A DNA stretch of 61,104 nt from Candidatus Roizmanbacteria bacterium RIFCSPHIGHO2_02_FULL_38_11 (GCA_001788015.1 MFZO01000047.1:1-61104); one strand, 5' to 3'. Shown: positions 1 to 61,104, counted from the stretch's first letter. Notes: generated by a model not told the origin, from the sequence alone. Numbers and translations: made by a program.

Positions 1-447
1 ATTGGGACAACAAAAGCTTGTCAGATTATTGCTTGTGTTGAGTTAGGAAAGCGTTTACTTAAAGGAAAAAAATCGACATTTATTATGTCAGCAAAACAAA
101 TTTGGGATGAAATGAAAGATATAAGGAACAGTAAAAAAGAACACTGTTTTATTTTTTATTTAGACGTCAGAAATCAAATTATCAAGCGAGAGCTTATTTC
201 AATCGGCACGCTTAATGCAAGTCTTATCCACCCGCGAGAAATATTCGAACCCGCAATCAGATTTACTGCGGCACAAATGATAATTTCTCATAATCATCCA
301 TCTGGCGACCCAAGTGCTTCGGAGGAAGATATAAAACTAACGAGACAGCTTATCGAGGCGGGGAAGATTTTAGGCATAGACATTATTGATCATGTCATAG
401 TCTCTGAAAAAGGATTCGTCAGTATGAAAGAGAAGGCTTTGATGTAA
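1..447 (+). CDS. radC: DNA repair protein RadC (JAB/MPN domain), 5' truncated by window edge
   Basis: Frame +1 is open from base 1 (IGTTKACQIIACVELGKRLL...); JAMM motif SHNHPSGDPSASEED typical of RadC C-terminus. Confidence 0.93.
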   Translation: MGTTKACQIIACVELGKRLLKGKKSTFIMSAKQIWDEMKDIRNSKKEHCFIFYLDVRNQIIKRELISIGTLNASLIHPREIFEPAIRFTAAQMIISHNHPSGDPSASEEDIKLTRQLIEAGKILGIDIIDHVIVSEKGFVSMKEKALM

Positions 448-456
448 AATTAGTCA

Positions 457-1092
457 ATGAAATTTTTTGAGAAAAGAAAAAAATTAGCCAAGAAAATAAT
501 TTCTAAATTAAAAGAACTCTTTCCAAATGCGAAAATAGTCCTTAAATACTCCAATAACTGGGAACTCCTTGTTGCGGTTATATTATCTGCTCAATGTACT
601 GACAAGATGGTGAATAGAGTTACGGAAAAGTTATTTAAGAAATACAAAACGTTAAATGATTATATAAATGCAGTCCCGAGAGAGTTTGAACAAGATATCA
701 AATCGTGTGGTTTCTATAAAAATAAAACAAAAAATATTTTGACAACGGCAAAAGTGATTAAAGCTAAATACAAAGACGAGGTTCCAAATACTATGAAAGA
801 TTTACTAACTTTATCTGGAGTTGCCAGAAAAACAGCCAATGTTGTCCTGGGTAATGCATTTGGTATTTATGATGGGATTGCAGTTGATACTCATGTGCGA
901 AGACTTTCGAAATTATACGGTCTGACTGACCATGATAATCCGGATAAGATCGAGCAGGACCTTATGAGAATAATTCCTAAAAAAGATTGGTTTAAGTTTA
1001 CCTATCTGATGATTGACTACGGAAGAAAATATTGTCCGGCCAGAAAACACGACCACAAGAATTGCCCTCTTGTCAAAATTATTAAGAGATAA
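457..1092 (+). CDS. nth: Endonuclease III (HhH-GPD DNA glycosylase/AP lyase)
   Basis: HhH LSGVARKTANVVLG with catalytic Lys, AVDTHVRR with catalytic Asp; C-terminal Fe-S ligand set is degenerate. Confidence 0.93.
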   Translation: MKFFEKRKKLAKKIISKLKELFPNAKIVLKYSNNWELLVAVILSAQCTDKMVNRVTEKLFKKYKTLNDYINAVPREFEQDIKSCGFYKNKTKNILTTAKVIKAKYKDEVPNTMKDLLTLSGVARKTANVVLGNAFGIYDGIAVDTHVRRLSKLYGLTDHDNPDKIEQDLMRIIPKKDWFKFTYLMIDYGRKYCPARKHDHKNCPLVKIIKR

Positions 1093-1155
1093 TTATGAGA
1101 GATTTTATTGCTTGAAATATAGTATTCCCTTTTAAATTTTTGTTATAATTCAATT

Positions 1156-1371
1156 ATGAAAACATATATAGATTTAACTAATACGGTTAAAAAATATAAA
1201 GGCAAATGGGTAGTGTTTGATGCGAATTTAAAAAACATAGTAACGTATGCTGCTACTGCAAAAAAAGCATATGATAAAGCGATAAAGAAAGGCTTTGAAA
1301 AACCTACTTTATTTAAGGTTCCGCAAAAAAATATTCCATATTTTGGAATTTGTATTAATGATAAAGCATAG
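1156..1371 (+). CDS. Small DUF5678-like protein
   Basis: KKYKGKWVVFDANLKNIVTYAATAKKAYDKAIKKG..PTLFKVP pattern; extended -10 TGTTATAAT six nt upstream of ATG; overlaps the next ORF. Confidence 0.6.
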   Translation: MKTYIDLTNTVKKYKGKWVVFDANLKNIVTYAATAKKAYDKAIKKGFEKPTLFKVPQKNIPYFGICINDKA

Positions 1372-1762
1372 ATTTAAGTATGTAAAGATTGGTTCTTATC
1401 TGCGACCAATTATTCCCGTAACACTTCAAAATGAAAAAATCTCTTTCGCTTATTTAGCTCTTATTGATTCTGGTGCAGATTTTAATATTTTTCATGGAGA
1501 ACTAGCTTCGATTTTAAATATTGATTTAAAAAGATTAAAGACAATTCAATTTGGCGGGATAAATAAAGATGCGCCAGGAGTAGGTTACTATACTGCTATA
1601 GAGATTGGCGTTCAGGATCAATTTTTTAATACTCCGGTTGTTTTCTCGCACGATATTTCTGATAGGGGTTACGGAATTTTAGGTCAACAAGGATTTTTCA
1701 ATCTTTTTAAAGTGAAATTTGACTTTGCGGCAAAGAGCATACAGTTAAAAACCAATAGATAG
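1358..1762 (+). CDS. Retropepsin-like aspartic protease
   Basis: ALIDSGADFNIF active-site motif and GILGQQGFFNLFKVKFD; ATG at 1358 overlaps the end of the upstream ORF (listed ORF starts at 1295). Confidence 0.75.
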   Translation: MIKHRFKYVKIGSYLRPIIPVTLQNEKISFAYLALIDSGADFNIFHGELASILNIDLKRLKTIQFGGINKDAPGVGYYTAIEIGVQDQFFNTPVVFSHDISDRGYGILGQQGFFNLFKVKFDFAAKSIQLKTNR

Positions 1763-1787
1763 AAACGGTATTTTTTAATTTTTTCTT

Positions 1788-3041
1788 CTAATTTTCGTAC
1801 AAGTCTTCCAGCTCTTTTACTCCCCCAAAAGCGATGCGGTCGATGACGAGGTCTTTCATACCTAAAAGAAGACCAGGGGTTATGACATATTCGCCGTATT
1901 TATCGTTAATGGCGTCCAATGCGACAGAAACTTTTCTTTCTTTTTCTTCGGGAAAATCGAATAAACTCGCCTGGGATTTTTTTGACGGAATCAGATCGTA
2001 ACAGCTGACGCTTAATTTAGCCACGATTTTTCTTTCCGGTTGCTGGTTAAAGACATATAAAGCTTTTCGATAGAGTTCAAAAGTGGTAAGCATTTCTGTC
2101 TGGAATTTTCTGCCTCGGTGCCAGAATGTTCCGTCGATATATAAACAGGCCACATGTATTCCCAGTGCGGCTTTTCCGGCTTTTCTCAATCTCCTTCCCA
2201 TTTTCTCGCACAGTTTCATCATAATTTGAGCTATTTCATGAGGATCTTTTGTAGCTTTTCCTAAAGCGTAATCTTGACCATAGCTTTTTCGGGCAAAAAT
2301 GACATCATCTATCTCCCATCCCCGAAGTCTCAAATACCAGTAATAGCCGACTATGCTTTGAAAAACCTGGTTTTTAAGAAGAGGCAGGGGAGCGTCTAAA
2401 AATTCTAAAGGAGTAAAAATTCCCTGAGCATTGAGTCGCGCCTCAAAGCGTTTATTAATTCCGCAGAGATCTACTAAGTTCAATCTTTTGTATATGTCTC
2501 TAAGATTTTTATCTGTTATTACTTCCAAGCCATCCGGTTTTTTTAAAGATGCCGCTGTCTTTGCCAGAAATCTATTTGTCCCAATTCCTATACTGCAGGA
2601 TATCCATTCACCGATTTCACTGCGCAGCCTTTGTTTTATCTCTCTACCAATTTCTATGAGGGAACGGTTTAAGTAACTCTCCATATCGGTAAAGTCGATA
2701 ACAGCTTCGTCGATTGATCTGGGATAAACGTTGGGAGAATAATCTTTAAATATCTTTTTAAATTTTATGTGGACATCTCTGACAAGCGGTGGATCAGGAG
2801 TACGCACAGCGACATCTTTACATAACAAGCGTGCATCTCTTACCGTCATACCAACTTTTATTCCGAATCGCTTTGCCTCAATTGAAGGCGATACCACACA
2901 GCCGCTGGGCGTTGCATAAGCGGCAACCACAATAGGCTTTCCCCGCAAGTGCATATTGGCCTGTTGTTCTACGGTTGCAAAACAGGAGTTGAGGTCGATA
3001 TGCATGATCATCGGATTGTTTCTGTTAATCTGGAGTTCCAT
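1788..3041 (-). CDS. Y-family DNA polymerase (DinB/UmuC-like)
   Basis: HIDLNSCFATVEQQ, YPRSIDEAVIDFTD (catalytic D/E retained), HhH region; QASLFDF resembles a beta-clamp binding motif. Confidence 0.92.
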   Translation of the reverse strand: MELQINRNNPMIMHIDLNSCFATVEQQANMHLRGKPIVVAAYATPSGCVVSPSIEAKRFGIKVGMTVRDARLLCKDVAVRTPDPPLVRDVHIKFKKIFKDYSPNVYPRSIDEAVIDFTDMESYLNRSLIEIGREIKQRLRSEIGEWISCSIGIGTNRFLAKTAASLKKPDGLEVITDKNLRDIYKRLNLVDLCGINKRFEARLNAQGIFTPLEFLDAPLPLLKNQVFQSIVGYYWYLRLRGWEIDDVIFARKSYGQDYALGKATKDPHEIAQIMMKLCEKMGRRLRKAGKAALGIHVACLYIDGTFWHRGRKFQTEMLTTFELYRKALYVFNQQPERKIVAKLSVSCYDLIPSKKSQASLFDFPEEKERKVSVALDAINDKYGEYVITPGLLLGMKDLVIDRIAFGGVKELEDLYEN

Positions 3042-3285
3042 CGGTTATCTCTTCCAATGTCCAATGGAGTGTTTCGCTGTCCATCCGTAGTCTGAAATCC
3101 ATGTTATTGTCGGTCACATGAAAAATATGCTGAATGTTTCTGCCCAGTCTGACACGGTGATAATATGACAATTTTTTGATAAAGAATTCTTTTCCTTGCC
3201 AGTGTAATTTAAGAGGAATTACTATTCCTTTCATTCTGTCGTATTTGGTGATGACGCTTATTTTTTCGTTGATGATTTCCAACAT
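3025..3285 (-). CDS. Small SOS-cassette protein, possibly DUF6504-like
   Basis: Lies between lexA and the polymerase on the same strand and overlaps the polymerase start; PLKLHWQGKEFFIKKL...FRLRMDSETLHWTLEEI pattern. Confidence 0.65.
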   Translation of the reverse strand: MLEIINEKISVITKYDRMKGIVIPLKLHWQGKEFFIKKLSYYHRVRLGRNIQHIFHVTDNNMDFRLRMDSETLHWTLEEITDGTPD

Positions 3286-3344
3286 ATGATTAAAGTTATT
3301 TTAAAACCACAATTCTATTCAGATTCATCTCGACACCCATCTTT

Positions 3345-3905
3345 TTAGTTAAATTTTCTGACAACCGCCTTAACTACACCAAATATTTCTAACTCATTTC
3401 TAGGGTAAAAAGGCGGATATTTGGGATTGGCTGATTCGAGGTGGGTTCGCATTCCATCCTTTTTTAAAATTTTAAGCGTCCATTCTCTATCTATTTGGGC
3501 GAGGACAATATCTCCGGAAGTAGCCAGACGCTTTTTTTCGATAATAACTATATCTCCATCAAAGATGCCAAGGCCGATTAGCGAATCGCCGCTAACTTTG
3601 AGCAAAAATGAAGATTGGGGATCTCCGATAAGATAATCATCCAATGTTAAATAATCCCTGTTTTCCTCGGCCAGAATTGGGAATCCTGCCTTGACTAAAC
3701 CAATAAGGGGTAGAGCAAAGAACTTTGAGGTGGGAGCAAGCTTGTCTTCTTCTTTTTTCAAGAACCCTGCCTCGATAAGTTTACTGACTATTTTGAATAC
3801 GGAGTTTTTTGACGATAAACCAAATATTTGTAACATCTCAGAATAAGAGGGGAGACGTTTATGTTTTTTATAAAATGTTTTGATTTTTCCTAAACGATCT
3901 TGCAT
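3345..3905 (-). CDS. lexA: LexA repressor (S24 peptidase)
   Basis: N-terminal winged helix; cleavage site KAGFP; catalytic VSGDSL and TLKILKK. ORF track start 3941 lies in a palindromic repeat; MQDRLGKIK at 3905 is a more likely start. Confidence 0.9.
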   Translation of the reverse strand: MQDRLGKIKTFYKKHKRLPSYSEMLQIFGLSSKNSVFKIVSKLIEAGFLKKEEDKLAPTSKFFALPLIGLVKAGFPILAEENRDYLTLDDYLIGDPQSSFLLKVSGDSLIGLGIFDGDIVIIEKKRLATSGDIVLAQIDREWTLKILKKDGMRTHLESANPKYPPFYPRNELEIFGVVKAVVRKFN

Positions 3906-4028
3906 AGTAGTTTTTTTGTCATTCCGCACCCCCATTTTCATGAGGGCAAGCTTGATGCGGAATCTATATAATTTTTAATTTCTGGATTCCCGCTTTCGTG
4001 GGAATGACATTATGTAAGGTAAACGCTT

Positions 4029-4047
4029 GTTTACTAGTATAGTAAAC
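4029..4047. promoter_or_regulatory. Palindromic operator candidate overlapping lexA -10 (GTTTACTA-GTA-TAGTAAAC)
   Basis: Perfect 8-bp arms, 3-bp spacer. Confidence 0.6.
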
Positions 4048-4065
4048 ATTCGTTCACTTTGTCAA
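4036..4065 (-). promoter_or_regulatory. Sigma70-type promoter for lexA: TTGACA-N18-TATACT
   Basis: Minus strand -35 at 4065-4060, -10 at 4041-4036. Confidence 0.65.
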
Positions 4066-4070
4066 GTGAA
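4053..4070. promoter_or_regulatory. Second palindromic operator candidate overlapping lexA -35 (TTCACTT-TGTC-AAGTGAA)
   Basis: Perfect 7-bp arms, 4-bp spacer. Confidence 0.5.
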
Positions 4071-4165
4071 TTTTTACTAGAAATTCGCGCACCCGTCAGA
4101 AAACGCTCCCCGCTAAGCGGGGTAAGTTTAGGCGGGAAGGGGTAAAAAATGCTATAATATTGGTA

Positions 4166-4687
4166 ATGTCTAATATACTTGGTGCGGCTGATTTTTATCT
4201 CAATAGATTATTTTTCTCTGCTGGAGTATTAATCGTTACTTTATTTATTTCTTATTTTCTTAAAAAAAGTGTTGATTTAGTTTTTGCAGGAGTTAAAAGA
4301 AAAGTTGCTGATGGCTACGTTCTTGCTAAAACTAGAACAATCAGGTCCCTATTGAATAACATCATCGACGCGGCCTTATTTTCAGTTGCTGTTTTAATAA
4401 TTCTTTCTAACTGGGGGGTGAATGTAACCCCAATCTTGACTGGTGCAGGGATATTAGGATTAGCTTTTTCATTCGGAGCCCAAACATTGGTAAAGGATTT
4501 AATCGCAGGCTTTTTTATCATTGTTGAAAATCAGTTTAATATTGGGGATAAAATTCAAGTAGGGAAGTTAGAAGGAGAGGTATATAAGATGACGTTGAGG
4601 ATGACAGTATTAAGAGATAAGAATGGTAATCTTATTTATATTCCAAACTCACAAATAACAACGGTAGTCAAACTAAAACAGAACTAA
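4166..4687 (+). CDS. MscS-family mechanosensitive ion channel
   Basis: GILGLAFSFGAQTLVKDLIAGFFIIVENQFNIGDKIQVGKLEGEV and YIPNSQI motifs; ATG at 4166 preferred over TTG at 4160. Confidence 0.88.
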   Translation: MSNILGAADFYLNRLFFSAGVLIVTLFISYFLKKSVDLVFAGVKRKVADGYVLAKTRTIRSLLNNIIDAALFSVAVLIILSNWGVNVTPILTGAGILGLAFSFGAQTLVKDLIAGFFIIVENQFNIGDKIQVGKLEGEVYKMTLRMTVLRDKNGNLIYIPNSQITTVVKLKQN

Positions 4688-5322
4688 TCATACCATTCTT
4701 CCTTTGGAAATAATTTATTTTTATCAATTATAAGATATTGAGCCAAACCGTTTTCTATAAAACCGGTGTTGATAAATCGATTCTTTAAGTCGAATTCTGC
4801 ATAGTGAGAATGGCCGCAAACGAACATTTCTTTTATCCCTAATTCTTTTTTAACTTTCTTTTTAATAATTCGATTTACCCTTTTGAGCATAAGTTGGAGT
4901 AGCGATACATTTTCTAAAATAGAACCTACAGCTATTGTTAAGATTTTATTTAAACTTCTCGGAAGCTTTTCATCTATTGCTGGATATAACCTATGACCGT
5001 GTTCAAATATAAAGCTTGTTCCATTAAGTTGTAAACGATAAGCATGAGTTTGAAGATCGGAAAATTGGCTTACATTTCTATCTATGTAACTTTCACGATC
5101 ATGATTTCCATATATGTATATTGTTTTTTTTGATTTCAATAGAGGGAAAAGTTTACTCCAGTTTGAAGAAATAAATCGATTAAAAGTGGTAAGATAGCCA
5201 TCCCAAAAATCTCCATTAATAATTACGAAATCAGATTGTCTAATAATTTTTTTTAAAAAGTAGAATTTTTTTTCCTCGAATTTATCCGTTAGATGGCTAT
5301 CTGAAAAAACGAGGATTTTCAT
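4684..5322 (-). CDS. Calcineurin-like metallophosphoesterase
   Basis: FSDSHLTD, INGDFWDG, YGNHDRE, CGHSHYAEF motifs; ATG immediately follows the fusA stop. Confidence 0.88.
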   Translation of the reverse strand: MKILVFSDSHLTDKFEEKKFYFLKKIIRQSDFVIINGDFWDGYLTTFNRFISSNWSKLFPLLKSKKTIYIYGNHDRESYIDRNVSQFSDLQTHAYRLQLNGTSFIFEHGHRLYPAIDEKLPRSLNKILTIAVGSILENVSLLQLMLKRVNRIIKKKVKKELGIKEMFVCGHSHYAEFDLKNRFINTGFIENGLAQYLIIDKNKLFPKEEWYD

Positions 5323-7419
5323 TTATTTATTGATCATTGCCTGAATGATATTTCGTGGAACTTCTTCATAATGGGATGGTTCCATGTAGAATAAACCACG
5401 TCCTTCAGTAAGGGAGCGGATGACCGTGGCGTATCCCGACATTTCAGCTAATGGAACGTAAGCTTTGATGATAACTGCACGGCTTCTTTTTTCTGTACCT
5501 AAAATTTTTCCGCGTTTACTTGAAATGTCGCCAATAACTACACCCATGAAGTTTTCAGGTACCGTTACCTCAAGTTTCATTATCGGTTCAATAAGGGTAA
5601 GTCCGGCTCTTTTTGCCGCGTCTTGTAAGGCCATGGACCCGGCAATCTTAAAGGCGATATCAGACGAATCTACATCATGATAGCTTCCGTCATAAAGTGT
5701 GGCTTGAAAATCAGTTAAAGGGTATCCTACAAGAACTCCTTTTTCCTTTGCCTCAATTATGCCTTTCTCAACCGGAGAAATGAATTCTGATGGAATAGCT
5801 CCTCCTTTAATTTTATTGACGAATTTGAAGCCGCTACCCCGTGGAAGCGGCTCAATTTTAATTAGGCAGTGACCGTATTGACCATGTCCACCGGTCTGTT
5901 TTATATACTTTCCTTCCCCTTCAGTAAGTTTAGTTATGGTTTCTTTATAGGCAACTTGAGGTTTTCCTACATTTACCTGCATTCCCATCTCGCGCTTCAT
6001 CCGATCTACCAAAATCTCAAGATGAAGCTCTCCCATTCCTGACATGATTGTCTGACCGGTTTCGTGATTTATCTTTACTTTAAAGGTTGGGTCTTCATCG
6101 GCAAGCCGCTGGAGCGTATAAGACAATTTTTCTTGATCGGCTTTTGTTTTTGGTTCAATGGCAAGAGAGATGACCGGTTCGGGAAAGGAAATTTTTTCCA
6201 AAAGAATGGGATTATTTTGATCAGCTAAAGTATCTCCGGTTTTTGTATCTTTTGGACCAACCAAAGCGACAATTTCTCCGGCAAAGGCTTTATCGATTTC
6301 TTCTCGTTGGTTTGCGTGCATAATAAGTACACGACTCACTCTTTCCTGCTTGTTACGGTTTACATTATAGACGTAGGAGCCTGATTCTAAAACACCCGAA
6401 TAGATGCGAGTATAAGTGAGCTTTCCTACGTGGGGGTCAAGTTGGATCTTAAAAGCAAGAGCTGTAAATTTTTCTTCGTTTATAAGCCTCCTTTTTTCAA
6501 CTTTTCCTGTTTTTGGATTTATAGCTTTGATTTCCTTAAGATCTGTAGGAGAAGGAAGGTAATCCACAATTGCGTCAAGTACTGGTTGAACGCCCTTATT
6601 ACGAAGCGAAGATCCTGCATAAACAGGAATCAATTTATAAGAGATTACAGACTTTCTTAAAACTTTTTTAAGTTCGTCAAGAGGAATTTCTTCATTATTT
6701 AGATATTTATTTAATAGAGAGTCGTCAGTTTCTGCTATTTTTTCAATTAAGCTGGCTTTTGCCTTTAAGACTTTTTCTTTTATATCCGAGGGTATTTCGT
6801 CACTAATGGAATATTGGCTGCCTTGTGAATCCTTATCCCATATCAGTGATTTTAATGTCAAAAGATCTATTACGCCTTTGAATTCTTGTTCTTTGCCTAT
6901 AGGATAGACCATCACTGCCGGTTTTGCGCCTAAGCGTTCTTCGATTTCTTTTACGGTTGCTTCAAAGTCAGCTCCCAGTTTATCCATCTTGTTTATAAAA
7001 CATATTCGAGGTACTTTGTATTTATCCGCTTGTCTCCAGACTGTCTCAGACTGACTTTGTACTCCTTCTTCCGCATCAAAAATTACGACACCGCCGTCAA
7101 GTACCCTAAGTGATCGTTCAACTTCAGCGGTAAAGTCAACGTGTCCGGGAGTATCGATGATGTTAATTCTCATACCTTTCCAAAAAGTCGTTGTAGCGGC
7201 AGAAACAATCGTAATTCCTCGTTCTCTTTCTTGTGGCATCCAATCCATCTGGGTTGTTCCTTCATCGATGTCTCCTATTTTGTATGTTCTTCCCGTATAA
7301 AAAAGAATACGTTCGGTTGTTGTAGTTTTACCCGAGTCAATATGAGCTATAATACCGACGTTGCGGATTTTATCAAGCGGGACGATTCGATTTTTTGTGA
7401 CGATAGATTGCTGAGCCAT
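5323..7419 (-). CDS. fusA: Elongation factor G
   Basis: AHIDSGKTTTTERILFYTG, DTPGHVDF, NKMDKLGAD; full length 698 aa. Confidence 0.98.
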   Translation of the reverse strand: MAQQSIVTKNRIVPLDKIRNVGIIAHIDSGKTTTTERILFYTGRTYKIGDIDEGTTQMDWMPQERERGITIVSAATTTFWKGMRINIIDTPGHVDFTAEVERSLRVLDGGVVIFDAEEGVQSQSETVWRQADKYKVPRICFINKMDKLGADFEATVKEIEERLGAKPAVMVYPIGKEQEFKGVIDLLTLKSLIWDKDSQGSQYSISDEIPSDIKEKVLKAKASLIEKIAETDDSLLNKYLNNEEIPLDELKKVLRKSVISYKLIPVYAGSSLRNKGVQPVLDAIVDYLPSPTDLKEIKAINPKTGKVEKRRLINEEKFTALAFKIQLDPHVGKLTYTRIYSGVLESGSYVYNVNRNKQERVSRVLIMHANQREEIDKAFAGEIVALVGPKDTKTGDTLADQNNPILLEKISFPEPVISLAIEPKTKADQEKLSYTLQRLADEDPTFKVKINHETGQTIMSGMGELHLEILVDRMKREMGMQVNVGKPQVAYKETITKLTEGEGKYIKQTGGHGQYGHCLIKIEPLPRGSGFKFVNKIKGGAIPSEFISPVEKGIIEAKEKGVLVGYPLTDFQATLYDGSYHDVDSSDIAFKIAGSMALQDAAKRAGLTLIEPIMKLEVTVPENFMGVVIGDISSKRGKILGTEKRSRAVIIKAYVPLAEMSGYATVIRSLTEGRGLFYMEPSHYEEVPRNIIQAMINK

Positions 7420-7521
7420 TAATTATTTAACATATAACGTGTAACACAAGAAAAATTGTATTTATTAATAAATACCTTAGTTCAAATGTTACATGTTACG
7501 TGTTTCGTGTTACATGAGTAT

Positions 7522-7995
7522 TTACCACTTCAAGTGAGCAAAAGCTTTATTGGCTTCGGCCAATTTTTCCGTCTGAAGACGTTTATTCACGGCCTGTCCC
7601 TGGTTTTTTGAAGCGTCTAGAAGTTCGATCAGTAGTTTATCGGTGAAAGTGTGATATTCTTTATTGGATCGAGTCTTTGCCGCTTCGACAATCCAGTTTA
7701 AAGCTAAAAAAAGCCTTCTTTCTTTACGAACTTCGCTTGGAACAAGGTACGACGCACCGCCCAATCTTCTAGGTTTAACCTCATAGTTTGGTGCAACGTG
7801 CTGAATTGCTAGATGTAGTACCTTGAGTGGATCTTGCTGCTGTTTTTTTAGCTGACTAAATACTTGATATACGATATTTTGTGCCACTGATTTTTTCCCA
7901 TCCATCATAATGTAATTAATTAGTTTGGTAACCTCAAGACTATTATGTACGGGTTCAGTTTTCACAGCTTGTTTTTTATAAGGACGTCTGGGCAT
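7522..7995 (-). CDS. rpsG: 30S ribosomal protein S7
   Basis: VTKLINYIMMDGKKSVAQNIVY, RRLGGASYLVP; str operon context. Confidence 0.98.
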   Translation of the reverse strand: MPRRPYKKQAVKTEPVHNSLEVTKLINYIMMDGKKSVAQNIVYQVFSQLKKQQQDPLKVLHLAIQHVAPNYEVKPRRLGGASYLVPSEVRKERRLFLALNWIVEAAKTRSNKEYHTFTDKLLIELLDASKNQGQAVNKRLQTEKLAEANKAFAHLKW

Positions 7996-8000
7996 AATAA

Positions 8001-8112
8001 AATGTCAAAACTTAAAACTCAAATCTCAAAACCAAAACTAAAAACTGCAAATCTAAAAGATTTAAGGATTTAAGATTTGGATTTGACATTTAACATTTGA
8101 GCTTTGAGATTC
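8001..8112. repeat. Long imperfect hairpin in rpsL-rpsG spacer
   Basis: AATGTCAAAACTTAAAACTCAAATCTCAAA... pairs with ...TTTGACATTTAACATTTGAGCTTTGAGAT. Confidence 0.7.
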
Positions 8113-8538
8113 TCATGCAGCTGGTTTTGCTTGTTCCATTTTAGTTCCATACCTAGATCGAGAATTTTTTCTATCTATAACTCCCGCAGTATCGAACTTT
8201 CCTCTTACGATGTGATATTTGACTCCCGGCAGATCTTTCACCCTTCCTCCTCTAACTAAGACGATAGAATGTTCCGCTAAATTGTGTCCAACTCCTTGAA
8301 TATATGCAGTCACCTCCATTTTATTGGAGAGCCTGACTCTTGCTACTTTTCGGAGTGCAGAGTTAGGTTTTTTGGGAGTCATGGTTCTCACTATAGTACA
8401 TACGCCACGTTTCATTGGATTACTAATTCTTATGTACTTTCTTTTTAATGAATTAAAAGTTAGTTTTAAGCCAGCTGCGCGGGATTTTTTAGTCCTTCTT
8501 TTCCTCTTTTTTTTGATCAGTTGGTTGATTGTCGGCAT
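8113..8538 (-). CDS. rpsL: 30S ribosomal protein S12
   Basis: [13 protein letters not shown]..., [36 protein letters not shown]. Confidence 0.98.
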
Positions 8539-11500
8539 ATTTACTCAAAAATCTACCGTAGTATTTTCCAATTAATTCTTCAGTTACGGGTATGAGTCTT
8601 CCAATTATAACATTTTCTTTTAATCCCAGCAAGTAATCTATTTTGCCTTTGATAGCTGCAGAACTTAGAACATTCGTAGTTTGTTCAAAAGAAGCGGCAG
8701 AAAGCCAAGAGTCCGTATAGATGGCTGCGCGTGTTATACCTAAGATGGATACTTTTCCCACCGAAGGTTTTCCGCCTTGGGCAAGAATTTTTTTGTTTTC
8801 TTCCTCGAAGCGGATCTTAGAAACAACCTCATCTTTGATAAATGAGGTGTCTCCCTCATCTTCTATTATTACTTTGTCGCTCATTTTTCGAATGATAACC
8901 TCAAAATGTTTATCGTGAATGTTTATACCTTGGGATTCATAAACTTTTTGAACCTCGTCGAGTAGATAAAATTGAGCCGCTCGAAGACCTTTGATAGTTA
9001 AAATATCGTTTACGTCCAAATATCCCTCTGATAAAGGTGTCCCTATGGTTACAAGTTCACCATCCTTTATCTTGAGTTTTTGCGACATGGGAATAATAAA
9101 CTCTTGTTCTCGCGGGCGATTTTTATCCGTAGAGGTGATCTTTACTGCGTAGACTTCTTTCTTACTATCTTCTTGAACAGAAGCTTTTCCGTCGACTTCA
9201 ACAATAGGAGAAACAATTTTTGGCGTTCTTGTTTCAAAGAGTTCTTCTACTCTTGGCAGTCCCTGGGTTACGTCAGAAATAACAATGCCTCCAAAGTGCC
9301 TCACTCTCATCGTGAGTTGAGTTCCCGGTTCACCAATCGACTGAGCTGCAATAACGCCCACAGGTACACCGATATCAACAAGTTTGTTATTTGAAAGATC
9401 TATGCCGTAGCATTTCTGACATGCCCCGTACTTTGATTGACAATAAAGCGCTGATCTAACGACAATTTTTTTGATTCCTGATTTTTGCAAAAGATGTATT
9501 TTTTCCTCATCGATGAGTTGATCGGTCTTGATGAAGAGTTGTTTATTTTCAGAATATAGATCTTTTGCCAGGAAGCGTCCTTTTATTCTGTCTAGAAATT
9601 TTTCTCCACGTACATCTGTTACGCTGATGGTGAGACCATCCTTTACTCCACAGTCTTCTTCTCTTATGATCATATCATGGGCAACGTCAACCAGCCGACG
9701 CGTAAGATATCCGGCATCCGCTGTTTTTAGCGCTGAATCGGTAAGACCTTTTCGAGCGCCGCGTGCGTTAATTACATATTCAAAAATTGATAACCCTTCA
9801 CGATAGTTTGATTTGGTTGGCACCTCTATGATTTTTCCTAGAGGATCAACGACGAGACCCTTGATTGCCGACAGTTGTTTTAATTGTTCACGAGAAGCTC
9901 TTGGACCCTCTGATTTAATGGCAATTTTGACTGGATTTTCTTCATCGAGCGCATCCCAAGTCATATCTGCTAATTTTTCGGTTATTTCTATCCAAAGTTT
10001 ATTTGTATAGCGTTTTTTTTCTTCCAGAGTAAGAAGTCCCTGTCGATAATTTTTTTCTACCTTTTCAACATTTTTTTCGACCTGTTTTAGCATTTCTTCT
10101 TTCTCTTTGATGATGAGGCAATCAAAAACTGAAAATGAGAGACCTCCCGCGATAGTTGCTCCCCAAAATCCAATCTCTTTGAGTCGATCAATGGCATCTC
10201 CCACCTCTTGATTTTCAACAATCTTCATAGCCTTCACAACGATTTGTTTTAATGTGGAGGCTTTTACTTCCTGATTGAAAAATCGTAATTTTTCTGGAAG
10301 AGATTGGTTAAAAATGACGCGACCAATAGAAGTTTTTAAAAGGTTATTGTTAATTTTGACAAATATTGGTTGTCTTAAACTAATCTTGTCAAATTGATAA
10401 GCGGTCATAGCCTCATTCTCATTGCTGAAATATTTCAATTCTTCATCTCTCTTGTTTTGATAAGACGTATCAAGTGTCGTAAAATGATAACAACCTAGAG
10501 CCATTTCTTTATTAGGAAGAACGATAGGTGTTCCATCGGCAGGTTTGAGAAGGTTATGATAGGGAAGCATTCTTGTTTTCACTTCTTCGATTGCCCTTTT
10601 TGAAAGTGGTAAAAATACCCCCATTGCGTCGCCGTCGAAATCGGCGTTATATCCAGCGCAGACAGTAGGATGAAGTTTTATGGCATGCGAATCAGTGAGT
10701 ATAGGATAAAATCCCAAGATCGATAATTTATGAAGAGTTGGTGCACGGTTGAGTAAAACAGGATGATCTTTAGATATTTCTTCTAAGATGTCATAAACTA
10801 TTGGCTCTTTTTTTTCAAGAAAATTCTTAGCACTTTTTATATTCGGAGCAAGTCCCCTTATTATGATTTCATGAAGAAGAAATGGCTTAAAAAGTTCTAG
10901 GGCCATTTCTTTTGGAAGTCCGCACTGGTAAAGTTTGAGTTCTGGACCCACGATGATAGTGGATCTTCCTGAATAGTCTACTCGTTTTCCCAAAAGATTC
11001 TGCCTGAAGCGACCTTGTTTTCCACGAAGAATATCAGACAATGATTTTTGGATTTTGGATGCAGTCCCTTGAGTTCTAGCTCTTCCTCTTGATTTTTGCA
11101 GATCGATCAAGGAATCAACCGCTTCCTGAAGCATTCTCTTTTCGTTTCTTAAAATTATCTCTGGGGCGCCCAGGTCTATTAGTTGTTTAAGGCGATTATT
11201 CCTATTGATAACTCTTCGATAAAAGTCGTTAAGGTCTGATGTGGCGAACTTACCGCCCGGCAATTGAACAACAGGTCTCAGATCGGGTGGGATAACAGGA
11301 AGAACTGTTAAAACTATCCATTTTGGGGATATGTTCGCTTTGATGAATGATTCAAGGAATCTAACTTTTTTGAGAAGCTTATTCCTTCTTTCTCCTTTTA
11401 CTTCATTAAGTTCTTTTAGAGCATCTGCGTATTTCTTATTTATTTCAAAAGATGACAAAATTTCATAGATAACTTCTGACCCCATGCCTGTTTCAATAAA

Positions 11501-12280
11501 ATGGTCGGCTCTTTTTTCTTTAAGATAAAGAAAATCATCTTCTTCGATGGTGTCCAAGGAATTTAATGATTTGATAACCTTAATAAGTCGATCAAAAAAA
11601 GATACTTTTTGATTTTTTTGTTCAGTGAACTTATCTGAAAGCAATTTGAGCTGTTCTCGCAATTTGAATTCAATCTCCTGTTCGGCAATTTCTCTTTGTT
11701 CTCTATGAGAGATTTTCTTCACGAGTTCCTCTTTTTGTTTTTTAAAATCGCTTTCGACTTTTTTCTGATTGGTTTGATATTCTTTTCCAAGGCTATCTAA
11801 TTCTTTTTTCTCCTCTTCTTTGATAACCTTGATGGACTGTTTTTGTTTTTCTTTATCAATTTTTTTCACGAGATATAGAGCGTAATAAATTATGCGCTCA
11901 AGCGATTGAGGCGGAATATCAAGAATAGTGCTGAGGACAGAGGAGGGGCCTTTAAAATACCATATATGAGCGATAGGAGAGGCAAGTTTTATGTGACCCA
12001 TTCGTTCTCTGCGAACTGCAGAGGTAGTAATTTCAACGCCGCAGCGATCACAAACAATTCCTTTGTATCGGATTCTTTTGTATTTACCACAGTAACATTC
12101 ATAGTCTTTGGTAGGTCCGAAGATCCTTTCATCAAATAGACCGTCTTTCTCTGCTCTAAAGGTTCGATAGTTAATTGTTTCGGGCTTAGTTATTTCACCA
12201 TGAGACCAACTCAATATTACCTCGGGAGAAGCGAGGCTGATTCGAAGACCGGAAAAATCGACTGGATCGTGGTTTTCCAT
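8489..12280 (-). CDS. rpoC: DNA-directed RNA polymerase subunit beta'
   Basis: NADFDGD active-site motif, zinc-binding [44 protein letters not shown]. Confidence 0.98.
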
Positions 12281-12289
12281 AATGTTTTG

Positions 12290-12368
12290 TAATACGGATG
12301 ATTCGGATATGCGGATATTTTTATCCGAATATCTGCGGCAACCGCATATTATCCGTAGATCCGTATTA
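12290..12368. repeat. Long imperfect hairpin in rpoB-rpoC spacer
   Basis: TAATACGGAT...ATCCGTATTA perfect ends with internal CGGATATGCGG / CCGCATATTATCCG pairing. Confidence 0.85.
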
Positions 12369-12371
12369 AAT

Positions 12372-15300
12372 TTACTTGATGTAATCTATTGCTAATCCCA
12401 ATGCATTTAGTTCTTTCATTAAAACATGAAAAGATTCTGGAACACTTGATTGGGGTATGTCAACTTTCTTGATGATTGATTCAAAGGCTTTAGTTCTTCC
12501 TCTTACATCGTCACTTTTGATTGTGAGCATTTCTTGTAATGTGTAGGGGACACGATGTGTTTCAAGTGCCCACACTTCCATCTCTCCAAATCGTTGTCCA
12601 CCCATTTGCGATTTACCACCAAGCGGTTGTTGAGTGACCAACGAGTAGGGACCTACAGAACGAGCATGGAACTTATCCTCAACCATATGGATAAGTTTCA
12701 TAATGTAGCCTATGCCAACAAATACCTGTCTGTCATAGGGTTGTCCGGATTGACCGTCAAAAAGCTTTACTTTTCCGTCTATTGGAAGTCCAAGTTTTTT
12801 AAGTTCCGAAGTGATAAACTGTTCTTTAATTTTTTCAAAAACTGGGACTGAAATATTGGTATGTTTATGTTGAGCGATAAGACCAAGAAGAGTTTCAAAA
12901 AGTTGCCCCAGATTCATACGTGACAAGATCGATAGAGGAGAAAGTATGACGTCGACAGGTGTTCCATCCTCCAAGTAGGGCATATCCCATTCAGGTAAGA
13001 TTTTTGAAATGACTCCTTTGTTTCCGTGCCGACCGGCCAGCTTATCGCCGACAGAAATTTTTCGAAGTTGAGCCGTATTAACAATAATTCTTTTTAACAC
13101 GCTTGGTTCTAATTCGTTTGGGTCTTTTTTAGAATCAATAATTTCAAGGTTTACTACAGTTCCGCGTTTGCCGTATGACAGACGAAGAGATGTATCTTTT
13201 ACATCCTTGGCTTTTTCACCGAAGATAGCTCTCAAGAGTCTTTCTTCAGCTGTAAGCTCTTTTTCGCCTTTTGGCGCTAGCTTTCCGACTAATATGTCAC
13301 CACCCGAAACTTCAGTTCCAACTACAACTAGGCCGTCTTTATCTAAATTCTGCAGAATCTCTTCACGGACATTTGGAATATCTCGCGTCAATTCTTCGGG
13401 TCCGAGTTTAGTATCGACCAAATCGGCTGTAAATTCCTCTGAAGTGATAGAAGTTAATAAGTCTTCTTTTATCAGTCTTTCGGAGATGACAAAGCCGTCC
13501 TCATAACCCAAACCATTGAGTGAGGTATAGGCAACGACTAAATTTTGTCCTAAGGCAAGCTTGCCATTATTGGTTGATGGACCATCTAGAATCACTTGTC
13601 CTTTTTTTACTTTTTCCCGTGATTCAACTCTTGGTTTTTGATCGAAGACGACGTCTTTATTTGTTTTTACAAACCTACCCAAAATGTAGTTATATTCTTT
13701 ACCTGATTTACCCTTCATAACAATTTTTTTTGCATCAACATAGGCTATTACTCCATCTTCTTCAGCGAAGACGGTTCGGTTAAGCGCAGAGCTGATTTTT
13801 CTTTCTAGACCGGTACCGACGATTGGAGCATCAGGTTTAATCAAGGGGACAGCCTGACATTGCATATGTGTTCCCATAAGCGCTCGGCTTGCATCGTCGT
13901 TCTGCAGGAAAGGAATAAGAGCGGCTGAGGCTCCTACTACTTGCCGTGGAGAAACATCTATAAGGTCTAACTTGTCAACTGCAACTTCAACAATTTCTCC
14001 TCCGTATCTGCAGACAATATGTTCATCAACTACATAATTATTCTTATCAATATTGATGTTATTTGAGGTTATATAGTATTGTTCTTCATCGTCTGCCTGA
14101 AGATATACAATCTCGTCTGAGAGCCGTACTTTTATTTTGTCTCCGTATTTTTCTTTGGTGAGTTTTCGATAGGGCGTCTCAAGAAATCCATATTTATTGA
14201 CTCTTGCGTATAAAGCCATATAGGTAACAACTCCAATATTTGGTCCTTCAGGAGAGCGAATAGGACAAATTCTTCCATATTGTGATGAAGATATGTCTCT
14301 GATAGAGAAAGAAGCTCTTTCTTTCTCTATGCCGCCGGGTCCTCCTACGGTAATTCTTCTTAAATTATCAAGTTCAGATAGGGGATTAGTTTGGTCTACT
14401 ATGGTGGAAAGCTGACTGGTTCGAAAGAATGAATTGATTGCGACTATAAGGGGTTTAGAGTTGACGATCTGAGAAGGAGAAATGTGAGATTCGCTTGTGA
14501 CTAAACTCATTCTTTCCTTAATTTCTCTCTCGACTCGGACCAATCCCACTCGTATTCCATACATGCTCACGAGTTCTCCAACGGTTCTGAGGCGTCGATT
14601 ACCAAGATGATCAATATCATCGAAAACACCAACGCCTTTGGTCAAATTTACTAAATATTTGATCGTTTCGATTATGTCTTTTTTGGTTAAAAGATGGTTT
14701 TCCTTTTTAATTTCAAAATCAATATTTAACTTTTTATTTATTTTGTATCTCCCAACATCAGCTAAGGAATAACGACGATGATTGAAGAATAAATTTTGCA
14801 ATGTTTCATAAGCGTTTTCCAATATTAAAGGTTCACCGGGCCTCACTTTGCGGTAGATTTCTAATACTGCAGCATTTTTATCTTTTGTCTGATCCTTTTT
14901 TAAGGTTGGCGCAATGTACTTTTCGATAAGTTCCTTGTCAAGATCCTGAAAATAAGACATAATCTGCGTATTATTGTCGCCTTCAAATGTTCTTAAGAGA
15001 ACAGTTGCCAAAAATTTTCTTTTTTTATTAACCTTCATTTCCATCAGGTTATTTTTATTGAGAGTTATGTCAAGCCAAGCTCCAATGTAGGGTCTTATTT
15101 CTGCATTATATAAAGTTAATCCAGTTGTTTTATCAATCTGTGCCGTAAAGTACAAGCCAGGCGATCTTACAATCTGATTGATGATGGCTCTCTCAATTCC
15201 GTTTATAATGAAGCTGCCACGGCTTGTCATTTTTGGTAAGTTAAAAAAATACACTTCTTGTGATCGTTCTATTCCTGTTTTCTTATTAACCAGTCTTAGT

Positions 15301-15587
15301 TTAAGATAGACGGGGGTATCGTAGGTTAATTTTTTCTGGAGACAAAGTTCCAGGGGGTAACGAGGTTCTCCGAAAAAAACGTCTTCAAAAAATAGGATAA
15401 ATTTTTTTCCAGTGTAGTCTTCGATGGGGAAGAATTCGTTAATTATTTCTTTTAATTCTGAATTGATGAATTTTCCCCATGACTGTTTTTGGATCTCGAT
15501 AAGGTCAAAACTTTCGAGCTCTTTATCTTCGTTACCAAGAAATATTTTTTTTTGAGAGGAAGAATCGGATGAGTTATTTTGAGGCAT
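12372..15587 (-). CDS. rpoB: DNA-directed RNA polymerase subunit beta
   Basis: PIRSPEGPNIGVV, GDKLAGRHGNKGVIS, GGKSQMGGQRFGEMEVWALE. Confidence 0.98.
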   Translation of the reverse strand: MPQNNSSDSSSQKKIFLGNEDKELESFDLIEIQKQSWGKFINSELKEIINEFFPIEDYTGKKFILFFEDVFFGEPRYPLELCLQKKLTYDTPVYLKLRLVNKKTGIERSQEVYFFNLPKMTSRGSFIINGIERAIINQIVRSPGLYFTAQIDKTTGLTLYNAEIRPYIGAWLDITLNKNNLMEMKVNKKRKFLATVLLRTFEGDNNTQIMSYFQDLDKELIEKYIAPTLKKDQTKDKNAAVLEIYRKVRPGEPLILENAYETLQNLFFNHRRYSLADVGRYKINKKLNIDFEIKKENHLLTKKDIIETIKYLVNLTKGVGVFDDIDHLGNRRLRTVGELVSMYGIRVGLVRVEREIKERMSLVTSESHISPSQIVNSKPLIVAINSFFRTSQLSTIVDQTNPLSELDNLRRITVGGPGGIEKERASFSIRDISSSQYGRICPIRSPEGPNIGVVTYMALYARVNKYGFLETPYRKLTKEKYGDKIKVRLSDEIVYLQADDEEQYYITSNNINIDKNNYVVDEHIVCRYGGEIVEVAVDKLDLIDVSPRQVVGASAALIPFLQNDDASRALMGTHMQCQAVPLIKPDAPIVGTGLERKISSALNRTVFAEEDGVIAYVDAKKIVMKGKSGKEYNYILGRFVKTNKDVVFDQKPRVESREKVKKGQVILDGPSTNNGKLALGQNLVVAYTSLNGLGYEDGFVISERLIKEDLLTSITSEEFTADLVDTKLGPEELTRDIPNVREEILQNLDKDGLVVVGTEVSGGDILVGKLAPKGEKELTAEERLLRAIFGEKAKDVKDTSLRLSYGKRGTVVNLEIIDSKKDPNELEPSVLKRIIVNTAQLRKISVGDKLAGRHGNKGVISKILPEWDMPYLEDGTPVDVILSPLSILSRMNLGQLFETLLGLIAQHKHTNISVPVFEKIKEQFITSELKKLGLPIDGKVKLFDGQSGQPYDRQVFVGIGYIMKLIHMVEDKFHARSVGPYSLVTQQPLGGKSQMGGQRFGEMEVWALETHRVPYTLQEMLTIKSDDVRGRTKAFESIIKKVDIPQSSVPESFHVLMKELNALGLAIDYIK

Positions 15588-15620
15588 CTCGGGGATATGT
15601 TAATTTTTTTATAACAACAA

Positions 15621-15644
15621 AAAAACCCTTCTTATTAAAGGGGA
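15621..15644 (-). terminator. Rho-independent terminator candidate downstream of 15722-16250 genes
   Basis: Minus strand CCCTT-loop-AAGGG followed by a T-tract, upstream of rpoB. Confidence 0.5.
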
Positions 15645-15721
15645 TCGAAAAAAGATACTCAAATATACATGAGATAAGTAAAATTGTCAAGCGAATTTAA
15701 TCCTTAGCTTAATCGAATGGG

Positions 15722-16003
15722 TTAATTTCTTAAAGTTTTCATTTTGTCAAGAAGGGTGCCCAAGATGGGTTTATCTAGTTTTGTCTCAGGAAGCTTTTCG
15801 GCTCTGTCTGCAATTGCTTCTTCAATTTCTTCGGCTATAGTGAGCGCGTTTTCTTCTAAGTTTTCTGACAACTCCAATATTTTTTTTAGCGTTTGACGAC
15901 CTTTTTTTGTTCCCAGTAATAAGGCGACCGCCGCTACGCTAATTGCTCCAAAAGCAAATCCCAACCAAAGATTCGAGTTCCTATTATGATTTTGATTTGG
16001 CAT
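15722..16003 (-). CDS. YtxH-like small membrane protein
   Basis: N-terminal TM then GTKKGRQTLKKI and amphipathic helix. Confidence 0.6.
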   Translation of the reverse strand: MPNQNHNRNSNLWLGFAFGAISVAAVALLLGTKKGRQTLKKILELSENLEENALTIAEEIEEAIADRAEKLPETKLDKPILGTLLDKMKTLRN

Positions 16004-16250
16004 TTTTTTTAGTATGGATGAGGTCGATGACTTTGAATATCGTCTTCAAACCCGAGACAAAACCAGTCACTTCAGAAAGGCTATGTTCGACTGACACGCC
16101 TACTTTTTCAAAATTTTCTATAATTCCGTTGACTGTTTTGAGGGTCTTTCTCAGTTCTTTCAACACAAATATGAGCTGTATTCCAACTACAACCAGAAGA
16201 ATAGTTGTTACTGTCAGAACCACTGTTAAAAGAAGTTGTGTAGTATCCAT
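15984..16250 (-). CDS. Small membrane protein (DUF948-like)
   Basis: N-terminal TM and coiled coil; overlaps the YtxH-like ORF by 20 nt. Confidence 0.5.
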   Translation of the reverse strand: MDTTQLLLTVVLTVTTILLVVVGIQLIFVLKELRKTLKTVNGIIENFEKVGVSVEHSLSEVTGFVSGLKTIFKVIDLIHTKKNAKSKS

Positions 16251-16296
16251 TACTTAATTGTGAAAAAAAAATTGTAAAAAGTCAAATGAATCGGCT

Positions 16297-16445
16297 GTAA
16301 CCGTTCAGGAGTTGTCAAAGATGAGCTAATTTATTCTTCTAGTGAGGCTGAAAGCCGAATCGAGAAGTTCTCGACTACGTCAGGTACAGGACTGTACCTG
16401 ACTATGCTCGAACGATAAAAGTTTTGTCAAACTCTGAACGGTTAC
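16297..16445. repeat. Intergenic inverted repeat element with 12-bp perfect ends and inner GTCAGGTACAG-GA-CTGTACCTGAC palindrome
   Basis: GTAACCGTTCAG (16297-16308) pairs with CTGAACGGTTAC (16434-16445); inner palindrome 16379-16402. Confidence 0.85.
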
Positions 16446-16452
16446 GAAATAA

Positions 16453-16830
16453 TTAAAAAGAATTAATTTCTACTTGACTTTTTTTATTGTTAAAACAGAT
16501 GTGAAAATTGTCGAAAAAAGACTTCATACCTAAAATATTTGTACCAACTCCTAGATTTGGAGAGAAAGAAATCTCAGCGATGAATTCTTTGGATGCAAAT
16601 TTGACGGAAAGTTTGTGAACATAGGCATCAATTTTTTCTCCATTCCCAACGGTAAGATTTATTTTTCTGCCTGCTTTTAGATTTAATCCGAAAGCAAAAG
16701 CATAATCTTTAGTAAAAACAGAGTATCCTGCACCCGAGTCGAGATAAGCTGGTACCACGTACCAACTACCGTCTTTTGATTTTACATCAACAGCAACTAT
16801 TGGATCGCCATTGATGTACGAATATAACAT
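16453..16830 (-). CDS. Retropepsin-like aspartic protease (paralogous cassette)
   Basis: VPAYLDSGAGYSVF active-site motif and NILGMKSFFDNF. Confidence 0.7.
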   Translation of the reverse strand: MLYSYINGDPIVAVDVKSKDGSWYVVPAYLDSGAGYSVFTKDYAFAFGLNLKAGRKINLTVGNGEKIDAYVHKLSVKFASKEFIAEISFSPNLGVGTNILGMKSFFDNFHICFNNKKSQVEINSF

Positions 16831-16833
16831 ATA

Positions 16834-17025
16834 TCAAAGAAGAAATGGTCGATCTTCCTTTCTTGGTATTGCAAAAAGCATTATTTTTTTATGGGGAAAT
16901 TTTTTTTTAGCTATTTTTAAGGATACTGCTATATTATCAGTTGCGGCTACAACGTGACCATCAACAATAGCGACTCTCTTACCAGAATATTTTTTGAATA
17001 GATTTTTTGGGATATCAGTTTTCAT
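16834..17025 (-). CDS. Small DUF5678-like protein (paralogous cassette)
   Basis: KKYSGKRVAIVDGHVVAATDNIAVSLKIAKKKF..MLFAIPRKED; stop codon 3 nt before the protease start; TGCTATAAT 9 nt upstream of ATG. Confidence 0.6.
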   Translation of the reverse strand: MKTDIPKNLFKKYSGKRVAIVDGHVVAATDNIAVSLKIAKKKFPHKKIMLFAIPRKEDRPFLL

Positions 17026-17060
17026 AGCAAATTTATTATAGCAGAAAAGTAGTTTCGATT

Positions 17061-17798
17061 TCAGAGTTTGGAGTTCTTTTTTTTAGCCCAATACTGATTT
17101 GACAAAAATAAAGAGTCAAAAGTTCCGGCGTCGAGCCAATAGCCGTTTAACTCTGCCCAATGGAGTTTGTTTTCTTTTAGATAAAAATTGTTTACCTGCG
17201 TAATTTCAAGTTCGCCTCTTCCGATATAACTTGGATCACATTTTTGAATAAAATCGAACACTTTGTTATCATACACATATAAACCTGTCACTGCATAGTT
17301 TGATGGCGGATTTTTTGGTTTTTCAATAATTTCAATTATTTTAGAATTATCTTTGGGGTCAAATCGAGGAACTCCAAAACGTTTTGGGTCAGGCACTTTT
17401 TTTAAAAATACCATAGCGCCGTCTATAAATTTCTTAAGTGGCACTGAAATGTCTGCGTCAGTGGTATTATCTCCCAATATGACGGTTATAGGTTTGTTAT
17501 CAGCAAAATCTTCGGCTACAGCCAAAGCATCAGCAATTCCGCCGTCTGGTTTTTCTTGATAGGCAAACTCCAGATGTTCTACGCCAAATTCTTTACCATT
17601 TTTTAGCACGTGAATAAAATGTCCTGAATGAGGACCAGACACAACCACTAAAATTTCTTTGATTTCTGCCTTGACTAAAGTCTGAATAGGATAATAGATC
17701 ATGGGCTTATCGTAGATTGGGAGAAGATGCTTATTTGTTGCGTAAGTCAAAGGATAGAGACGAGTTCCAAGTCCTCCAGCTAAAATTACTCCTTTCAT
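17061..17798 (-). CDS. Sugar nucleotidyltransferase (glucose-1-phosphate thymidylyltransferase-like)
   Basis: MKGVILAGGLGTRLYPLTYATNKHLLPIYDKPMIYYPI. Confidence 0.92.
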   Translation of the reverse strand: MKGVILAGGLGTRLYPLTYATNKHLLPIYDKPMIYYPIQTLVKAEIKEILVVVSGPHSGHFIHVLKNGKEFGVEHLEFAYQEKPDGGIADALAVAEDFADNKPITVILGDNTTDADISVPLKKFIDGAMVFLKKVPDPKRFGVPRFDPKDNSKIIEIIEKPKNPPSNYAVTGLYVYDNKVFDFIQKCDPSYIGRGELEITQVNNFYLKENKLHWAELNGYWLDAGTFDSLFLSNQYWAKKKNSKL

Positions 17799-17825
17799 AA
17801 AAGTTTATTACAAGTTCGGAAAATA

Positions 17826-18110
17826 TTATCCTGGTAATATTATTATTTTCAAAAGAAACAGCAAAGTGAAAGCAATGAGTATATATTCTACCACAGTCTT
17901 TAAATGGAGGCTGTCTTCGATGATATGATGATAGATTCCCCAGACGATATAAAAAGAAATAAAAATAAAAAGAATGATGAATTCCAGGAGTCGTTCTCCC
18001 TTGAAGATGTTGAGCGAAATCAAAAATAAGGTTCCTGCGGTGATAAGCAAAAGATAGTCAAACAGATTTTTCTTCAATTCTTTTTGAATATGGATAACAA
18101 GATGTTTCAT
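17826..18110 (-). CDS. Small integral membrane protein
   Basis: Three hydrophobic segments; between same-strand genes. Confidence 0.55.
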   Translation of the reverse strand: MKHLVIHIQKELKKNLFDYLLLITAGTLFLISLNIFKGERLLEFIILFIFISFYIVWGIYHHIIEDSLHLKTVVEYILIAFTLLFLLKIIILPG

Positions 18111-18117
18111 GATTTAA

Positions 18118-19026
18118 TTACAAGACTGACCCTTTAGTTAACAATAATAATCCGACGAAAATAAAGCCGATGAAAATCAAATGCGCCAGATTTTTCCCAG
18201 TTATTCTTATAATATGGAGCTTAGTGGCAAAGTAAAAATCCAAAATTATGGCTAAGAATAAAAAAGTAAGAAAAATAAGACTTGAATTAAAAGATATCTG
18301 ACCTACATTCTTACTTTGCGGAGAAGTTTTTTGAGCTAAAATGGCTGGTTGTTGAATGACCGGTTTGTTTTCTGTCACAGGTGACTCTGCTTCTACTGTG
18401 TTTGGAAGAGTTTCTGGTTGTTCGAGCGTTAGACGTTCTTGCGCAATAGGAGTAGAGAGAGGTTTACCAAACATCTCTACAACAAGGGTTGTTTCTTCAC
18501 CATTCAAGACGCCATTCAAAACAGCAAAGCCTACTTCCGTATAGTCCCTTTTTAAGATATTATCTTTGTGCGATGACGAGTTCATCCAAGCATCTACGAC
18601 TCCCTGGCTAAACAAAAAATTTTTTGCCAGGTTTTCTCCTGCAAACTCATAGCGATATCCGGAAGAGAGAATAAAATCCCAAGGAGTGGCGCCGTCGGGT
18701 CCGTAATGCGACCAATAATTTTTTGCAAACATATCTGAAGCTTTCCGTTGAGCCGCGGAAGCTAACTGTTCGTTAAATGTCAAGGTTGGAAGCTGATTCT
18801 GTTGCCTGACGCTATTGGTGAGTTGGTATAATTTGTCGACTGTTATATCGGTAGCAAAACCTAAGATATCGCCGGATTTTGCATACAGTATTTTAAATCC
18901 GAAAGTTAAAAAAAGAGCAAAAAGAAGATAGTAGGTTAAGAAATCGATATGCAAAGCTTTAGCACGGTAGTTATTTCCTTGGTGAGGAACAAACAAATGA
19001 TGTAAAAAGGTCTTTATTGGGTTCAT
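18118..19026 (-). CDS. CAP/SCP-domain protein with flanking transmembrane helices
   Basis: TNSVRQQNQLPTLTFNEQLASAAQRKASDM, YWSHYGPDGATPW, GENLAKNF, WMNSSSHKDNILKRDYTEVGFAV. Confidence 0.9.
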   Translation of the reverse strand: MNPIKTFLHHLFVPHQGNNYRAKALHIDFLTYYLLFALFLTFGFKILYAKSGDILGFATDITVDKLYQLTNSVRQQNQLPTLTFNEQLASAAQRKASDMFAKNYWSHYGPDGATPWDFILSSGYRYEFAGENLAKNFLFSQGVVDAWMNSSSHKDNILKRDYTEVGFAVLNGVLNGEETTLVVEMFGKPLSTPIAQERLTLEQPETLPNTVEAESPVTENKPVIQQPAILAQKTSPQSKNVGQISFNSSLIFLTFLFLAIILDFYFATKLHIIRITGKNLAHLIFIGFIFVGLLLLTKGSVL

Positions 19027-19036
19027 TATTACTTTC

Positions 19037-19104
19037 TGTCATGCTGAACTAGTTTCAGCATCTGATTTTTAGATAGCAGATCCTGAAATAAATTCAGGAT
19101 GACA
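19037..19104. repeat. Palindromic element, family B (TGTCATGCTGAACTAG...TTCAGGATGACA)
   Basis: Near-identical to 57928-57994; TGTCAT/ATGACA ends. Confidence 0.85.
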
Positions 19105-19110
19105 AATAAT

Positions 19111-19608
19111 CTACAGAAACTTCTTAATGATTTTTAAATTATTCTTAATATAAATATACATCAAAATAATTCCTGCGGCATCGATTATAGCGTCACGTAG
19201 TTTCCCCTCTCGAGTAGGTACAAATGTTTGATGAAGCTCGTCTAAAACAGCATAAAGTATTGAAATAATAATAGGATATAAAAACTTTTTGCTGATTGTT
19301 AACCCGCCTGCAACGCTATGCCAGCCTGCATCGCTATGCGAAGCGTTGCTGGCAGGCGTAGCATTGCGGGCAGGTTGTTGATTTTTTATCGAATAGAAGG
19401 CTCTAAATAAAAGCAGATACAGGATTGCATATTCTATAACATGGAGAGCTTTGAAAATCAAGAAATCAAATAAAAATTTACCTGTAGCCGAGACTCGGAG
19501 TCGGGATGAAAGATAGAAAATAAGAGCCATCCAAATAATAGGTGGAAGCCAATATCGTATAAAGCGAGAAAATTTGCCCATAAATAAAATAATACAACAT
19601 TCAAGCAT
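19111..19608 (-). CDS. VanZ-like membrane protein with repeat-derived insert
   Basis: WLPPIIWMALIFYLSS, KALHVIEYAILYLLLFRA, ILYAVLDELHQTFVPTREGKLRDAIIDAAG. Confidence 0.85.
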   Translation of the reverse strand: MLECCIILFMGKFSRFIRYWLPPIIWMALIFYLSSRLRVSATGKFLFDFLIFKALHVIEYAILYLLLFRAFYSIKNQQPARNATPASNASHSDAGWHSVAGGLTISKKFLYPIIISILYAVLDELHQTFVPTREGKLRDAIIDAAGIILMYIYIKNNLKIIKKFL

Positions 19609-20896
19609 TTATTTTCATCTTAAGGAAGATAGAGATTATAGCCAAAAGAGAGTAAGCGAAAGACGTAAAAGACAGAGAGGAGAGAAGAGCGTGGGTTTGG
19701 GTGCTTACTGGTGTTTCATTATTTATTGTTATTCCTAACACACTATCGTTTATTTCTTGAGGTGAGTCAGAAGTAGGCGGTAGATTTTGGGTAAAGAGCG
19801 AAAATTTCACAGGAGTGACAGTTGAACGAGCTTTCGTTGGAGTCTTGATTATAGTAATCGTTTTGAGTGGACTATAAGTGGGGGTAATGGTTGAAGTAGA
19901 TGAAGTAGTTGATTTGGGGGTTGGTGTTGGTGTGGGATTTATGCACTGACCGTTGGAATTTTTTTTCGTTGGCGTTTGCAAGCAAAAACTGTCATTGTCA
20001 AATGATGTACGCCCTAAGCTTTTTCCTTTTTCTGAAGATTGATATTGAAAACTGTCAATTTCCTTTTGGGTGAAATCCAGCAACCTAACACTATCGCCGT
20101 CATTATTGAACATTGAACTGGATAAGTCTAAAACTGAATAGTCTTTGGGATTTATAGTGAGATAAAATTTTTTAGGAGTGCTTCCGCTATTTTCTATATC
20201 ATCAATATGCCAGTCGGTCAATATAATTTCGTAGTCGTTGCCGTTGTAAATTTCAACCCACTCATTAGCTCCGGTATCAGGATCAATCATTACTTCAGAA
20301 ATGTAAATATTGTTATAGTTTTGAAGTTTGGGGGTTGACGTGGGAGAAGATTCAGAAGCAGGCGTTGGTTGTATGGTGGGGAAAGGATTATCGGTAGGTT
20401 GAAGAGAGTTTATTGGTTCACTAGTTAATGTAGGTAAAGGAGAAACTAGGGAAATTGGAGAAAAGCTGGTGGACTGAAAGCTGTTGTCGCAGCTTCCGGA
20501 ATTATTTTGACAGGCACGATTAAATACGAGTTTGTTTCCTAGATTGGCCGTATTTTTCACTCGACAAGTTATAACTCCTTCCCAAGATCCAGTGTTGTCA
20601 ACAGTGACCTGAGGCATTTTACTCCAGGCGTCAGTGTCATAAAGCCATTCCGAAGAGGAAGAATTAAGTGTTTGTCCTTCATTTAAAGTAGATGCGTTTT
20701 CGCCTATTCTGCATTTTATAAAATAGTTGGTGTTTAGGGAGCCTTCACTTATCTTTGTTGTGATTTGAAAGCTTTCTTGGAGAGCTACGTTTATTTTGTC
20801 GATATTAGAGGTAGTGATAGAAATAGCAGAAACTTTTTTTGCAAAAACTAAAAATAGAAATAATAAAAAAAAGAAAGCCTTTATTTTTTTCTCCAT
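19601..20896 (-). CDS. Exported lamin-tail-domain (LTD) protein with Pro/Thr/Ser-rich linkers and C-terminal TM
   Basis: YISEVMIDPDTGANEWVEIYNGNDYEIILTDWHIDD; PTPTPTPKSTTSSTSTITPTYSP linker. Confidence 0.82.
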   Translation of the reverse strand: MEKKIKAFFFLLFLFLVFAKKVSAISITTSNIDKINVALQESFQITTKISEGSLNTNYFIKCRIGENASTLNEGQTLNSSSSEWLYDTDAWSKMPQVTVDNTGSWEGVITCRVKNTANLGNKLVFNRACQNNSGSCDNSFQSTSFSPISLVSPLPTLTSEPINSLQPTDNPFPTIQPTPASESSPTSTPKLQNYNNIYISEVMIDPDTGANEWVEIYNGNDYEIILTDWHIDDIENSGSTPKKFYLTINPKDYSVLDLSSSMFNNDGDSVRLLDFTQKEIDSFQYQSSEKGKSLGRTSFDNDSFCLQTPTKKNSNGQCINPTPTPTPKSTTSSTSTITPTYSPLKTITIIKTPTKARSTVTPVKFSLFTQNLPPTSDSPQEINDSVLGITINNETPVSTQTHALLSSLSFTSFAYSLLAIISIFLKMKINA

Positions 20897-20954
20897 TAAC
20901 TTGAAGTTATTTAAAAAGAGATTTTATGTCAATGGATTATAAGCTACAAAAAAT

Positions 20955-22127
20955 TTAAAGAGAATAGACGTGCAGGTAAAAGGTTACGATATTTGAGTCT
21001 TTATGAATAAGTTTCATATAAGGCAAGGCACATCCTACAGAGTAGCTGCCTCGATAGAGATCGCCGTCGGTAACAGAAAGAACACTATTTGACGATCCGT
21101 TTATGTCAATTCCATTATGGAAGCTATATATCCTTCCAACCCAGGTATTTCTTGCTGCCCATGTACTGCCGTATCCTTGTTCTAGTTCGATCGCTGGATT
21201 AAGCGGCCAATCCCAGCTACCCGCTGGATTGAACGAGTCTCCGTCGGAAGAACCGCAGGCTGAACCAGAGCAATTACTGTAGTCAACAGACTTTAGATAA
21301 TTAAATGGATTAGATACTGATCCGCCTTCTTGAACTATGAAATGAAGATGTCCGCCGGAAGAGTTGCAGGAAGCTCCGGGAATGATTGAGGCGATGTTTT
21401 CTCCCCTTTTTACTTCTCTCAATTTTGTTTCGGTACCCGCTCCTGAGATGATGCCTTGAATTGCGGCATATTCTGCCCTTGCCTGTTCTAATAAACGTTG
21501 ATAGATTTTTTCGTCATTCTGGGTAACGTTAAGAATTTTTTGCTTGGCCCCTTTTTGGTTATTCAGATCGTCTTTTTGATTATTTAACTGCGATTCTAAT
21601 TCAGCTAGTTCTATGGTTTTTTCTTCTCTCAAGTTTTTTTGTTCCTCAAAATTCAGTTTGGTTTCTTGCACCTGGACAAGAAGTTTTTGATTATTCTCTT
21701 GAGCTGTTTTCAAATATTTGACCCGGCTAAAGAAGTCGTTGGCGTTTTGACTGTCAAAAAGCATATCAAAAAAAGATATTGTTCTATTTTTATAGCCTAC
21801 GACCACTTTTTTTAGCAGGAGTTTTGAAAGATGATTAAGCGCCGTGTCAAGTCCCTTAATTCTTGAAGTAAGGATCTCTATTTCTTTTTGAGTGGAGATG
21901 ATCTTTTCTTCGGTTTCTTGAATTTTAAGAATGGTAAGATTGATTTGGAGAGTCATGTACTGGATTTCGGAAGAAAGTGTATTTCTTTGTTGTGCCAAAT
22001 CATTGAGCTTTCGCTGATATTCTTCAATCTTTTTCGCCACGTCACCTGCATTTTGTTGGGCATAAATAGTTTGAGTAAAAAGAAGAAAAGTAATAAAAAT
22101 AAGTGAAAAGAAATTTTTCTTCGCCAT
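20955..22127 (-). CDS. Exported coiled-coil protein with C-terminal M23/LytM-like peptidase domain in permuted order
   Basis: EnvC-like coiled coil; GGHLHFIVQ precedes FHNGIDING and FYLHVYSL. Confidence 0.82.
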   Translation of the reverse strand: MAKKNFFSLIFITFLLFTQTIYAQQNAGDVAKKIEEYQRKLNDLAQQRNTLSSEIQYMTLQINLTILKIQETEEKIISTQKEIEILTSRIKGLDTALNHLSKLLLKKVVVGYKNRTISFFDMLFDSQNANDFFSRVKYLKTAQENNQKLLVQVQETKLNFEEQKNLREEKTIELAELESQLNNQKDDLNNQKGAKQKILNVTQNDEKIYQRLLEQARAEYAAIQGIISGAGTETKLREVKRGENIASIIPGASCNSSGGHLHFIVQEGGSVSNPFNYLKSVDYSNCSGSACGSSDGDSFNPAGSWDWPLNPAIELEQGYGSTWAARNTWVGRIYSFHNGIDINGSSNSVLSVTDGDLYRGSYSVGCALPYMKLIHKDSNIVTFYLHVYSL

Positions 22128-22176
22128 ATATTAATTATAACGAAGAATCAAATAATATGAAGCTGCTTAACTCTAC

Positions 22177-22842
22177 TTATTCTTGATTCGCTAGCAATTT
22201 TTTGATTACTGACTTACTTTCTTTTAGCGAACACACAAAGTTTGCTCCTGCATTTTTAAGTACTTTTTTTGGTTGATTTGTTGGTAATCCAATTGTAATA
22301 GCTTTGTACGATCTTGCTACTTTTATATCTTCTGCACTGTCACCCATAAATATCAAGAGTGATGGCTTTTTGGTATTTAAAATTTCTCTAAAATGATTCC
22401 TTTTGCTAAGATATTTGTTACTTGTTCCCAAAACTAAATCAAAATAATCTGATAATCCATTAAGCTGAACTAAATATCGTATTTCCTTTAAAGGAACTCC
22501 GCTTGATACAAAAATGAAATCAAATTGTGAACGAACAAATTTAAGAATATCCAATGCATGAGGAAGTAATTTAACTTTTGGGTAATATGTTTGTTTTAAT
22601 AAAGTGCTGTATTCTGATTCAATCTTATTATAAATTTTATCTTGCAGTTTTTTCCCATACTTTTTTTCGTAATAATAATCAAACTTATATCGTCGAGAAG
22701 TACCTCCGCCATTTATCCAAAAGTCAGCAGCTTCTTTTTTATCAGCGCCCCAATATTTTGAAATCAGTTCCCCAAAAGCATTCGCTTTTTGAGGTTCAAT
22801 ATTAATAATTGTTCCATCATAATCAAAACCAAAGATCTTCAT
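22177..22842 (-). CDS. HAD-superfamily hydrolase
   Basis: FGFDYDGTIINIEPQK, FIFVSSGVPLKEI, IFMGDSAEDIKVARSYKAITIGL. Confidence 0.88.
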   Translation of the reverse strand: MKIFGFDYDGTIINIEPQKANAFGELISKYWGADKKEAADFWINGGGTSRRYKFDYYYEKKYGKKLQDKIYNKIESEYSTLLKQTYYPKVKLLPHALDILKFVRSQFDFIFVSSGVPLKEIRYLVQLNGLSDYFDLVLGTSNKYLSKRNHFREILNTKKPSLLIFMGDSAEDIKVARSYKAITIGLPTNQPKKVLKNAGANFVCSLKESKSVIKKLLANQE

Positions 22843-22942
22843 GACGTGATTGTAATCATATATGTTTTCCCATGTGATATGGGTTGTTGTGGATATTTAC
22901 AACTTTTAAGACGACCGCATTAAAAGTCGTAGTTTTTTTATC

Positions 22943-23215
22943 TTATTTAAACTGTATTTTGAGTGAAGTATTAAATGCTTCTGCTAGTCTTTTTAGGAAA
23001 GATAATGAAGGAATTGTTTTAGCATTTTCAACTCTGGAAATAACCGATTGTTTAGTATTCAATTTTTTTGCTAACTGTTGTTGCGTTAAGCCTTTTTCTA
23101 TTCTGGCTTTGATAATATTTCTAGCAATTTGATACTCTAGCCCGGTTTCTTTAAGAGCTTTTCGGACTTCAGGGTCTTTGAGAAGTTGTTTTCTATGTGT
23201 TTTCCAGTCTAGCAT
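22943..23215 (-). CDS. XRE-family regulator / HigA-like antitoxin
   Basis: IEKGLTQQQLAKKLNTKQSVISRVENAKTIPSLSFLKRLAEAFN; start MLDWKTHRK at 23215 preferred to 23251. Confidence 0.85.
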   Translation of the reverse strand: MLDWKTHRKQLLKDPEVRKALKETGLEYQIARNIIKARIEKGLTQQQLAKKLNTKQSVISRVENAKTIPSLSFLKRLAEAFNTSLKIQFK

Positions 23216-23225
23216 ATAAGATAAT

Positions 23226-23247
23226 ATTATCACAAAATTGTGATAAT
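23226..23247. promoter_or_regulatory. Operator candidate ATTATCACAA-AA-TTGTGATAAT upstream of XRE gene
   Basis: Perfect 10-bp arms, 11 bp upstream of the preferred start. Confidence 0.65.
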
Positions 23248-23518
23248 ACAAGAGCGCTTTTATCCTATCAGAATGTATATCTTAAGCGTTAGTGAAGGAC
23301 CTAACGAATTTTTTGAACGTAAATTGCGCTTCGCTAGATTCTTCACTTTATTTCATTTCGTTCAGAATGACACGATGCAATAGTAGATCCGCTTAAATTA
23401 TAAATGTCTGTCATGCTGAATTTATTTCAGCATCTGATTTTGGAAAACCAGATCCGGAAACGAGTTCAGGATACCGTATAAGGTGTTAAACAGATTTTGA
23501 TTTAACTCCTTTTAAGAG

Positions 23519-24415
23519 TTATATCTTCAAATATTTTTGGGTGGCGAGGAGGGTGGCGAGGATTGCTATGCCAACACCAAAGAGTAAAGAAAGGAAAAAA
23601 GCTGCCGATAAAAATGGTATGTTGAGAGGCCAGACGGTTAACTGAGAAACATGGATCGAAAGTGTGAGATGAGTAACACCTTTTAGATATGAATCAAAGA
23701 ATGGTTTAAAATAAAGCAATAAGGCTAAGATTATAAGATATGATCCGGCAGAGGCGGTAAATCCAAATAAAACCGCTTCGAGCAGAAACGGCTTTTTTAT
23801 GTAAAAATTGCTTGCTCCCAGAAGTTTCAAAAGTTCTATTTCGTCTTTTTTTAAAGCAATTTTAAAAAGAGTAGTTGTGACAAGAACCAAAATAGATAAA
23901 AAGATTAGGAAGATAAAAAACACAATAGTAGTTTTGCGTAAAATATCTGTCAATGTGAGAAGACGATCGAGAATATCTTTTTGGAAATTTACCTCATCTA
24001 CACCGGGCTGCTTTTTTAAAAAATCCGCAAGCTCTGGAAGATAGGAAGGCTTTTTTGCAAATATTTCCAAGGATGCAGGTAAGATGTCTGACGACACCAT
24101 TTCAAGAAGAAGGGGATTGTCTTTGTTCAACTCCTTATAAATTTTGTAAGCTTCATTCTTAGAGATATATTTTATTGAGAGAATTTTTCCAGAATTCATC
24201 AGTGTATCTCGCAATTTAAAAATTTCGTTAGTTGCGCTATTTGTTTGGAAATATACTGTGACTTGAGGTCTGGTTTCGACGTATCCCAAAAGTCCATATA
24301 AAAAACTCAACGAAATAAACATGGCGCTTGATAAAAAGAGCGTAAAAAATAAAATCAGAAAAGCGGCTAATGATTGATATGGGGTTCTTCGAATTGAGAC
24401 AAGAATTTCTTTCAT
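23519..24415 (-). CDS. ftsX: Cell division ABC transporter permease FtsX
   Basis: FtsX topology, ATG overlaps ftsE stop; SD-like AAAGGAGG upstream inside ftsE. Confidence 0.93.
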   Translation of the reverse strand: MKEILVSIRRTPYQSLAAFLILFFTLFLSSAMFISLSFLYGLLGYVETRPQVTVYFQTNSATNEIFKLRDTLMNSGKILSIKYISKNEAYKIYKELNKDNPLLLEMVSSDILPASLEIFAKKPSYLPELADFLKKQPGVDEVNFQKDILDRLLTLTDILRKTTIVFFIFLIFLSILVLVTTTLFKIALKKDEIELLKLLGASNFYIKKPFLLEAVLFGFTASAGSYLIILALLLYFKPFFDSYLKGVTHLTLSIHVSQLTVWPLNIPFLSAAFFLSLLFGVGIAILATLLATQKYLKI

Positions 24416-25089
24416 ACTTCGTAACCTCCTTTTCTTTCATCCTTCATGAGTTTGCCTTGTTTTAAAACCAAAACTCTTTTTTGAAAGCTGTTGACTACGT
24501 CGGTATTGTGAGTCGCGATGATAATAGTTTTTTCCCCTTCTAGTTTTTTGAAAATTTTCATGATTTCCCAGGTGGTTTTGGGATCAAGATTTCCGGTAGG
24601 TTCGTCGGCTAAGATTATATCTCGGTCGCCAACAATAGCTCTCGCAATTGCAACTCTTTGGAGTTCTCCGGCAGAAAGTTGGATGGGAAAGGACATTTCT
24701 TTTTTCGCTAAACCTACAAGACTTAAGGCTTCTTCAACCTCTTTATTTATTTGATCATCCGTCAGGCCAATAACTTTTAAACCCAGGGCAATATTTTCGT
24801 ATAAGTTTTTATCAAAAAGGATTTTGAAGTCTTGAAAAATCATGCCAATTTTTCTTCTTAAGATCTCTACCTGAGTGAACTCTTTTGAGGTAATATCAAA
24901 ATCATCTACCAAAATAGTCCCGCTAGTTGGCAGAAATTCTCGTAAGAGCAGTTTAAGGATAGTAGTTTTTCCTGCACCTGATGGACCAACAAAAAAAACA
25001 AATTCTTTATCTTCGATTTCAAACGACATCTTATCAAGTGCAAAATTACCTAGAGGGAATTTTTTTGTTACGTTTTCGAATTTAATCAT
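24412..25089 (-). CDS. ftsE: Cell division ATP-binding protein FtsE
   Basis: Walker [25 protein letters not shown] signature, ADEPTGNLD. Confidence 0.95.
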
Positions 25090-25541
25090 TGGAGAACTTC
25101 AACTAATCCAACATCCATAAGCCAACCGGCTTTTTCGGCTTGAAAAGTTTCACCCCAGACTCTTATTTTTTTGCCGGTATATTGAGATAAATCTACGGTT
25201 GTGGAGGTCAAGTAGACGTTCTGTGATTCACCGCCCGGTCGTTCAAGATGGAAGTTTCCTTCGCCGTCGAGGCCGCCTTCTTTCAAGATACCTTCGGCTT
25301 TATCTTTAAATGTCTTTTTATCGGCGATTCCGGCTGTTTTTTCTACTTTTGCCGATTTGGATCCTACTTGATTATCTGTGGTGATAGTTTTTTTCGTTAA
25401 ACTAAAAAGAAATCCGATGATTAAACCAGCTACAGTAACGACTGTCAAGATAGAGAAGAATTTGGGTAGTGTAAACGTATTTTCAACAGTTTTAGAATCC
25501 AAATCGTGAATAAGATTTTGATTACTTATAATATCTTCCAT
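25086..25541 (-). CDS. Membrane-anchored hypothetical protein in prfB-ftsEX operon
   Basis: Single TM and C-terminal beta-rich region; 4-nt overlap with ftsE. Confidence 0.65.
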   Translation of the reverse strand: MEDIISNQNLIHDLDSKTVENTFTLPKFFSILTVVTVAGLIIGFLFSLTKKTITTDNQVGSKSAKVEKTAGIADKKTFKDKAEGILKEGGLDGEGNFHLERPGGESQNVYLTSTTVDLSQYTGKKIRVWGETFQAEKAGWLMDVGLVEVLQ

Positions 25542-25558
25542 AAAAAAAGAATACCAAG

Positions 25559-26566
25559 TTATTCGGATTTCTTCAAGTAGGCTTCAATAAATCCATTGAG
25601 CTCCCCGGCTAAAACAGCCTCAACATTTGTCTCTTCATAATCTGTTCGAAGATCTTTAATCAATTTATAGGGATGAAGTACGTACGATCTAATCTGTCTA
25701 CCCCAGGAAGCCATCTTGACTTTTTTAAATGACTCAATCTTACTTTGTTTACTTTCCTGTTCGATTTGCCAAAGTTTGCCACGAAGGAGCTTGAGAGCAT
25801 TCTCTCTATTTGCTCCCTGGTATCGTTCTTCTTGGCACGCGACGGTAATTCCCGTTGGTCTATGAGTGAGTCGGACTGCGGTTGCGACTTTATTTACATT
25901 TTGTCCACCTTTGCCGCCACTCCTGTAAAATTGCCAGGTAAGCTCTTCTTCTCTGAGTTGAATTTCTTTATCTTCAATAATAGGCATGACTTCGACTAGA
26001 GCAAATGAAGTCTGCCTCAATTTGTCTGCATTGAAAGGAGATTGTCGTACCAATCTGTGAACCCCAGCCTCAGCTTTAAGATTTCCATAAGCGAAAGAGC
26101 CGTAAACGTTCATCGTTGTACTTTTTATTCCGGCTTCTTCTCCTGGGACTCGTTCAAATTCTTCAAATCGCCAGGCTTTTTTCTCAAAGTATCTTGTATA
26201 CATACGAAAGAGCATTTCCGTCCAATCCATGGCTTCTGTTCCACCTTGACCGGCATGAATTGCAAATATGGCATCACCTTTATCATAAGGACCAGATAGA
26301 AAAAGAAGGACTTCGTATTTATTGATTAATTTTTCTGCTTCTTTGAGTTCTCCCTCTTGAAATAAAAGTTGCATCATTTCAATATCCTCAATTTCCTTTT
26401 TTAAATCATTGATTTTTTTCATAATTTCTGCCGCTTTTTTACTATCTTGCCAGAAAGTTGAATCATAAGTCTGTTTTTCCATTAAAGACAGCTCCTCCTT
26501 TTTCGAGGGTAAATAAGCTTTCGCCACAATACTATCCAGTTTTGTTTTTAGTTCTTCTTTTTCCAT
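25559..26566 (-). CDS. prfB: Peptide chain release factor 2
   Basis: [10 protein letters not shown] (GGQ), RQSPFNADK (SPF codon-recognition tripeptide). Confidence 0.95.
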
Positions 26567-26591
26567 AGATTAATTTAATATTAAAATTTTT

Positions 26592-26695
26592 TTGTCATTT
26601 CGAACGATGATTTTTGAAGTGAGAAATCTAGCGAAGCGTATTCTTTTACGCTCATTTTATTCGCTGGACTCCTCGTTCCGCTCTGAATGACAATG
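26592..26695. repeat. Palindromic element, family C
   Basis: TGTCATTTCGAACGATG...AATCTAGCGAAGCGTA...CGCTCTGAATGACA. Confidence 0.7.
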
Positions 26696-26719
26696 GAGCT
26701 ATAAAGTTTCAAGTACCTT

Positions 26720-26947
26720 TCATAATGCATATGAAGATTTATCAATCGCGAAAGATTTTCTATCCATTTCAACACTTTCTAAATAAAGAGTAATCGCATC
26801 TTTAATATTTTTTTTTGCTTCTTCAAAAGTGTCACCTTCAGATATGCATCCTGGTAAAGCAGGAACATAGACAGTATATCCACCTTCTTCGGCTTCCTCG
26901 AAAACAACATCATATTTGAGAATTTTTTTAGATTTAGCTTTTTTCAT
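26720..26947 (-). CDS. HicB-like antitoxin domain protein (no HicA seen nearby)
   Basis: YDVVFEEAEEGGYTVYVPALPGCISEGDTFEEAKKNIKDAITLYLES. Confidence 0.85.
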   Translation of the reverse strand: MKKAKSKKILKYDVVFEEAEEGGYTVYVPALPGCISEGDTFEEAKKNIKDAITLYLESVEMDRKSFAIDKSSYAL

Positions 26948-27069
26948 GCGAAAGATATTATACACTAAGTTGACAACTTTTCGGACGTTTATTTTTGCTT
27001 ATCTTTCCACAAAATCTCATCGTGAAAAAGATATCTAGAGAGAATATGCGTATTGCTTTTATGAATCAA

Positions 27070-27609
27070 TTATTTATCCCAACGGCCTACATCAACCTTA
27101 AAGATTTTCTTTGTTATATAGTATGGTTTTTTAATGTGGTTAATCCACTCAATATAAAAAGCTATAATAGTCCCCAACGCCAATAATGCAATATTCCAGC
27201 TTTCTAATAAGACCTTTGAAAAGCCCAGATATAAAAGAAGAATATAAATATTAAAGTATCTTTCTAATATGTTTGGGAACAAAAGAAGTAGTTTTTCATT
27301 TCTTGAAATAATACTTAAGAATTGCCCTAAACTTCTATAAATAAATAAGATAATTACAAAAAACTTTATGGGTTTATCCAGCGAGTATATTAAGATAAAA
27401 ATATACCACCAATAGTCCAATAACTTATCAATAATATGGTAGTAGATCCACTTATAACCAGATTTGTAAAAGAGGTAAAAATCTGCCTCATCAAAAATTA
27501 AACTCAACACCGACGTCATCAAGGGATTGAAAAATATTAAAAACGGCGCAAGCAACCTTAGAAATTCATTTAAAAACAGCAATATTTTATATTTTTTTCT
27601 TTTATTCAT
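27070..27609 (-). CDS. Hypothetical integral membrane protein
   Basis: Multiple hydrophobic segments; 4-nt overlap with the patatin gene. Confidence 0.6.
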   Translation of the reverse strand: MNKRKKYKILLFLNEFLRLLAPFLIFFNPLMTSVLSLIFDEADFYLFYKSGYKWIYYHIIDKLLDYWWYIFILIYSLDKPIKFFVIILFIYRSLGQFLSIISRNEKLLLLFPNILERYFNIYILLLYLGFSKVLLESWNIALLALGTIIAFYIEWINHIKKPYYITKKIFKVDVGRWDK

Positions 27610-28385
27610 GAGTAGACGACGGTTTTAATTTTGTGAATATACTTTTCGGCAGCTTTTCTACCCAGATGTATGAGGTGGTTAGCCTTTCGATCAAGCGAAA
27701 AAATAGTCGGAGACGCAAAGGAAATTTTAATATCAAGGTCTACAGGATGTTCTGATAATTCATAGCGAGTATTAGAACTAACGCTTGAGTTAATCTGCTT
27801 ATAGAGTGCGCGAAAAAAACCCGTTACGGTTCCTTCGGTCAACCCCGTGACGTCGACACCGATGACTTTGTTTATACCAAGCTTATGAAGATATTTAGCA
27901 CCGTAATACACAGTAAAGCCACCGTCTCCAAGCAGTAAGCCCCGCCTTTTTATAGGTTGAAGTACTGGAAATAAGCTGCAGCCTGCCACAATAGCCGAAG
28001 CAATGTCGCCGCTTTGTAAAACTACAGGTTCTTTTTTGGTTAAGTCAGAAGCGAAAATTACTGTACGGGTGGGTAAATCTTCAAATACTTTGTAAGGCAG
28101 TAGATTACGTATGCGTGAAATTAGTTTGTTGTGGTCAATAATTTCCAATCGAGACAAATGAGTATTTATGAGCTTAAGTGTTTTTAAATGATCAAAAAAT
28201 CCCAGACAGTCAGAGGGGGAAAAACCAGAAGCTAGCAATACGGCAAGAACTGCTCCTCCGCTTAATCCGGCATAGCAGGTAGGCTCAAGATGGTATTTTT
28301 TAAGAATTTCAACAAAACCAGCATAAGCCAATGAACTCAAACCGCCACCAGACAAGCTAAGAGCGAAATTCTGTTCACTATGCAT
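27606..28385 (-). CDS. Patatin-like phospholipase
   Basis: LSLSGGGLSSLAYAGFVEIL, GLSGGA (GXSXG), GDGGF. Confidence 0.9.
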   Translation of the reverse strand: MHSEQNFALSLSGGGLSSLAYAGFVEILKKYHLEPTCYAGLSGGAVLAVLLASGFSPSDCLGFFDHLKTLKLINTHLSRLEIIDHNKLISRIRNLLPYKVFEDLPTRTVIFASDLTKKEPVVLQSGDIASAIVAGCSLFPVLQPIKRRGLLLGDGGFTVYYGAKYLHKLGINKVIGVDVTGLTEGTVTGFFRALYKQINSSVSSNTRYELSEHPVDLDIKISFASPTIFSLDRKANHLIHLGRKAAEKYIHKIKTVVYS

Positions 28386-28449
28386 AATAGATCCTTCACA
28401 ATCAATTAAGGTGGGTGATTGTTCAGGATGACCCGCCTGATTCAGCGGG

Positions 28450-29901
28450 TCACTTAAAATCTGTTCCTATGATAATTACTATATCTGCTGCTTCGTCTTC
28501 ATCTAATGTAGTTTCTTTGAAGGAGCTGACATTATCTTTTAAATCATTTTTTATGGTTGTCGTAGCCAACGATATTGATTTTTTAACCTGCAATTGTGTT
28601 TGTTCGTAATCAAAACTGTCTGCATTGTCTGTCAAAATCTCTTGATAGCCTTTTTCTTTCAGCAGATTCTTTACTTCGTTAGCCTTTCCTGGCGTACCAG
28701 AGCCGTTTAGTATTTTTATTTTTAGTTCTGTTTTATTAACAATTGGAGTGGGAGTAGCGGTAGACTTAGGTAAGGGTTTTGCCTGCGTGATTTTTGAGGT
28801 AGGTTTTGGTTGCGTTTGGGTCAGACCAAAATTAAAATTTAATTTTAATTTAGACAGGAATACAAAAACGATAAAAGACACGATAAAAGAACTTAAAAAT
28901 ATGAGTAACTCCTTTTTCGGGAAATTAATTTTGGGGAGATTAAAAAGTTTGTTTGCTGTTCCTTTTGAGTTGTTTAAGAGAGAAAAATTTTTATGTTGTT
29001 CGTGAAAAATAAACCCACCCAAGCAAGCTTCATATGAGAGAACTGGAAAAGGTTTACTGGACGAGCTTAAAAGTAATTTTAAGTAGTCTTGATAAAATTC
29101 CGGGATGATTCGTTTTAGCGGATTAGTCCAAACGCCAATTTCTTTAGTAAAAGTATCCTGTCTCACGCTTTCAGACTGAACACCTGCTAAGATGAGCCGG
29201 TTTAATTTTTTACCTTTTTGTTCCAGTTCTGTCGCTTTTTCTTTTAAGACTTCTTCAATCTTTTTACCGTCTAACTGTGCCGTCCATTTTTCAGATGATA
29301 CTTGACCAAATGAGTCATAGACCAACCCAGTTAATTGATTCTCGTCGTATGTAACGTATAGAATATTTTCTTTCTTATCTTTTCTTAAGGTTTTTTGGAA
29401 TAATTTAAAATACGTCACTGTTTCTGGTAAGGCTAGACGTAATTTCAGTTCAATCAAATGAAGAGCTTCTCTATATTTTGCCAGAGCCTCGTTTTCCATC
29501 ACAAAAAAATGAATATATTTTTCCGACCCGCCCTCTTCTAGAAAATAGTCGTACGAGCACTCATCCAAATTGAGTGGTAGGCTTGATCTTGCCTTGTCCT
29601 TTACAAAGGAGGCAATAGCAGGAGATGCAATATCTGAGGGGATTTCGATTCGCAAAAACGAATAGCTTTCTTGGGGTAGGATTAAAAGAACATCTTTATC
29701 TTTTACTTCATTGTTTGAAAGAGATTGAAGGGCCTCCTTTACGGCAGAAGCTACAAAATCGATATTTGCAATTTTTCCTTGTTCGAGAAGATTAGATGCT
29801 GGGTAAGTTTTTGAAAAAAATAGTGTTTCATAATGGCCCAAAATTGATTTTTTGAGATATAAAACTTTAATTCGATTTTTATCGATAAAAAGATAAAGCA
29901 T
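28450..29901 (-). CDS. PilM-like N-terminal region, TM, C-terminal LytR_C domain
   Basis: Actin-like/PilM-like N-terminus, TM around FLSSFIVSFIVFVFLSK, C-terminus TELKIKILNGSGTPGKANEVKNLLKEKGY. Confidence 0.72.
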   Translation of the reverse strand: MLYLFIDKNRIKVLYLKKSILGHYETLFFSKTYPASNLLEQGKIANIDFVASAVKEALQSLSNNEVKDKDVLLILPQESYSFLRIEIPSDIASPAIASFVKDKARSSLPLNLDECSYDYFLEEGGSEKYIHFFVMENEALAKYREALHLIELKLRLALPETVTYFKLFQKTLRKDKKENILYVTYDENQLTGLVYDSFGQVSSEKWTAQLDGKKIEEVLKEKATELEQKGKKLNRLILAGVQSESVRQDTFTKEIGVWTNPLKRIIPEFYQDYLKLLLSSSSKPFPVLSYEACLGGFIFHEQHKNFSLLNNSKGTANKLFNLPKINFPKKELLIFLSSFIVSFIVFVFLSKLKLNFNFGLTQTQPKPTSKITQAKPLPKSTATPTPIVNKTELKIKILNGSGTPGKANEVKNLLKEKGYQEILTDNADSFDYEQTQLQVKKSISLATTTIKNDLKDNVSSFKETTLDEDEAADIVIIIGTDFK

Positions 29902-29950
29902 AAGAGCTAAGTTCCTTCATCGCCAATTAATGTTTGTGGCTGTTCAGGAT

Positions 29951-29975
29951 AAAAATGCGTTTTCAACGCATTTTT
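29951..29975. terminator. Perfect 11-bp hairpin flanked by A/T tracts in divergent intergenic region
   Basis: AAAAATGCGTT-TTC-AACGCATTTTT. Confidence 0.5.
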
Positions 29976-30032
29976 AATTATAGAAGATTTGTATCTTAAA
30001 AAACAAGAGATCATCGTGGTAAAATATTATCG

Positions 30033-31802
30033 ATGGAAAGCGTAATTGAAGAAATAAAAAAGAAGATAGACATAGTCGCCCTCATAAACTCCTTTATACC
30101 TATTAAGAAAACCGGAAGAAATTATAAAGGTCTGTGCCCATTCCATCAAGAAAAATCTCCATCATTTGTTGTCTCTCCCGATAGGCAAATATGGCATTGT
30201 TTTGGAGCTTGTCAAGAAGGAGGAGACGTCATTAAGTTTTTGATGAAATGGGAAAACATTACCTTTATTGAGGCGCTTAGGGAATTAGCCGAGAAAGCAG
30301 GGGTGAAATTGACCAATGTAAATTTTGAAGATAAACTATGGAAAAAAAAGGAGCAGATCATAGGTATCAATTTGCTTGCCACGGAGTATTTTGAGTACAT
30401 TCTTCATAAAACGCGATTTGGCGAGAAAGCGCGTGATTATCTTAAAAGTCGATCTCTAGACGAAAAAATTATACGGAAATTTCAACTTGGATATGCGCCT
30501 TTATCTTGGGATTCGTTGTTGAATTTCTTAAAAAAGAAAAAATTTAGCGAAGTCGAAATTTTAAATACCGGTTTACTTGTGCAAGGCGGAAGAGGAAATC
30601 TATATGATCGTTTCCGAGGACGATTGGTATTTCCTATCAAAGATGCGAGAGGTAATGTTATCGGTTTTTCAGGAAGGATTTTGGAAGAGATTGTAAAAGA
30701 AGCAAAGTATATTAACACTCCAGAAACTCTCTTGTATCATAAGAGAGAAACGCTTTATGGCATCAATCTTGCAAAAGAAGCAGTAAAAAAAGAAAATAAT
30801 ATTTTTTTGGTTGAGGGAGAGTTTGATGTAATTTCACCCTACCGCTTAGGAATTGAAAATATTGTTGCGATCAAAGGATCTGCGGTTACAAGAGAACAGC
30901 TCATGTTTTTAAAGAGGTTTACAAACAAAATCACGTTAGCGCTTGATAGTGATAAAGCTGGTGAAGAAGCGATGAAGAAGGGAATGGAAGAGGCTGAAAA
31001 TTTTGAGTTTGACGTCGGTATTGTAAGTTTTGATTTTGCTAAGGATCCAGATGAAGCTATCCGAAAAGATCCTATCAAATTCAAAAAGGCGATCAAAAAT
31101 TCAATTCCATTTTACGATTTTATAATCGGACTTTCTCAAAAGAAAAATCCTACCAATGACGCTTATAGTAAAAAGCAGATTGCAGAAGAAGTAACTGCTT
31201 TTGTTGAAAAAATCAAAAACCCTATAGTACAATCTCATTACATTAAAAAAATTGCTTCGATCTTAGACGTGTCCGAAACAAGTATTGAAGTTTTAATGAG
31301 AAGGATGAAGAGAAAAAAAATGCAAAGATTCACTACGCCTATCCAAAAAAAAACTGCAACAGAAATGATGAGAGAGATTATCATTCAGAAATACCTTCTC
31401 AGTCTCATTTTTCAAAGTGAGGATCCATATCGACTCGCTCAAGATATCTTTAAGATTTTTACTATAGACGACTTATCCGTTCCAGCTTACCAAAAAATTT
31501 GTCAATTGTTTTTTAAGTTTAAAGAGACACAAGAGCGATTTTATCTCAACCGCTTTATAGAATTGCTCCCACCTGAGCTACGGTCTGCTTTTGACGAGTT
31601 GTATCTTTTTGCATCGACTGAAATTGAGACAAAAAATGAAAAAATAGAGAAATTGGTCTTTGAGGCAAAACGATACAGCCTCAAGCGTAAAATATCGCAA
31701 TTGTTGTCTTCAGAAAGTTCTGAAGAAAAGGAAATAAATGAAAGCTTAAGATCGGTGAATCAAGAGCTGACCCGAGTGGAAAAAAAGATTGTGACATTAT
31801 AA
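30033..31802 (+). CDS. dnaG: DNA primase
   Basis: [31 protein letters not shown] zinc domain, [17 protein letters not shown] and [12 protein letters not shown]. Confidence 0.96.
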
Positions 31803-31810
31803 AATGGCGT

Positions 31811-32902
31811 ATGACAAAACACAGATTACCTAGGACATTGAATGAACTTTTGAAGGAAGGCGAGGGAGACGGTTTCTTAGTTCAGGATGATATTCTTCTT
31901 GTTTACCCTGAACCAGAGAAGCATATCTATGAGATTGACATGTTTTTTGACCACGCCCTAAAAAGCGGTGTTGACATTTTTGAAACCATTTCTACCAGGG
32001 ACGAATCTGATGTAAAAAAAACTGTTGAGGAGATAGAGAAAGAATTGGAACAACTGGTAGTCTTAAAGCATGGTGAGTCACTTGATCCGATCAAGATGTA
32101 CTTAAAAGAAATAGGTAAAACTCCCTTGTTGACATTTGAGGAAGAGATAAATTTGGCAAAACGATACGAGAAAAACGATCTCAAAGCCAAAGAAAAACTG
32201 ATCCGGGCAAATCTAAGGCTAGTAGTTTCTATTGCAAAAAAATACCTAGGCAGACGCCTTTCTTTTCTAGATCTTATACAAGAAGGAAATCGAGGACTGA
32301 TTCGGGGAGTTGAAAAATACGACTGGAGAAGAGGTTTTAAATTCTCAACCTATGCAACTTGGTGGATAAGACAAGCCATAACAAGAGCTATTGCCGACCA
32401 ATCACGCACCATTCGAATTCCCGTTCACATGGTTGATCATATCAATCGTTACTACAAAGCACAGCGAAGACTGACACAGAAATTAGGTCGTGAACCAACA
32501 GTTAAAGAAGTAGCAAGAGAAATGATGATGACAGTCGATGAGGTAGAAAATTTGATGAAAATTTCCCAACAGCCTAAATCACTGTCTACTCCGGTTGGTG
32601 ATGATAGGGAGGCAACTCTAGAGCAGTTTGTCGCAGATCAAAACCAACCCACGCTCTATGACAAGGTTTCTCGAGAACTCCTAAAAGACGCACTTGGAAA
32701 AGTATTAGAGACATTATCACCGCGTGAGCGAAAAGTTTTAATAATGCGGTTTGGATTAGAAGATAGTAAACCTAAAACTCTTGAAGAAGTCGGAAGAGAG
32801 TTTAAAGTTACGCGCGAGCGTATCCGCCAAATCGAAGCAAAAGCCATCCGTAAATTAAAACATCCCACCCGCGCTCGGAAACTGAAGGACTTTTTAGAAT
32901 AA
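31811..32902 (+). CDS. rpoD: RNA polymerase primary sigma factor (sigma-70)
   Basis: [64 protein letters not shown]. Confidence 0.96.
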
Positions 32903-32906
32903 ATGC

Positions 32907-32984
32907 GGATTATAATCTACATATCATTCAAGAAAATGAAACTGTTGTCAAGACCTAATCTATATGTTTTGTAGATTATAATCC
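32907..32984. repeat. Inverted repeat with perfect 15-bp arms
   Basis: GGATTATAATCTACA (32907-32921) / TGTAGATTATAATCC (32970-32984). Confidence 0.85.
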
Positions 32985-33024
32985 ATCGACAATAAGCTCC
33001 TCGATTTATTATCTTAACTTCAAC

Positions 33025-33246
33025 ATGGTGCGTGGCAACTTCTTCTACCAAAGGTTGGCTGAACAAATCATAGGTGCCAGAAAGAAAAGAAAACTCTCTC
33101 AGGAACAGTTGGCGCTTTTATCTGATATCGACAGAACATATTTAGCTCGAATCGAAGAGGGGAAAGCTAATCCATCTGTCAAGGTTTTGAATAAGCTGTC
33201 TCGAGTTCTAAAGATTCGTCTTTCTGCTTTACTTAAAGGTGTATGA
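33025..33246 (+). CDS. Small XRE-family transcriptional regulator
   Basis: IIGARKKRKLSQEQLALLSDIDRTYLARIEEGKANPSVKVLNKLSRVL. Confidence 0.88.
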   Translation: MVRGNFFYQRLAEQIIGARKKRKLSQEQLALLSDIDRTYLARIEEGKANPSVKVLNKLSRVLKIRLSALLKGV

Positions 33247-33288
33247 CGCATTATTGATTTATTCAAAAAAAAGGAGTACATTTTTGAA

Positions 33289-33945
33289 ATGAGGTCAAAA
33301 GTGACTCCTACTCAACGAGCTCTTAATTTTTGGGCAGTCATTCTTATAATTTGGGCTATTTATAGGGCGAAATTTAAATTTCCCGAATGGATTGATGAAC
33401 TAATTGCTAAACCTTTAGTTTTTATTTTTCCAGTTTATTACTACATTAAAAAAATTGAAAAGAAGTCTTTTTTTTCTGCAATTGATCTTAAGTTGAAGAT
33501 TTCTATTCCCGACCTTTTAATAAGTCTTATCATAGGAGGAATTTTTTCCCTAAGTGCAATCATGGCTAACATGCTTAAATTTAAAAGGGTTATTTTTTTT
33601 CAGCGCTCACTAAATGTTGAAGGCTTACTCTTAATGATCATACTGGCTTTAGCCACCGGAATTGCGGAAGAAATATTGTCTCGTGGTTTTGTTTTGAAGC
33701 GACTTTACGAGGAATCGAAAAATATTTATACATCGTCTTTTTTTGCCAGCATATTATTTTTCTTTCTTCATGTGCCTATTCTTTTTACAAATTCGAGATT
33801 GACAGGTGATCTACTTTTAATGGTTTTGGCAACCGATATGATATTGAGTCTGGTAAATTCTTTTGTCTTTTTAGAAAGAAAAAATTTGTTAGTCCCAATT
33901 TTAATTCATGCTTTTTATAATCTCTCGATTATTTTATTCCTCTAA
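33289..33945 (+). CDS. CPBP-family intramembrane metalloprotease
   Basis: GIAEEILSRGFVLKRL and FFLHVPILF, multiple TMs. Confidence 0.85.
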   Translation: MRSKVTPTQRALNFWAVILIIWAIYRAKFKFPEWIDELIAKPLVFIFPVYYYIKKIEKKSFFSAIDLKLKISIPDLLISLIIGGIFSLSAIMANMLKFKRVIFFQRSLNVEGLLLMIILALATGIAEEILSRGFVLKRLYEESKNIYTSSFFASILFFFLHVPILFTNSRLTGDLLLMVLATDMILSLVNSFVFLERKNLLVPILIHAFYNLSIILFL

Positions 33946-33960
33946 AGTTGAGAACTGTTT

Positions 33961-35580
33961 TCAATCTGCTTCATAGATCCAGAAAATATCCTCGGTTCCG
34001 AATTTAATTTTTTTTACTTTATTTACTATGTCTTGGTTGGCGTCATTAAAATGTTCAGGATAACCTATGAATGCAGATCTTTTAAGTTTTGGATCAAAGG
34101 CGAATCGGAATTCAAATTTATCAAACTTCTCTACCTGTCCAAAACCATACCGATCAGGCGCTGATGTTTTTACCTGTTTTTGATAGTTGGCAGGATCAAA
34201 TGGCCAGTAGTAAAGGAAAAATATATATGGTTGTCCGTGTCTGTCAGTAATATAAAACCTGTCGAATCTATCATAGTTTTGTTTTACATAACCCACGAGT
34301 TCTCTATAGCCACATTGCCAGGCGCGTACCGTCACAGCCCTTTTTGGGTAATGGTAAAAATAAAGATCCCAAGCGTTTAGTTTAAAAAAGGCGAATGTAA
34401 GAAGTAAGAAAAGTAACAATGGTTTTTGGAATCTCCAACGGGAAGATAAGAGATATATATGAAATATTCCGTAGGCAATAATTAGAAGAATTGGAAATAA
34501 AATTATGTATGTCCTGATCAGTGAAGCATCTTGCCAGGTCAGAGCGTTGTTGATAGGAGAAATAAATAGAATAAATAAAATGAGAAGGCGAAATTTTTCC
34601 TTATTTTTAAACAGATAATATAATCCGATAAAAAAGAATATATATTCTAGAGAAGTTAATAACCCTAAATTGGGAAAACCAAATCTCCGGTTACTATCAC
34701 CTGAAATTATTAAAAATTCAGGAGAGAGTTGTAAAATATATCTATTAGAAATTTCTTGGACAGACTCCACAAATTTATTGTGAAGTAACCGATTTGGATG
34801 TTCGGCTAGGTATTCGGTAAGACGGAGTTGAAATCCCGAGCTTTTGAAAAAGGCTAAGTTTTGAACCCTGTTTAGGCTATATCGAATATCCGGATAGATT
34901 GCAATAATTCCAATAATTCCCAAAAAAGTTAGGTAACCCAAATACTTTTTTATTGATTTACCCAAATCTTTTTTCCAAAGAAGAACAACTTCAAATAAAA
35001 TAATAAAAAATAGATAGACTCTTCCATTTTGGTAAGAATACGAAGATCCCAACAAACTCAGATTTGTAAGTAAAAAATAGAATATTGAGTTAGTTTTTAT
35101 AAATTTGACCAAGAATAAAAGGGTAAGTAGTATAAAAAAAGCACTTAGAACGCCTTCATGTGCGTGTCTTGTCAAGATGTATATACCAGGACTTAAAGAA
35201 GTTAAAAAAGATGAAAGGAGAGCAATTTTCTCATTATTAAATAGTTCTTTTGTAATAAAGAATATGAGAATAACAAAACTGATGCCGATTATAATATTTA
35301 ATGCCCTTGTTGAAAAATCGTTCATTCCAAACAGAGCAACAAACGGGACCGAGAGATAAGTATACAGAGGTAATTTATAATCCTCAAAGGACTTAAATCG
35401 AAGCGGCAAAAATGCCCCATACTCATCTTTTCCCGTCTTTAGAATAGAATAGGCGTTATAGCCAAAGGCTGCTTCGTCGGCGTTTATACAAGGTGGAACT
35501 TGATTGATTTTATAAAAATGTAAAAAAGCAGATATCAGAACAAAGAAAAGCAAAAACATGATTGTAGTTTTTTTATTCAT
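33961..35580 (-). CDS. GT-C glycosyltransferase (GT39/ArnT-like)
   Basis: PPCINADEAAFGYNAYSILKTGKDEYG N-terminal motif; multi-TM. Confidence 0.82.
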   Translation of the reverse strand: MNKKTTIMFLLFFVLISAFLHFYKINQVPPCINADEAAFGYNAYSILKTGKDEYGAFLPLRFKSFEDYKLPLYTYLSVPFVALFGMNDFSTRALNIIIGISFVILIFFITKELFNNEKIALLSSFLTSLSPGIYILTRHAHEGVLSAFFILLTLLFLVKFIKTNSIFYFLLTNLSLLGSSYSYQNGRVYLFFIILFEVVLLWKKDLGKSIKKYLGYLTFLGIIGIIAIYPDIRYSLNRVQNLAFFKSSGFQLRLTEYLAEHPNRLLHNKFVESVQEISNRYILQLSPEFLIISGDSNRRFGFPNLGLLTSLEYIFFFIGLYYLFKNKEKFRLLILFILFISPINNALTWQDASLIRTYIILFPILLIIAYGIFHIYLLSSRWRFQKPLLLFLLLTFAFFKLNAWDLYFYHYPKRAVTVRAWQCGYRELVGYVKQNYDRFDRFYITDRHGQPYIFFLYYWPFDPANYQKQVKTSAPDRYGFGQVEKFDKFEFRFAFDPKLKRSAFIGYPEHFNDANQDIVNKVKKIKFGTEDIFWIYEAD

Positions 35581-35709
35581 ACGTTTTCTGTCATCCTGAG
35601 CAATTAGCGAAGGATCTAGTCCCGATTTAATCGGGACGTAAATTACGCTTCGCCAGATACAGTACTGTATCTGGCTTCGCTAGATTCTTCACTCCGTTCA
35701 GAATGACCG

Positions 35710-36606
35710 TTACCCAAATAAAGCTAATATTTTTTTATCCGCGATCTTTCTATTCCGGTTAGATAGATTGCGTACCGCTAAGGTCCCGCCTAGGCTTTTT
35801 ATTCCGTCAAAAAAGCCCCTGATAAAGTTAATCCGCTTTTTTAATAAAAAATAATAGAACAAATTAAAAGGAAGAAAAAAAAGATGGTTTAATAACATAC
35901 TGATATCGGTTATATTTTTCCAGATGAAGCTGAATTGATTTCGAAAAGCAGTGGTCTCAATAAATTTCTTTGAAAATTGTTTTCCAATTGTCGATTCATG
36001 CTGGTGTTCTACAACAATATTGGGATCAAACAAGATTTTATAACCTTTTTTCCAAGCTTGATAGGAAAGATCGATATCTTCCCAATAAAAAGGAGCATAA
36101 ATTGAGTCGAATCCTCCCAGCTCCAAAAATTTATTTTTATCAATTAGACAGGCACCACCGTCTGCCCAAGCATTGTACCCGAATTTCATATCCTTAGATT
36201 TTGAATGAAACATAAGCCCCCTTTTCCAGTAGAGTACGTTTTTTCCAACAACATGGCCGGTTCTTTCTTTTTGAGCGAAGCTTATTGCAAATAGCGATGG
36301 ATCTTTTGCAAAAAGGTCAAGAGCTTTTTGATAACTTTTACCCAAAAGTAATACGTCGTCGTTTAATAACATCACATATTTTTTTGTTGATTTTTTCACT
36401 CCTTTGTTCACACTTTTAGCAAAACCAAGATTTTGACTGTTCTCAAGGAGGGTGACATTTTTAAACTCTTTTAAGTCATTAATCAAGCTTTTTTTAGGAT
36501 TATCATTTACGATTATTACTTCACATTCCTTTAAAAGTTTCATATTCCGCACGGTATTCTGCAAGAGTTGCTTTTTAATAAATGTTGGAATGATTACTGA
36601 TATCAT
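35710..36606 (-). CDS. GT2 family glycosyltransferase
   Basis: ISVIIPTFIKKQLLQNTVRN, LLNDDVLLL, FYWEDIDLSYQAWKKGYKI. Confidence 0.9.
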   Translation of the reverse strand: MISVIIPTFIKKQLLQNTVRNMKLLKECEVIIVNDNPKKSLINDLKEFKNVTLLENSQNLGFAKSVNKGVKKSTKKYVMLLNDDVLLLGKSYQKALDLFAKDPSLFAISFAQKERTGHVVGKNVLYWKRGLMFHSKSKDMKFGYNAWADGGACLIDKNKFLELGGFDSIYAPFYWEDIDLSYQAWKKGYKILFDPNIVVEHQHESTIGKQFSKKFIETTAFRNQFSFIWKNITDISMLLNHLFFLPFNLFYYFLLKKRINFIRGFFDGIKSLGGTLAVRNLSNRNRKIADKKILALFG

Positions 36607-37682
36607 AAGATTACTTCCTTTACTCGTTTTTTAAAAACCTCATAATTAAAGTTATCTTGCACGTATTGTTTTGCTGATTTTCTAACTCGAGTTTGGAGGG
36701 AGAGGTTTGGAACAGTGAAGAGAAGCTTTTTGATTAATTCTTCTTGAGTATTAAAGAGAAAACCAGTTTTTCCATCTGTAATAATCTCTTTTGGTCCGCC
36801 GGCGTTAAAGCAGAATGTCAGACAGCCGCTTGCCATAGCTTCCAGAGGCGCAATTCCCAAGTGTTCTACTTGTTCCGAATCTTTATTTTCGTCCACTCCG
36901 TAACCAGTCATATGTATATAAATTAATGATTTACGATAAAGACTCAATAATTCGTCATAAGAAACATTTGATTTGAGAAATATATAGGGGTTATTTTTGA
37001 CTTCAGTTTTGAGTTTTGAAAAATATGTTTTATCCTCCTCTTTTAGTCCACCTGCAATAATTAGTTGAAAATTATTGAACAGAGGATTAACCTGTTTTAA
37101 ATTATTGAACAGATTAATAAGAATAGACTGTTTTTTAGAGTGAAGATGACTATAAAATCGGCCGATAGATAAAATGATATTTTCCTTTTTCAAGTTATTT
37201 ACTTTTAGATCAATGAAATCTTTATTAATGCACGGGTATATTACATCCGAATTAATTGCCCATTTTTTCAGCAGGCTTTTAGTAAAAATGGAGTTGGTGA
37301 TAAAACGATAGTTGGAAGTTTTTAATTTATTGAATAAAGAGTTTTTGTAGAGTTTTTTGTCCGGTACCATGCAGAAAACAAAATTTTTCTTAGCTGAAGA
37401 AAAAAAATAACTACCGTCAGTAACGTAAAAGAAGATATCAAAATCTCTTAGGGTAATCATTTTATTGATCGCATTCTGTTTAACAAAAATATTGGGTAAA
37501 AACTTCAATTTGTTAACAAATTGAAGTCGAAAGCGGTTTTCGATTTGGGCCTGCAGATTTTTATCCCAGAAAACATTGATTTCGTAACCTTCGTCTTCCA
37601 GAACCTTAAGAATTGAGAGTATATGTTTTTCACCGCCGCCCAAAATGTCAAGATAAGGATCGTAGAGTGCGGCTCTTTTCAT
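36603..37682 (-). CDS. GT4 family glycosyltransferase
   Basis: GGGEKHILSILKVLEDEGY, LSIGRFY, EHLGIAPLEAMASGCLTFCFNAGGPKEII; start MKRAALYDPYLDI at 37682 preferred. Confidence 0.88.
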   Translation of the reverse strand: MKRAALYDPYLDILGGGEKHILSILKVLEDEGYEINVFWDKNLQAQIENRFRLQFVNKLKFLPNIFVKQNAINKMITLRDFDIFFYVTDGSYFFSSAKKNFVFCMVPDKKLYKNSLFNKLKTSNYRFITNSIFTKSLLKKWAINSDVIYPCINKDFIDLKVNNLKKENIILSIGRFYSHLHSKKQSILINLFNNLKQVNPLFNNFQLIIAGGLKEEDKTYFSKLKTEVKNNPYIFLKSNVSYDELLSLYRKSLIYIHMTGYGVDENKDSEQVEHLGIAPLEAMASGCLTFCFNAGGPKEIITDGKTGFLFNTQEELIKKLLFTVPNLSLQTRVRKSAKQYVQDNFNYEVFKKRVKEVIL

Positions 37683-38505
37683 ATAAATAAATATAAGTGA
37701 TTGTTTTGGAAAATGCTTGATAGATTGACTCAATTATACCAATATTGCCGTCCAAAAAGCCTAAACTTCTGAAGAGCCTTCTATATAATTCTCCCAGAAA
37801 TTTTCTAAAAAAAGTTGAGGTTCTGACTTCTTTTTTGCCTTCGAAGAGAAGAGTCGATTCAATATCTTCAAAAATAATTGTTTTTTCGACCATAGACTCA
37901 AGATCGCCGTGAAAATAATGAGTGATTGGATTTTGCAAATAACCAGTTTCCCCAGTAATGATAGGTGTGGAATGGATCTCTTTCGACCAGGACTTAAAAT
38001 ATTTTTTATTGATAAGCCTAATCTGATAGTCGGGCCACCATCCACCATGTTTTAACCACTTTAAGTTACCGAAGATGTTTTTGCGAGGAATTTTATAATA
38101 TGTTTTAACCGACTCGGTTCTCCCGTCGCTTCGCTCCTCCTCAACCGACCCGGTTTTTTTAATTAAATTTTTTATTTCTTTTGCTAATTCTGAAGTTATT
38201 CTTTCGTCCGCATCAAGTAAGAATACCCAGCCGGTACTTACTTTTTTAATTCCAAATTCTCTTGCCGGTTCAACATAGGTGGAGTAGGGAAAAAGATATA
38301 CGCTTGCTCCCACTTTTTTTGCTAAATCAACGGTTTTATCTGTACTTTTCATATCGATAATAACAACCTTTTTAGAGAGTAATTTCGCAGATTCAATACA
38401 AGAAAGAATATTTTTTTCTTCATTATGGGTATGAATTATAATAGAGATATTTAGATGCAGAATGGATTTATCAATCGAGTTCATATAGAAAAACGTTAAC
38501 TTCAT
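37648..38505 (-). CDS. GT2 family glycosyltransferase (WaaE-like) with repeat-derived insert
   Basis: ISIIIHTHNEEKNILSCIESAK, VFLLDADERIT, LKHGGWWPDYQIRLINKKY. Confidence 0.88.
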   Translation of the reverse strand: MKLTFFYMNSIDKSILHLNISIIIHTHNEEKNILSCIESAKLLSKKVVIIDMKSTDKTVDLAKKVGASVYLFPYSTYVEPAREFGIKKVSTGWVFLLDADERITSELAKEIKNLIKKTGSVEEERSDGRTESVKTYYKIPRKNIFGNLKWLKHGGWWPDYQIRLINKKYFKSWSKEIHSTPIITGETGYLQNPITHYFHGDLESMVEKTIIFEDIESTLLFEGKKEVRTSTFFRKFLGELYRRLFRSLGFLDGNIGIIESIYQAFSKTITYIYLYEKSRTLRSLS

Positions 38506-39967
38506 TGAATGACTTTTTGATAGTCAACCTTGCTTTACGTGGTATATTTTTGTCCAGCCACTCTGTTAGTCTTTCGTTATTTTCATCAGTTTCGATGATA
38601 TACCAACACCTTCTGTCGATCCAGTCACTTTTCGGAGTTTCAATTTTCTTTGACAGTTTATTGTAAAGAAAAAGATAGTTATAAGTATAAGGAATCACGG
38701 GCGGCGTATATACTTTCACGCAGTAATCTTGATGGTTTCCTTCACTCTTTTGAATATGATTTACTATCTCATGCTGAGATTTTAAGATTCCGGAGGACAT
38801 TGATCTTGAACGCACATCCTTAGAAAACATGAGTATAGAATTTCCCAAAAGCGCTACGACAAAACTCAGTTTAAGAAAAGAGAATAATATCGAGTGTACT
38901 TTAAACTGAATGGTAAAAAATACAGCCATGATCAGAAGAAAAACATACTGTATTCCTTCAAAGTAGTTGCCCCAAAAAAAATTTTCTTTATATAAAACTG
39001 AAAAAAAGAAAAGAAAACTCAAAAGCGGAATAAGAAAATTAAGTAAAGAGTCATATTTTTTTACCTTATTTTCGAGCACCGCTATAAGAAAGACTAAAAA
39101 TAGGAGGGTAAAAATTATTAATATTGCGTCATTTGCAAATAGACTTTTGTAGTAACCGAAAAACAAATTTACTCTATCCTGTAAAACTTCGGCATAGGAA
39201 TTGACATTTTGGGTTGTTCCCTGAAGCAGATTCTGGAAAAAAATCCTGGTCTGGGAAAAGTTATTTTTCAGTTCAAAAAAAAGCCGCGGAATAAAAGGTA
39301 TGGCTAGTCCGGCAAAGAATATAAGCAAGTTTCTGACGTTCATGAATGTCTGTCTTAAACTCTCAAGTAGAAATATCAGCAAGATGTAAGACGGTAGAAG
39401 AAAGAATCCAAAGGCAAGCTCGAATTCGGTTATTAAACCAGCAAATAAGCCAGCGAGAAAAACAAGAAGGGCGATTTTTTTGTGATTTCTATTAACCAGA
39501 AAAAAGTTAATCAGAAGAAATAGAAGAAGCGTTGGTAGAACCATTATATTGTTGCCTACAAATATCGATGTAAAGATAAAATATGGAGACGTAGCTATAA
39601 GGAGAGTTACCATCAAAGATGCCAAAAAGCCAAAATATTTATAGATAAAATACATGAGCAAGATAAAAGAAACAAGGTGAAGGAAAAAATTGAAGTGATA
39701 AAATCCGATCGGCGCTCCCCCAAATAAAATGAACGGAATTACCAATATATAATAATACCAAGCTCCATGAAAAAGTCCTTGTATGCCCGTTGTCGGACCG
39801 ATAAAGGTTGGATTTTTATCCAGAATTATTTCTGCAGCTTTCAAAAAGTCTCTCCCTTGATCGTAGGTGTAGCCGACAGTTTGAAAATAGAGTGGTTTTA
39901 ATCTAAAATAGCAGAAAAGAAAAATGACAAAAATAAAAAGCGCTGCCGCGATAATTTTTTTGAGCAT
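38471..39967 (-). CDS. GT-C/GT39-like membrane glycosyltransferase
   Basis: GYTYDQGRDFLKAAEIILDKNPTFIGPTTGIQGLFHGAWYY; multi-TM. Confidence 0.78.
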   Translation of the reverse strand: MLKKIIAAALFIFVIFLFCYFRLKPLYFQTVGYTYDQGRDFLKAAEIILDKNPTFIGPTTGIQGLFHGAWYYYILVIPFILFGGAPIGFYHFNFFLHLVSFILLMYFIYKYFGFLASLMVTLLIATSPYFIFTSIFVGNNIMVLPTLLLFLLINFFLVNRNHKKIALLVFLAGLFAGLITEFELAFGFFLLPSYILLIFLLESLRQTFMNVRNLLIFFAGLAIPFIPRLFFELKNNFSQTRIFFQNLLQGTTQNVNSYAEVLQDRVNLFFGYYKSLFANDAILIIFTLLFLVFLIAVLENKVKKYDSLLNFLIPLLSFLFFFSVLYKENFFWGNYFEGIQYVFLLIMAVFFTIQFKVHSILFSFLKLSFVVALLGNSILMFSKDVRSRSMSSGILKSQHEIVNHIQKSEGNHQDYCVKVYTPPVIPYTYNYLFLYNKLSKKIETPKSDWIDRRCWYIIETDENNERLTEWLDKNIPRKARLTIKKSFNEVNVFLYELD

Positions 39968-41411
39968 ATTGTTTGCTTTTATCTTCTTTTACCGTTTAGA
40001 TTATAACACACTTGAGAGTTGGGACGAGGCTTGGTATGCATCTATAGCAAGAGAAATGGCTAAATCCGGTAATTTCATTCAGATGATCTGGAACGGGAAG
40101 CCATATTACGACCATCCACCCATGGGATTTTGGTTGATGGCAATCTCTTATAAACTACTCGGAACAAATGAATTAGCTACTCGGCTGCCTTCAGCTCTAT
40201 TAGGACTTTTCTCAGTCTTACTTATATATAAAATCGCTCACGAACTTTTTGGGAAAAAGGTTATCGGTTTTGTCGCCGCCTTGATTCTGGGTACTTCGGT
40301 ATGGTATGTCATTCGGGTCAGATCAGGTAATCTGGAGTCGGTTTTTATCTTTTTCTATCTTTTAACCGTATTTTTATCAATTAAATCTGCAAAAAACTTC
40401 AATTGGTTTCCTCTGGTAATGTTGAGTTTTGGCGCTTTAATATTATCAAAAACGTTTATTGGCATATCGGCATTGCTTCTAATATTTTATTTCAATTTTC
40501 ACCAGCTTATAAAAATTAGAAAAAATTTTGTTTTGATTTTAGTCGGCGGGTTGTTTTTTATGCTTACAGTTTTTCCCTGGTATAATTTTCATCTTAAAAA
40601 TTATTCGAATTTTTTTGAGTATCACTTTATCCATAAGGGAACAAGAGACAAAGCCTTTTCATCCTATTTTCACCTGGAGTTGAGCCAACCATTATTTTAT
40701 CTTCATATGGGGGTGCGGAAGTGGTATTACATCTGGATAGCCTCTTTGGCATTTTTGCTTGTTACCTTTAAATTTCTTAAAAAAAATATATTTTTTATTT
40801 TCCTTTGGAATTTCATAATTTTATATCCCTTTTTAACCTCAAAAGAAACAGAACTTTGGCATTTGATACCGGTGTATTTACCTTTAAGTTTAATAGTTGC
40901 GGTTGGTGCGTATGAATTTTTGTCGATCTTATCGAATATAACTGAAAAGCTACTTTTATGGTTCGAGCGAAGTCGAGAACCTAAAAGGAAAAATATTCTT
41001 CTCGACTCAGCTCGAAGAATAAATAATAAAAGATTTATTAATATCATTTATTTGCTCCCCTTTATATACATCGCCTTTCTCCAGATTAAAATTTTTTATA
41101 AGGAAGTTTTTCCAGAGTCAAGATATATCACCGACCAGGTTGATATTGCTAAAAAGATTTCTAAATATAATAAGAAGATTTTCTTGGACATAGATTATTT
41201 ACCGGTGGCAGTTTTTTATTCAGGAAAGCAAATAGAAACGCTCGTCTATGAAGCAAGTGGAGAGGCTACATTTTCAAGACTATTTAAAGAAGATAACGGA
41301 AATGTTATTGGAGTGACAAAAAATTGGGTAATTGAGGACTTGCAAAAAAAGAAATTTCCGCTCAAACTACTTGAAAAAAATTATACCTATTCCATTTTAA
41401 CCAAACCATAA
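39924..41411 (+). CDS. GT39-family (PMT/ArnT-like) glycosyltransferase
   Basis: LESWDEAWYASIAREMAKSGNFIQMIWNGKPYYDHPPMGFWLMAISYKLLG. Confidence 0.9.
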   Translation: MTKIKSAAAIIFLSILFAFIFFYRLDYNTLESWDEAWYASIAREMAKSGNFIQMIWNGKPYYDHPPMGFWLMAISYKLLGTNELATRLPSALLGLFSVLLIYKIAHELFGKKVIGFVAALILGTSVWYVIRVRSGNLESVFIFFYLLTVFLSIKSAKNFNWFPLVMLSFGALILSKTFIGISALLLIFYFNFHQLIKIRKNFVLILVGGLFFMLTVFPWYNFHLKNYSNFFEYHFIHKGTRDKAFSSYFHLELSQPLFYLHMGVRKWYYIWIASLAFLLVTFKFLKKNIFFIFLWNFIILYPFLTSKETELWHLIPVYLPLSLIVAVGAYEFLSILSNITEKLLLWFERSREPKRKNILLDSARRINNKRFINIIYLLPFIYIAFLQIKIFYKEVFPESRYITDQVDIAKKISKYNKKIFLDIDYLPVAVFYSGKQIETLVYEASGEATFSRLFKEDNGNVIGVTKNWVIEDLQKKKFPLKLLEKNYTYSILTKP

Positions 41412-41417
41412 AAAAAC

Positions 41418-41535
41418 TGTCATTCCCGCGAAAGCCAGGTTACAGTACTGTACCTGGCGAAAGCGGGAATCCAGGAAATTATATAGATTCCCGATTAGAA
41501 CCTGTCCTCGACCTGATCGAGGATCGGGAATGACA
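41418..41535. repeat. Palindromic element family A with nested GCCAGGTTACAGTACTGTACCTGGC
   Basis: TGTCATTCCCGCGAAAGC...GGGAATGACA; inner palindrome 41434-41458. Confidence 0.9.
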
Positions 41536-41537
41536 CA

Positions 41538-42731
41538 ATGATAATATTATTCTTATATTTTATTCCTCTTTTTTCACTTTCCGTTTATTCCTTCTCTCTT
41601 ATCGATCCAAATATTACTTTTTTCCAAACGAAATGGTGGGAAATTTTTAGGGATAAGATGGTCTATTTTGGATACTATAGAAGAGAAATGTCATGGATCA
41701 TATATCTTGCAATCGTTATTTTACTTTTTATTTCTCACTATTTTTTCCTGAAAAGATATAAGCAATTTAATCCCGTTAAACTTGCAATTATTATCGGCAC
41801 AATACTTTTGTTCTCCTATCCATTTCTTTCACACGATTTTTTCAATTATATGTTTGATGCTAAAGTTGTTACGGTTTATTATAAAAACCCTTACTTTTAC
41901 AAAGCTCTTGATTTTCCCAAAGATCCCTGGCTTAGATTTATGCACTGGACTCATCGAACCTATCCGTACGGACCACTTTTTCTTTTGATTACAATCATTC
42001 CATCATTTTTAAGTTTTGGAAAATTTGCCTTGAGTTTTTTATTCTTTAAATCAACTTTTATTATTTTTTATATTCTGGCAGTTTTTTTCCTCAATAAATT
42101 AAATAAAAGGTATGCTATGATTTTCGCCACTAATCCTTTAATTATTATCGAGGGATTGGTAAATTCCCATAACGATTTGATAGGAGTATCACTTGGGTTA
42201 ATCGGAGTATTTTATCTACTTTCCCCCTCTCGTCATTCCGACCCCGCCTCGACGGGGGAGGAATCTATCCCGCCTTTGGCGGGAGTAAGATCACGCTTCG
42301 CTAGATTCTTCGGTCGCTTACGCTTCCTCAGAATGACACGAGATGAACTTATTACAAGATTAATATTTTTTCTCTCGGCGGGGATTAAGTATATTACGTT
42401 TCCACTTTTGTTCTTAAGTCGTGATAAGAAAAAAATGAATCAATTCATTTTTATAAGCATAATTGGCGCTTTGGTTTATTTATCATTCAAGTCAGAAATC
42501 CAGCCTTGGTATTTTCTTAATCTATTTATCTTTCTGCCTTTTTATGAGCAACTGGTTAATAGACTAAACATTTTTTTCTTCGGGCTTCTTGTTTCTTATC
42601 ATCCATATATAAGATTAGGAGGATGGGATAGTTTAGAGAAAATCAATATTAAGCATTGGGTAATAGGAGTTTTTTTAATCATCAACATAGTCTATTTGCT
42701 TTTTTCCCGTAAGAAATTCTCTTTAAAATAG
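41538..42731 (+). CDS. Multi-TM glycosyltransferase (GT-C/mannosyltransferase-like) with repeat-derived insert
   Basis: FSYPFLSHDFFNYMFDAKVVTVYYKNPY; multi-TM. Confidence 0.75.
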   Translation: MIILFLYFIPLFSLSVYSFSLIDPNITFFQTKWWEIFRDKMVYFGYYRREMSWIIYLAIVILLFISHYFFLKRYKQFNPVKLAIIIGTILLFSYPFLSHDFFNYMFDAKVVTVYYKNPYFYKALDFPKDPWLRFMHWTHRTYPYGPLFLLITIIPSFLSFGKFALSFLFFKSTFIIFYILAVFFLNKLNKRYAMIFATNPLIIIEGLVNSHNDLIGVSLGLIGVFYLLSPSRHSDPASTGEESIPPLAGVRSRFARFFGRLRFLRMTRDELITRLIFFLSAGIKYITFPLLFLSRDKKKMNQFIFISIIGALVYLSFKSEIQPWYFLNLFIFLPFYEQLVNRLNIFFFGLLVSYHPYIRLGGWDSLEKINIKHWVIGVFLIINIVYLLFSRKKFSLK

Positions 42732-44137
42732 TTAATAAATAAAATAAAGAAAAAACCTATAAGCAGCAGCGTCAAAGAGTTGATTACAAACGATGAAGAA
42801 AGGAGTCGTTGAAGAAAGGGGAATGGGGGAGACCACCAGTTGTGATACGCATTGAGGAAATTAAATAGAGAAATAAATAGATACGAAATTAATAGAAATT
42901 TATTGTTGTAAGTTGCGATCAGTAGAAATGGTAAGGTAAGGATTAAGTGTCTTTCGTGCATTTTAGTGAGAAAAATAAAAGAGGTAAAAGGTATAAGAAA
43001 CCCTATATAAAAAATGTTTTGTATATTGTTATTCCCGTGAAGACGGGAATCCAGTATTTTTCTGGATCCCTGCTTTCGCCACGTCAGACGTGGCTTTCGC
43101 AGGGATGACATTAAAACATAAAGAGTGATTAAAGTAATTATTCCTGTGATAAAGTATCCCCATATTTCATAAGAAATATTTAAGATAAATTTAGAAGACG
43201 CTAGAGTTGTTCGTGAGCCGTTTAAAAGATACCAAAAATTGAAGGCATGATTAGTGGTGAATGGCAATCCGGAAACCAGAATAATTTTATTCAAGTAAGT
43301 CGTTAGTGGAAAAAGGATAAGATTCCCATTCCGATAAAATGGAAGAAAAAAGAGCCAGAAAATAAAGGAAGAAATGAGTATCATTTTAATAAAAATCCGC
43401 ACTCTGTCATTTCGAAGGAGCGAAGCGACTGAGAAATCTAGTGAAACGTAATTACGCTGCGCTAGATTTCTCGCTTCGCTCGAAATGACAAAGTAAATTA
43501 ATAAAAAAAGCGGAATGAATATAGCGACAGTTTGCTTAGACAAAAGTCCAAGTGTGAAAGTAATTACAGAAGTTAGATATTTTTTCTGATAAATAAGAGT
43601 ATAAAATGACGTTAAGAGGAAGAAGAGCGGAGTAGAATCAGTCTGACCCCAATGCGCGCTGTTATAGAAATAAGCAGGATTGAAAAGAACTAGTGACGTA
43701 GCGATGAGAGGCCAAGTGGATTTCTTTTTTCCGACAATTTTCTTAGCAAAAAGATACGTTATATAAGCAATTCCGATATCAGATAAAATTGCTGGAAGCT
43801 TAAGCAAATAAGGGTAGTAATCAAAATCTTTGAGAAAAAAGATAAGTTTGGAAGGAAAAACAGGTAGGTGAAGATTTAGAAACCAAGCAAATTGGTAGAT
43901 CCAAACTTTAACTAAATAAAGAAAGGCGAAGAGAAATATTGCTATCGGAGGATAATTGGGCGAAATATGTCCATAAAGCTTATAAAAATCTGTAGCGTAT
44001 AATCCCTGAAGACCCTGTTTTACAGCGGTTTCTCCCCAGATCATGTGGTTTGTGACGTCGCCGCTATAGGTATGAAAGCTGATAAAAATTCTGAAAATGA
44101 GACCAAGTAGTAAAAAAATAAGAATTTTTTTATTCAT
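42692..44137 (-). CDS. Multi-TM GT-C glycosyltransferase with two repeat-derived inserts
   Basis: GDVTNHMIWGETAVKQGLQGLYATDFYKLYGHISPNYPPIAIFLF. Confidence 0.78.
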   Translation of the reverse strand: MNKKILIFLLLGLIFRIFISFHTYSGDVTNHMIWGETAVKQGLQGLYATDFYKLYGHISPNYPPIAIFLFAFLYLVKVWIYQFAWFLNLHLPVFPSKLIFFLKDFDYYPYLLKLPAILSDIGIAYITYLFAKKIVGKKKSTWPLIATSLVLFNPAYFYNSAHWGQTDSTPLFFLLTSFYTLIYQKKYLTSVITFTLGLLSKQTVAIFIPLFLLIYFVISSEARNLAQRNYVSLDFSVASLLRNDRVRIFIKMILISSFIFWLFFLPFYRNGNLILFPLTTYLNKIILVSGLPFTTNHAFNFWYLLNGSRTTLASSKFILNISYEIWGYFITGIITLITLYVLMSSLRKPRLTWRKQGSRKILDSRLHGNNNIQNIFYIGFLIPFTSFIFLTKMHERHLILTLPFLLIATYNNKFLLISYLFISLFNFLNAYHNWWSPPFPFLQRLLSSSFVINSLTLLLIGFFFILFINYFKENFLREKSK

Positions 44138-44144
44138 TTCGTAT

Positions 44145-44226
44145 TTGTCATTGCGAGCGATGATTTAAGAAGCGAAGCAATCTCAAAAAAAATGGAATTG
44201 CTTCGTCACTGCGTTCCTCGCAATGA
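44145..44226. repeat. Palindromic element family C (TGTCATTGCGAGCGATG...CCTCGCAATGACG)
   Basis: Inverted ends GTCATTGCGAG / CTCGCAATGAC. Confidence 0.8.
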
Positions 44227-45066
44227 CGTGATGGATTCTAATAAATAATTTTTTATTAAGTGCAGCTTTGTTCTTAATGGAGCGTATTTTAAACCGAAGC
44301 GTAGCCTATTAATCCTTTGATATTCTTGATGAATTTGAGAACCAGAGCCCCCAGTTGATTGAGCATTTTTGTGCCAAATAATAGTTTTTGGGTCATAATA
44401 TATTTTGACTCCTGCCCGTTTTGCTCTTACACAAAAATCTGCATCTTCAAAATAAAGAAAATAGCTTTCGTTCCAAAATCCAACTTTATCTATAACCGAT
44501 TTATCATAAACCATAAGAGCTCCGTTTACGAATTCGATTTCTTTGAAAGAATCAAATTGTCCGTGGTCAATCTCATCGACGCCAATATGGGGAGTAAGCG
44601 CATGATCCTGGTCGATGTAACCACCTGCGTACCATATTACTTTGCCTGAATCAGATTTTTTGTATCTATCTTTATGGTATTCAAAAGTTGGGGCATAATA
44701 TATTTTTCCAGCAATTATAGAAGATGGATATTTTAAGATTGTATCCAGGGCGTTTTTAGTAAAATCCTCTTTAAAATAAACATCGTTATTCATAATGCAG
44801 AAATGTTCAAAGTTATTAGCAATAGCTTTCTTCAACCCAATATTTACTCCATGAGAATATCCTTTGTTTTCTGCGTAAACTGTTTCTGCTGGAATACCTT
44901 TAAGGTTAATCGTGTATCGATGTATCGATACATCGATACAATATAGATAATAATTTTTATTAGTCTGATTGCGAAGACTGGCTAGAAAGTCATCAAGTAC
45001 AGTATAATTCTCATAGACTACTGTAATTATTGCCAGTTTATTATTATTCATTATAAAAAATGTCAT
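44206..45066 (-). CDS. GT2 family glycosyltransferase
   Basis: LAIITVVYENYTVLDDFLASLRNQT, CIMNNDVYFKEDF, YFLYFEDADFCVRAKRAGVKIYYDPKTIIWHK. Confidence 0.9.
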   Translation of the reverse strand: MTFFIMNNNKLAIITVVYENYTVLDDFLASLRNQTNKNYYLYCIDVSIHRYTINLKGIPAETVYAENKGYSHGVNIGLKKAIANNFEHFCIMNNDVYFKEDFTKNALDTILKYPSSIIAGKIYYAPTFEYHKDRYKKSDSGKVIWYAGGYIDQDHALTPHIGVDEIDHGQFDSFKEIEFVNGALMVYDKSVIDKVGFWNESYFLYFEDADFCVRAKRAGVKIYYDPKTIIWHKNAQSTGGSGSQIHQEYQRINRLRFGLKYAPLRTKLHLIKNYLLESITSLRGTQ

Positions 45067-45143
45067 TCCGTACTTGATACGGAATCCAGATTAAACTTGT
45101 CCTGATGAAAATCAGGATAGATTCCCGTTTTCACGGGAATGAC
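45061..45143. repeat. Palindromic element family A
   Basis: TGTCATTCCGTACTTGATACGGAATCC...TCCCGTTTTCACGGGAATGACA. Confidence 0.85.
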
Positions 45144-47010
45144 AATTAATTTCCTTATGAGATCTGTTTTTGATTATATCAGAAAGCATAAATTCTTACT
45201 TTTAATTGTCCTACCTGCCTTTTTACTCTACATGCTTATTATTTTTCCGAGTGGCACCTTCTTGTGTTTTAAGGATGCCTGCGGCATTAATTTCTGGGGG
45301 GTACACGGTCATGATGCTATTTGGCACCTGGCCATAGCAAATGTATCATTCAACAAATTTCCATTTACAGCCCCGACTTTTGCCGGAGAAAACCTATACG
45401 GATACAACTACCTTTTAGATTTTTTTATTTTTTTGCTCTCTAAAATAGGCATTCCAACTATACTTTCCTACTTTAAATTATTGCCAGCTATATGGTTCGT
45501 CGCTTTTACTACTCTTCTGATTATTCTTGGAAGAAAAATAAAAGACTCCTCCTTATTTGTAAGTTTATTTCTTTTTTTAAGTTATCTAGCTGGATCGTTC
45601 TCGTATCTATTGACTTTATTTCATGATAAAACAATTAATGGTTCTTCAACCTTGCTCCCACAGCCGATAATGCACATGATGTCAAATCTACCATACGCTT
45701 TTTCCTTACTTCCTTTTCTCGTGATTTTGATTTTAATGAAGGAAAAAGATCTGAATGTCAAAAATGTATTAATAATGGGAATTTGTGTTTTTTTAATTAT
45801 GGGATTGAAGTTTTACGGTGGAGTCATAAGTATTTTTATGGTGGTTATTTTTGTCATCCTGAATCTACTTCAGGATCTGCTATCTAAAAATCAGATTCCG
45901 AAACAAGTTCGGAATGACAATGTGAGGAAAAGTATAATTGGATTTATTGCGATTGCAGGATTTGTTGTTACGGGTTTATTTTTTTTCTATGATCCAATTA
46001 GATCGTTCAAAACTGGATCGGTTTTTGGGTTTGCTCCTTTTGCTTTAGTTCACCCAATCACAGAAACTCCAAATCAATTTTATCTGCGAGATTTAACCAA
46101 TGCGAGATATTACATTTTAGCACAGGGAAGAATAGGGCCAAGGTTCATCTGGATAGAATTTGTAAACCTGACTCTGTTTTTATTTTTTTATCTTGGGACG
46201 AGAATTTTCGGATTATTTTACATTGGGATAATATTAACTAAAGCCACTGTGTCATTCCTGCGAAAGCCAAGTCTGACTTGGCGAAAGCAGGAATCCAGAA
46301 AAATAACTGGATCCCCGATCAGGTCGGGGATGACATTACAAAATAATAAACGAGACAAATTCGATATAGCTGTATGTTTCTCAATTTTATTTTCAATCTT
46401 ATTGACAGTAACTTTAGTACAAAAAGCAGAGTGGTGGAACACAATTCAATTCTTCTTTTATGCGATTTTTCTCTTAACAATTTATCTATCGAAGTTGGTC
46501 TACACTTTGACAAATACAAGGAAAATAATTTTGATTATTCCAGCGACTATGATATTGTTATTGTCAATTCCGACTTCCATAGATTTAGTCAGACTTTTTG
46601 CGGTAGCGCCCGGGGCGGCATATCTTTCTGTCGACGAGATGAAGGCGCTTGAATTTCTAAAAAAGCAACCGGAAGGAATAATTTTGACTCCTCTATATAA
46701 CAAGGAGTGGAAAAACTATCAAAAGCCAAATCAGTTGTATACTTATGAGGATACGGCCTATATTTCGGCATTTTCAGGCAAGCAGACTTACTTTGCCAAT
46801 GTTTTACAGCTTCGGTTAACAGGGGCGCCATATGAAAAAAGGTTTGCGAGGTTAAAAAACATGGATTGTTCTATTCTTGGTGAGGTTGATTATATTTATG
46901 ATATCAGGAGGCTTTTAGATTCTGAAAAAATTGTCGTAAAGTGTAAACCTAAAAATGTAAGGAAAATATTCGAGAATAAATCAATAAATATCTACTCAAG
47001 AATAAAATAA
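45139..47010 (+). CDS. Multi-TM membrane protein (GT-C-like) with two repeat-derived inserts
   Basis: GVHGHDAIWHLAIANVSFNKFPFTAPTFAGENLYGYNYLLDFFIF; multi-TM. Confidence 0.75.
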   Translation: MTINFLMRSVFDYIRKHKFLLLIVLPAFLLYMLIIFPSGTFLCFKDACGINFWGVHGHDAIWHLAIANVSFNKFPFTAPTFAGENLYGYNYLLDFFIFLLSKIGIPTILSYFKLLPAIWFVAFTTLLIILGRKIKDSSLFVSLFLFLSYLAGSFSYLLTLFHDKTINGSSTLLPQPIMHMMSNLPYAFSLLPFLVILILMKEKDLNVKNVLIMGICVFLIMGLKFYGGVISIFMVVIFVILNLLQDLLSKNQIPKQVRNDNVRKSIIGFIAIAGFVVTGLFFFYDPIRSFKTGSVFGFAPFALVHPITETPNQFYLRDLTNARYYILAQGRIGPRFIWIEFVNLTLFLFFYLGTRIFGLFYIGIILTKATVSFLRKPSLTWRKQESRKITGSPIRSGMTLQNNKRDKFDIAVCFSILFSILLTVTLVQKAEWWNTIQFFFYAIFLLTIYLSKLVYTLTNTRKIILIIPATMILLLSIPTSIDLVRLFAVAPGAAYLSVDEMKALEFLKKQPEGIILTPLYNKEWKNYQKPNQLYTYEDTAYISAFSGKQTYFANVLQLRLTGAPYEKRFARLKNMDCSILGEVDYIYDIRRLLDSEKIVVKCKPKNVRKIFENKSINIYSRIK

Positions 47011-48644
47011 GCAAACTTTTGCGAAAAATCTTTATAAGGAATTCGATACTTTACATTGGGATTGTTGATATCACTTAATATATCGTAATTATCTTTTTCA
47101 ACACAGACTTCGTGGATTATAGCTTTCCTTAATTTGAGGTAGTTAACTTTATGATTGCATTTCTTGAATGTGATTTCTTTATAAGAGTAATTTTTTTTTG
47201 CCAGATTGTTTTGGACTTCCTTGAGATCTAAATTTTCATTATTAAAGAAAATATAACTCAAAAAGGCATTATGAGGTAACTGGTGATAGATGGTATAAGG
47301 ATTATCATCTTTTAGTAAAAATAAAGATAATTGGCGTTCATTTTCATAAAACAATTCTCCAACAGTGATAGGTCTTCTAAAGTAATAACCGTATACAAAA
47401 AATATAACATTTATAAAAAATACTCCTCCTAAGAAGATGAGTGAATATTTTTTTAGGTTGTAATTTTTGATTCCTTGGGCCAAAAAAATAACCCCTAAAG
47501 ATATTAGATAACTAAATCCGATAGAAGAAAGCACTCCACGTATTGAAAAGGTGAGTCCATGTGTACTCAATAATGCAGGAATCGTTCCAAGAGGAATAAA
47601 GCCTAAAATATAAAAATCATTACGAGAACCTTTTTTTCCTAAATAAATAATTCCAAGAAAATAAAAAATTATAAAAATAAACAAAAATTGTCCTGTTGTA
47701 GCATTACCATTGATAGGACTGTAGTCGCCGGTTTTAAATAGATAGCTTAAATCAAGACCTTTTGTAAAATTTAGGATAATTTCGTCAATAGATACGCTTA
47801 ATTTGTTATCAAAAAAACGCCTTACAAGTGGAGAAGCAATGCTTGTATTTCTCTTAAAGTCTACAACTCGGGCATTTTTCTCGTTATCGAAAAAAATTAT
47901 TTCAGATAGTCGGGTTTTGCTTATTGAAGGCTCAAGAGAAGTAATAAATGCGAAAACAAAGATGAAGAAGATCAGATTTTTTACAGAGTTAGGTAGAAAA
48001 GATTTCCAGAATCTTTTTTTGATGCCGGTTAAGTCGGGATTAATTAAGAAAAATAACTCCAAATAAATTAAAAGGAAAGGTATAAGAATGCGTGCCCCCT
48101 GATATGTAAAAGCTGTCAGAAAAAATAAAGTGAGTGCAAGAAATTTTCTCTTTTCTAAATAAAGAAGAATTCCAGCAAAAAGAAAAACTATGGCAAGAGG
48201 TATATCAAGGGCTAGCCTGGTCAGGTGAAATATCCATGGATTGAAGCATAAAATAACAGTTGTGACGATAGCTTTTTTTTCATCACCAGCAATTTTTACA
48301 ATTAGACTATAGGAGATAAAAACAATAAGGGAAGATATTAGAACAAAGGGTAATCTCGATAGGAATACAGTCTTGATTGGTATAAATAAAAACCATAAAG
48401 CGGAGAAGTATATGGCAGATAACGGATTATTAGGACTGATGTTTTCAAATACGAGTGGGAATGATTTACCAAAAAGATCCCTGCCAGTTTTTGCTATGGA
48501 CCAGCCGGATAATATGGTGTCTTTCTCGTCAGGTAGGAGATTGATTTGGTCAAGAAGAGGTAGGCGGATTAAAATGAATAATAAAAATAAGAGAAATAAT
48601 AGTTTATTAGTTTTTACGTAATTGATTATTTTTGTCATTAACAA
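46992..48644 (-). CDS. GT39-family-like glycosyltransferase
   Basis: LLPDEKDTILSGWSIAKTGRDLFGKSFPLVF N-terminal acidic motif; multi-TM. Confidence 0.8.
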   Translation of the reverse strand: MLMTKIINYVKTNKLLFLLFLLFILIRLPLLDQINLLPDEKDTILSGWSIAKTGRDLFGKSFPLVFENISPNNPLSAIYFSALWFLFIPIKTVFLSRLPFVLISSLIVFISYSLIVKIAGDEKKAIVTTVILCFNPWIFHLTRLALDIPLAIVFLFAGILLYLEKRKFLALTLFFLTAFTYQGARILIPFLLIYLELFFLINPDLTGIKKRFWKSFLPNSVKNLIFFIFVFAFITSLEPSISKTRLSEIIFFDNEKNARVVDFKRNTSIASPLVRRFFDNKLSVSIDEIILNFTKGLDLSYLFKTGDYSPINGNATTGQFLFIFIIFYFLGIIYLGKKGSRNDFYILGFIPLGTIPALLSTHGLTFSIRGVLSSIGFSYLISLGVIFLAQGIKNYNLKKYSLIFLGGVFFINVIFFVYGYYFRRPITVGELFYENERQLSLFLLKDDNPYTIYHQLPHNAFLSYIFFNNENLDLKEVQNNLAKKNYSYKEITFKKCNHKVNYLKLRKAIIHEVCVEKDNYDILSDINNPNVKYRIPYKDFSQKFAYFILE

Positions 48645-48649
48645 GAATT

Positions 48650-48713
48650 GTCATTCCCGCGGAGGCGGGAATCCAGAAAATTATATAGATTCCCGATTAG
48701 ATCGGGAATGACA
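48650..48713. repeat. Palindromic element family A (64 bp, simplest copy)
   Basis: TGTCATTCCCGCGGAGGCGGGAATCCAG...AGATTCCCGATTAGATCGGGAATGACA. Confidence 0.9.
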
Positions 48714-49628
48714 CTAAGACCCGAATAATTTTAAGAACCTGTTCTGGATTTTGAGTTTTATTTTCTCTGTTGATGAAACCAGATTTTTTTTGATCAACCA
48801 GAAGTTTGTTTCAAAGTGTAGATTGTGTGCAAATTTCTGAAAGTTATGCGGAATGCCGTTTTCTATATTTGAATATTTTTTCTTTTCCCAATAATAAAAA
48901 TAAACCAGAAAATAATAAAACATCTGTAATATTGATAAGGCAAACCCGTGCATTCCGTCTTTATAACCTTCTAATGCAAAGAACCTGCTTACAAATTCTG
49001 ACGAGGCTTTTTGAAGTGTTTGTGTTAATGTATACTTTCCTTTTCTTTTAATCAGAGAGTCGGCTTCTGATTTCGCATAGCGGATTCCTTTTTCGAAATA
49101 TTGATCAAGATTATCGTAATTATAATGTAGGATGGCGTTTTCTTCTTTTGCCTCAAATCTGAATTCTTTACCTTCCCCTCTGGGAATAGGATGCAGCTCT
49201 TTTGGCCAAATAACAGAATTTTTCTTAAACAATCTCAGTTGGTAGTCCGGCCACCAGCGGGAATGTTGAATCCATTTGTTGAAGATTATATTTTTTCTAG
49301 GAAACGAATAATAATCAAATTTATTGATATTAGATAAAAGATAAGAGATAATTTTAACTGGAAAGATTTCATCGGGATCGAGGTAAAGGATAAATTCACC
49401 CTTTGCCTGCTTTTTTAAATCTTCTTTTATCAGGTCGGCAAAAGTAACAGTTGACGGTAACGGAATAATTTTTACTTTTTTATTTTCCAACAGCCTTTTT
49501 CTATAGTCATTTCCAATATCAATATCGCCAATAATTATCTCTGAAACAAAACTTTTGATAGATTCCAATGTTTCAAAGAAATGAGGCGGATTATTTTTGA
49601 CAACTATAATTACACTTATTGGGATCAT
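48714..49628 (-). CDS. GT2 family glycosyltransferase (WaaE-like)
   Basis: PISVIIVVKNNPPHFFETLESIK, LYLDPDEIFP, HSRWWPDYQLRLFKKNS. Confidence 0.88.
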   Translation of the reverse strand: MIPISVIIVVKNNPPHFFETLESIKSFVSEIIIGDIDIGNDYRKRLLENKKVKIIPLPSTVTFADLIKEDLKKQAKGEFILYLDPDEIFPVKIISYLLSNINKFDYYSFPRKNIIFNKWIQHSRWWPDYQLRLFKKNSVIWPKELHPIPRGEGKEFRFEAKEENAILHYNYDNLDQYFEKGIRYAKSEADSLIKRKGKYTLTQTLQKASSEFVSRFFALEGYKDGMHGFALSILQMFYYFLVYFYYWEKKKYSNIENGIPHNFQKFAHNLHFETNFWLIKKNLVSSTEKIKLKIQNRFLKLFGS

Positions 49629-50816
49629 TTTTTAGTCAATATAAATTTTAATTCTTCTATCAGGTCAATTTTAAACATAAACCGCAGTATTATAAAGTAA
49701 ATTAAAGCAGAAATTAAAACAGTCAGAATGAGCAAGGGATAGGTTATCACAATAGAATTAATTATAAATAACGTTATTCCTCCCATTACTGCTGTTGCGA
49801 TTAAAGGTTTATAAACCGAATGTAAAAATCTGAAATAAACTTCCTTTTTAGCTATATATAAAACGACTGCGAACGTAAGTGAGAGAATGAGTTGATTAAT
49901 ATCTAGGTATTATTCCAATGAATCGATTCATCATAATCGCCAGTCCAGCCAACGTTGGAGCAAGCAATAAAGTTTGATAGTTAAGTAGTTTTTCGATGAG
50001 TCTAGCTATTTTTTCTTTATCGTTTTGTATTCTTGAGATAACTGGAAATAATACACGGTTAATATTATCCATAATAATTCTAATCGGAGATTCTGCCCAT
50101 TTTTTTGCCCAACCTATATAACCTAATCCTTCAAAACCTAAAACTTTCCCTAAAAATAAAGTTATAAGATCGTCTTTGAATAATGCTAAAAAGGAGCTTG
50201 CTTGAAAAGGAATGCCAAAGGAAAGAAGTGTTTTCAAGCTTTTTCTTGATATGCCAAAGCCAGGTTTCCAAAAAGAAATTGAGTACATTGCTATTAACCC
50301 AATTACTGCTCTGGCTATAACCGCGTAGGTAAAACTCATAACGCCAAAATTTAATAATGCCAATGTTGTTACCAATAGATAAAAAACCGTATTTTCTATG
50401 ATCTGAACTCGGACGATTTTTTGAAATTGAATTTTTCTTTCCAGAAAGATCGAAGGAATAGTTTTGAGCGAAGAGATAAAAAAAGCCAATAAAAGTCCCC
50501 AAAAAAGATAAATTCCTTCAACCGGAAGGTCGTAAAACTTCCTAATAGATGAAGTTGCAAAAAAACCTATGACAATGAGCGTTAATATAAGTATTTGTTG
50601 AATGGTAAAAGTTGTCTTAATATCATCGTCTGTTATTTCTTTTTTTTGAATGAGGGAGGCGGCAAGTCCGATGTCAGAAAAATAATTAAGAAGAGAGATA
50701 ATAGATAAAACAGTAATGTACATACCGAATATTGTGGGTGTAAGAAGAATTGTAAGTATGAGATTAGCGATCAATCCCAAAAAAGCTGAATAACCGCTCT
50801 GGAAAAATAGACTCAT
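49625..50816 (-). pseudogene. Wzx/PST-type polysaccharide flippase, frame-broken and internally shortened
   Basis: N-terminal ORF to 49896 ends ...MMNRFIGIIPRY*; a frame just downstream encodes INQLILSLTFAVVLYIAKKEVYFRFLHSVYKPLIATAVMGG...LRFMFKIDLIEELKFILTKK*. Confidence 0.7.
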
Positions 50817-50840
50817 TATACTTGTTATAATCTGCTTATG
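50814..50840. promoter_or_regulatory. Divergent promoter with symmetric shared -10 (GTTATAATC / GATTATAAC)
   Basis: TATAAT(+) 50826-50831 six nt before ATG 50838; TATAAC(-) 50829-50824 seven nt before ATG at 50816. Confidence 0.55.
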
Positions 50841-52652
50841 CATAAGGCAAAATCAATAATAATTGATCTGATGCTTCTTTTTATTATAACAATTCCAGCT
50901 TTCATTCGGATTTTGAACAGCCAATATTTTTCAATGCATGACGATCAGCATATTGTTAGGTTATTTTTATTAGATCAAGGTTTAAGACAGGGATATCTCT
51001 ATCCGAGGTGGGTTGACGGACTTGGGTTCGGTTTCGGATATCCTCTGTATAATTTTTATCCTCCGCTTGTTTATTATGTTGCTGAAACGTTTCACCTAAT
51101 GGGATTTTCTTTGATCTGGGCCGTTAAGTTAACCTCTATCTTGGGATTTTATATTGGAGCTTTTGGAATATACTTACTTTTAAGAAAATTCACAAACAAA
51201 TTGTCGGCTTTTTTGAGCGCTGCTTTATTTACTTATTTTTTCTATCACGCGACATTGATCTACGTAAGAGGTGCCCTGGCAGAGTTTTTTAGTTTGGCAA
51301 TTCTTCCTTTTGTTTTTTTAACTTTAGATAATCTCCAAGAAAAACTAAATCCTAAACGATCGGTTCTATTTGGTGTTATTTTAGCCCTAATCGTTCTTAT
51401 ACATCCTTTGATTGCTTTGCCTACTTTTATCTTTGTTGGTTTTTTCTTTTTATTTTATCTGCTGAAATTAAGATTCAGATGGAAATTCATTAAGTTATTC
51501 ATACTAAGTTTAGGCGTGGGTCTTTCGTTATCTGCTTTTTTTTGGTTGCCTTCTTTATTGGAACGAAAATATACATTGGTAGATAGAATATTGATTTCCG
51601 AGTTAGCTAGTTATCGACTTCATTACATTTATCCCCAGCAATTTATCTACTCACCGTGGGGTTATGGTGGGTCGGGAGTAGGGCTGTCAGACGGAATGAC
51701 ATTTCAGTTAGGCAAAATCCATATTGGATTAGTTTTAGGATCAATTATTCTGTCTATTATTTATATAACAATAATGTCATTGCGAGTCCCGCCAAAGGCG
51801 GGACGTGGCAATCCCTTTTTGAGATCGCTTCACTTCGTTCGCGATGACAACTATATTCGGTATTTTTATTTCTTTATTTTTCTCTTGTTGTTCAGTTTGT
51901 TTATGACAACAGAATATTCTTCTTTTATCTGGGATAGAGTTAAATATCTCTGGTATCTACAGTTTCCCTGGCGGTTTTTAACATTTGTAAATATTTTTAT
52001 TTCAATTACAGGAGGTTATTTTATTTATTTTCTATTTAGATTGTTGCAACAGTCCATTACACCTGACAGGTGGAGAAGAGCTATGAGTCAATCTATAGTA
52101 GCTATAATAATTGCGTTTACAATTTTTACTTATCAAAAATACTTTAGACCGCAGACATACATCGTTACCAACGACAAAGAGAGAACTTCTTTCGAAGAGA
52201 TTTCATGGAGAATAAGCAGAACTTCTTATGAATTTGTGCCAAAAGATGTAAAAACCAAAAAGTCAGAATTAAGTACGACTCTACTTGCAATAGAAAAAAA
52301 AGATCTGCCAAAAAAGCCGTATGAAATTATTTCCGGTGAAGGAGAGGTGTCAATGCTTAAAAATAAATTTCAAGTGAAAGAGTTTTCCATTGATGCAAAA
52401 TCTCCATTAACTTTTAGGTTAAATACATATAATTTTCCCGGTTGGAAAGCGTATTTAAAAAATCAGCAAATAAAAATAAATGATAATAATGATTTTAAGC
52501 TGATAACAGTCAGTATTCCGACTGGAAATGATGTTCTTAAATTTGTTTTTCAGGATACAATTGTGAGAAAAATTGCTGATTTGTTATCGTTTGCTACTTT
52601 TTTTTTAGTCTTTTTGAGTTTATTTAGTCATCTCAAGTCATCCCCGACCTGA
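50838..52652 (+). CDS. Multi-TM membrane protein (PTPS-related-domain/GT-C-like) with repeat-derived insert and C-terminus
   Basis: MHDDQHIVRLFLLDQGLRQGYLYPRWVDGLGFGFGYPLYNFYPPLVYYVAE. Confidence 0.78.
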   Translation: MHKAKSIIIDLMLLFIITIPAFIRILNSQYFSMHDDQHIVRLFLLDQGLRQGYLYPRWVDGLGFGFGYPLYNFYPPLVYYVAETFHLMGFSLIWAVKLTSILGFYIGAFGIYLLLRKFTNKLSAFLSAALFTYFFYHATLIYVRGALAEFFSLAILPFVFLTLDNLQEKLNPKRSVLFGVILALIVLIHPLIALPTFIFVGFFFLFYLLKLRFRWKFIKLFILSLGVGLSLSAFFWLPSLLERKYTLVDRILISELASYRLHYIYPQQFIYSPWGYGGSGVGLSDGMTFQLGKIHIGLVLGSIILSIIYITIMSLRVPPKAGRGNPFLRSLHFVRDDNYIRYFYFFIFLLLFSLFMTTEYSSFIWDRVKYLWYLQFPWRFLTFVNIFISITGGYFIYFLFRLLQQSITPDRWRRAMSQSIVAIIIAFTIFTYQKYFRPQTYIVTNDKERTSFEEISWRISRTSYEFVPKDVKTKKSELSTTLLAIEKKDLPKKPYEIISGEGEVSMLKNKFQVKEFSIDAKSPLTFRLNTYNFPGWKAYLKNQQIKINDNNDFKLITVSIPTGNDVLKFVFQDTIVRKIADLLSFATFFLVFLSLFSHLKSSPT

Positions 52653-52757
52653 TCGGGGATCCAGTATGTTTTAGATTCCCGCTTTCGCCAGGTACAGTAC
52701 TGTAACCTGGCTTTCGCGGGAATGATAATATGGATCCTGAATCAAGTTCAGGATGAC
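52637..52757. repeat. Composite palindromic element with nested GCCAGGTACAGTACTGTAACCTGGC
   Basis: GTCATCCCCGACC...GGATGAC; inner 25-mer 52687-52711 is the exact reverse complement of 41434-41458. Confidence 0.9.
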
Positions 52758-52767
52758 GCAATAAGAA

Positions 52768-54282
52768 TTATTGCGTCAGTTCAAAAAGGTAGATGGTTGA
52801 TTTATTACCCGGTTTGTCGAATCTCCTGATAAATTTAATCGGCCATTCGGTAGGAAAATCTCTTCTTTGAGCAAAAACGACATAAACGTAATTTTTTTCC
52901 AGTTCTTTTTGATTTTCGAATAGAGCTTTTTCATCCAGAGGCCAGTAGCCCTTAATAAAGATTTTGTCTCCGGGTTTTGTGAAGACGTCAAGTACGTCGC
53001 CGATCAAGCCAAAATTTCCTTCAGCAAGTAGGATTACCTGTCTGTCTTTTGATTTTTCCCGCGCGAAGTCAACTATTTCCTTAGCGCCTATTCCAACCGT
53101 TGCTCCCTCGATGTATTGACCGCGGTCTATCTCCGGAAAGGGGATCATAGGATAGTTAAAAAGAATCGTATAGTTGTAGTAGAAAAAAAAGAATACCAAC
53201 AAGACAAAAGACACAAGAGTTGTAAGTGTTTTTTTTAAATTAGCAATAAAATAGCCTGATAAGATGACGAATATACTTCCGAAAAAGATTAGATATCTGG
53301 GAAAAATGACTTTGGAAAAAAAAGCGATAGCGAAAAATGGGAGCAAGATCCAAGAAGCAAGATACAAGCTTAAATTTTTATCACTTCTAAATAATTTCCA
53401 TAAACCAAGAAGCGCAAAAATTACCAAGACAAAACCTGATTCATTTATTACGTATTCCGGGATGATTTGAATATTATGGAAGAATGAGGCGAAAGGATTT
53501 TGTTTAAATTCAGCAAAAGTCATGATGAATGTTTTATTCTTTAAAGAGACATAGTGAAAAAAAGGAGAAAGTCGCTGGACATTGTAGATTATAAGCGACA
53601 ACAAAGAGGAAACAATAAATAATAAATAATAGTTAATAGATTTAGAGAAAATTTTTTTAATATTTTTTTCAATCATTAGAATTGGAGAAAGAGCTGATAG
53701 CGCTAAGAAAATTCTGATAGATGATTTAGCTAACAGTGAGAAACCGGTTACTAGTCCGAAGATCAAAGCAACATCAAGTCTTAATGTTTTTAACAGTAAA
53801 ATCGAAAGAAAAAAAATCCAGATGAAACCAGCATTTACAGCAGAGTCAACTAAAGCCAAACGGTCGTAGAAAAGAAAGTAGGGAGTAAAAACATAAATAA
53901 AACTTCCGATAATGGCAGCCCGCTTATTAAAAAGATAATAGAGGAGCGTAAACATGCCGACTAAGCCGGCAAAACCGGTCGCAACCGAAAAGAGTCTTCC
54001 AGCAAGTAGTGCATTATCCGGAAAGAGCTTTAAAAAAGGGATAGTCCCCCAAGTCTGAAGAGGTTGTTTTCCGTCGGTCAGCGAAATAAATCTCCAGGAT
54101 GCGTCGTGCCAAGCGACCTTAGCCCAATGAATATAGATCCCTTCGTCAGAAAATATAGGAAATTTGTCAAGATGAAATAACCTTGTTGAGAGGTAAACAA
54201 TTAACAAGAAGAGAATAAAAAAGAAGTCTTTTTTAGAGAAGCTTTTTTTGACCCAGGAAATTACTGCAAAAATATCAAACAT
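52768..54282 (-). CDS. GT39-family glycosyltransferase
   Basis: FPIFSDEGIYIHWAKVAWHDASWRFISLTDGKQPLQTWGTIPFLKL. Confidence 0.88.
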   Translation of the reverse strand: MFDIFAVISWVKKSFSKKDFFFILFLLIVYLSTRLFHLDKFPIFSDEGIYIHWAKVAWHDASWRFISLTDGKQPLQTWGTIPFLKLFPDNALLAGRLFSVATGFAGLVGMFTLLYYLFNKRAAIIGSFIYVFTPYFLFYDRLALVDSAVNAGFIWIFFLSILLLKTLRLDVALIFGLVTGFSLLAKSSIRIFLALSALSPILMIEKNIKKIFSKSINYYLLFIVSSLLSLIIYNVQRLSPFFHYVSLKNKTFIMTFAEFKQNPFASFFHNIQIIPEYVINESGFVLVIFALLGLWKLFRSDKNLSLYLASWILLPFFAIAFFSKVIFPRYLIFFGSIFVILSGYFIANLKKTLTTLVSFVLLVFFFFYYNYTILFNYPMIPFPEIDRGQYIEGATVGIGAKEIVDFAREKSKDRQVILLAEGNFGLIGDVLDVFTKPGDKIFIKGYWPLDEKALFENQKELEKNYVYVVFAQRRDFPTEWPIKFIRRFDKPGNKSTIYLFELTQ

Positions 54283-54298
54283 AGTTTAGCTTATTATA

Positions 54299-55936
54299 CT
54301 ATCGCTTAAACAGATATATTGAGTTAAAATTTTTTACTAGGTTAAACTGCTTATTTTCCGGATTTAAATCCAAATCGTTTGTTTGGATTGCTAAGCAATT
54401 GTTCTTAGAAATTGAAGTTAGGTTTTTTGCCAGAAGGGTTTTATCATAATAAAAGTCTACTTTTTTCCCAAAATAGTAAACGATTGAAGGATGGTCGCCC
54501 CATTGTTTGGTGGAAGTTATCGTAAGTCCTAATTTCTCAAGAGTTTTTGTTGCATCGCGAGTTTCTTTTCCAACCAGAATAGAAAGTGAATTGCAACGAT
54601 CTTTAGCAAATAACGCCAGACGATAATGATCTTCGGGTTTGGAATAGAAGGTTGTAAATAAGTTGGTTTTGACGAAGTTCTGGTAGAAAATGTAACTTAG
54701 AATTATTATTCCTATAATTGTCATTCCGTACTTGATACGGAATCTATTTAATAAACTACTGGATTCCCACTTTCGTGGGAATGACACAAAAGGTAATGGG
54801 TGTGACAAAAGGGTCAATGGATAGACAGAAAGAAAGGCTAACTGGGGGATGGCTGGATAAAGATACCAGAAGATTTTGGTTTTGGTGAGATTTAAGAAAA
54901 TGAACCAAGGGAATAAAAATAAAGAATATAAAATCCATACATAATTTTTACGCTTCGCTAGATTTCTCCCCTTCGAGATGCTCAGGGTCGAAATGACAGA
55001 GAGAGCATTATAAATGACAAAAACTAAACCCAATAATGAAATCCAAAAGAATATACCTAATTGTTGAATCATTAAATCGATATAATAAGTTCTCTGACCA
55101 AAATGAGACTCAATTGAAGCGGTGACTCTTCTAAAATGAGTTTCGATGATGTGTTGTTGCCAAAAATCTTTGCCGAAGAAGAAGAACATAACCAAATACC
55201 AAATTGATAAAATGGCCATTTGGCTAAATATTTTCACCAATGTTCGCTTGAAAAGAGATTTCTCGACTTCGCTACGCTTCGCTCGAAATGACAGAAGGGT
55301 GGTAAAAGTTTGGTATGAAAGGGTGATTAAAATAGGATAAAAACCAATTAGAGATTTTGTAAGAACTGCGATGGTGAGAAAAAATAAGCTTAGCCAAAAA
55401 TTTTGAACGAATAAAAGATACCCAAGCCATCCGATAAGAAGAAATACATCTAAGTTCAAAATTTGTGAACGCTGGAGAAAGATAGGAGTAAAAGCTATTA
55501 TTACTACAGTTAGAAAAGCCATAACTTTACCAACCTCCGAGGTTTTCCCGTCGCTCCGCTCCTCTTTAACCTCGGAGGTTACATTAACAGCTTTTAAATA
55601 GATAATGTAAATGAAAATTAAAGCAATAATAGACAAGAATAGTGAAATCAAACGAAGAGAAATTTCAGGTTGAATAAATGGAGTAAGCTTCATAATAATT
55701 CCAAAAAATAGAAAAGGAAATGGAGGCTTGTCGAGCCAGTAATTTCCTTGCCAGAGAGGAACTAAGGATTTATTTTCAATAGTTTCTTTTGAAACCTGTA
55801 CATTAATTGATTCATCCCAGTCATAAAAAGGGGTTGGGTGAGAAATTAGTTTAAAGCCAAGAGCAAAAAAATAAAAAGAAAGAAAAAAAATCAGTAGTAA
55901 ATGATCTTTAATTACATTTTTTAGCTTAATTCTCAT
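54299..55936 (-). CDS. GT39-family (ArnT-like) glycosyltransferase with four repeat-derived inserts
   Basis: FYDWDESINVQVSKETIENKSLVPLWQGNYWLDKPPFPFLFFGIIMKL. Confidence 0.9.
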   Translation of the reverse strand: MRIKLKNVIKDHLLLIFFLSFYFFALGFKLISHPTPFYDWDESINVQVSKETIENKSLVPLWQGNYWLDKPPFPFLFFGIIMKLTPFIQPEISLRLISLFLSIIALIFIYIIYLKAVNVTSEVKEERSDGKTSEVGKVMAFLTVVIIAFTPIFLQRSQILNLDVFLLIGWLGYLLFVQNFWLSLFFLTIAVLTKSLIGFYPILITLSYQTFTTLLSFRAKRSEVEKSLFKRTLVKIFSQMAILSIWYLVMFFFFGKDFWQQHIIETHFRRVTASIESHFGQRTYYIDLMIQQLGIFFWISLLGLVFVIYNALSVISTLSISKGRNLAKRKNYVWILYSLFLFPWFIFLNLTKTKIFWYLYPAIPQLAFLSVYPLTLLSHPLPFVSFPRKWESSSLLNRFRIKYGMTIIGIIILSYIFYQNFVKTNLFTTFYSKPEDHYRLALFAKDRCNSLSILVGKETRDATKTLEKLGLTITSTKQWGDHPSIVYYFGKKVDFYYDKTLLAKNLTSISKNNCLAIQTNDLDLNPENKQFNLVKNFNSIYLFKR

Positions 55937-55966
55937 TTAATTCACTTTTGTCATCCTGAATTTATT

Positions 55967-57169
55967 TCAGGATCTGATTCTGGACAAGCCAGAATGACGA
56001 AACAGATTCCGAAACAAGTTCGGAATGACACGTTCTAAAATTCTACCAAAGTAAACTGCAACAAGAATGTTAAGAGGCACAAAAAGTAGAAGCAAATATC
56101 GGGGATAAATGGGAGTAATGAAAAGGAAAAGATTATAAACGATTAAAAAACTTGTCAACAATACAGTCAAATCATCTTTTCTGGCTTTTTTATCTAGCAA
56201 TAATTTAAATGCGGATAAAAGTCCTAAGATAAAAACTACAGGCCAGAGTATTGACCAGTATTGATAGTGAATTATTGGATATCCATCGGTCCAATATCTC
56301 CAATTGTTAAAGAAGATAAGATGAAGATAACTACCAAGCAGTTTTGAAATCTCTATTTTCGAACTTTCATAAAAAACAAAAATATATTTCTGGACACCCA
56401 AAAAACCTCGGAAAGTTCCTCCCAATATGAAATATCCAATGTAAGTAAAAACATAGGTTGAAAGTGAGATTAGATTCAATACGGCTAGCTCAATAAATAT
56501 TTTTTTAATACCTGTTTTGCTAAAAAAGTAATAGGCAAGCAACATTATATTCATAATGATAAAACCTACTAAAAAAAATTTGGTTGAAATGAAATATCCC
56601 AGAGATAAACCAGCAGAAAATAAAAATAGTTTAAATCCAACTTTTTTATAGATGAGAAAAAAAATGATAAAAAGCAGAAAAAATAAAAGTTGATAAATAT
56701 CAAGCTGCGGAGCGTGAATAAGCTGATCGGTAAATGAAGTATTTACGACGGTTAAGAAAACTGCGATTGATAAGGCAAAATAAGACTTTGTCGAAAAATA
56801 AACAATATGAGATATAACAAAAAGAGACAGAAATGCTACGGCTAAAGACATTACTCTTTGGTTGTTAAATAATAGAATCGATAACCCAATTAAGTATTTG
56901 CCCAGATGGGCTGTTTCTGGATTAATAAGGATGGGATTTAAACCTTTGACGTATCTGTAGCCTACGTACGTAAATAAGTCTTCATCAGAGATTACATTTT
57001 TTGAATTAGGTACAACCCATTGGGATTGATTATATTTTTTTTCGTAGAGTTTAGGATCGAATTTTTCTAGATAAAGCTCTCTGTTTTGCAGGATTACAAA
57101 AAAGAGATATAAAAAAGAAAAAATTAACAAAATAGTCGGTAAAATCAAAGCGATTGTGTTTTTTCCCAT
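55967..57169 (-). CDS. Multi-TM glycosyltransferase-like protein, C-terminus derived from repeat
   Basis: DEDLFTYVGYRYVKGLNPILINPETAHLGKYLIGLSILLF; ends VIPNLFRNLFRHSGLSRIRS. Confidence 0.78.
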   Translation of the reverse strand: MGKNTIALILPTILLIFSFLYLFFVILQNRELYLEKFDPKLYEKKYNQSQWVVPNSKNVISDEDLFTYVGYRYVKGLNPILINPETAHLGKYLIGLSILLFNNQRVMSLAVAFLSLFVISHIVYFSTKSYFALSIAVFLTVVNTSFTDQLIHAPQLDIYQLLFFLLFIIFFLIYKKVGFKLFLFSAGLSLGYFISTKFFLVGFIIMNIMLLAYYFFSKTGIKKIFIELAVLNLISLSTYVFTYIGYFILGGTFRGFLGVQKYIFVFYESSKIEISKLLGSYLHLIFFNNWRYWTDGYPIIHYQYWSILWPVVFILGLLSAFKLLLDKKARKDDLTVLLTSFLIVYNLFLFITPIYPRYLLLLFVPLNILVAVYFGRILERVIPNLFRNLFRHSGLSRIRS

Positions 57170-58491
57170 AATTTTAAATTCAATATACGTTGAATTGTAC
57201 CGTTGAGTTCAAACGATTTATTAAAAACAAGTCTTTGATAAAGAAAATAAGTTCGTAAGTCATATAAAGATGATAACGCAAATAAAACTAGTAAAAAAAT
57301 AATAGCTCCAAATAACAGTATTTTTGATTTTTGTTCAGACTGTAAAAGATATGTCAAACCATTTCCGACAAAATATATCGAAGGGACAATCGCAGTATAT
57401 GTCCTTAAACTATTAGGATTTTCCATCGGGTAGGTAAATAACGCAGGCGTTAAACTTAAAATAAAATAAATGAAGAATAATTGATTATAAAAATTTTTGA
57501 GATGTAAAACAGTCACAAGAAATCCTAATAGAAAAAAAGCTCCGACTACGGGATTGAAGATTGGCTTGCCGGGATAATTATGCCTACCGTTGAGATCTCC
57601 TTCTAAATTAAACATAAGCGTTAACTTTGCAATATTATTACCAAAATAAGACAATTTCTGCTGAAAGTTTAACTCTCTATCGGTAAGAAAAAGTTGCTCC
57701 TTTATCCTTAGATCTTTGTGGGAGGTTAGGTAAATTAAAAGTGGTGAAGCAACCAATGAAACGGTTAGTAAAAAAATGATGGAACTTTTTTTGACCAATT
57801 TCTTTGAGGAGTAAAAGAAGAAAAATACGAGTGGCAAAAGAAAAAAAATTCTTCCCGGATAGTAGGAAAGTAAGGCTAGCCCGGAAAAGATACCAGAAAG
57901 AATTAAATAGATTATTGAGTGTTTTTTGTCATGCTGAACTAGTTTCAGCATCTGATTTTTAGATAGCAGATCCCGAAACAAGTTCGGGATGACATTGGAA
58001 ACCGTAAAAAATTTAAATAAAAAATAAATTGAAGTTAATTCGAGAAACATAAGGAATGTTGCCTCGAATGAAAAACGGGCAAAATTAAAATACCAGCGGG
58101 AAGAAGCAAGGATAAGCGATAGGAGAAAAGGAATTAAAGTAATCCGGAGAAAATTTTTAGGGAAATAGGTGATTTTGCTAAAAGCAATTCTTGATATTAA
58201 ATAAAAAATCAAAACGTTAGTTACGCCAAATAAGGCTGAGGGAAATCTTAAAGCAAAATTTGTCATACCAAAAGTTTTAAAAGAAGCAAGGATTAGATAG
58301 AAATATAAAGTCGAGTGTCCGGTTGCAAGTCGGCTATAAGGAGTATAGGGTTTATTATCGAGCGATAATGTTAATCTTGTAAATTCCACCTCATCCCAAG
58401 AGAGTTTTTTTGGAACTTGATTGAATTGGAAAAAAATGACGAAAGATGAAACCATTAATAAAATTGTTAGTTCTATTATTATTCTTTTCAT
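57145..58491 (-). CDS. GT39-family-like glycosyltransferase with repeat-derived insert
   Basis: KLSWDEVEFTRLTLSLDNKPYTPYSRLATGHSTLYFYLIL. Confidence 0.82.
   Translation of the reverse strand: MKRIIIELTILLMVSSFVIFFQFNQVPKKLSWDEVEFTRLTLSLDNKPYTPYSRLATGHSTLYFYLILASFKTFGMTNFALRFPSALFGVTNVLIFYLISRIAFSKITYFPKNFLRITLIPFLLSLILASSRWYFNFARFSFEATFLMFLELTSIYFLFKFFTVSNVIPNLFRDLLSKNQMLKLVQHDKKHSIIYLILSGIFSGLALLSYYPGRIFFLLPLVFFFFYSSKKLVKKSSIIFLLTVSLVASPLLIYLTSHKDLRIKEQLFLTDRELNFQQKLSYFGNNIAKLTLMFNLEGDLNGRHNYPGKPIFNPVVGAFFLLGFLVTVLHLKNFYNQLFFIYFILSLTPALFTYPMENPNSLRTYTAIVPSIYFVGNGLTYLLQSEQKSKILLFGAIIFLLVLFALSSLYDLRTYFLYQRLVFNKSFELNGTIQRILNLKLWEKTQSL
57928..57994. repeat. Palindromic element family B inside a CDS
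   Basis: Near-identical to 19037-19104. Confidence 0.9.
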
Positions 58492-58504
58492 TTTTTAATC
58501 TTCT

Positions 58505-58605
58505 TTCGTCATCCCGAGCACAGTCGAGGGATCTAGCCCTGCCGAAGGCAAGTCGTAATTACGCTTTCGCTGGATTCCTCGGTCGCTTCGCTCCCTCGGA
58601 ATGAC
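58505..58605. repeat. Palindromic element family C
   Basis: CGTCATCCCGAGCACAGTCGAGGGATCTAG...CGCTTCGCTCCCTCGGAATGACG. Confidence 0.8.
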
Positions 58606-58618
58606 GGGGGGGAGCGGA

Positions 58619-59362
58619 TTAATACTTATGAAGAAGGTCATAATATTTAATTTTAAAAATATCTATCAATGTCTCAAGGGAATCTCTGATAAAATTAACA
58701 TTTTTAGTCTCTACATGAAGCCAAGTAACTGGAACTTCTTTTATTCTGTAGCTAAGTTTAAGAGCTAAAAATAAAAACTCCAAATCAAAACCTGCAGTGA
58801 CAGATGAACCAACCGCCTTTCTTTTATCATGAAATACTTTCAGTTTATCTATTACTTTAAGCGCTGCATTTTTTTCAAATATTTTGAAGCCATTTTGTGT
58901 ATCTCTAATGCCTTTAAGACCAATAATAAGATCTCTGATTACGATGAAACCAATTGACATTATTTTTCTTAACATCGGAGCTCCTACTCGTTGACTTTTT
59001 CTTGAACCTATAACAATTGAATATCCTTCTTTGATTTCATCAATAAGTTTTTCTGTTTCTTCAATGGGTGTGGCGAGATCAATATCTGAGAACATGACGT
59101 AGTCGCTCTTTGCGAGTTTGATTCCTGTCATAATCGCGAAAGCTTTACCTTGATGATTATTTTCGATGAGTTTGAACTTTGAGAATTGCGGTAAATACTT
59201 TTGCTTTATAATTTGTTTTGAATGATCGTCTGATCCGTCGTCGACAATCAATACTTCAATGAACCGATCGTCATTTCTTGTGAAGTTGCCGATTTTATCC
59301 AATACACCTTTTTGGATATTGGCCTCTTCGTTGTAACAGGGAATAATCAGTGAGATACTCAT
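58619..59362 (-). CDS. GT2 family glycosyltransferase (dolichyl-phosphate glucosyltransferase-like)
   Basis: SLIIPCYNEEANIQKGV, VDDGSDDHS, MFSDIDLATPIEETEKLI, GIRDTQNGFKIFEKNAA. Confidence 0.92.
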   Translation of the reverse strand: MSISLIIPCYNEEANIQKGVLDKIGNFTRNDDRFIEVLIVDDGSDDHSKQIIKQKYLPQFSKFKLIENNHQGKAFAIMTGIKLAKSDYVMFSDIDLATPIEETEKLIDEIKEGYSIVIGSRKSQRVGAPMLRKIMSIGFIVIRDLIIGLKGIRDTQNGFKIFEKNAALKVIDKLKVFHDKRKAVGSSVTAGFDLEFLFLALKLSYRIKEVPVTWLHVETKNVNFIRDSLETLIDIFKIKYYDLLHKY

Positions 59363-59368
59363 TGTTTA

Positions 59369-59439
59369 TTGTCGTTCCCATGAAAATGGGAATCTATATA
59401 ATTGAGCATTCTGGATTCCCGCTTCCGCGGGAATGACAG
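59369..59439. repeat. Palindromic element family A
   Basis: TGTCGTTCCCATGAAAATGGGAATC...GGATTCCCGCTTCCGCGGGAATGACA. Confidence 0.85.
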
Positions 59440-59473
59440 AATAGATCTCGAAATAAATTCGGGATAATCCTCA

Positions 59474-61084
59474 TTAGTTGTTAATGTGGATTAACTTATA
59501 TATTTTTATTCCTTCCACAGTCCATATTTTATCAATTTTAGCCTTTTTGAAGGCCGCTATTTGCCATTGAGGATTTCCCAATACCTGACAATCCTTTTCA
59601 AAACAGAGCACATATAATTCTTTTGGTTCTTCAAGGGTATCGGCGGGAAGCGGTCTTTTACCATTTAACTCCAAAAAGTATCTGATGTGGCCGTCGGTCT
59701 CAACATATGGTAGGGCAATAGTTTGAAAAGGAATCAGAGGATTCTCTTTAAGCATGCTAAGAGCGATTGTTTCTGCTTTTTTAATCTGATTGTTTCCAGT
59801 TTTTAAAAAAAGATAGTTGAGACTTTTAAAGTTAAGATAGATATAAGTTAAAACCGTTAAAGATAGCACAAAAAATTGCACTGTTTTATTTTTAACAATA
59901 TTGGTTATGATCCAAGATAAAACAAGAAAAAAACTTAAATAAATTGAACTGTAATAATGAGCATTCCGGCTGCTGTTAAAAAAACTAAAAACTACTATAA
60001 AAAAAATAAAGTTAAAAGCGTGAAGATATATAAATAAGAATTTTGGAGAAAGATGTTTTTTGACGATTAAAAAAATGATAGCTATCGTTAAGAAAAGAGC
60101 TATGTAATGATTCATATTGAGCTGTAGAACATGTAAGTAGAAGGATCGATTTATTTCTAAAAATCTGCTAAAAAGTTGTTCATGGTCGGTTGGATTTCCC
60201 TCGGTAAAAAAATTTATGAAATTTCGTGTATTTAAAAAATTATGACGGAGATCGAAGATAATAAGAGGAAGGGAGAAAAAAAGAAAGGAGATAAGAGAAA
60301 TAAATATTTTCTCGATGTCATTTCGACCAAACGAAGCGCGTGGAGAAATCTCTTTTACATCAGCGTGTAAGAGATTCCTCGACTTCGCTCGGAATGACAA
60401 ATAGGATAGTACAATTGGTAAAAACAATAATAAGGCTAAATGGTGTAGTTGGATAGAAAAGGAAAGGAATGATCCGAACAAAACTGCATGTAGCTTGTTC
60501 TTTGTTGTAATTGTTTTATAAAAAAAATAAAGTGTGAAGAAGGAAAAAATTGGGAGCAAGTTTGGATTCCACGAGAAGCGGGAAAACTGGATATTGACAG
60601 CGGAGAAAGTTAGAAAGATGGTAAAGATTAAAGCGACTAGATAATTCGTTTCCTTTCTGATTACTACATAAGAAGCGATTAGTCCTAAAATGCTGAATAC
60701 AGCGACTCCAACTGCCGGTCCAACGGGTTTGAAATTAAAAAATAAGAGAAACGGAGCGATTAAATAGTAGTAAAAAGGACCTAAGAAAATTTGCCCAAGC
60801 GAACTTGGGGCTCCAATCGCCGGAAAATGTTCGAAGGTGATAATTCTTTTTATTATGATTGCGTCTCTTCCTTGATCTCCCAAAAACATGGCGAAGTCTT
60901 CAAATTTATAGAATCGAAGAAAAACAGCGAACAAAATGATTAGAATTGGTAAAATAACTCTAATGCGCAAGGACATATTAATTCCATATTTTACCGTAAT
61001 CGGGATTGTTTTGATAAGTACACTCATTTTTTGGGCACCGTTTTTGTTTAGGGCTACTTCATGGTTAGGCTTATCTATTCCCAA
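59474..61084 (-). CDS. GT39-family-like glycosyltransferase with repeat-derived insert; start uncertain near window edge
   Basis: FAMFLGDQGRDAIIIKRIITFEHFPAIGAPSSLGQIFLGPFYYYL. Confidence 0.82.
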   Translation of the reverse strand: MGIDKPNHEVALNKNGAQKMSVLIKTIPITVKYGINMSLRIRVILPILIILFAVFLRFYKFEDFAMFLGDQGRDAIIIKRIITFEHFPAIGAPSSLGQIFLGPFYYYLIAPFLLFFNFKPVGPAVGVAVFSILGLIASYVVIRKETNYLVALIFTIFLTFSAVNIQFSRFSWNPNLLPIFSFFTLYFFYKTITTKNKLHAVLFGSFLSFSIQLHHLALLLFLPIVLSYLSFRAKSRNLLHADVKEISPRASFGRNDIEKIFISLISFLFFSLPLIIFDLRHNFLNTRNFINFFTEGNPTDHEQLFSRFLEINRSFYLHVLQLNMNHYIALFLTIAIIFLIVKKHLSPKFLFIYLHAFNFIFFIVVFSFFNSSRNAHYYSSIYLSFFLVLSWIITNIVKNKTVQFFVLSLTVLTYIYLNFKSLNYLFLKTGNNQIKKAETIALSMLKENPLIPFQTIALPYVETDGHIRYFLELNGKRPLPADTLEEPKELYVLCFEKDCQVLGNPQWQIAAFKKAKIDKIWTVEGIKIYKLIHINN

Positions 61085-61104
61085 TTCTAATTTTCTTTAT
61101 ATAT

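Follow-up and report, generated by a model that had tools for sequence, protein, structure and literature searches.

In-frame palindromes in a glycan-enzyme gene cluster

The 61,104 bp stretch analysed here, which we call the window, is the whole of contig C47 (positions 1-61104) of a 1.238 Mb Candidatus Roizmanbacteria MAG in 51 contigs, and it raises the question of how palindromes with TGTCAT...ATGACA ends come to lie inside open reading frames without closing them. Judged by its RpoB protein, which is 92% identical to that of one Candidatus Roizmanbacteria genome and 88–91% identical to those of others, the source organism is a roizmanbacterium (Microgenomates, Patescibacteria). The initial annotation reported eleven such palindromes between 37 and 61 kb, and every one is an open, in-frame TGTC-tagged unit (a TGTC REP; see below); nine are two-ended (here called dimers) and two, 54949-54999 and 55254-55293, are single halves. 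They are spread over seven multi-TM ORFs, along with one palindrome of another family. The hosts had been described as glycosyltransferase genes, which fits those with a glycosyltransferase Pfam match and the ORF at 54299-55936, modelled as an ArnT-like GT-C protein, but not all of the hosts have such a match.

The ORF at 41538-42731 (plus strand, 397 aa) contains a 108 bp TGTC/CGTC-tagged dimer at 42231-42338, whose 36 aa are missing from the relatives' orthologues. ORF 42692-44137 (minus strand, 481 aa) has two dimers, one of 84 bp at 43027-43110, where relative G001 has a different REP-like segment in the same loop, and one of 86 bp at 43405-43490, where congener G002 has a different left half at the same site. 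ORF 45139-47010 (plus strand, 623 aa) also has two; the 68 bp dimer at 45852-45919 is present, and still in frame, in G002 and is absent from G004, G006, G014, G017 and G022, and the 86 bp dimer at 46250-46335 is absent from 8/8 aligned orthologues. ORF 50838-52652 (plus strand, 604 aa, PTPS_related, PF10131) has a 75 bp dimer at 51775-51849; G005 and G001 have different insert types in the same loop, and G002, G004 and G006 have none. ORF 54299-55936 (minus strand, 545 aa) had been said to carry four copies and does carry four inserts, of which the fourth belongs to a different palindrome family: a 68 bp dimer at 54719-54786 (a different REP at the same junction in G005, none in G002), a single half with flank at 54949-54999 (the half itself at 54962-54998; another REP type in G001 and G005), a single half at 55254-55293, and a 49 bp unit of the form AACCTCCGAGGTT..AACCTCGGAGGTT at 55532-55580, which encodes the in-frame peptide TSEVKEERSDGKTSEV. 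The last two hosts, both on the minus strand, are the PMT_2-like ORF 57145-58491 (448 aa; 68 bp dimer at 57927-57994) and ORF 59474-61084 (536 aa, weak PMT_2 match; 84 bp dimer at 60316-60399, with other REP types in the same loop in G001 and G004 and none in G002). Two intergenic dimers lie at 41418-41535 and 48649-48713, and a further dimer at 55949-56030, also found in G002, overlaps the 3' end of ORF 55967-57169. In the same region, the polysaccharide flippase ORF at 49896-50843 is 315 aa long versus 474–485 aa in its orthologues in G001, G004, G005 and G006, and 289 aa in G002.

Abundance and anatomy of the TGTC-tagged units

Units were counted over the whole genome, all contigs, and not over the window alone. 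Pairs of TGTCAT and ATGACA spaced 30–160 bp apart occur 146 times, versus 4 for the reversed motif, and there are 333 exact [TC]GTCAT halves. Under a strict definition of a half (TGTC, then ATNNN paired with its own complement, then C[CT]) there are 295, versus 1–15 for seven permuted motifs; these controls exclude a chance origin. A looser scan that allowed one mismatch in the tag was discarded as noisy (533 versus 89–216 in controls). When resemblance to at least three other units is demanded, 197 robust units remain, 129 of them intergenic, 44 within 38 genes and 24 at gene edges.

Among the 295 strict halves, 132 have a stem of 8–9 bp and a loop of 3–5 nt (83 have 8 bp and 5 nt, 39 have 8 bp and 4 nt, and 10 have 9 bp and 3 nt), where the AT at the stem base is partly imposed by the search; the 24- and 25-nt halves have 8 bp stems with 4–5 nt loops. 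The inner stem pairs show compensatory changes, a feature that the search did not impose. The remaining halves are of longer types, 34–60 nt long, with an outer stem of 5 or 8 bp and long or nested-palindrome loops. Three-nucleotide tails are CTC (81), CTA (71), CTG (59) and CCA (51), their C[CT] start being search-imposed. Neighbouring halves are head-to-head in 95 cases, head-to-tail in 8 and tail-to-tail in 2, and the terminal inverted repeats of the units are the 6 bp TGTCAT/ATGACA ends. Of 240 Patescibacteria genomes, 69 contain the commonest half, TGTCATTCCCGCGNNNGCGGGAATC, with at most two mismatches; the control gave 0.

Some smaller observations belong here. The nested palindromes CACGTCAGACGTG, CCCGATTNAATCGGG and CCTGCCTGCCGGCAGGCAGG recur in the loops of different TGTC REPs, for example at window positions 41418-41535 and 46250-46335 and at C44:9534-9616. 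A third paired palindrome, CACCCTCAGGGTG, is present in this genome and in G002 (C16:5772-5829, C19:6770-6812 and L291:2177-2220).

Comparison with orthologous proteins

The same residues at the same place in distant orthologues would mark an insert as ancestral protein sequence, and they were looked for; in alignments that span congeners and remoter relatives, the orthologues are closed up at the insert sites or hold another REP type, which rules out the ancestral reading. Since orthologues lack the insert or have a different REP in the same loop, the alignments indicate that the TGTC inserts are recurrent insertions. At one junction of ORF 54299-55936 the unit of this genome is TTCCCAC/TTCCGTA, whereas that of G005 is TTCTGAACG and G002 has nothing; ORFs 50838 and 59474 show a similar pattern between species. 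Loop lengths at the insert sites differ between species, which masks exact target duplication, and the closest orthologues are too diverged to offer empty sites.

Divergence of the host genes is concentrated at third codon positions, and they show a purifying codon pattern. The comparison with G002 covered about 400 kb. Window positions 33961-35580 stand out, with a third-position divergence from G002 of 0.28 versus 0.48–0.60 in the other compared genes (several of these versus other congeners); this low value suggests a possible recent exchange.

Reading frame inside genes

Units are far sparser in coding than in non-coding DNA (0.040 versus 0.95 per kb). Both flanks could be mapped to one relative's ORF for 25 units, and 22 of these are in frame and stop-free (19 when three weak chance units are set aside); the other three lie between called genes or antisense to them. 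Intragenic units have on average 1.9 of 6 readings open, versus 1.1 for intergenic ones. The length of 21 of the 32 intragenic dimers would by itself shift the frame (it is not divisible by three), so the frame must be held by gain or loss at the target site together with selection, and not by the length of the unit. All three reading phases are used (18/12/9), so no particular peptide seems to be selected, and passive tolerance is the better reading of this usage.

Genes and loops that accept inserts

The initial annotation saw no copy inside rpoB, rpoC, fusA, dnaG or rpoD, and indeed no gene in the first 37.6 kb of the window contains a unit; it supposed that tolerance is restricted to multi-TM surface enzymes. 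The rest of the genome contradicts that restriction: 20 of the 38 host genes lack any TM segment, and many housekeeping genes outside the window carry a unit. Hosts with Pfam/NCBIfam matches include valine--tRNA ligase (ValRS), DNA topoisomerase I (TopA), TsaD, YchF, a Mur ligase, an IPP transferase (MiaA-type), an RsmH/MraW-like methylase, an EpmA/LysS-like synthetase, glutamate dehydrogenase, a VKOR-DHO_dh fusion, FemAB and soluble glycosyltransferases. The fusion, C51:5257-6873, joins a VKOR domain and a dihydroorotate dehydrogenase domain in one ORF, with a REP dimer inside. Multi-TM genes are nevertheless over-represented (17 of 44 intragenic units versus 13.5% expected, p=3e-5), an excess that is not significant outside the window cluster (7 of 34 versus 12%, p=0.18). 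The glycan-enzyme cluster of the window is a strong insertion hotspot: it makes up 2% of the coding DNA and holds 10 of the 44 robust intragenic units (p=3e-8). Its multi-TM enrichment could reflect more than tolerance.

The AlphaFold2 model of ORF 54299-55936 has a confident GT-C fold (pLDDT 87, pTM 0.90) and matches ArnT (PDB 5ezm, TM 0.60). Its four inserts are low-confidence loops near residues 121-130, 214-227, 312-325 and 381-400. Extracytoplasmic loops had been proposed as the sites, and the model argues otherwise: when helices are counted from both ends, all four insert loops alternate with those that hold the invariant catalytic motifs (DWDE, QRSQ..D, KSL.GFYP, RVTASIESH and TKTKIFWY), and by this parity they appear to be cytoplasmic, opposite the conserved catalytic face. 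Hydropathy alone agrees with a cytoplasmic placement for most host ORFs, not all. In TsaD, alignment to a solved TsaD (8iey) places the insert between positions equivalent to 221 and 230. Of 14 aligned relatives 13 lack it (G005 has an extra segment of its own there), and in a well-folded AlphaFold2 model of the host protein it is the stretch of lowest confidence (251-259). The PurA-like ORF C46:18608-19549 has 313 aa versus about 425–430 aa in PurA models, with a REP at aa 227-250, and this gene may be broken near the unit.

Relationship to known palindromic elements

By their anatomy, the units are to be classed as CGTC/TGTC-tagged REPs, the superfamily described by Di Nocera et al. 2013 (PMC3733652), whose members include Neisseria dRS3 and the RPE-4 and RPE-6 elements of R. 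conorii; that paper found no dedicated transposase for CGTC REPs and extended in-frame intragenic copies to other REP-bearing bacteria. The likeness comprises the CGTC/TGTC tag, AT at the stem base, an 8–9 bp stem with a 4–5 nt loop, a predominance of head-to-head dimers, intragenic copies and, as judged here from the RAYT-like genes, the lack of association with a transposase. The present units differ in that Patescibacteria are not among the five host phyla listed there, in their large share of longer types, and in tails that are mostly CTN and not CCA.

Rickettsia palindromic elements (RPEs) had been named as a precedent, and the analogy is apt: both are in-frame mobile palindromes in unrelated ORFs. 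In what PMC10969869 relates of RPEs (Ogata 2000/2002), these too are inserted in frame in many unrelated genes, metabolic enzymes included, and the title of Ogata et al. (2002) calls protein-coding palindromes "unique but recurrent" in Rickettsia. By the same account RPEs are about 150 bp long with a conserved peptide, unlike the TGTC units (about 24–140 bp, three phases), and are more closely resembled by the second family described below, which has one phase and a conserved peptide. The REPINs and GTAG REPs of RAYT systems (PMC3116915, PMC2817692) are likewise inverted pairs of short hairpins with an unpaired 5' tag, but that tag is GTAG and not TGTC, and the RAYT-like genes here are flanked by other palindromes. 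The enterobacterial RU and ERIC repeats, as far as PMC2759123 describes them, are also small mobile repeats within genes, but their units are unrelated to TGTC REPs. Terminal inverted repeats are shared with MITEs. Our literature search found no paper pairing Patescibacteria with "repetitive extragenic palindromic", which is not proof of novelty; in-frame palindromes are known from Rickettsia and, as far as found, not from this bacterial branch.

Origin and maintenance of the in-frame units

We think it highly likely that the TGTC REPs are non-autonomous mobile units whose in-gene copies survive in frame in permissive loops, with peptides that are tolerated. Short REPs, mostly head-to-head dimers, would spread through the genome, probably as single-stranded hairpins handled by an enzyme. 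A copy that entered a gene would be lost unless the net change kept the frame, the reading was stop-free and the site was a permissive loop; surviving copies would be translated in vivo as 8–40 extra, mostly disordered residues, which we take to be tolerated by-products. The glycan-enzyme cluster would be a hotspot because inter-helix loops on the non-catalytic side accept extra residues; in sister species, other REP types have entered the same loops time and again.

The peptides might instead have been selected, giving glycan enzymes new and useful loop functions. The excess in multi-TM genes (17 of 44 versus 13.5% expected), the crowding of 10 of 44 units into 2% of the coding DNA, the repeated strikes on the same loops in sister species and the one insert kept across the G000–G002 split would all suit selection, but equivalent loops hold several REP types, three phases and unrelated peptides, orthologues manage without inserts, and unrelated housekeeping enzymes carry them too, so we regard selection as quite unlikely. 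That the hairpins are RNA or DNA signals (for attenuation, mRNA stability or supercoiling) and their coding potential incidental is improbable; well-paired stems with compensatory changes and an intergenic majority are what a signal would give, but an Rfam scan of the window found no family at gathering score, presence at the same site is patchy between species, and a signal alone leaves the in-frame copies unexplained.

We consider it very improbable that the hosts are merely decayed genes (pseudogenes) or products of misassembly, left open by accident. The genome is a MAG in 51 contigs, and at least one possible truncation lies beside a unit (the PurA-like ORF above); against this, the third-position concentration of divergence holds for the hosts, the same picture of inserts recurs in congeners that were assembled separately, and units sit in normally essential genes such as those for TsaD and ValRS.

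On the preferred reading, of tolerated mobile REPs, protein-coding palindromes appear here in a Patescibacterium, at some 200 units in 1.24 Mb, and have entered the same loops of orthologous enzymes independently and more than once. They would form a natural insertion scan in which loops of the near-essential TsaD, ValRS, TyrRS and UvrA accept 15–40 foreign residues, and recurrent peptides such as VILNLFQDL.., SFRAKSRN.. and CHPELVSGS.. should be annotated as REP translations and not as domains.

A second palindrome family and the RAYT-like genes

The unit at 55532-55580 belongs to a second (AACC) family of the form AACCTCCGAGGTT-core-AACCTCGGAGGTT, with AACCCCCGGGGTT in two of its ten intact copies. 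The other copies are at C2:30387, C18:4284, C31:12515, C31:23083, C35:1564, C36:8572, C37:1197, C44:46931 and C48:14709; all ten are in ORFs and in one codon phase, nine in one orientation, and their lengths (43, 49 in five copies, 52, 55, 58 and 73 bp) are all 1 mod 3. The peptides are of the type T(SE/PG)V..ERSDGKT(SE/PG)V (TSEV...TSEV), and the hosts are TyrRS, YbeY, Era, UvrA, YidC, a ClpB-like ATPase, a Xer-type recombinase and three glycosyltransferases. The segment is missing from solved TyrRS and UvrA, and the alignment of Era to the solved protein is broken there. Location in genes is expected where 89% of the genome is called coding; a single phase and spacing in multiples of three are not, and most copies could also be read through in other ways. 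There is also a decayed copy between genes, and the exact pattern was found in 0 of 379 other genomes searched. We tentatively suggest, as a possibility somewhat short of even, that this is a truly protein-coding palindrome, mobile under coding constraint and perhaps mobilised by the RAYT-like transposases of this genome, whose flanking palindromes resemble it.

The genome has six Y1_Tnp matches, five of RAYT size, which match NF047646 at E values of 1e-18 to 1e-9, under its curated cut-off. The flanks of the five RAYT-like genes contain unrelated palindromes and no TGTC REPs, the closest exact TGTC half to a RAYT being about 350 bp away within another ORF; a RAYT as mobiliser of the TGTC units is not supported, and the search of these genes yielded no mobilising transposase for them. 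Three of them (C23:2862-3509, C50:4612-5262 and C42:11363-12043) have palindromes of the form ACCTGNCAGGT on both sides, and these three are possible movers of the second family.
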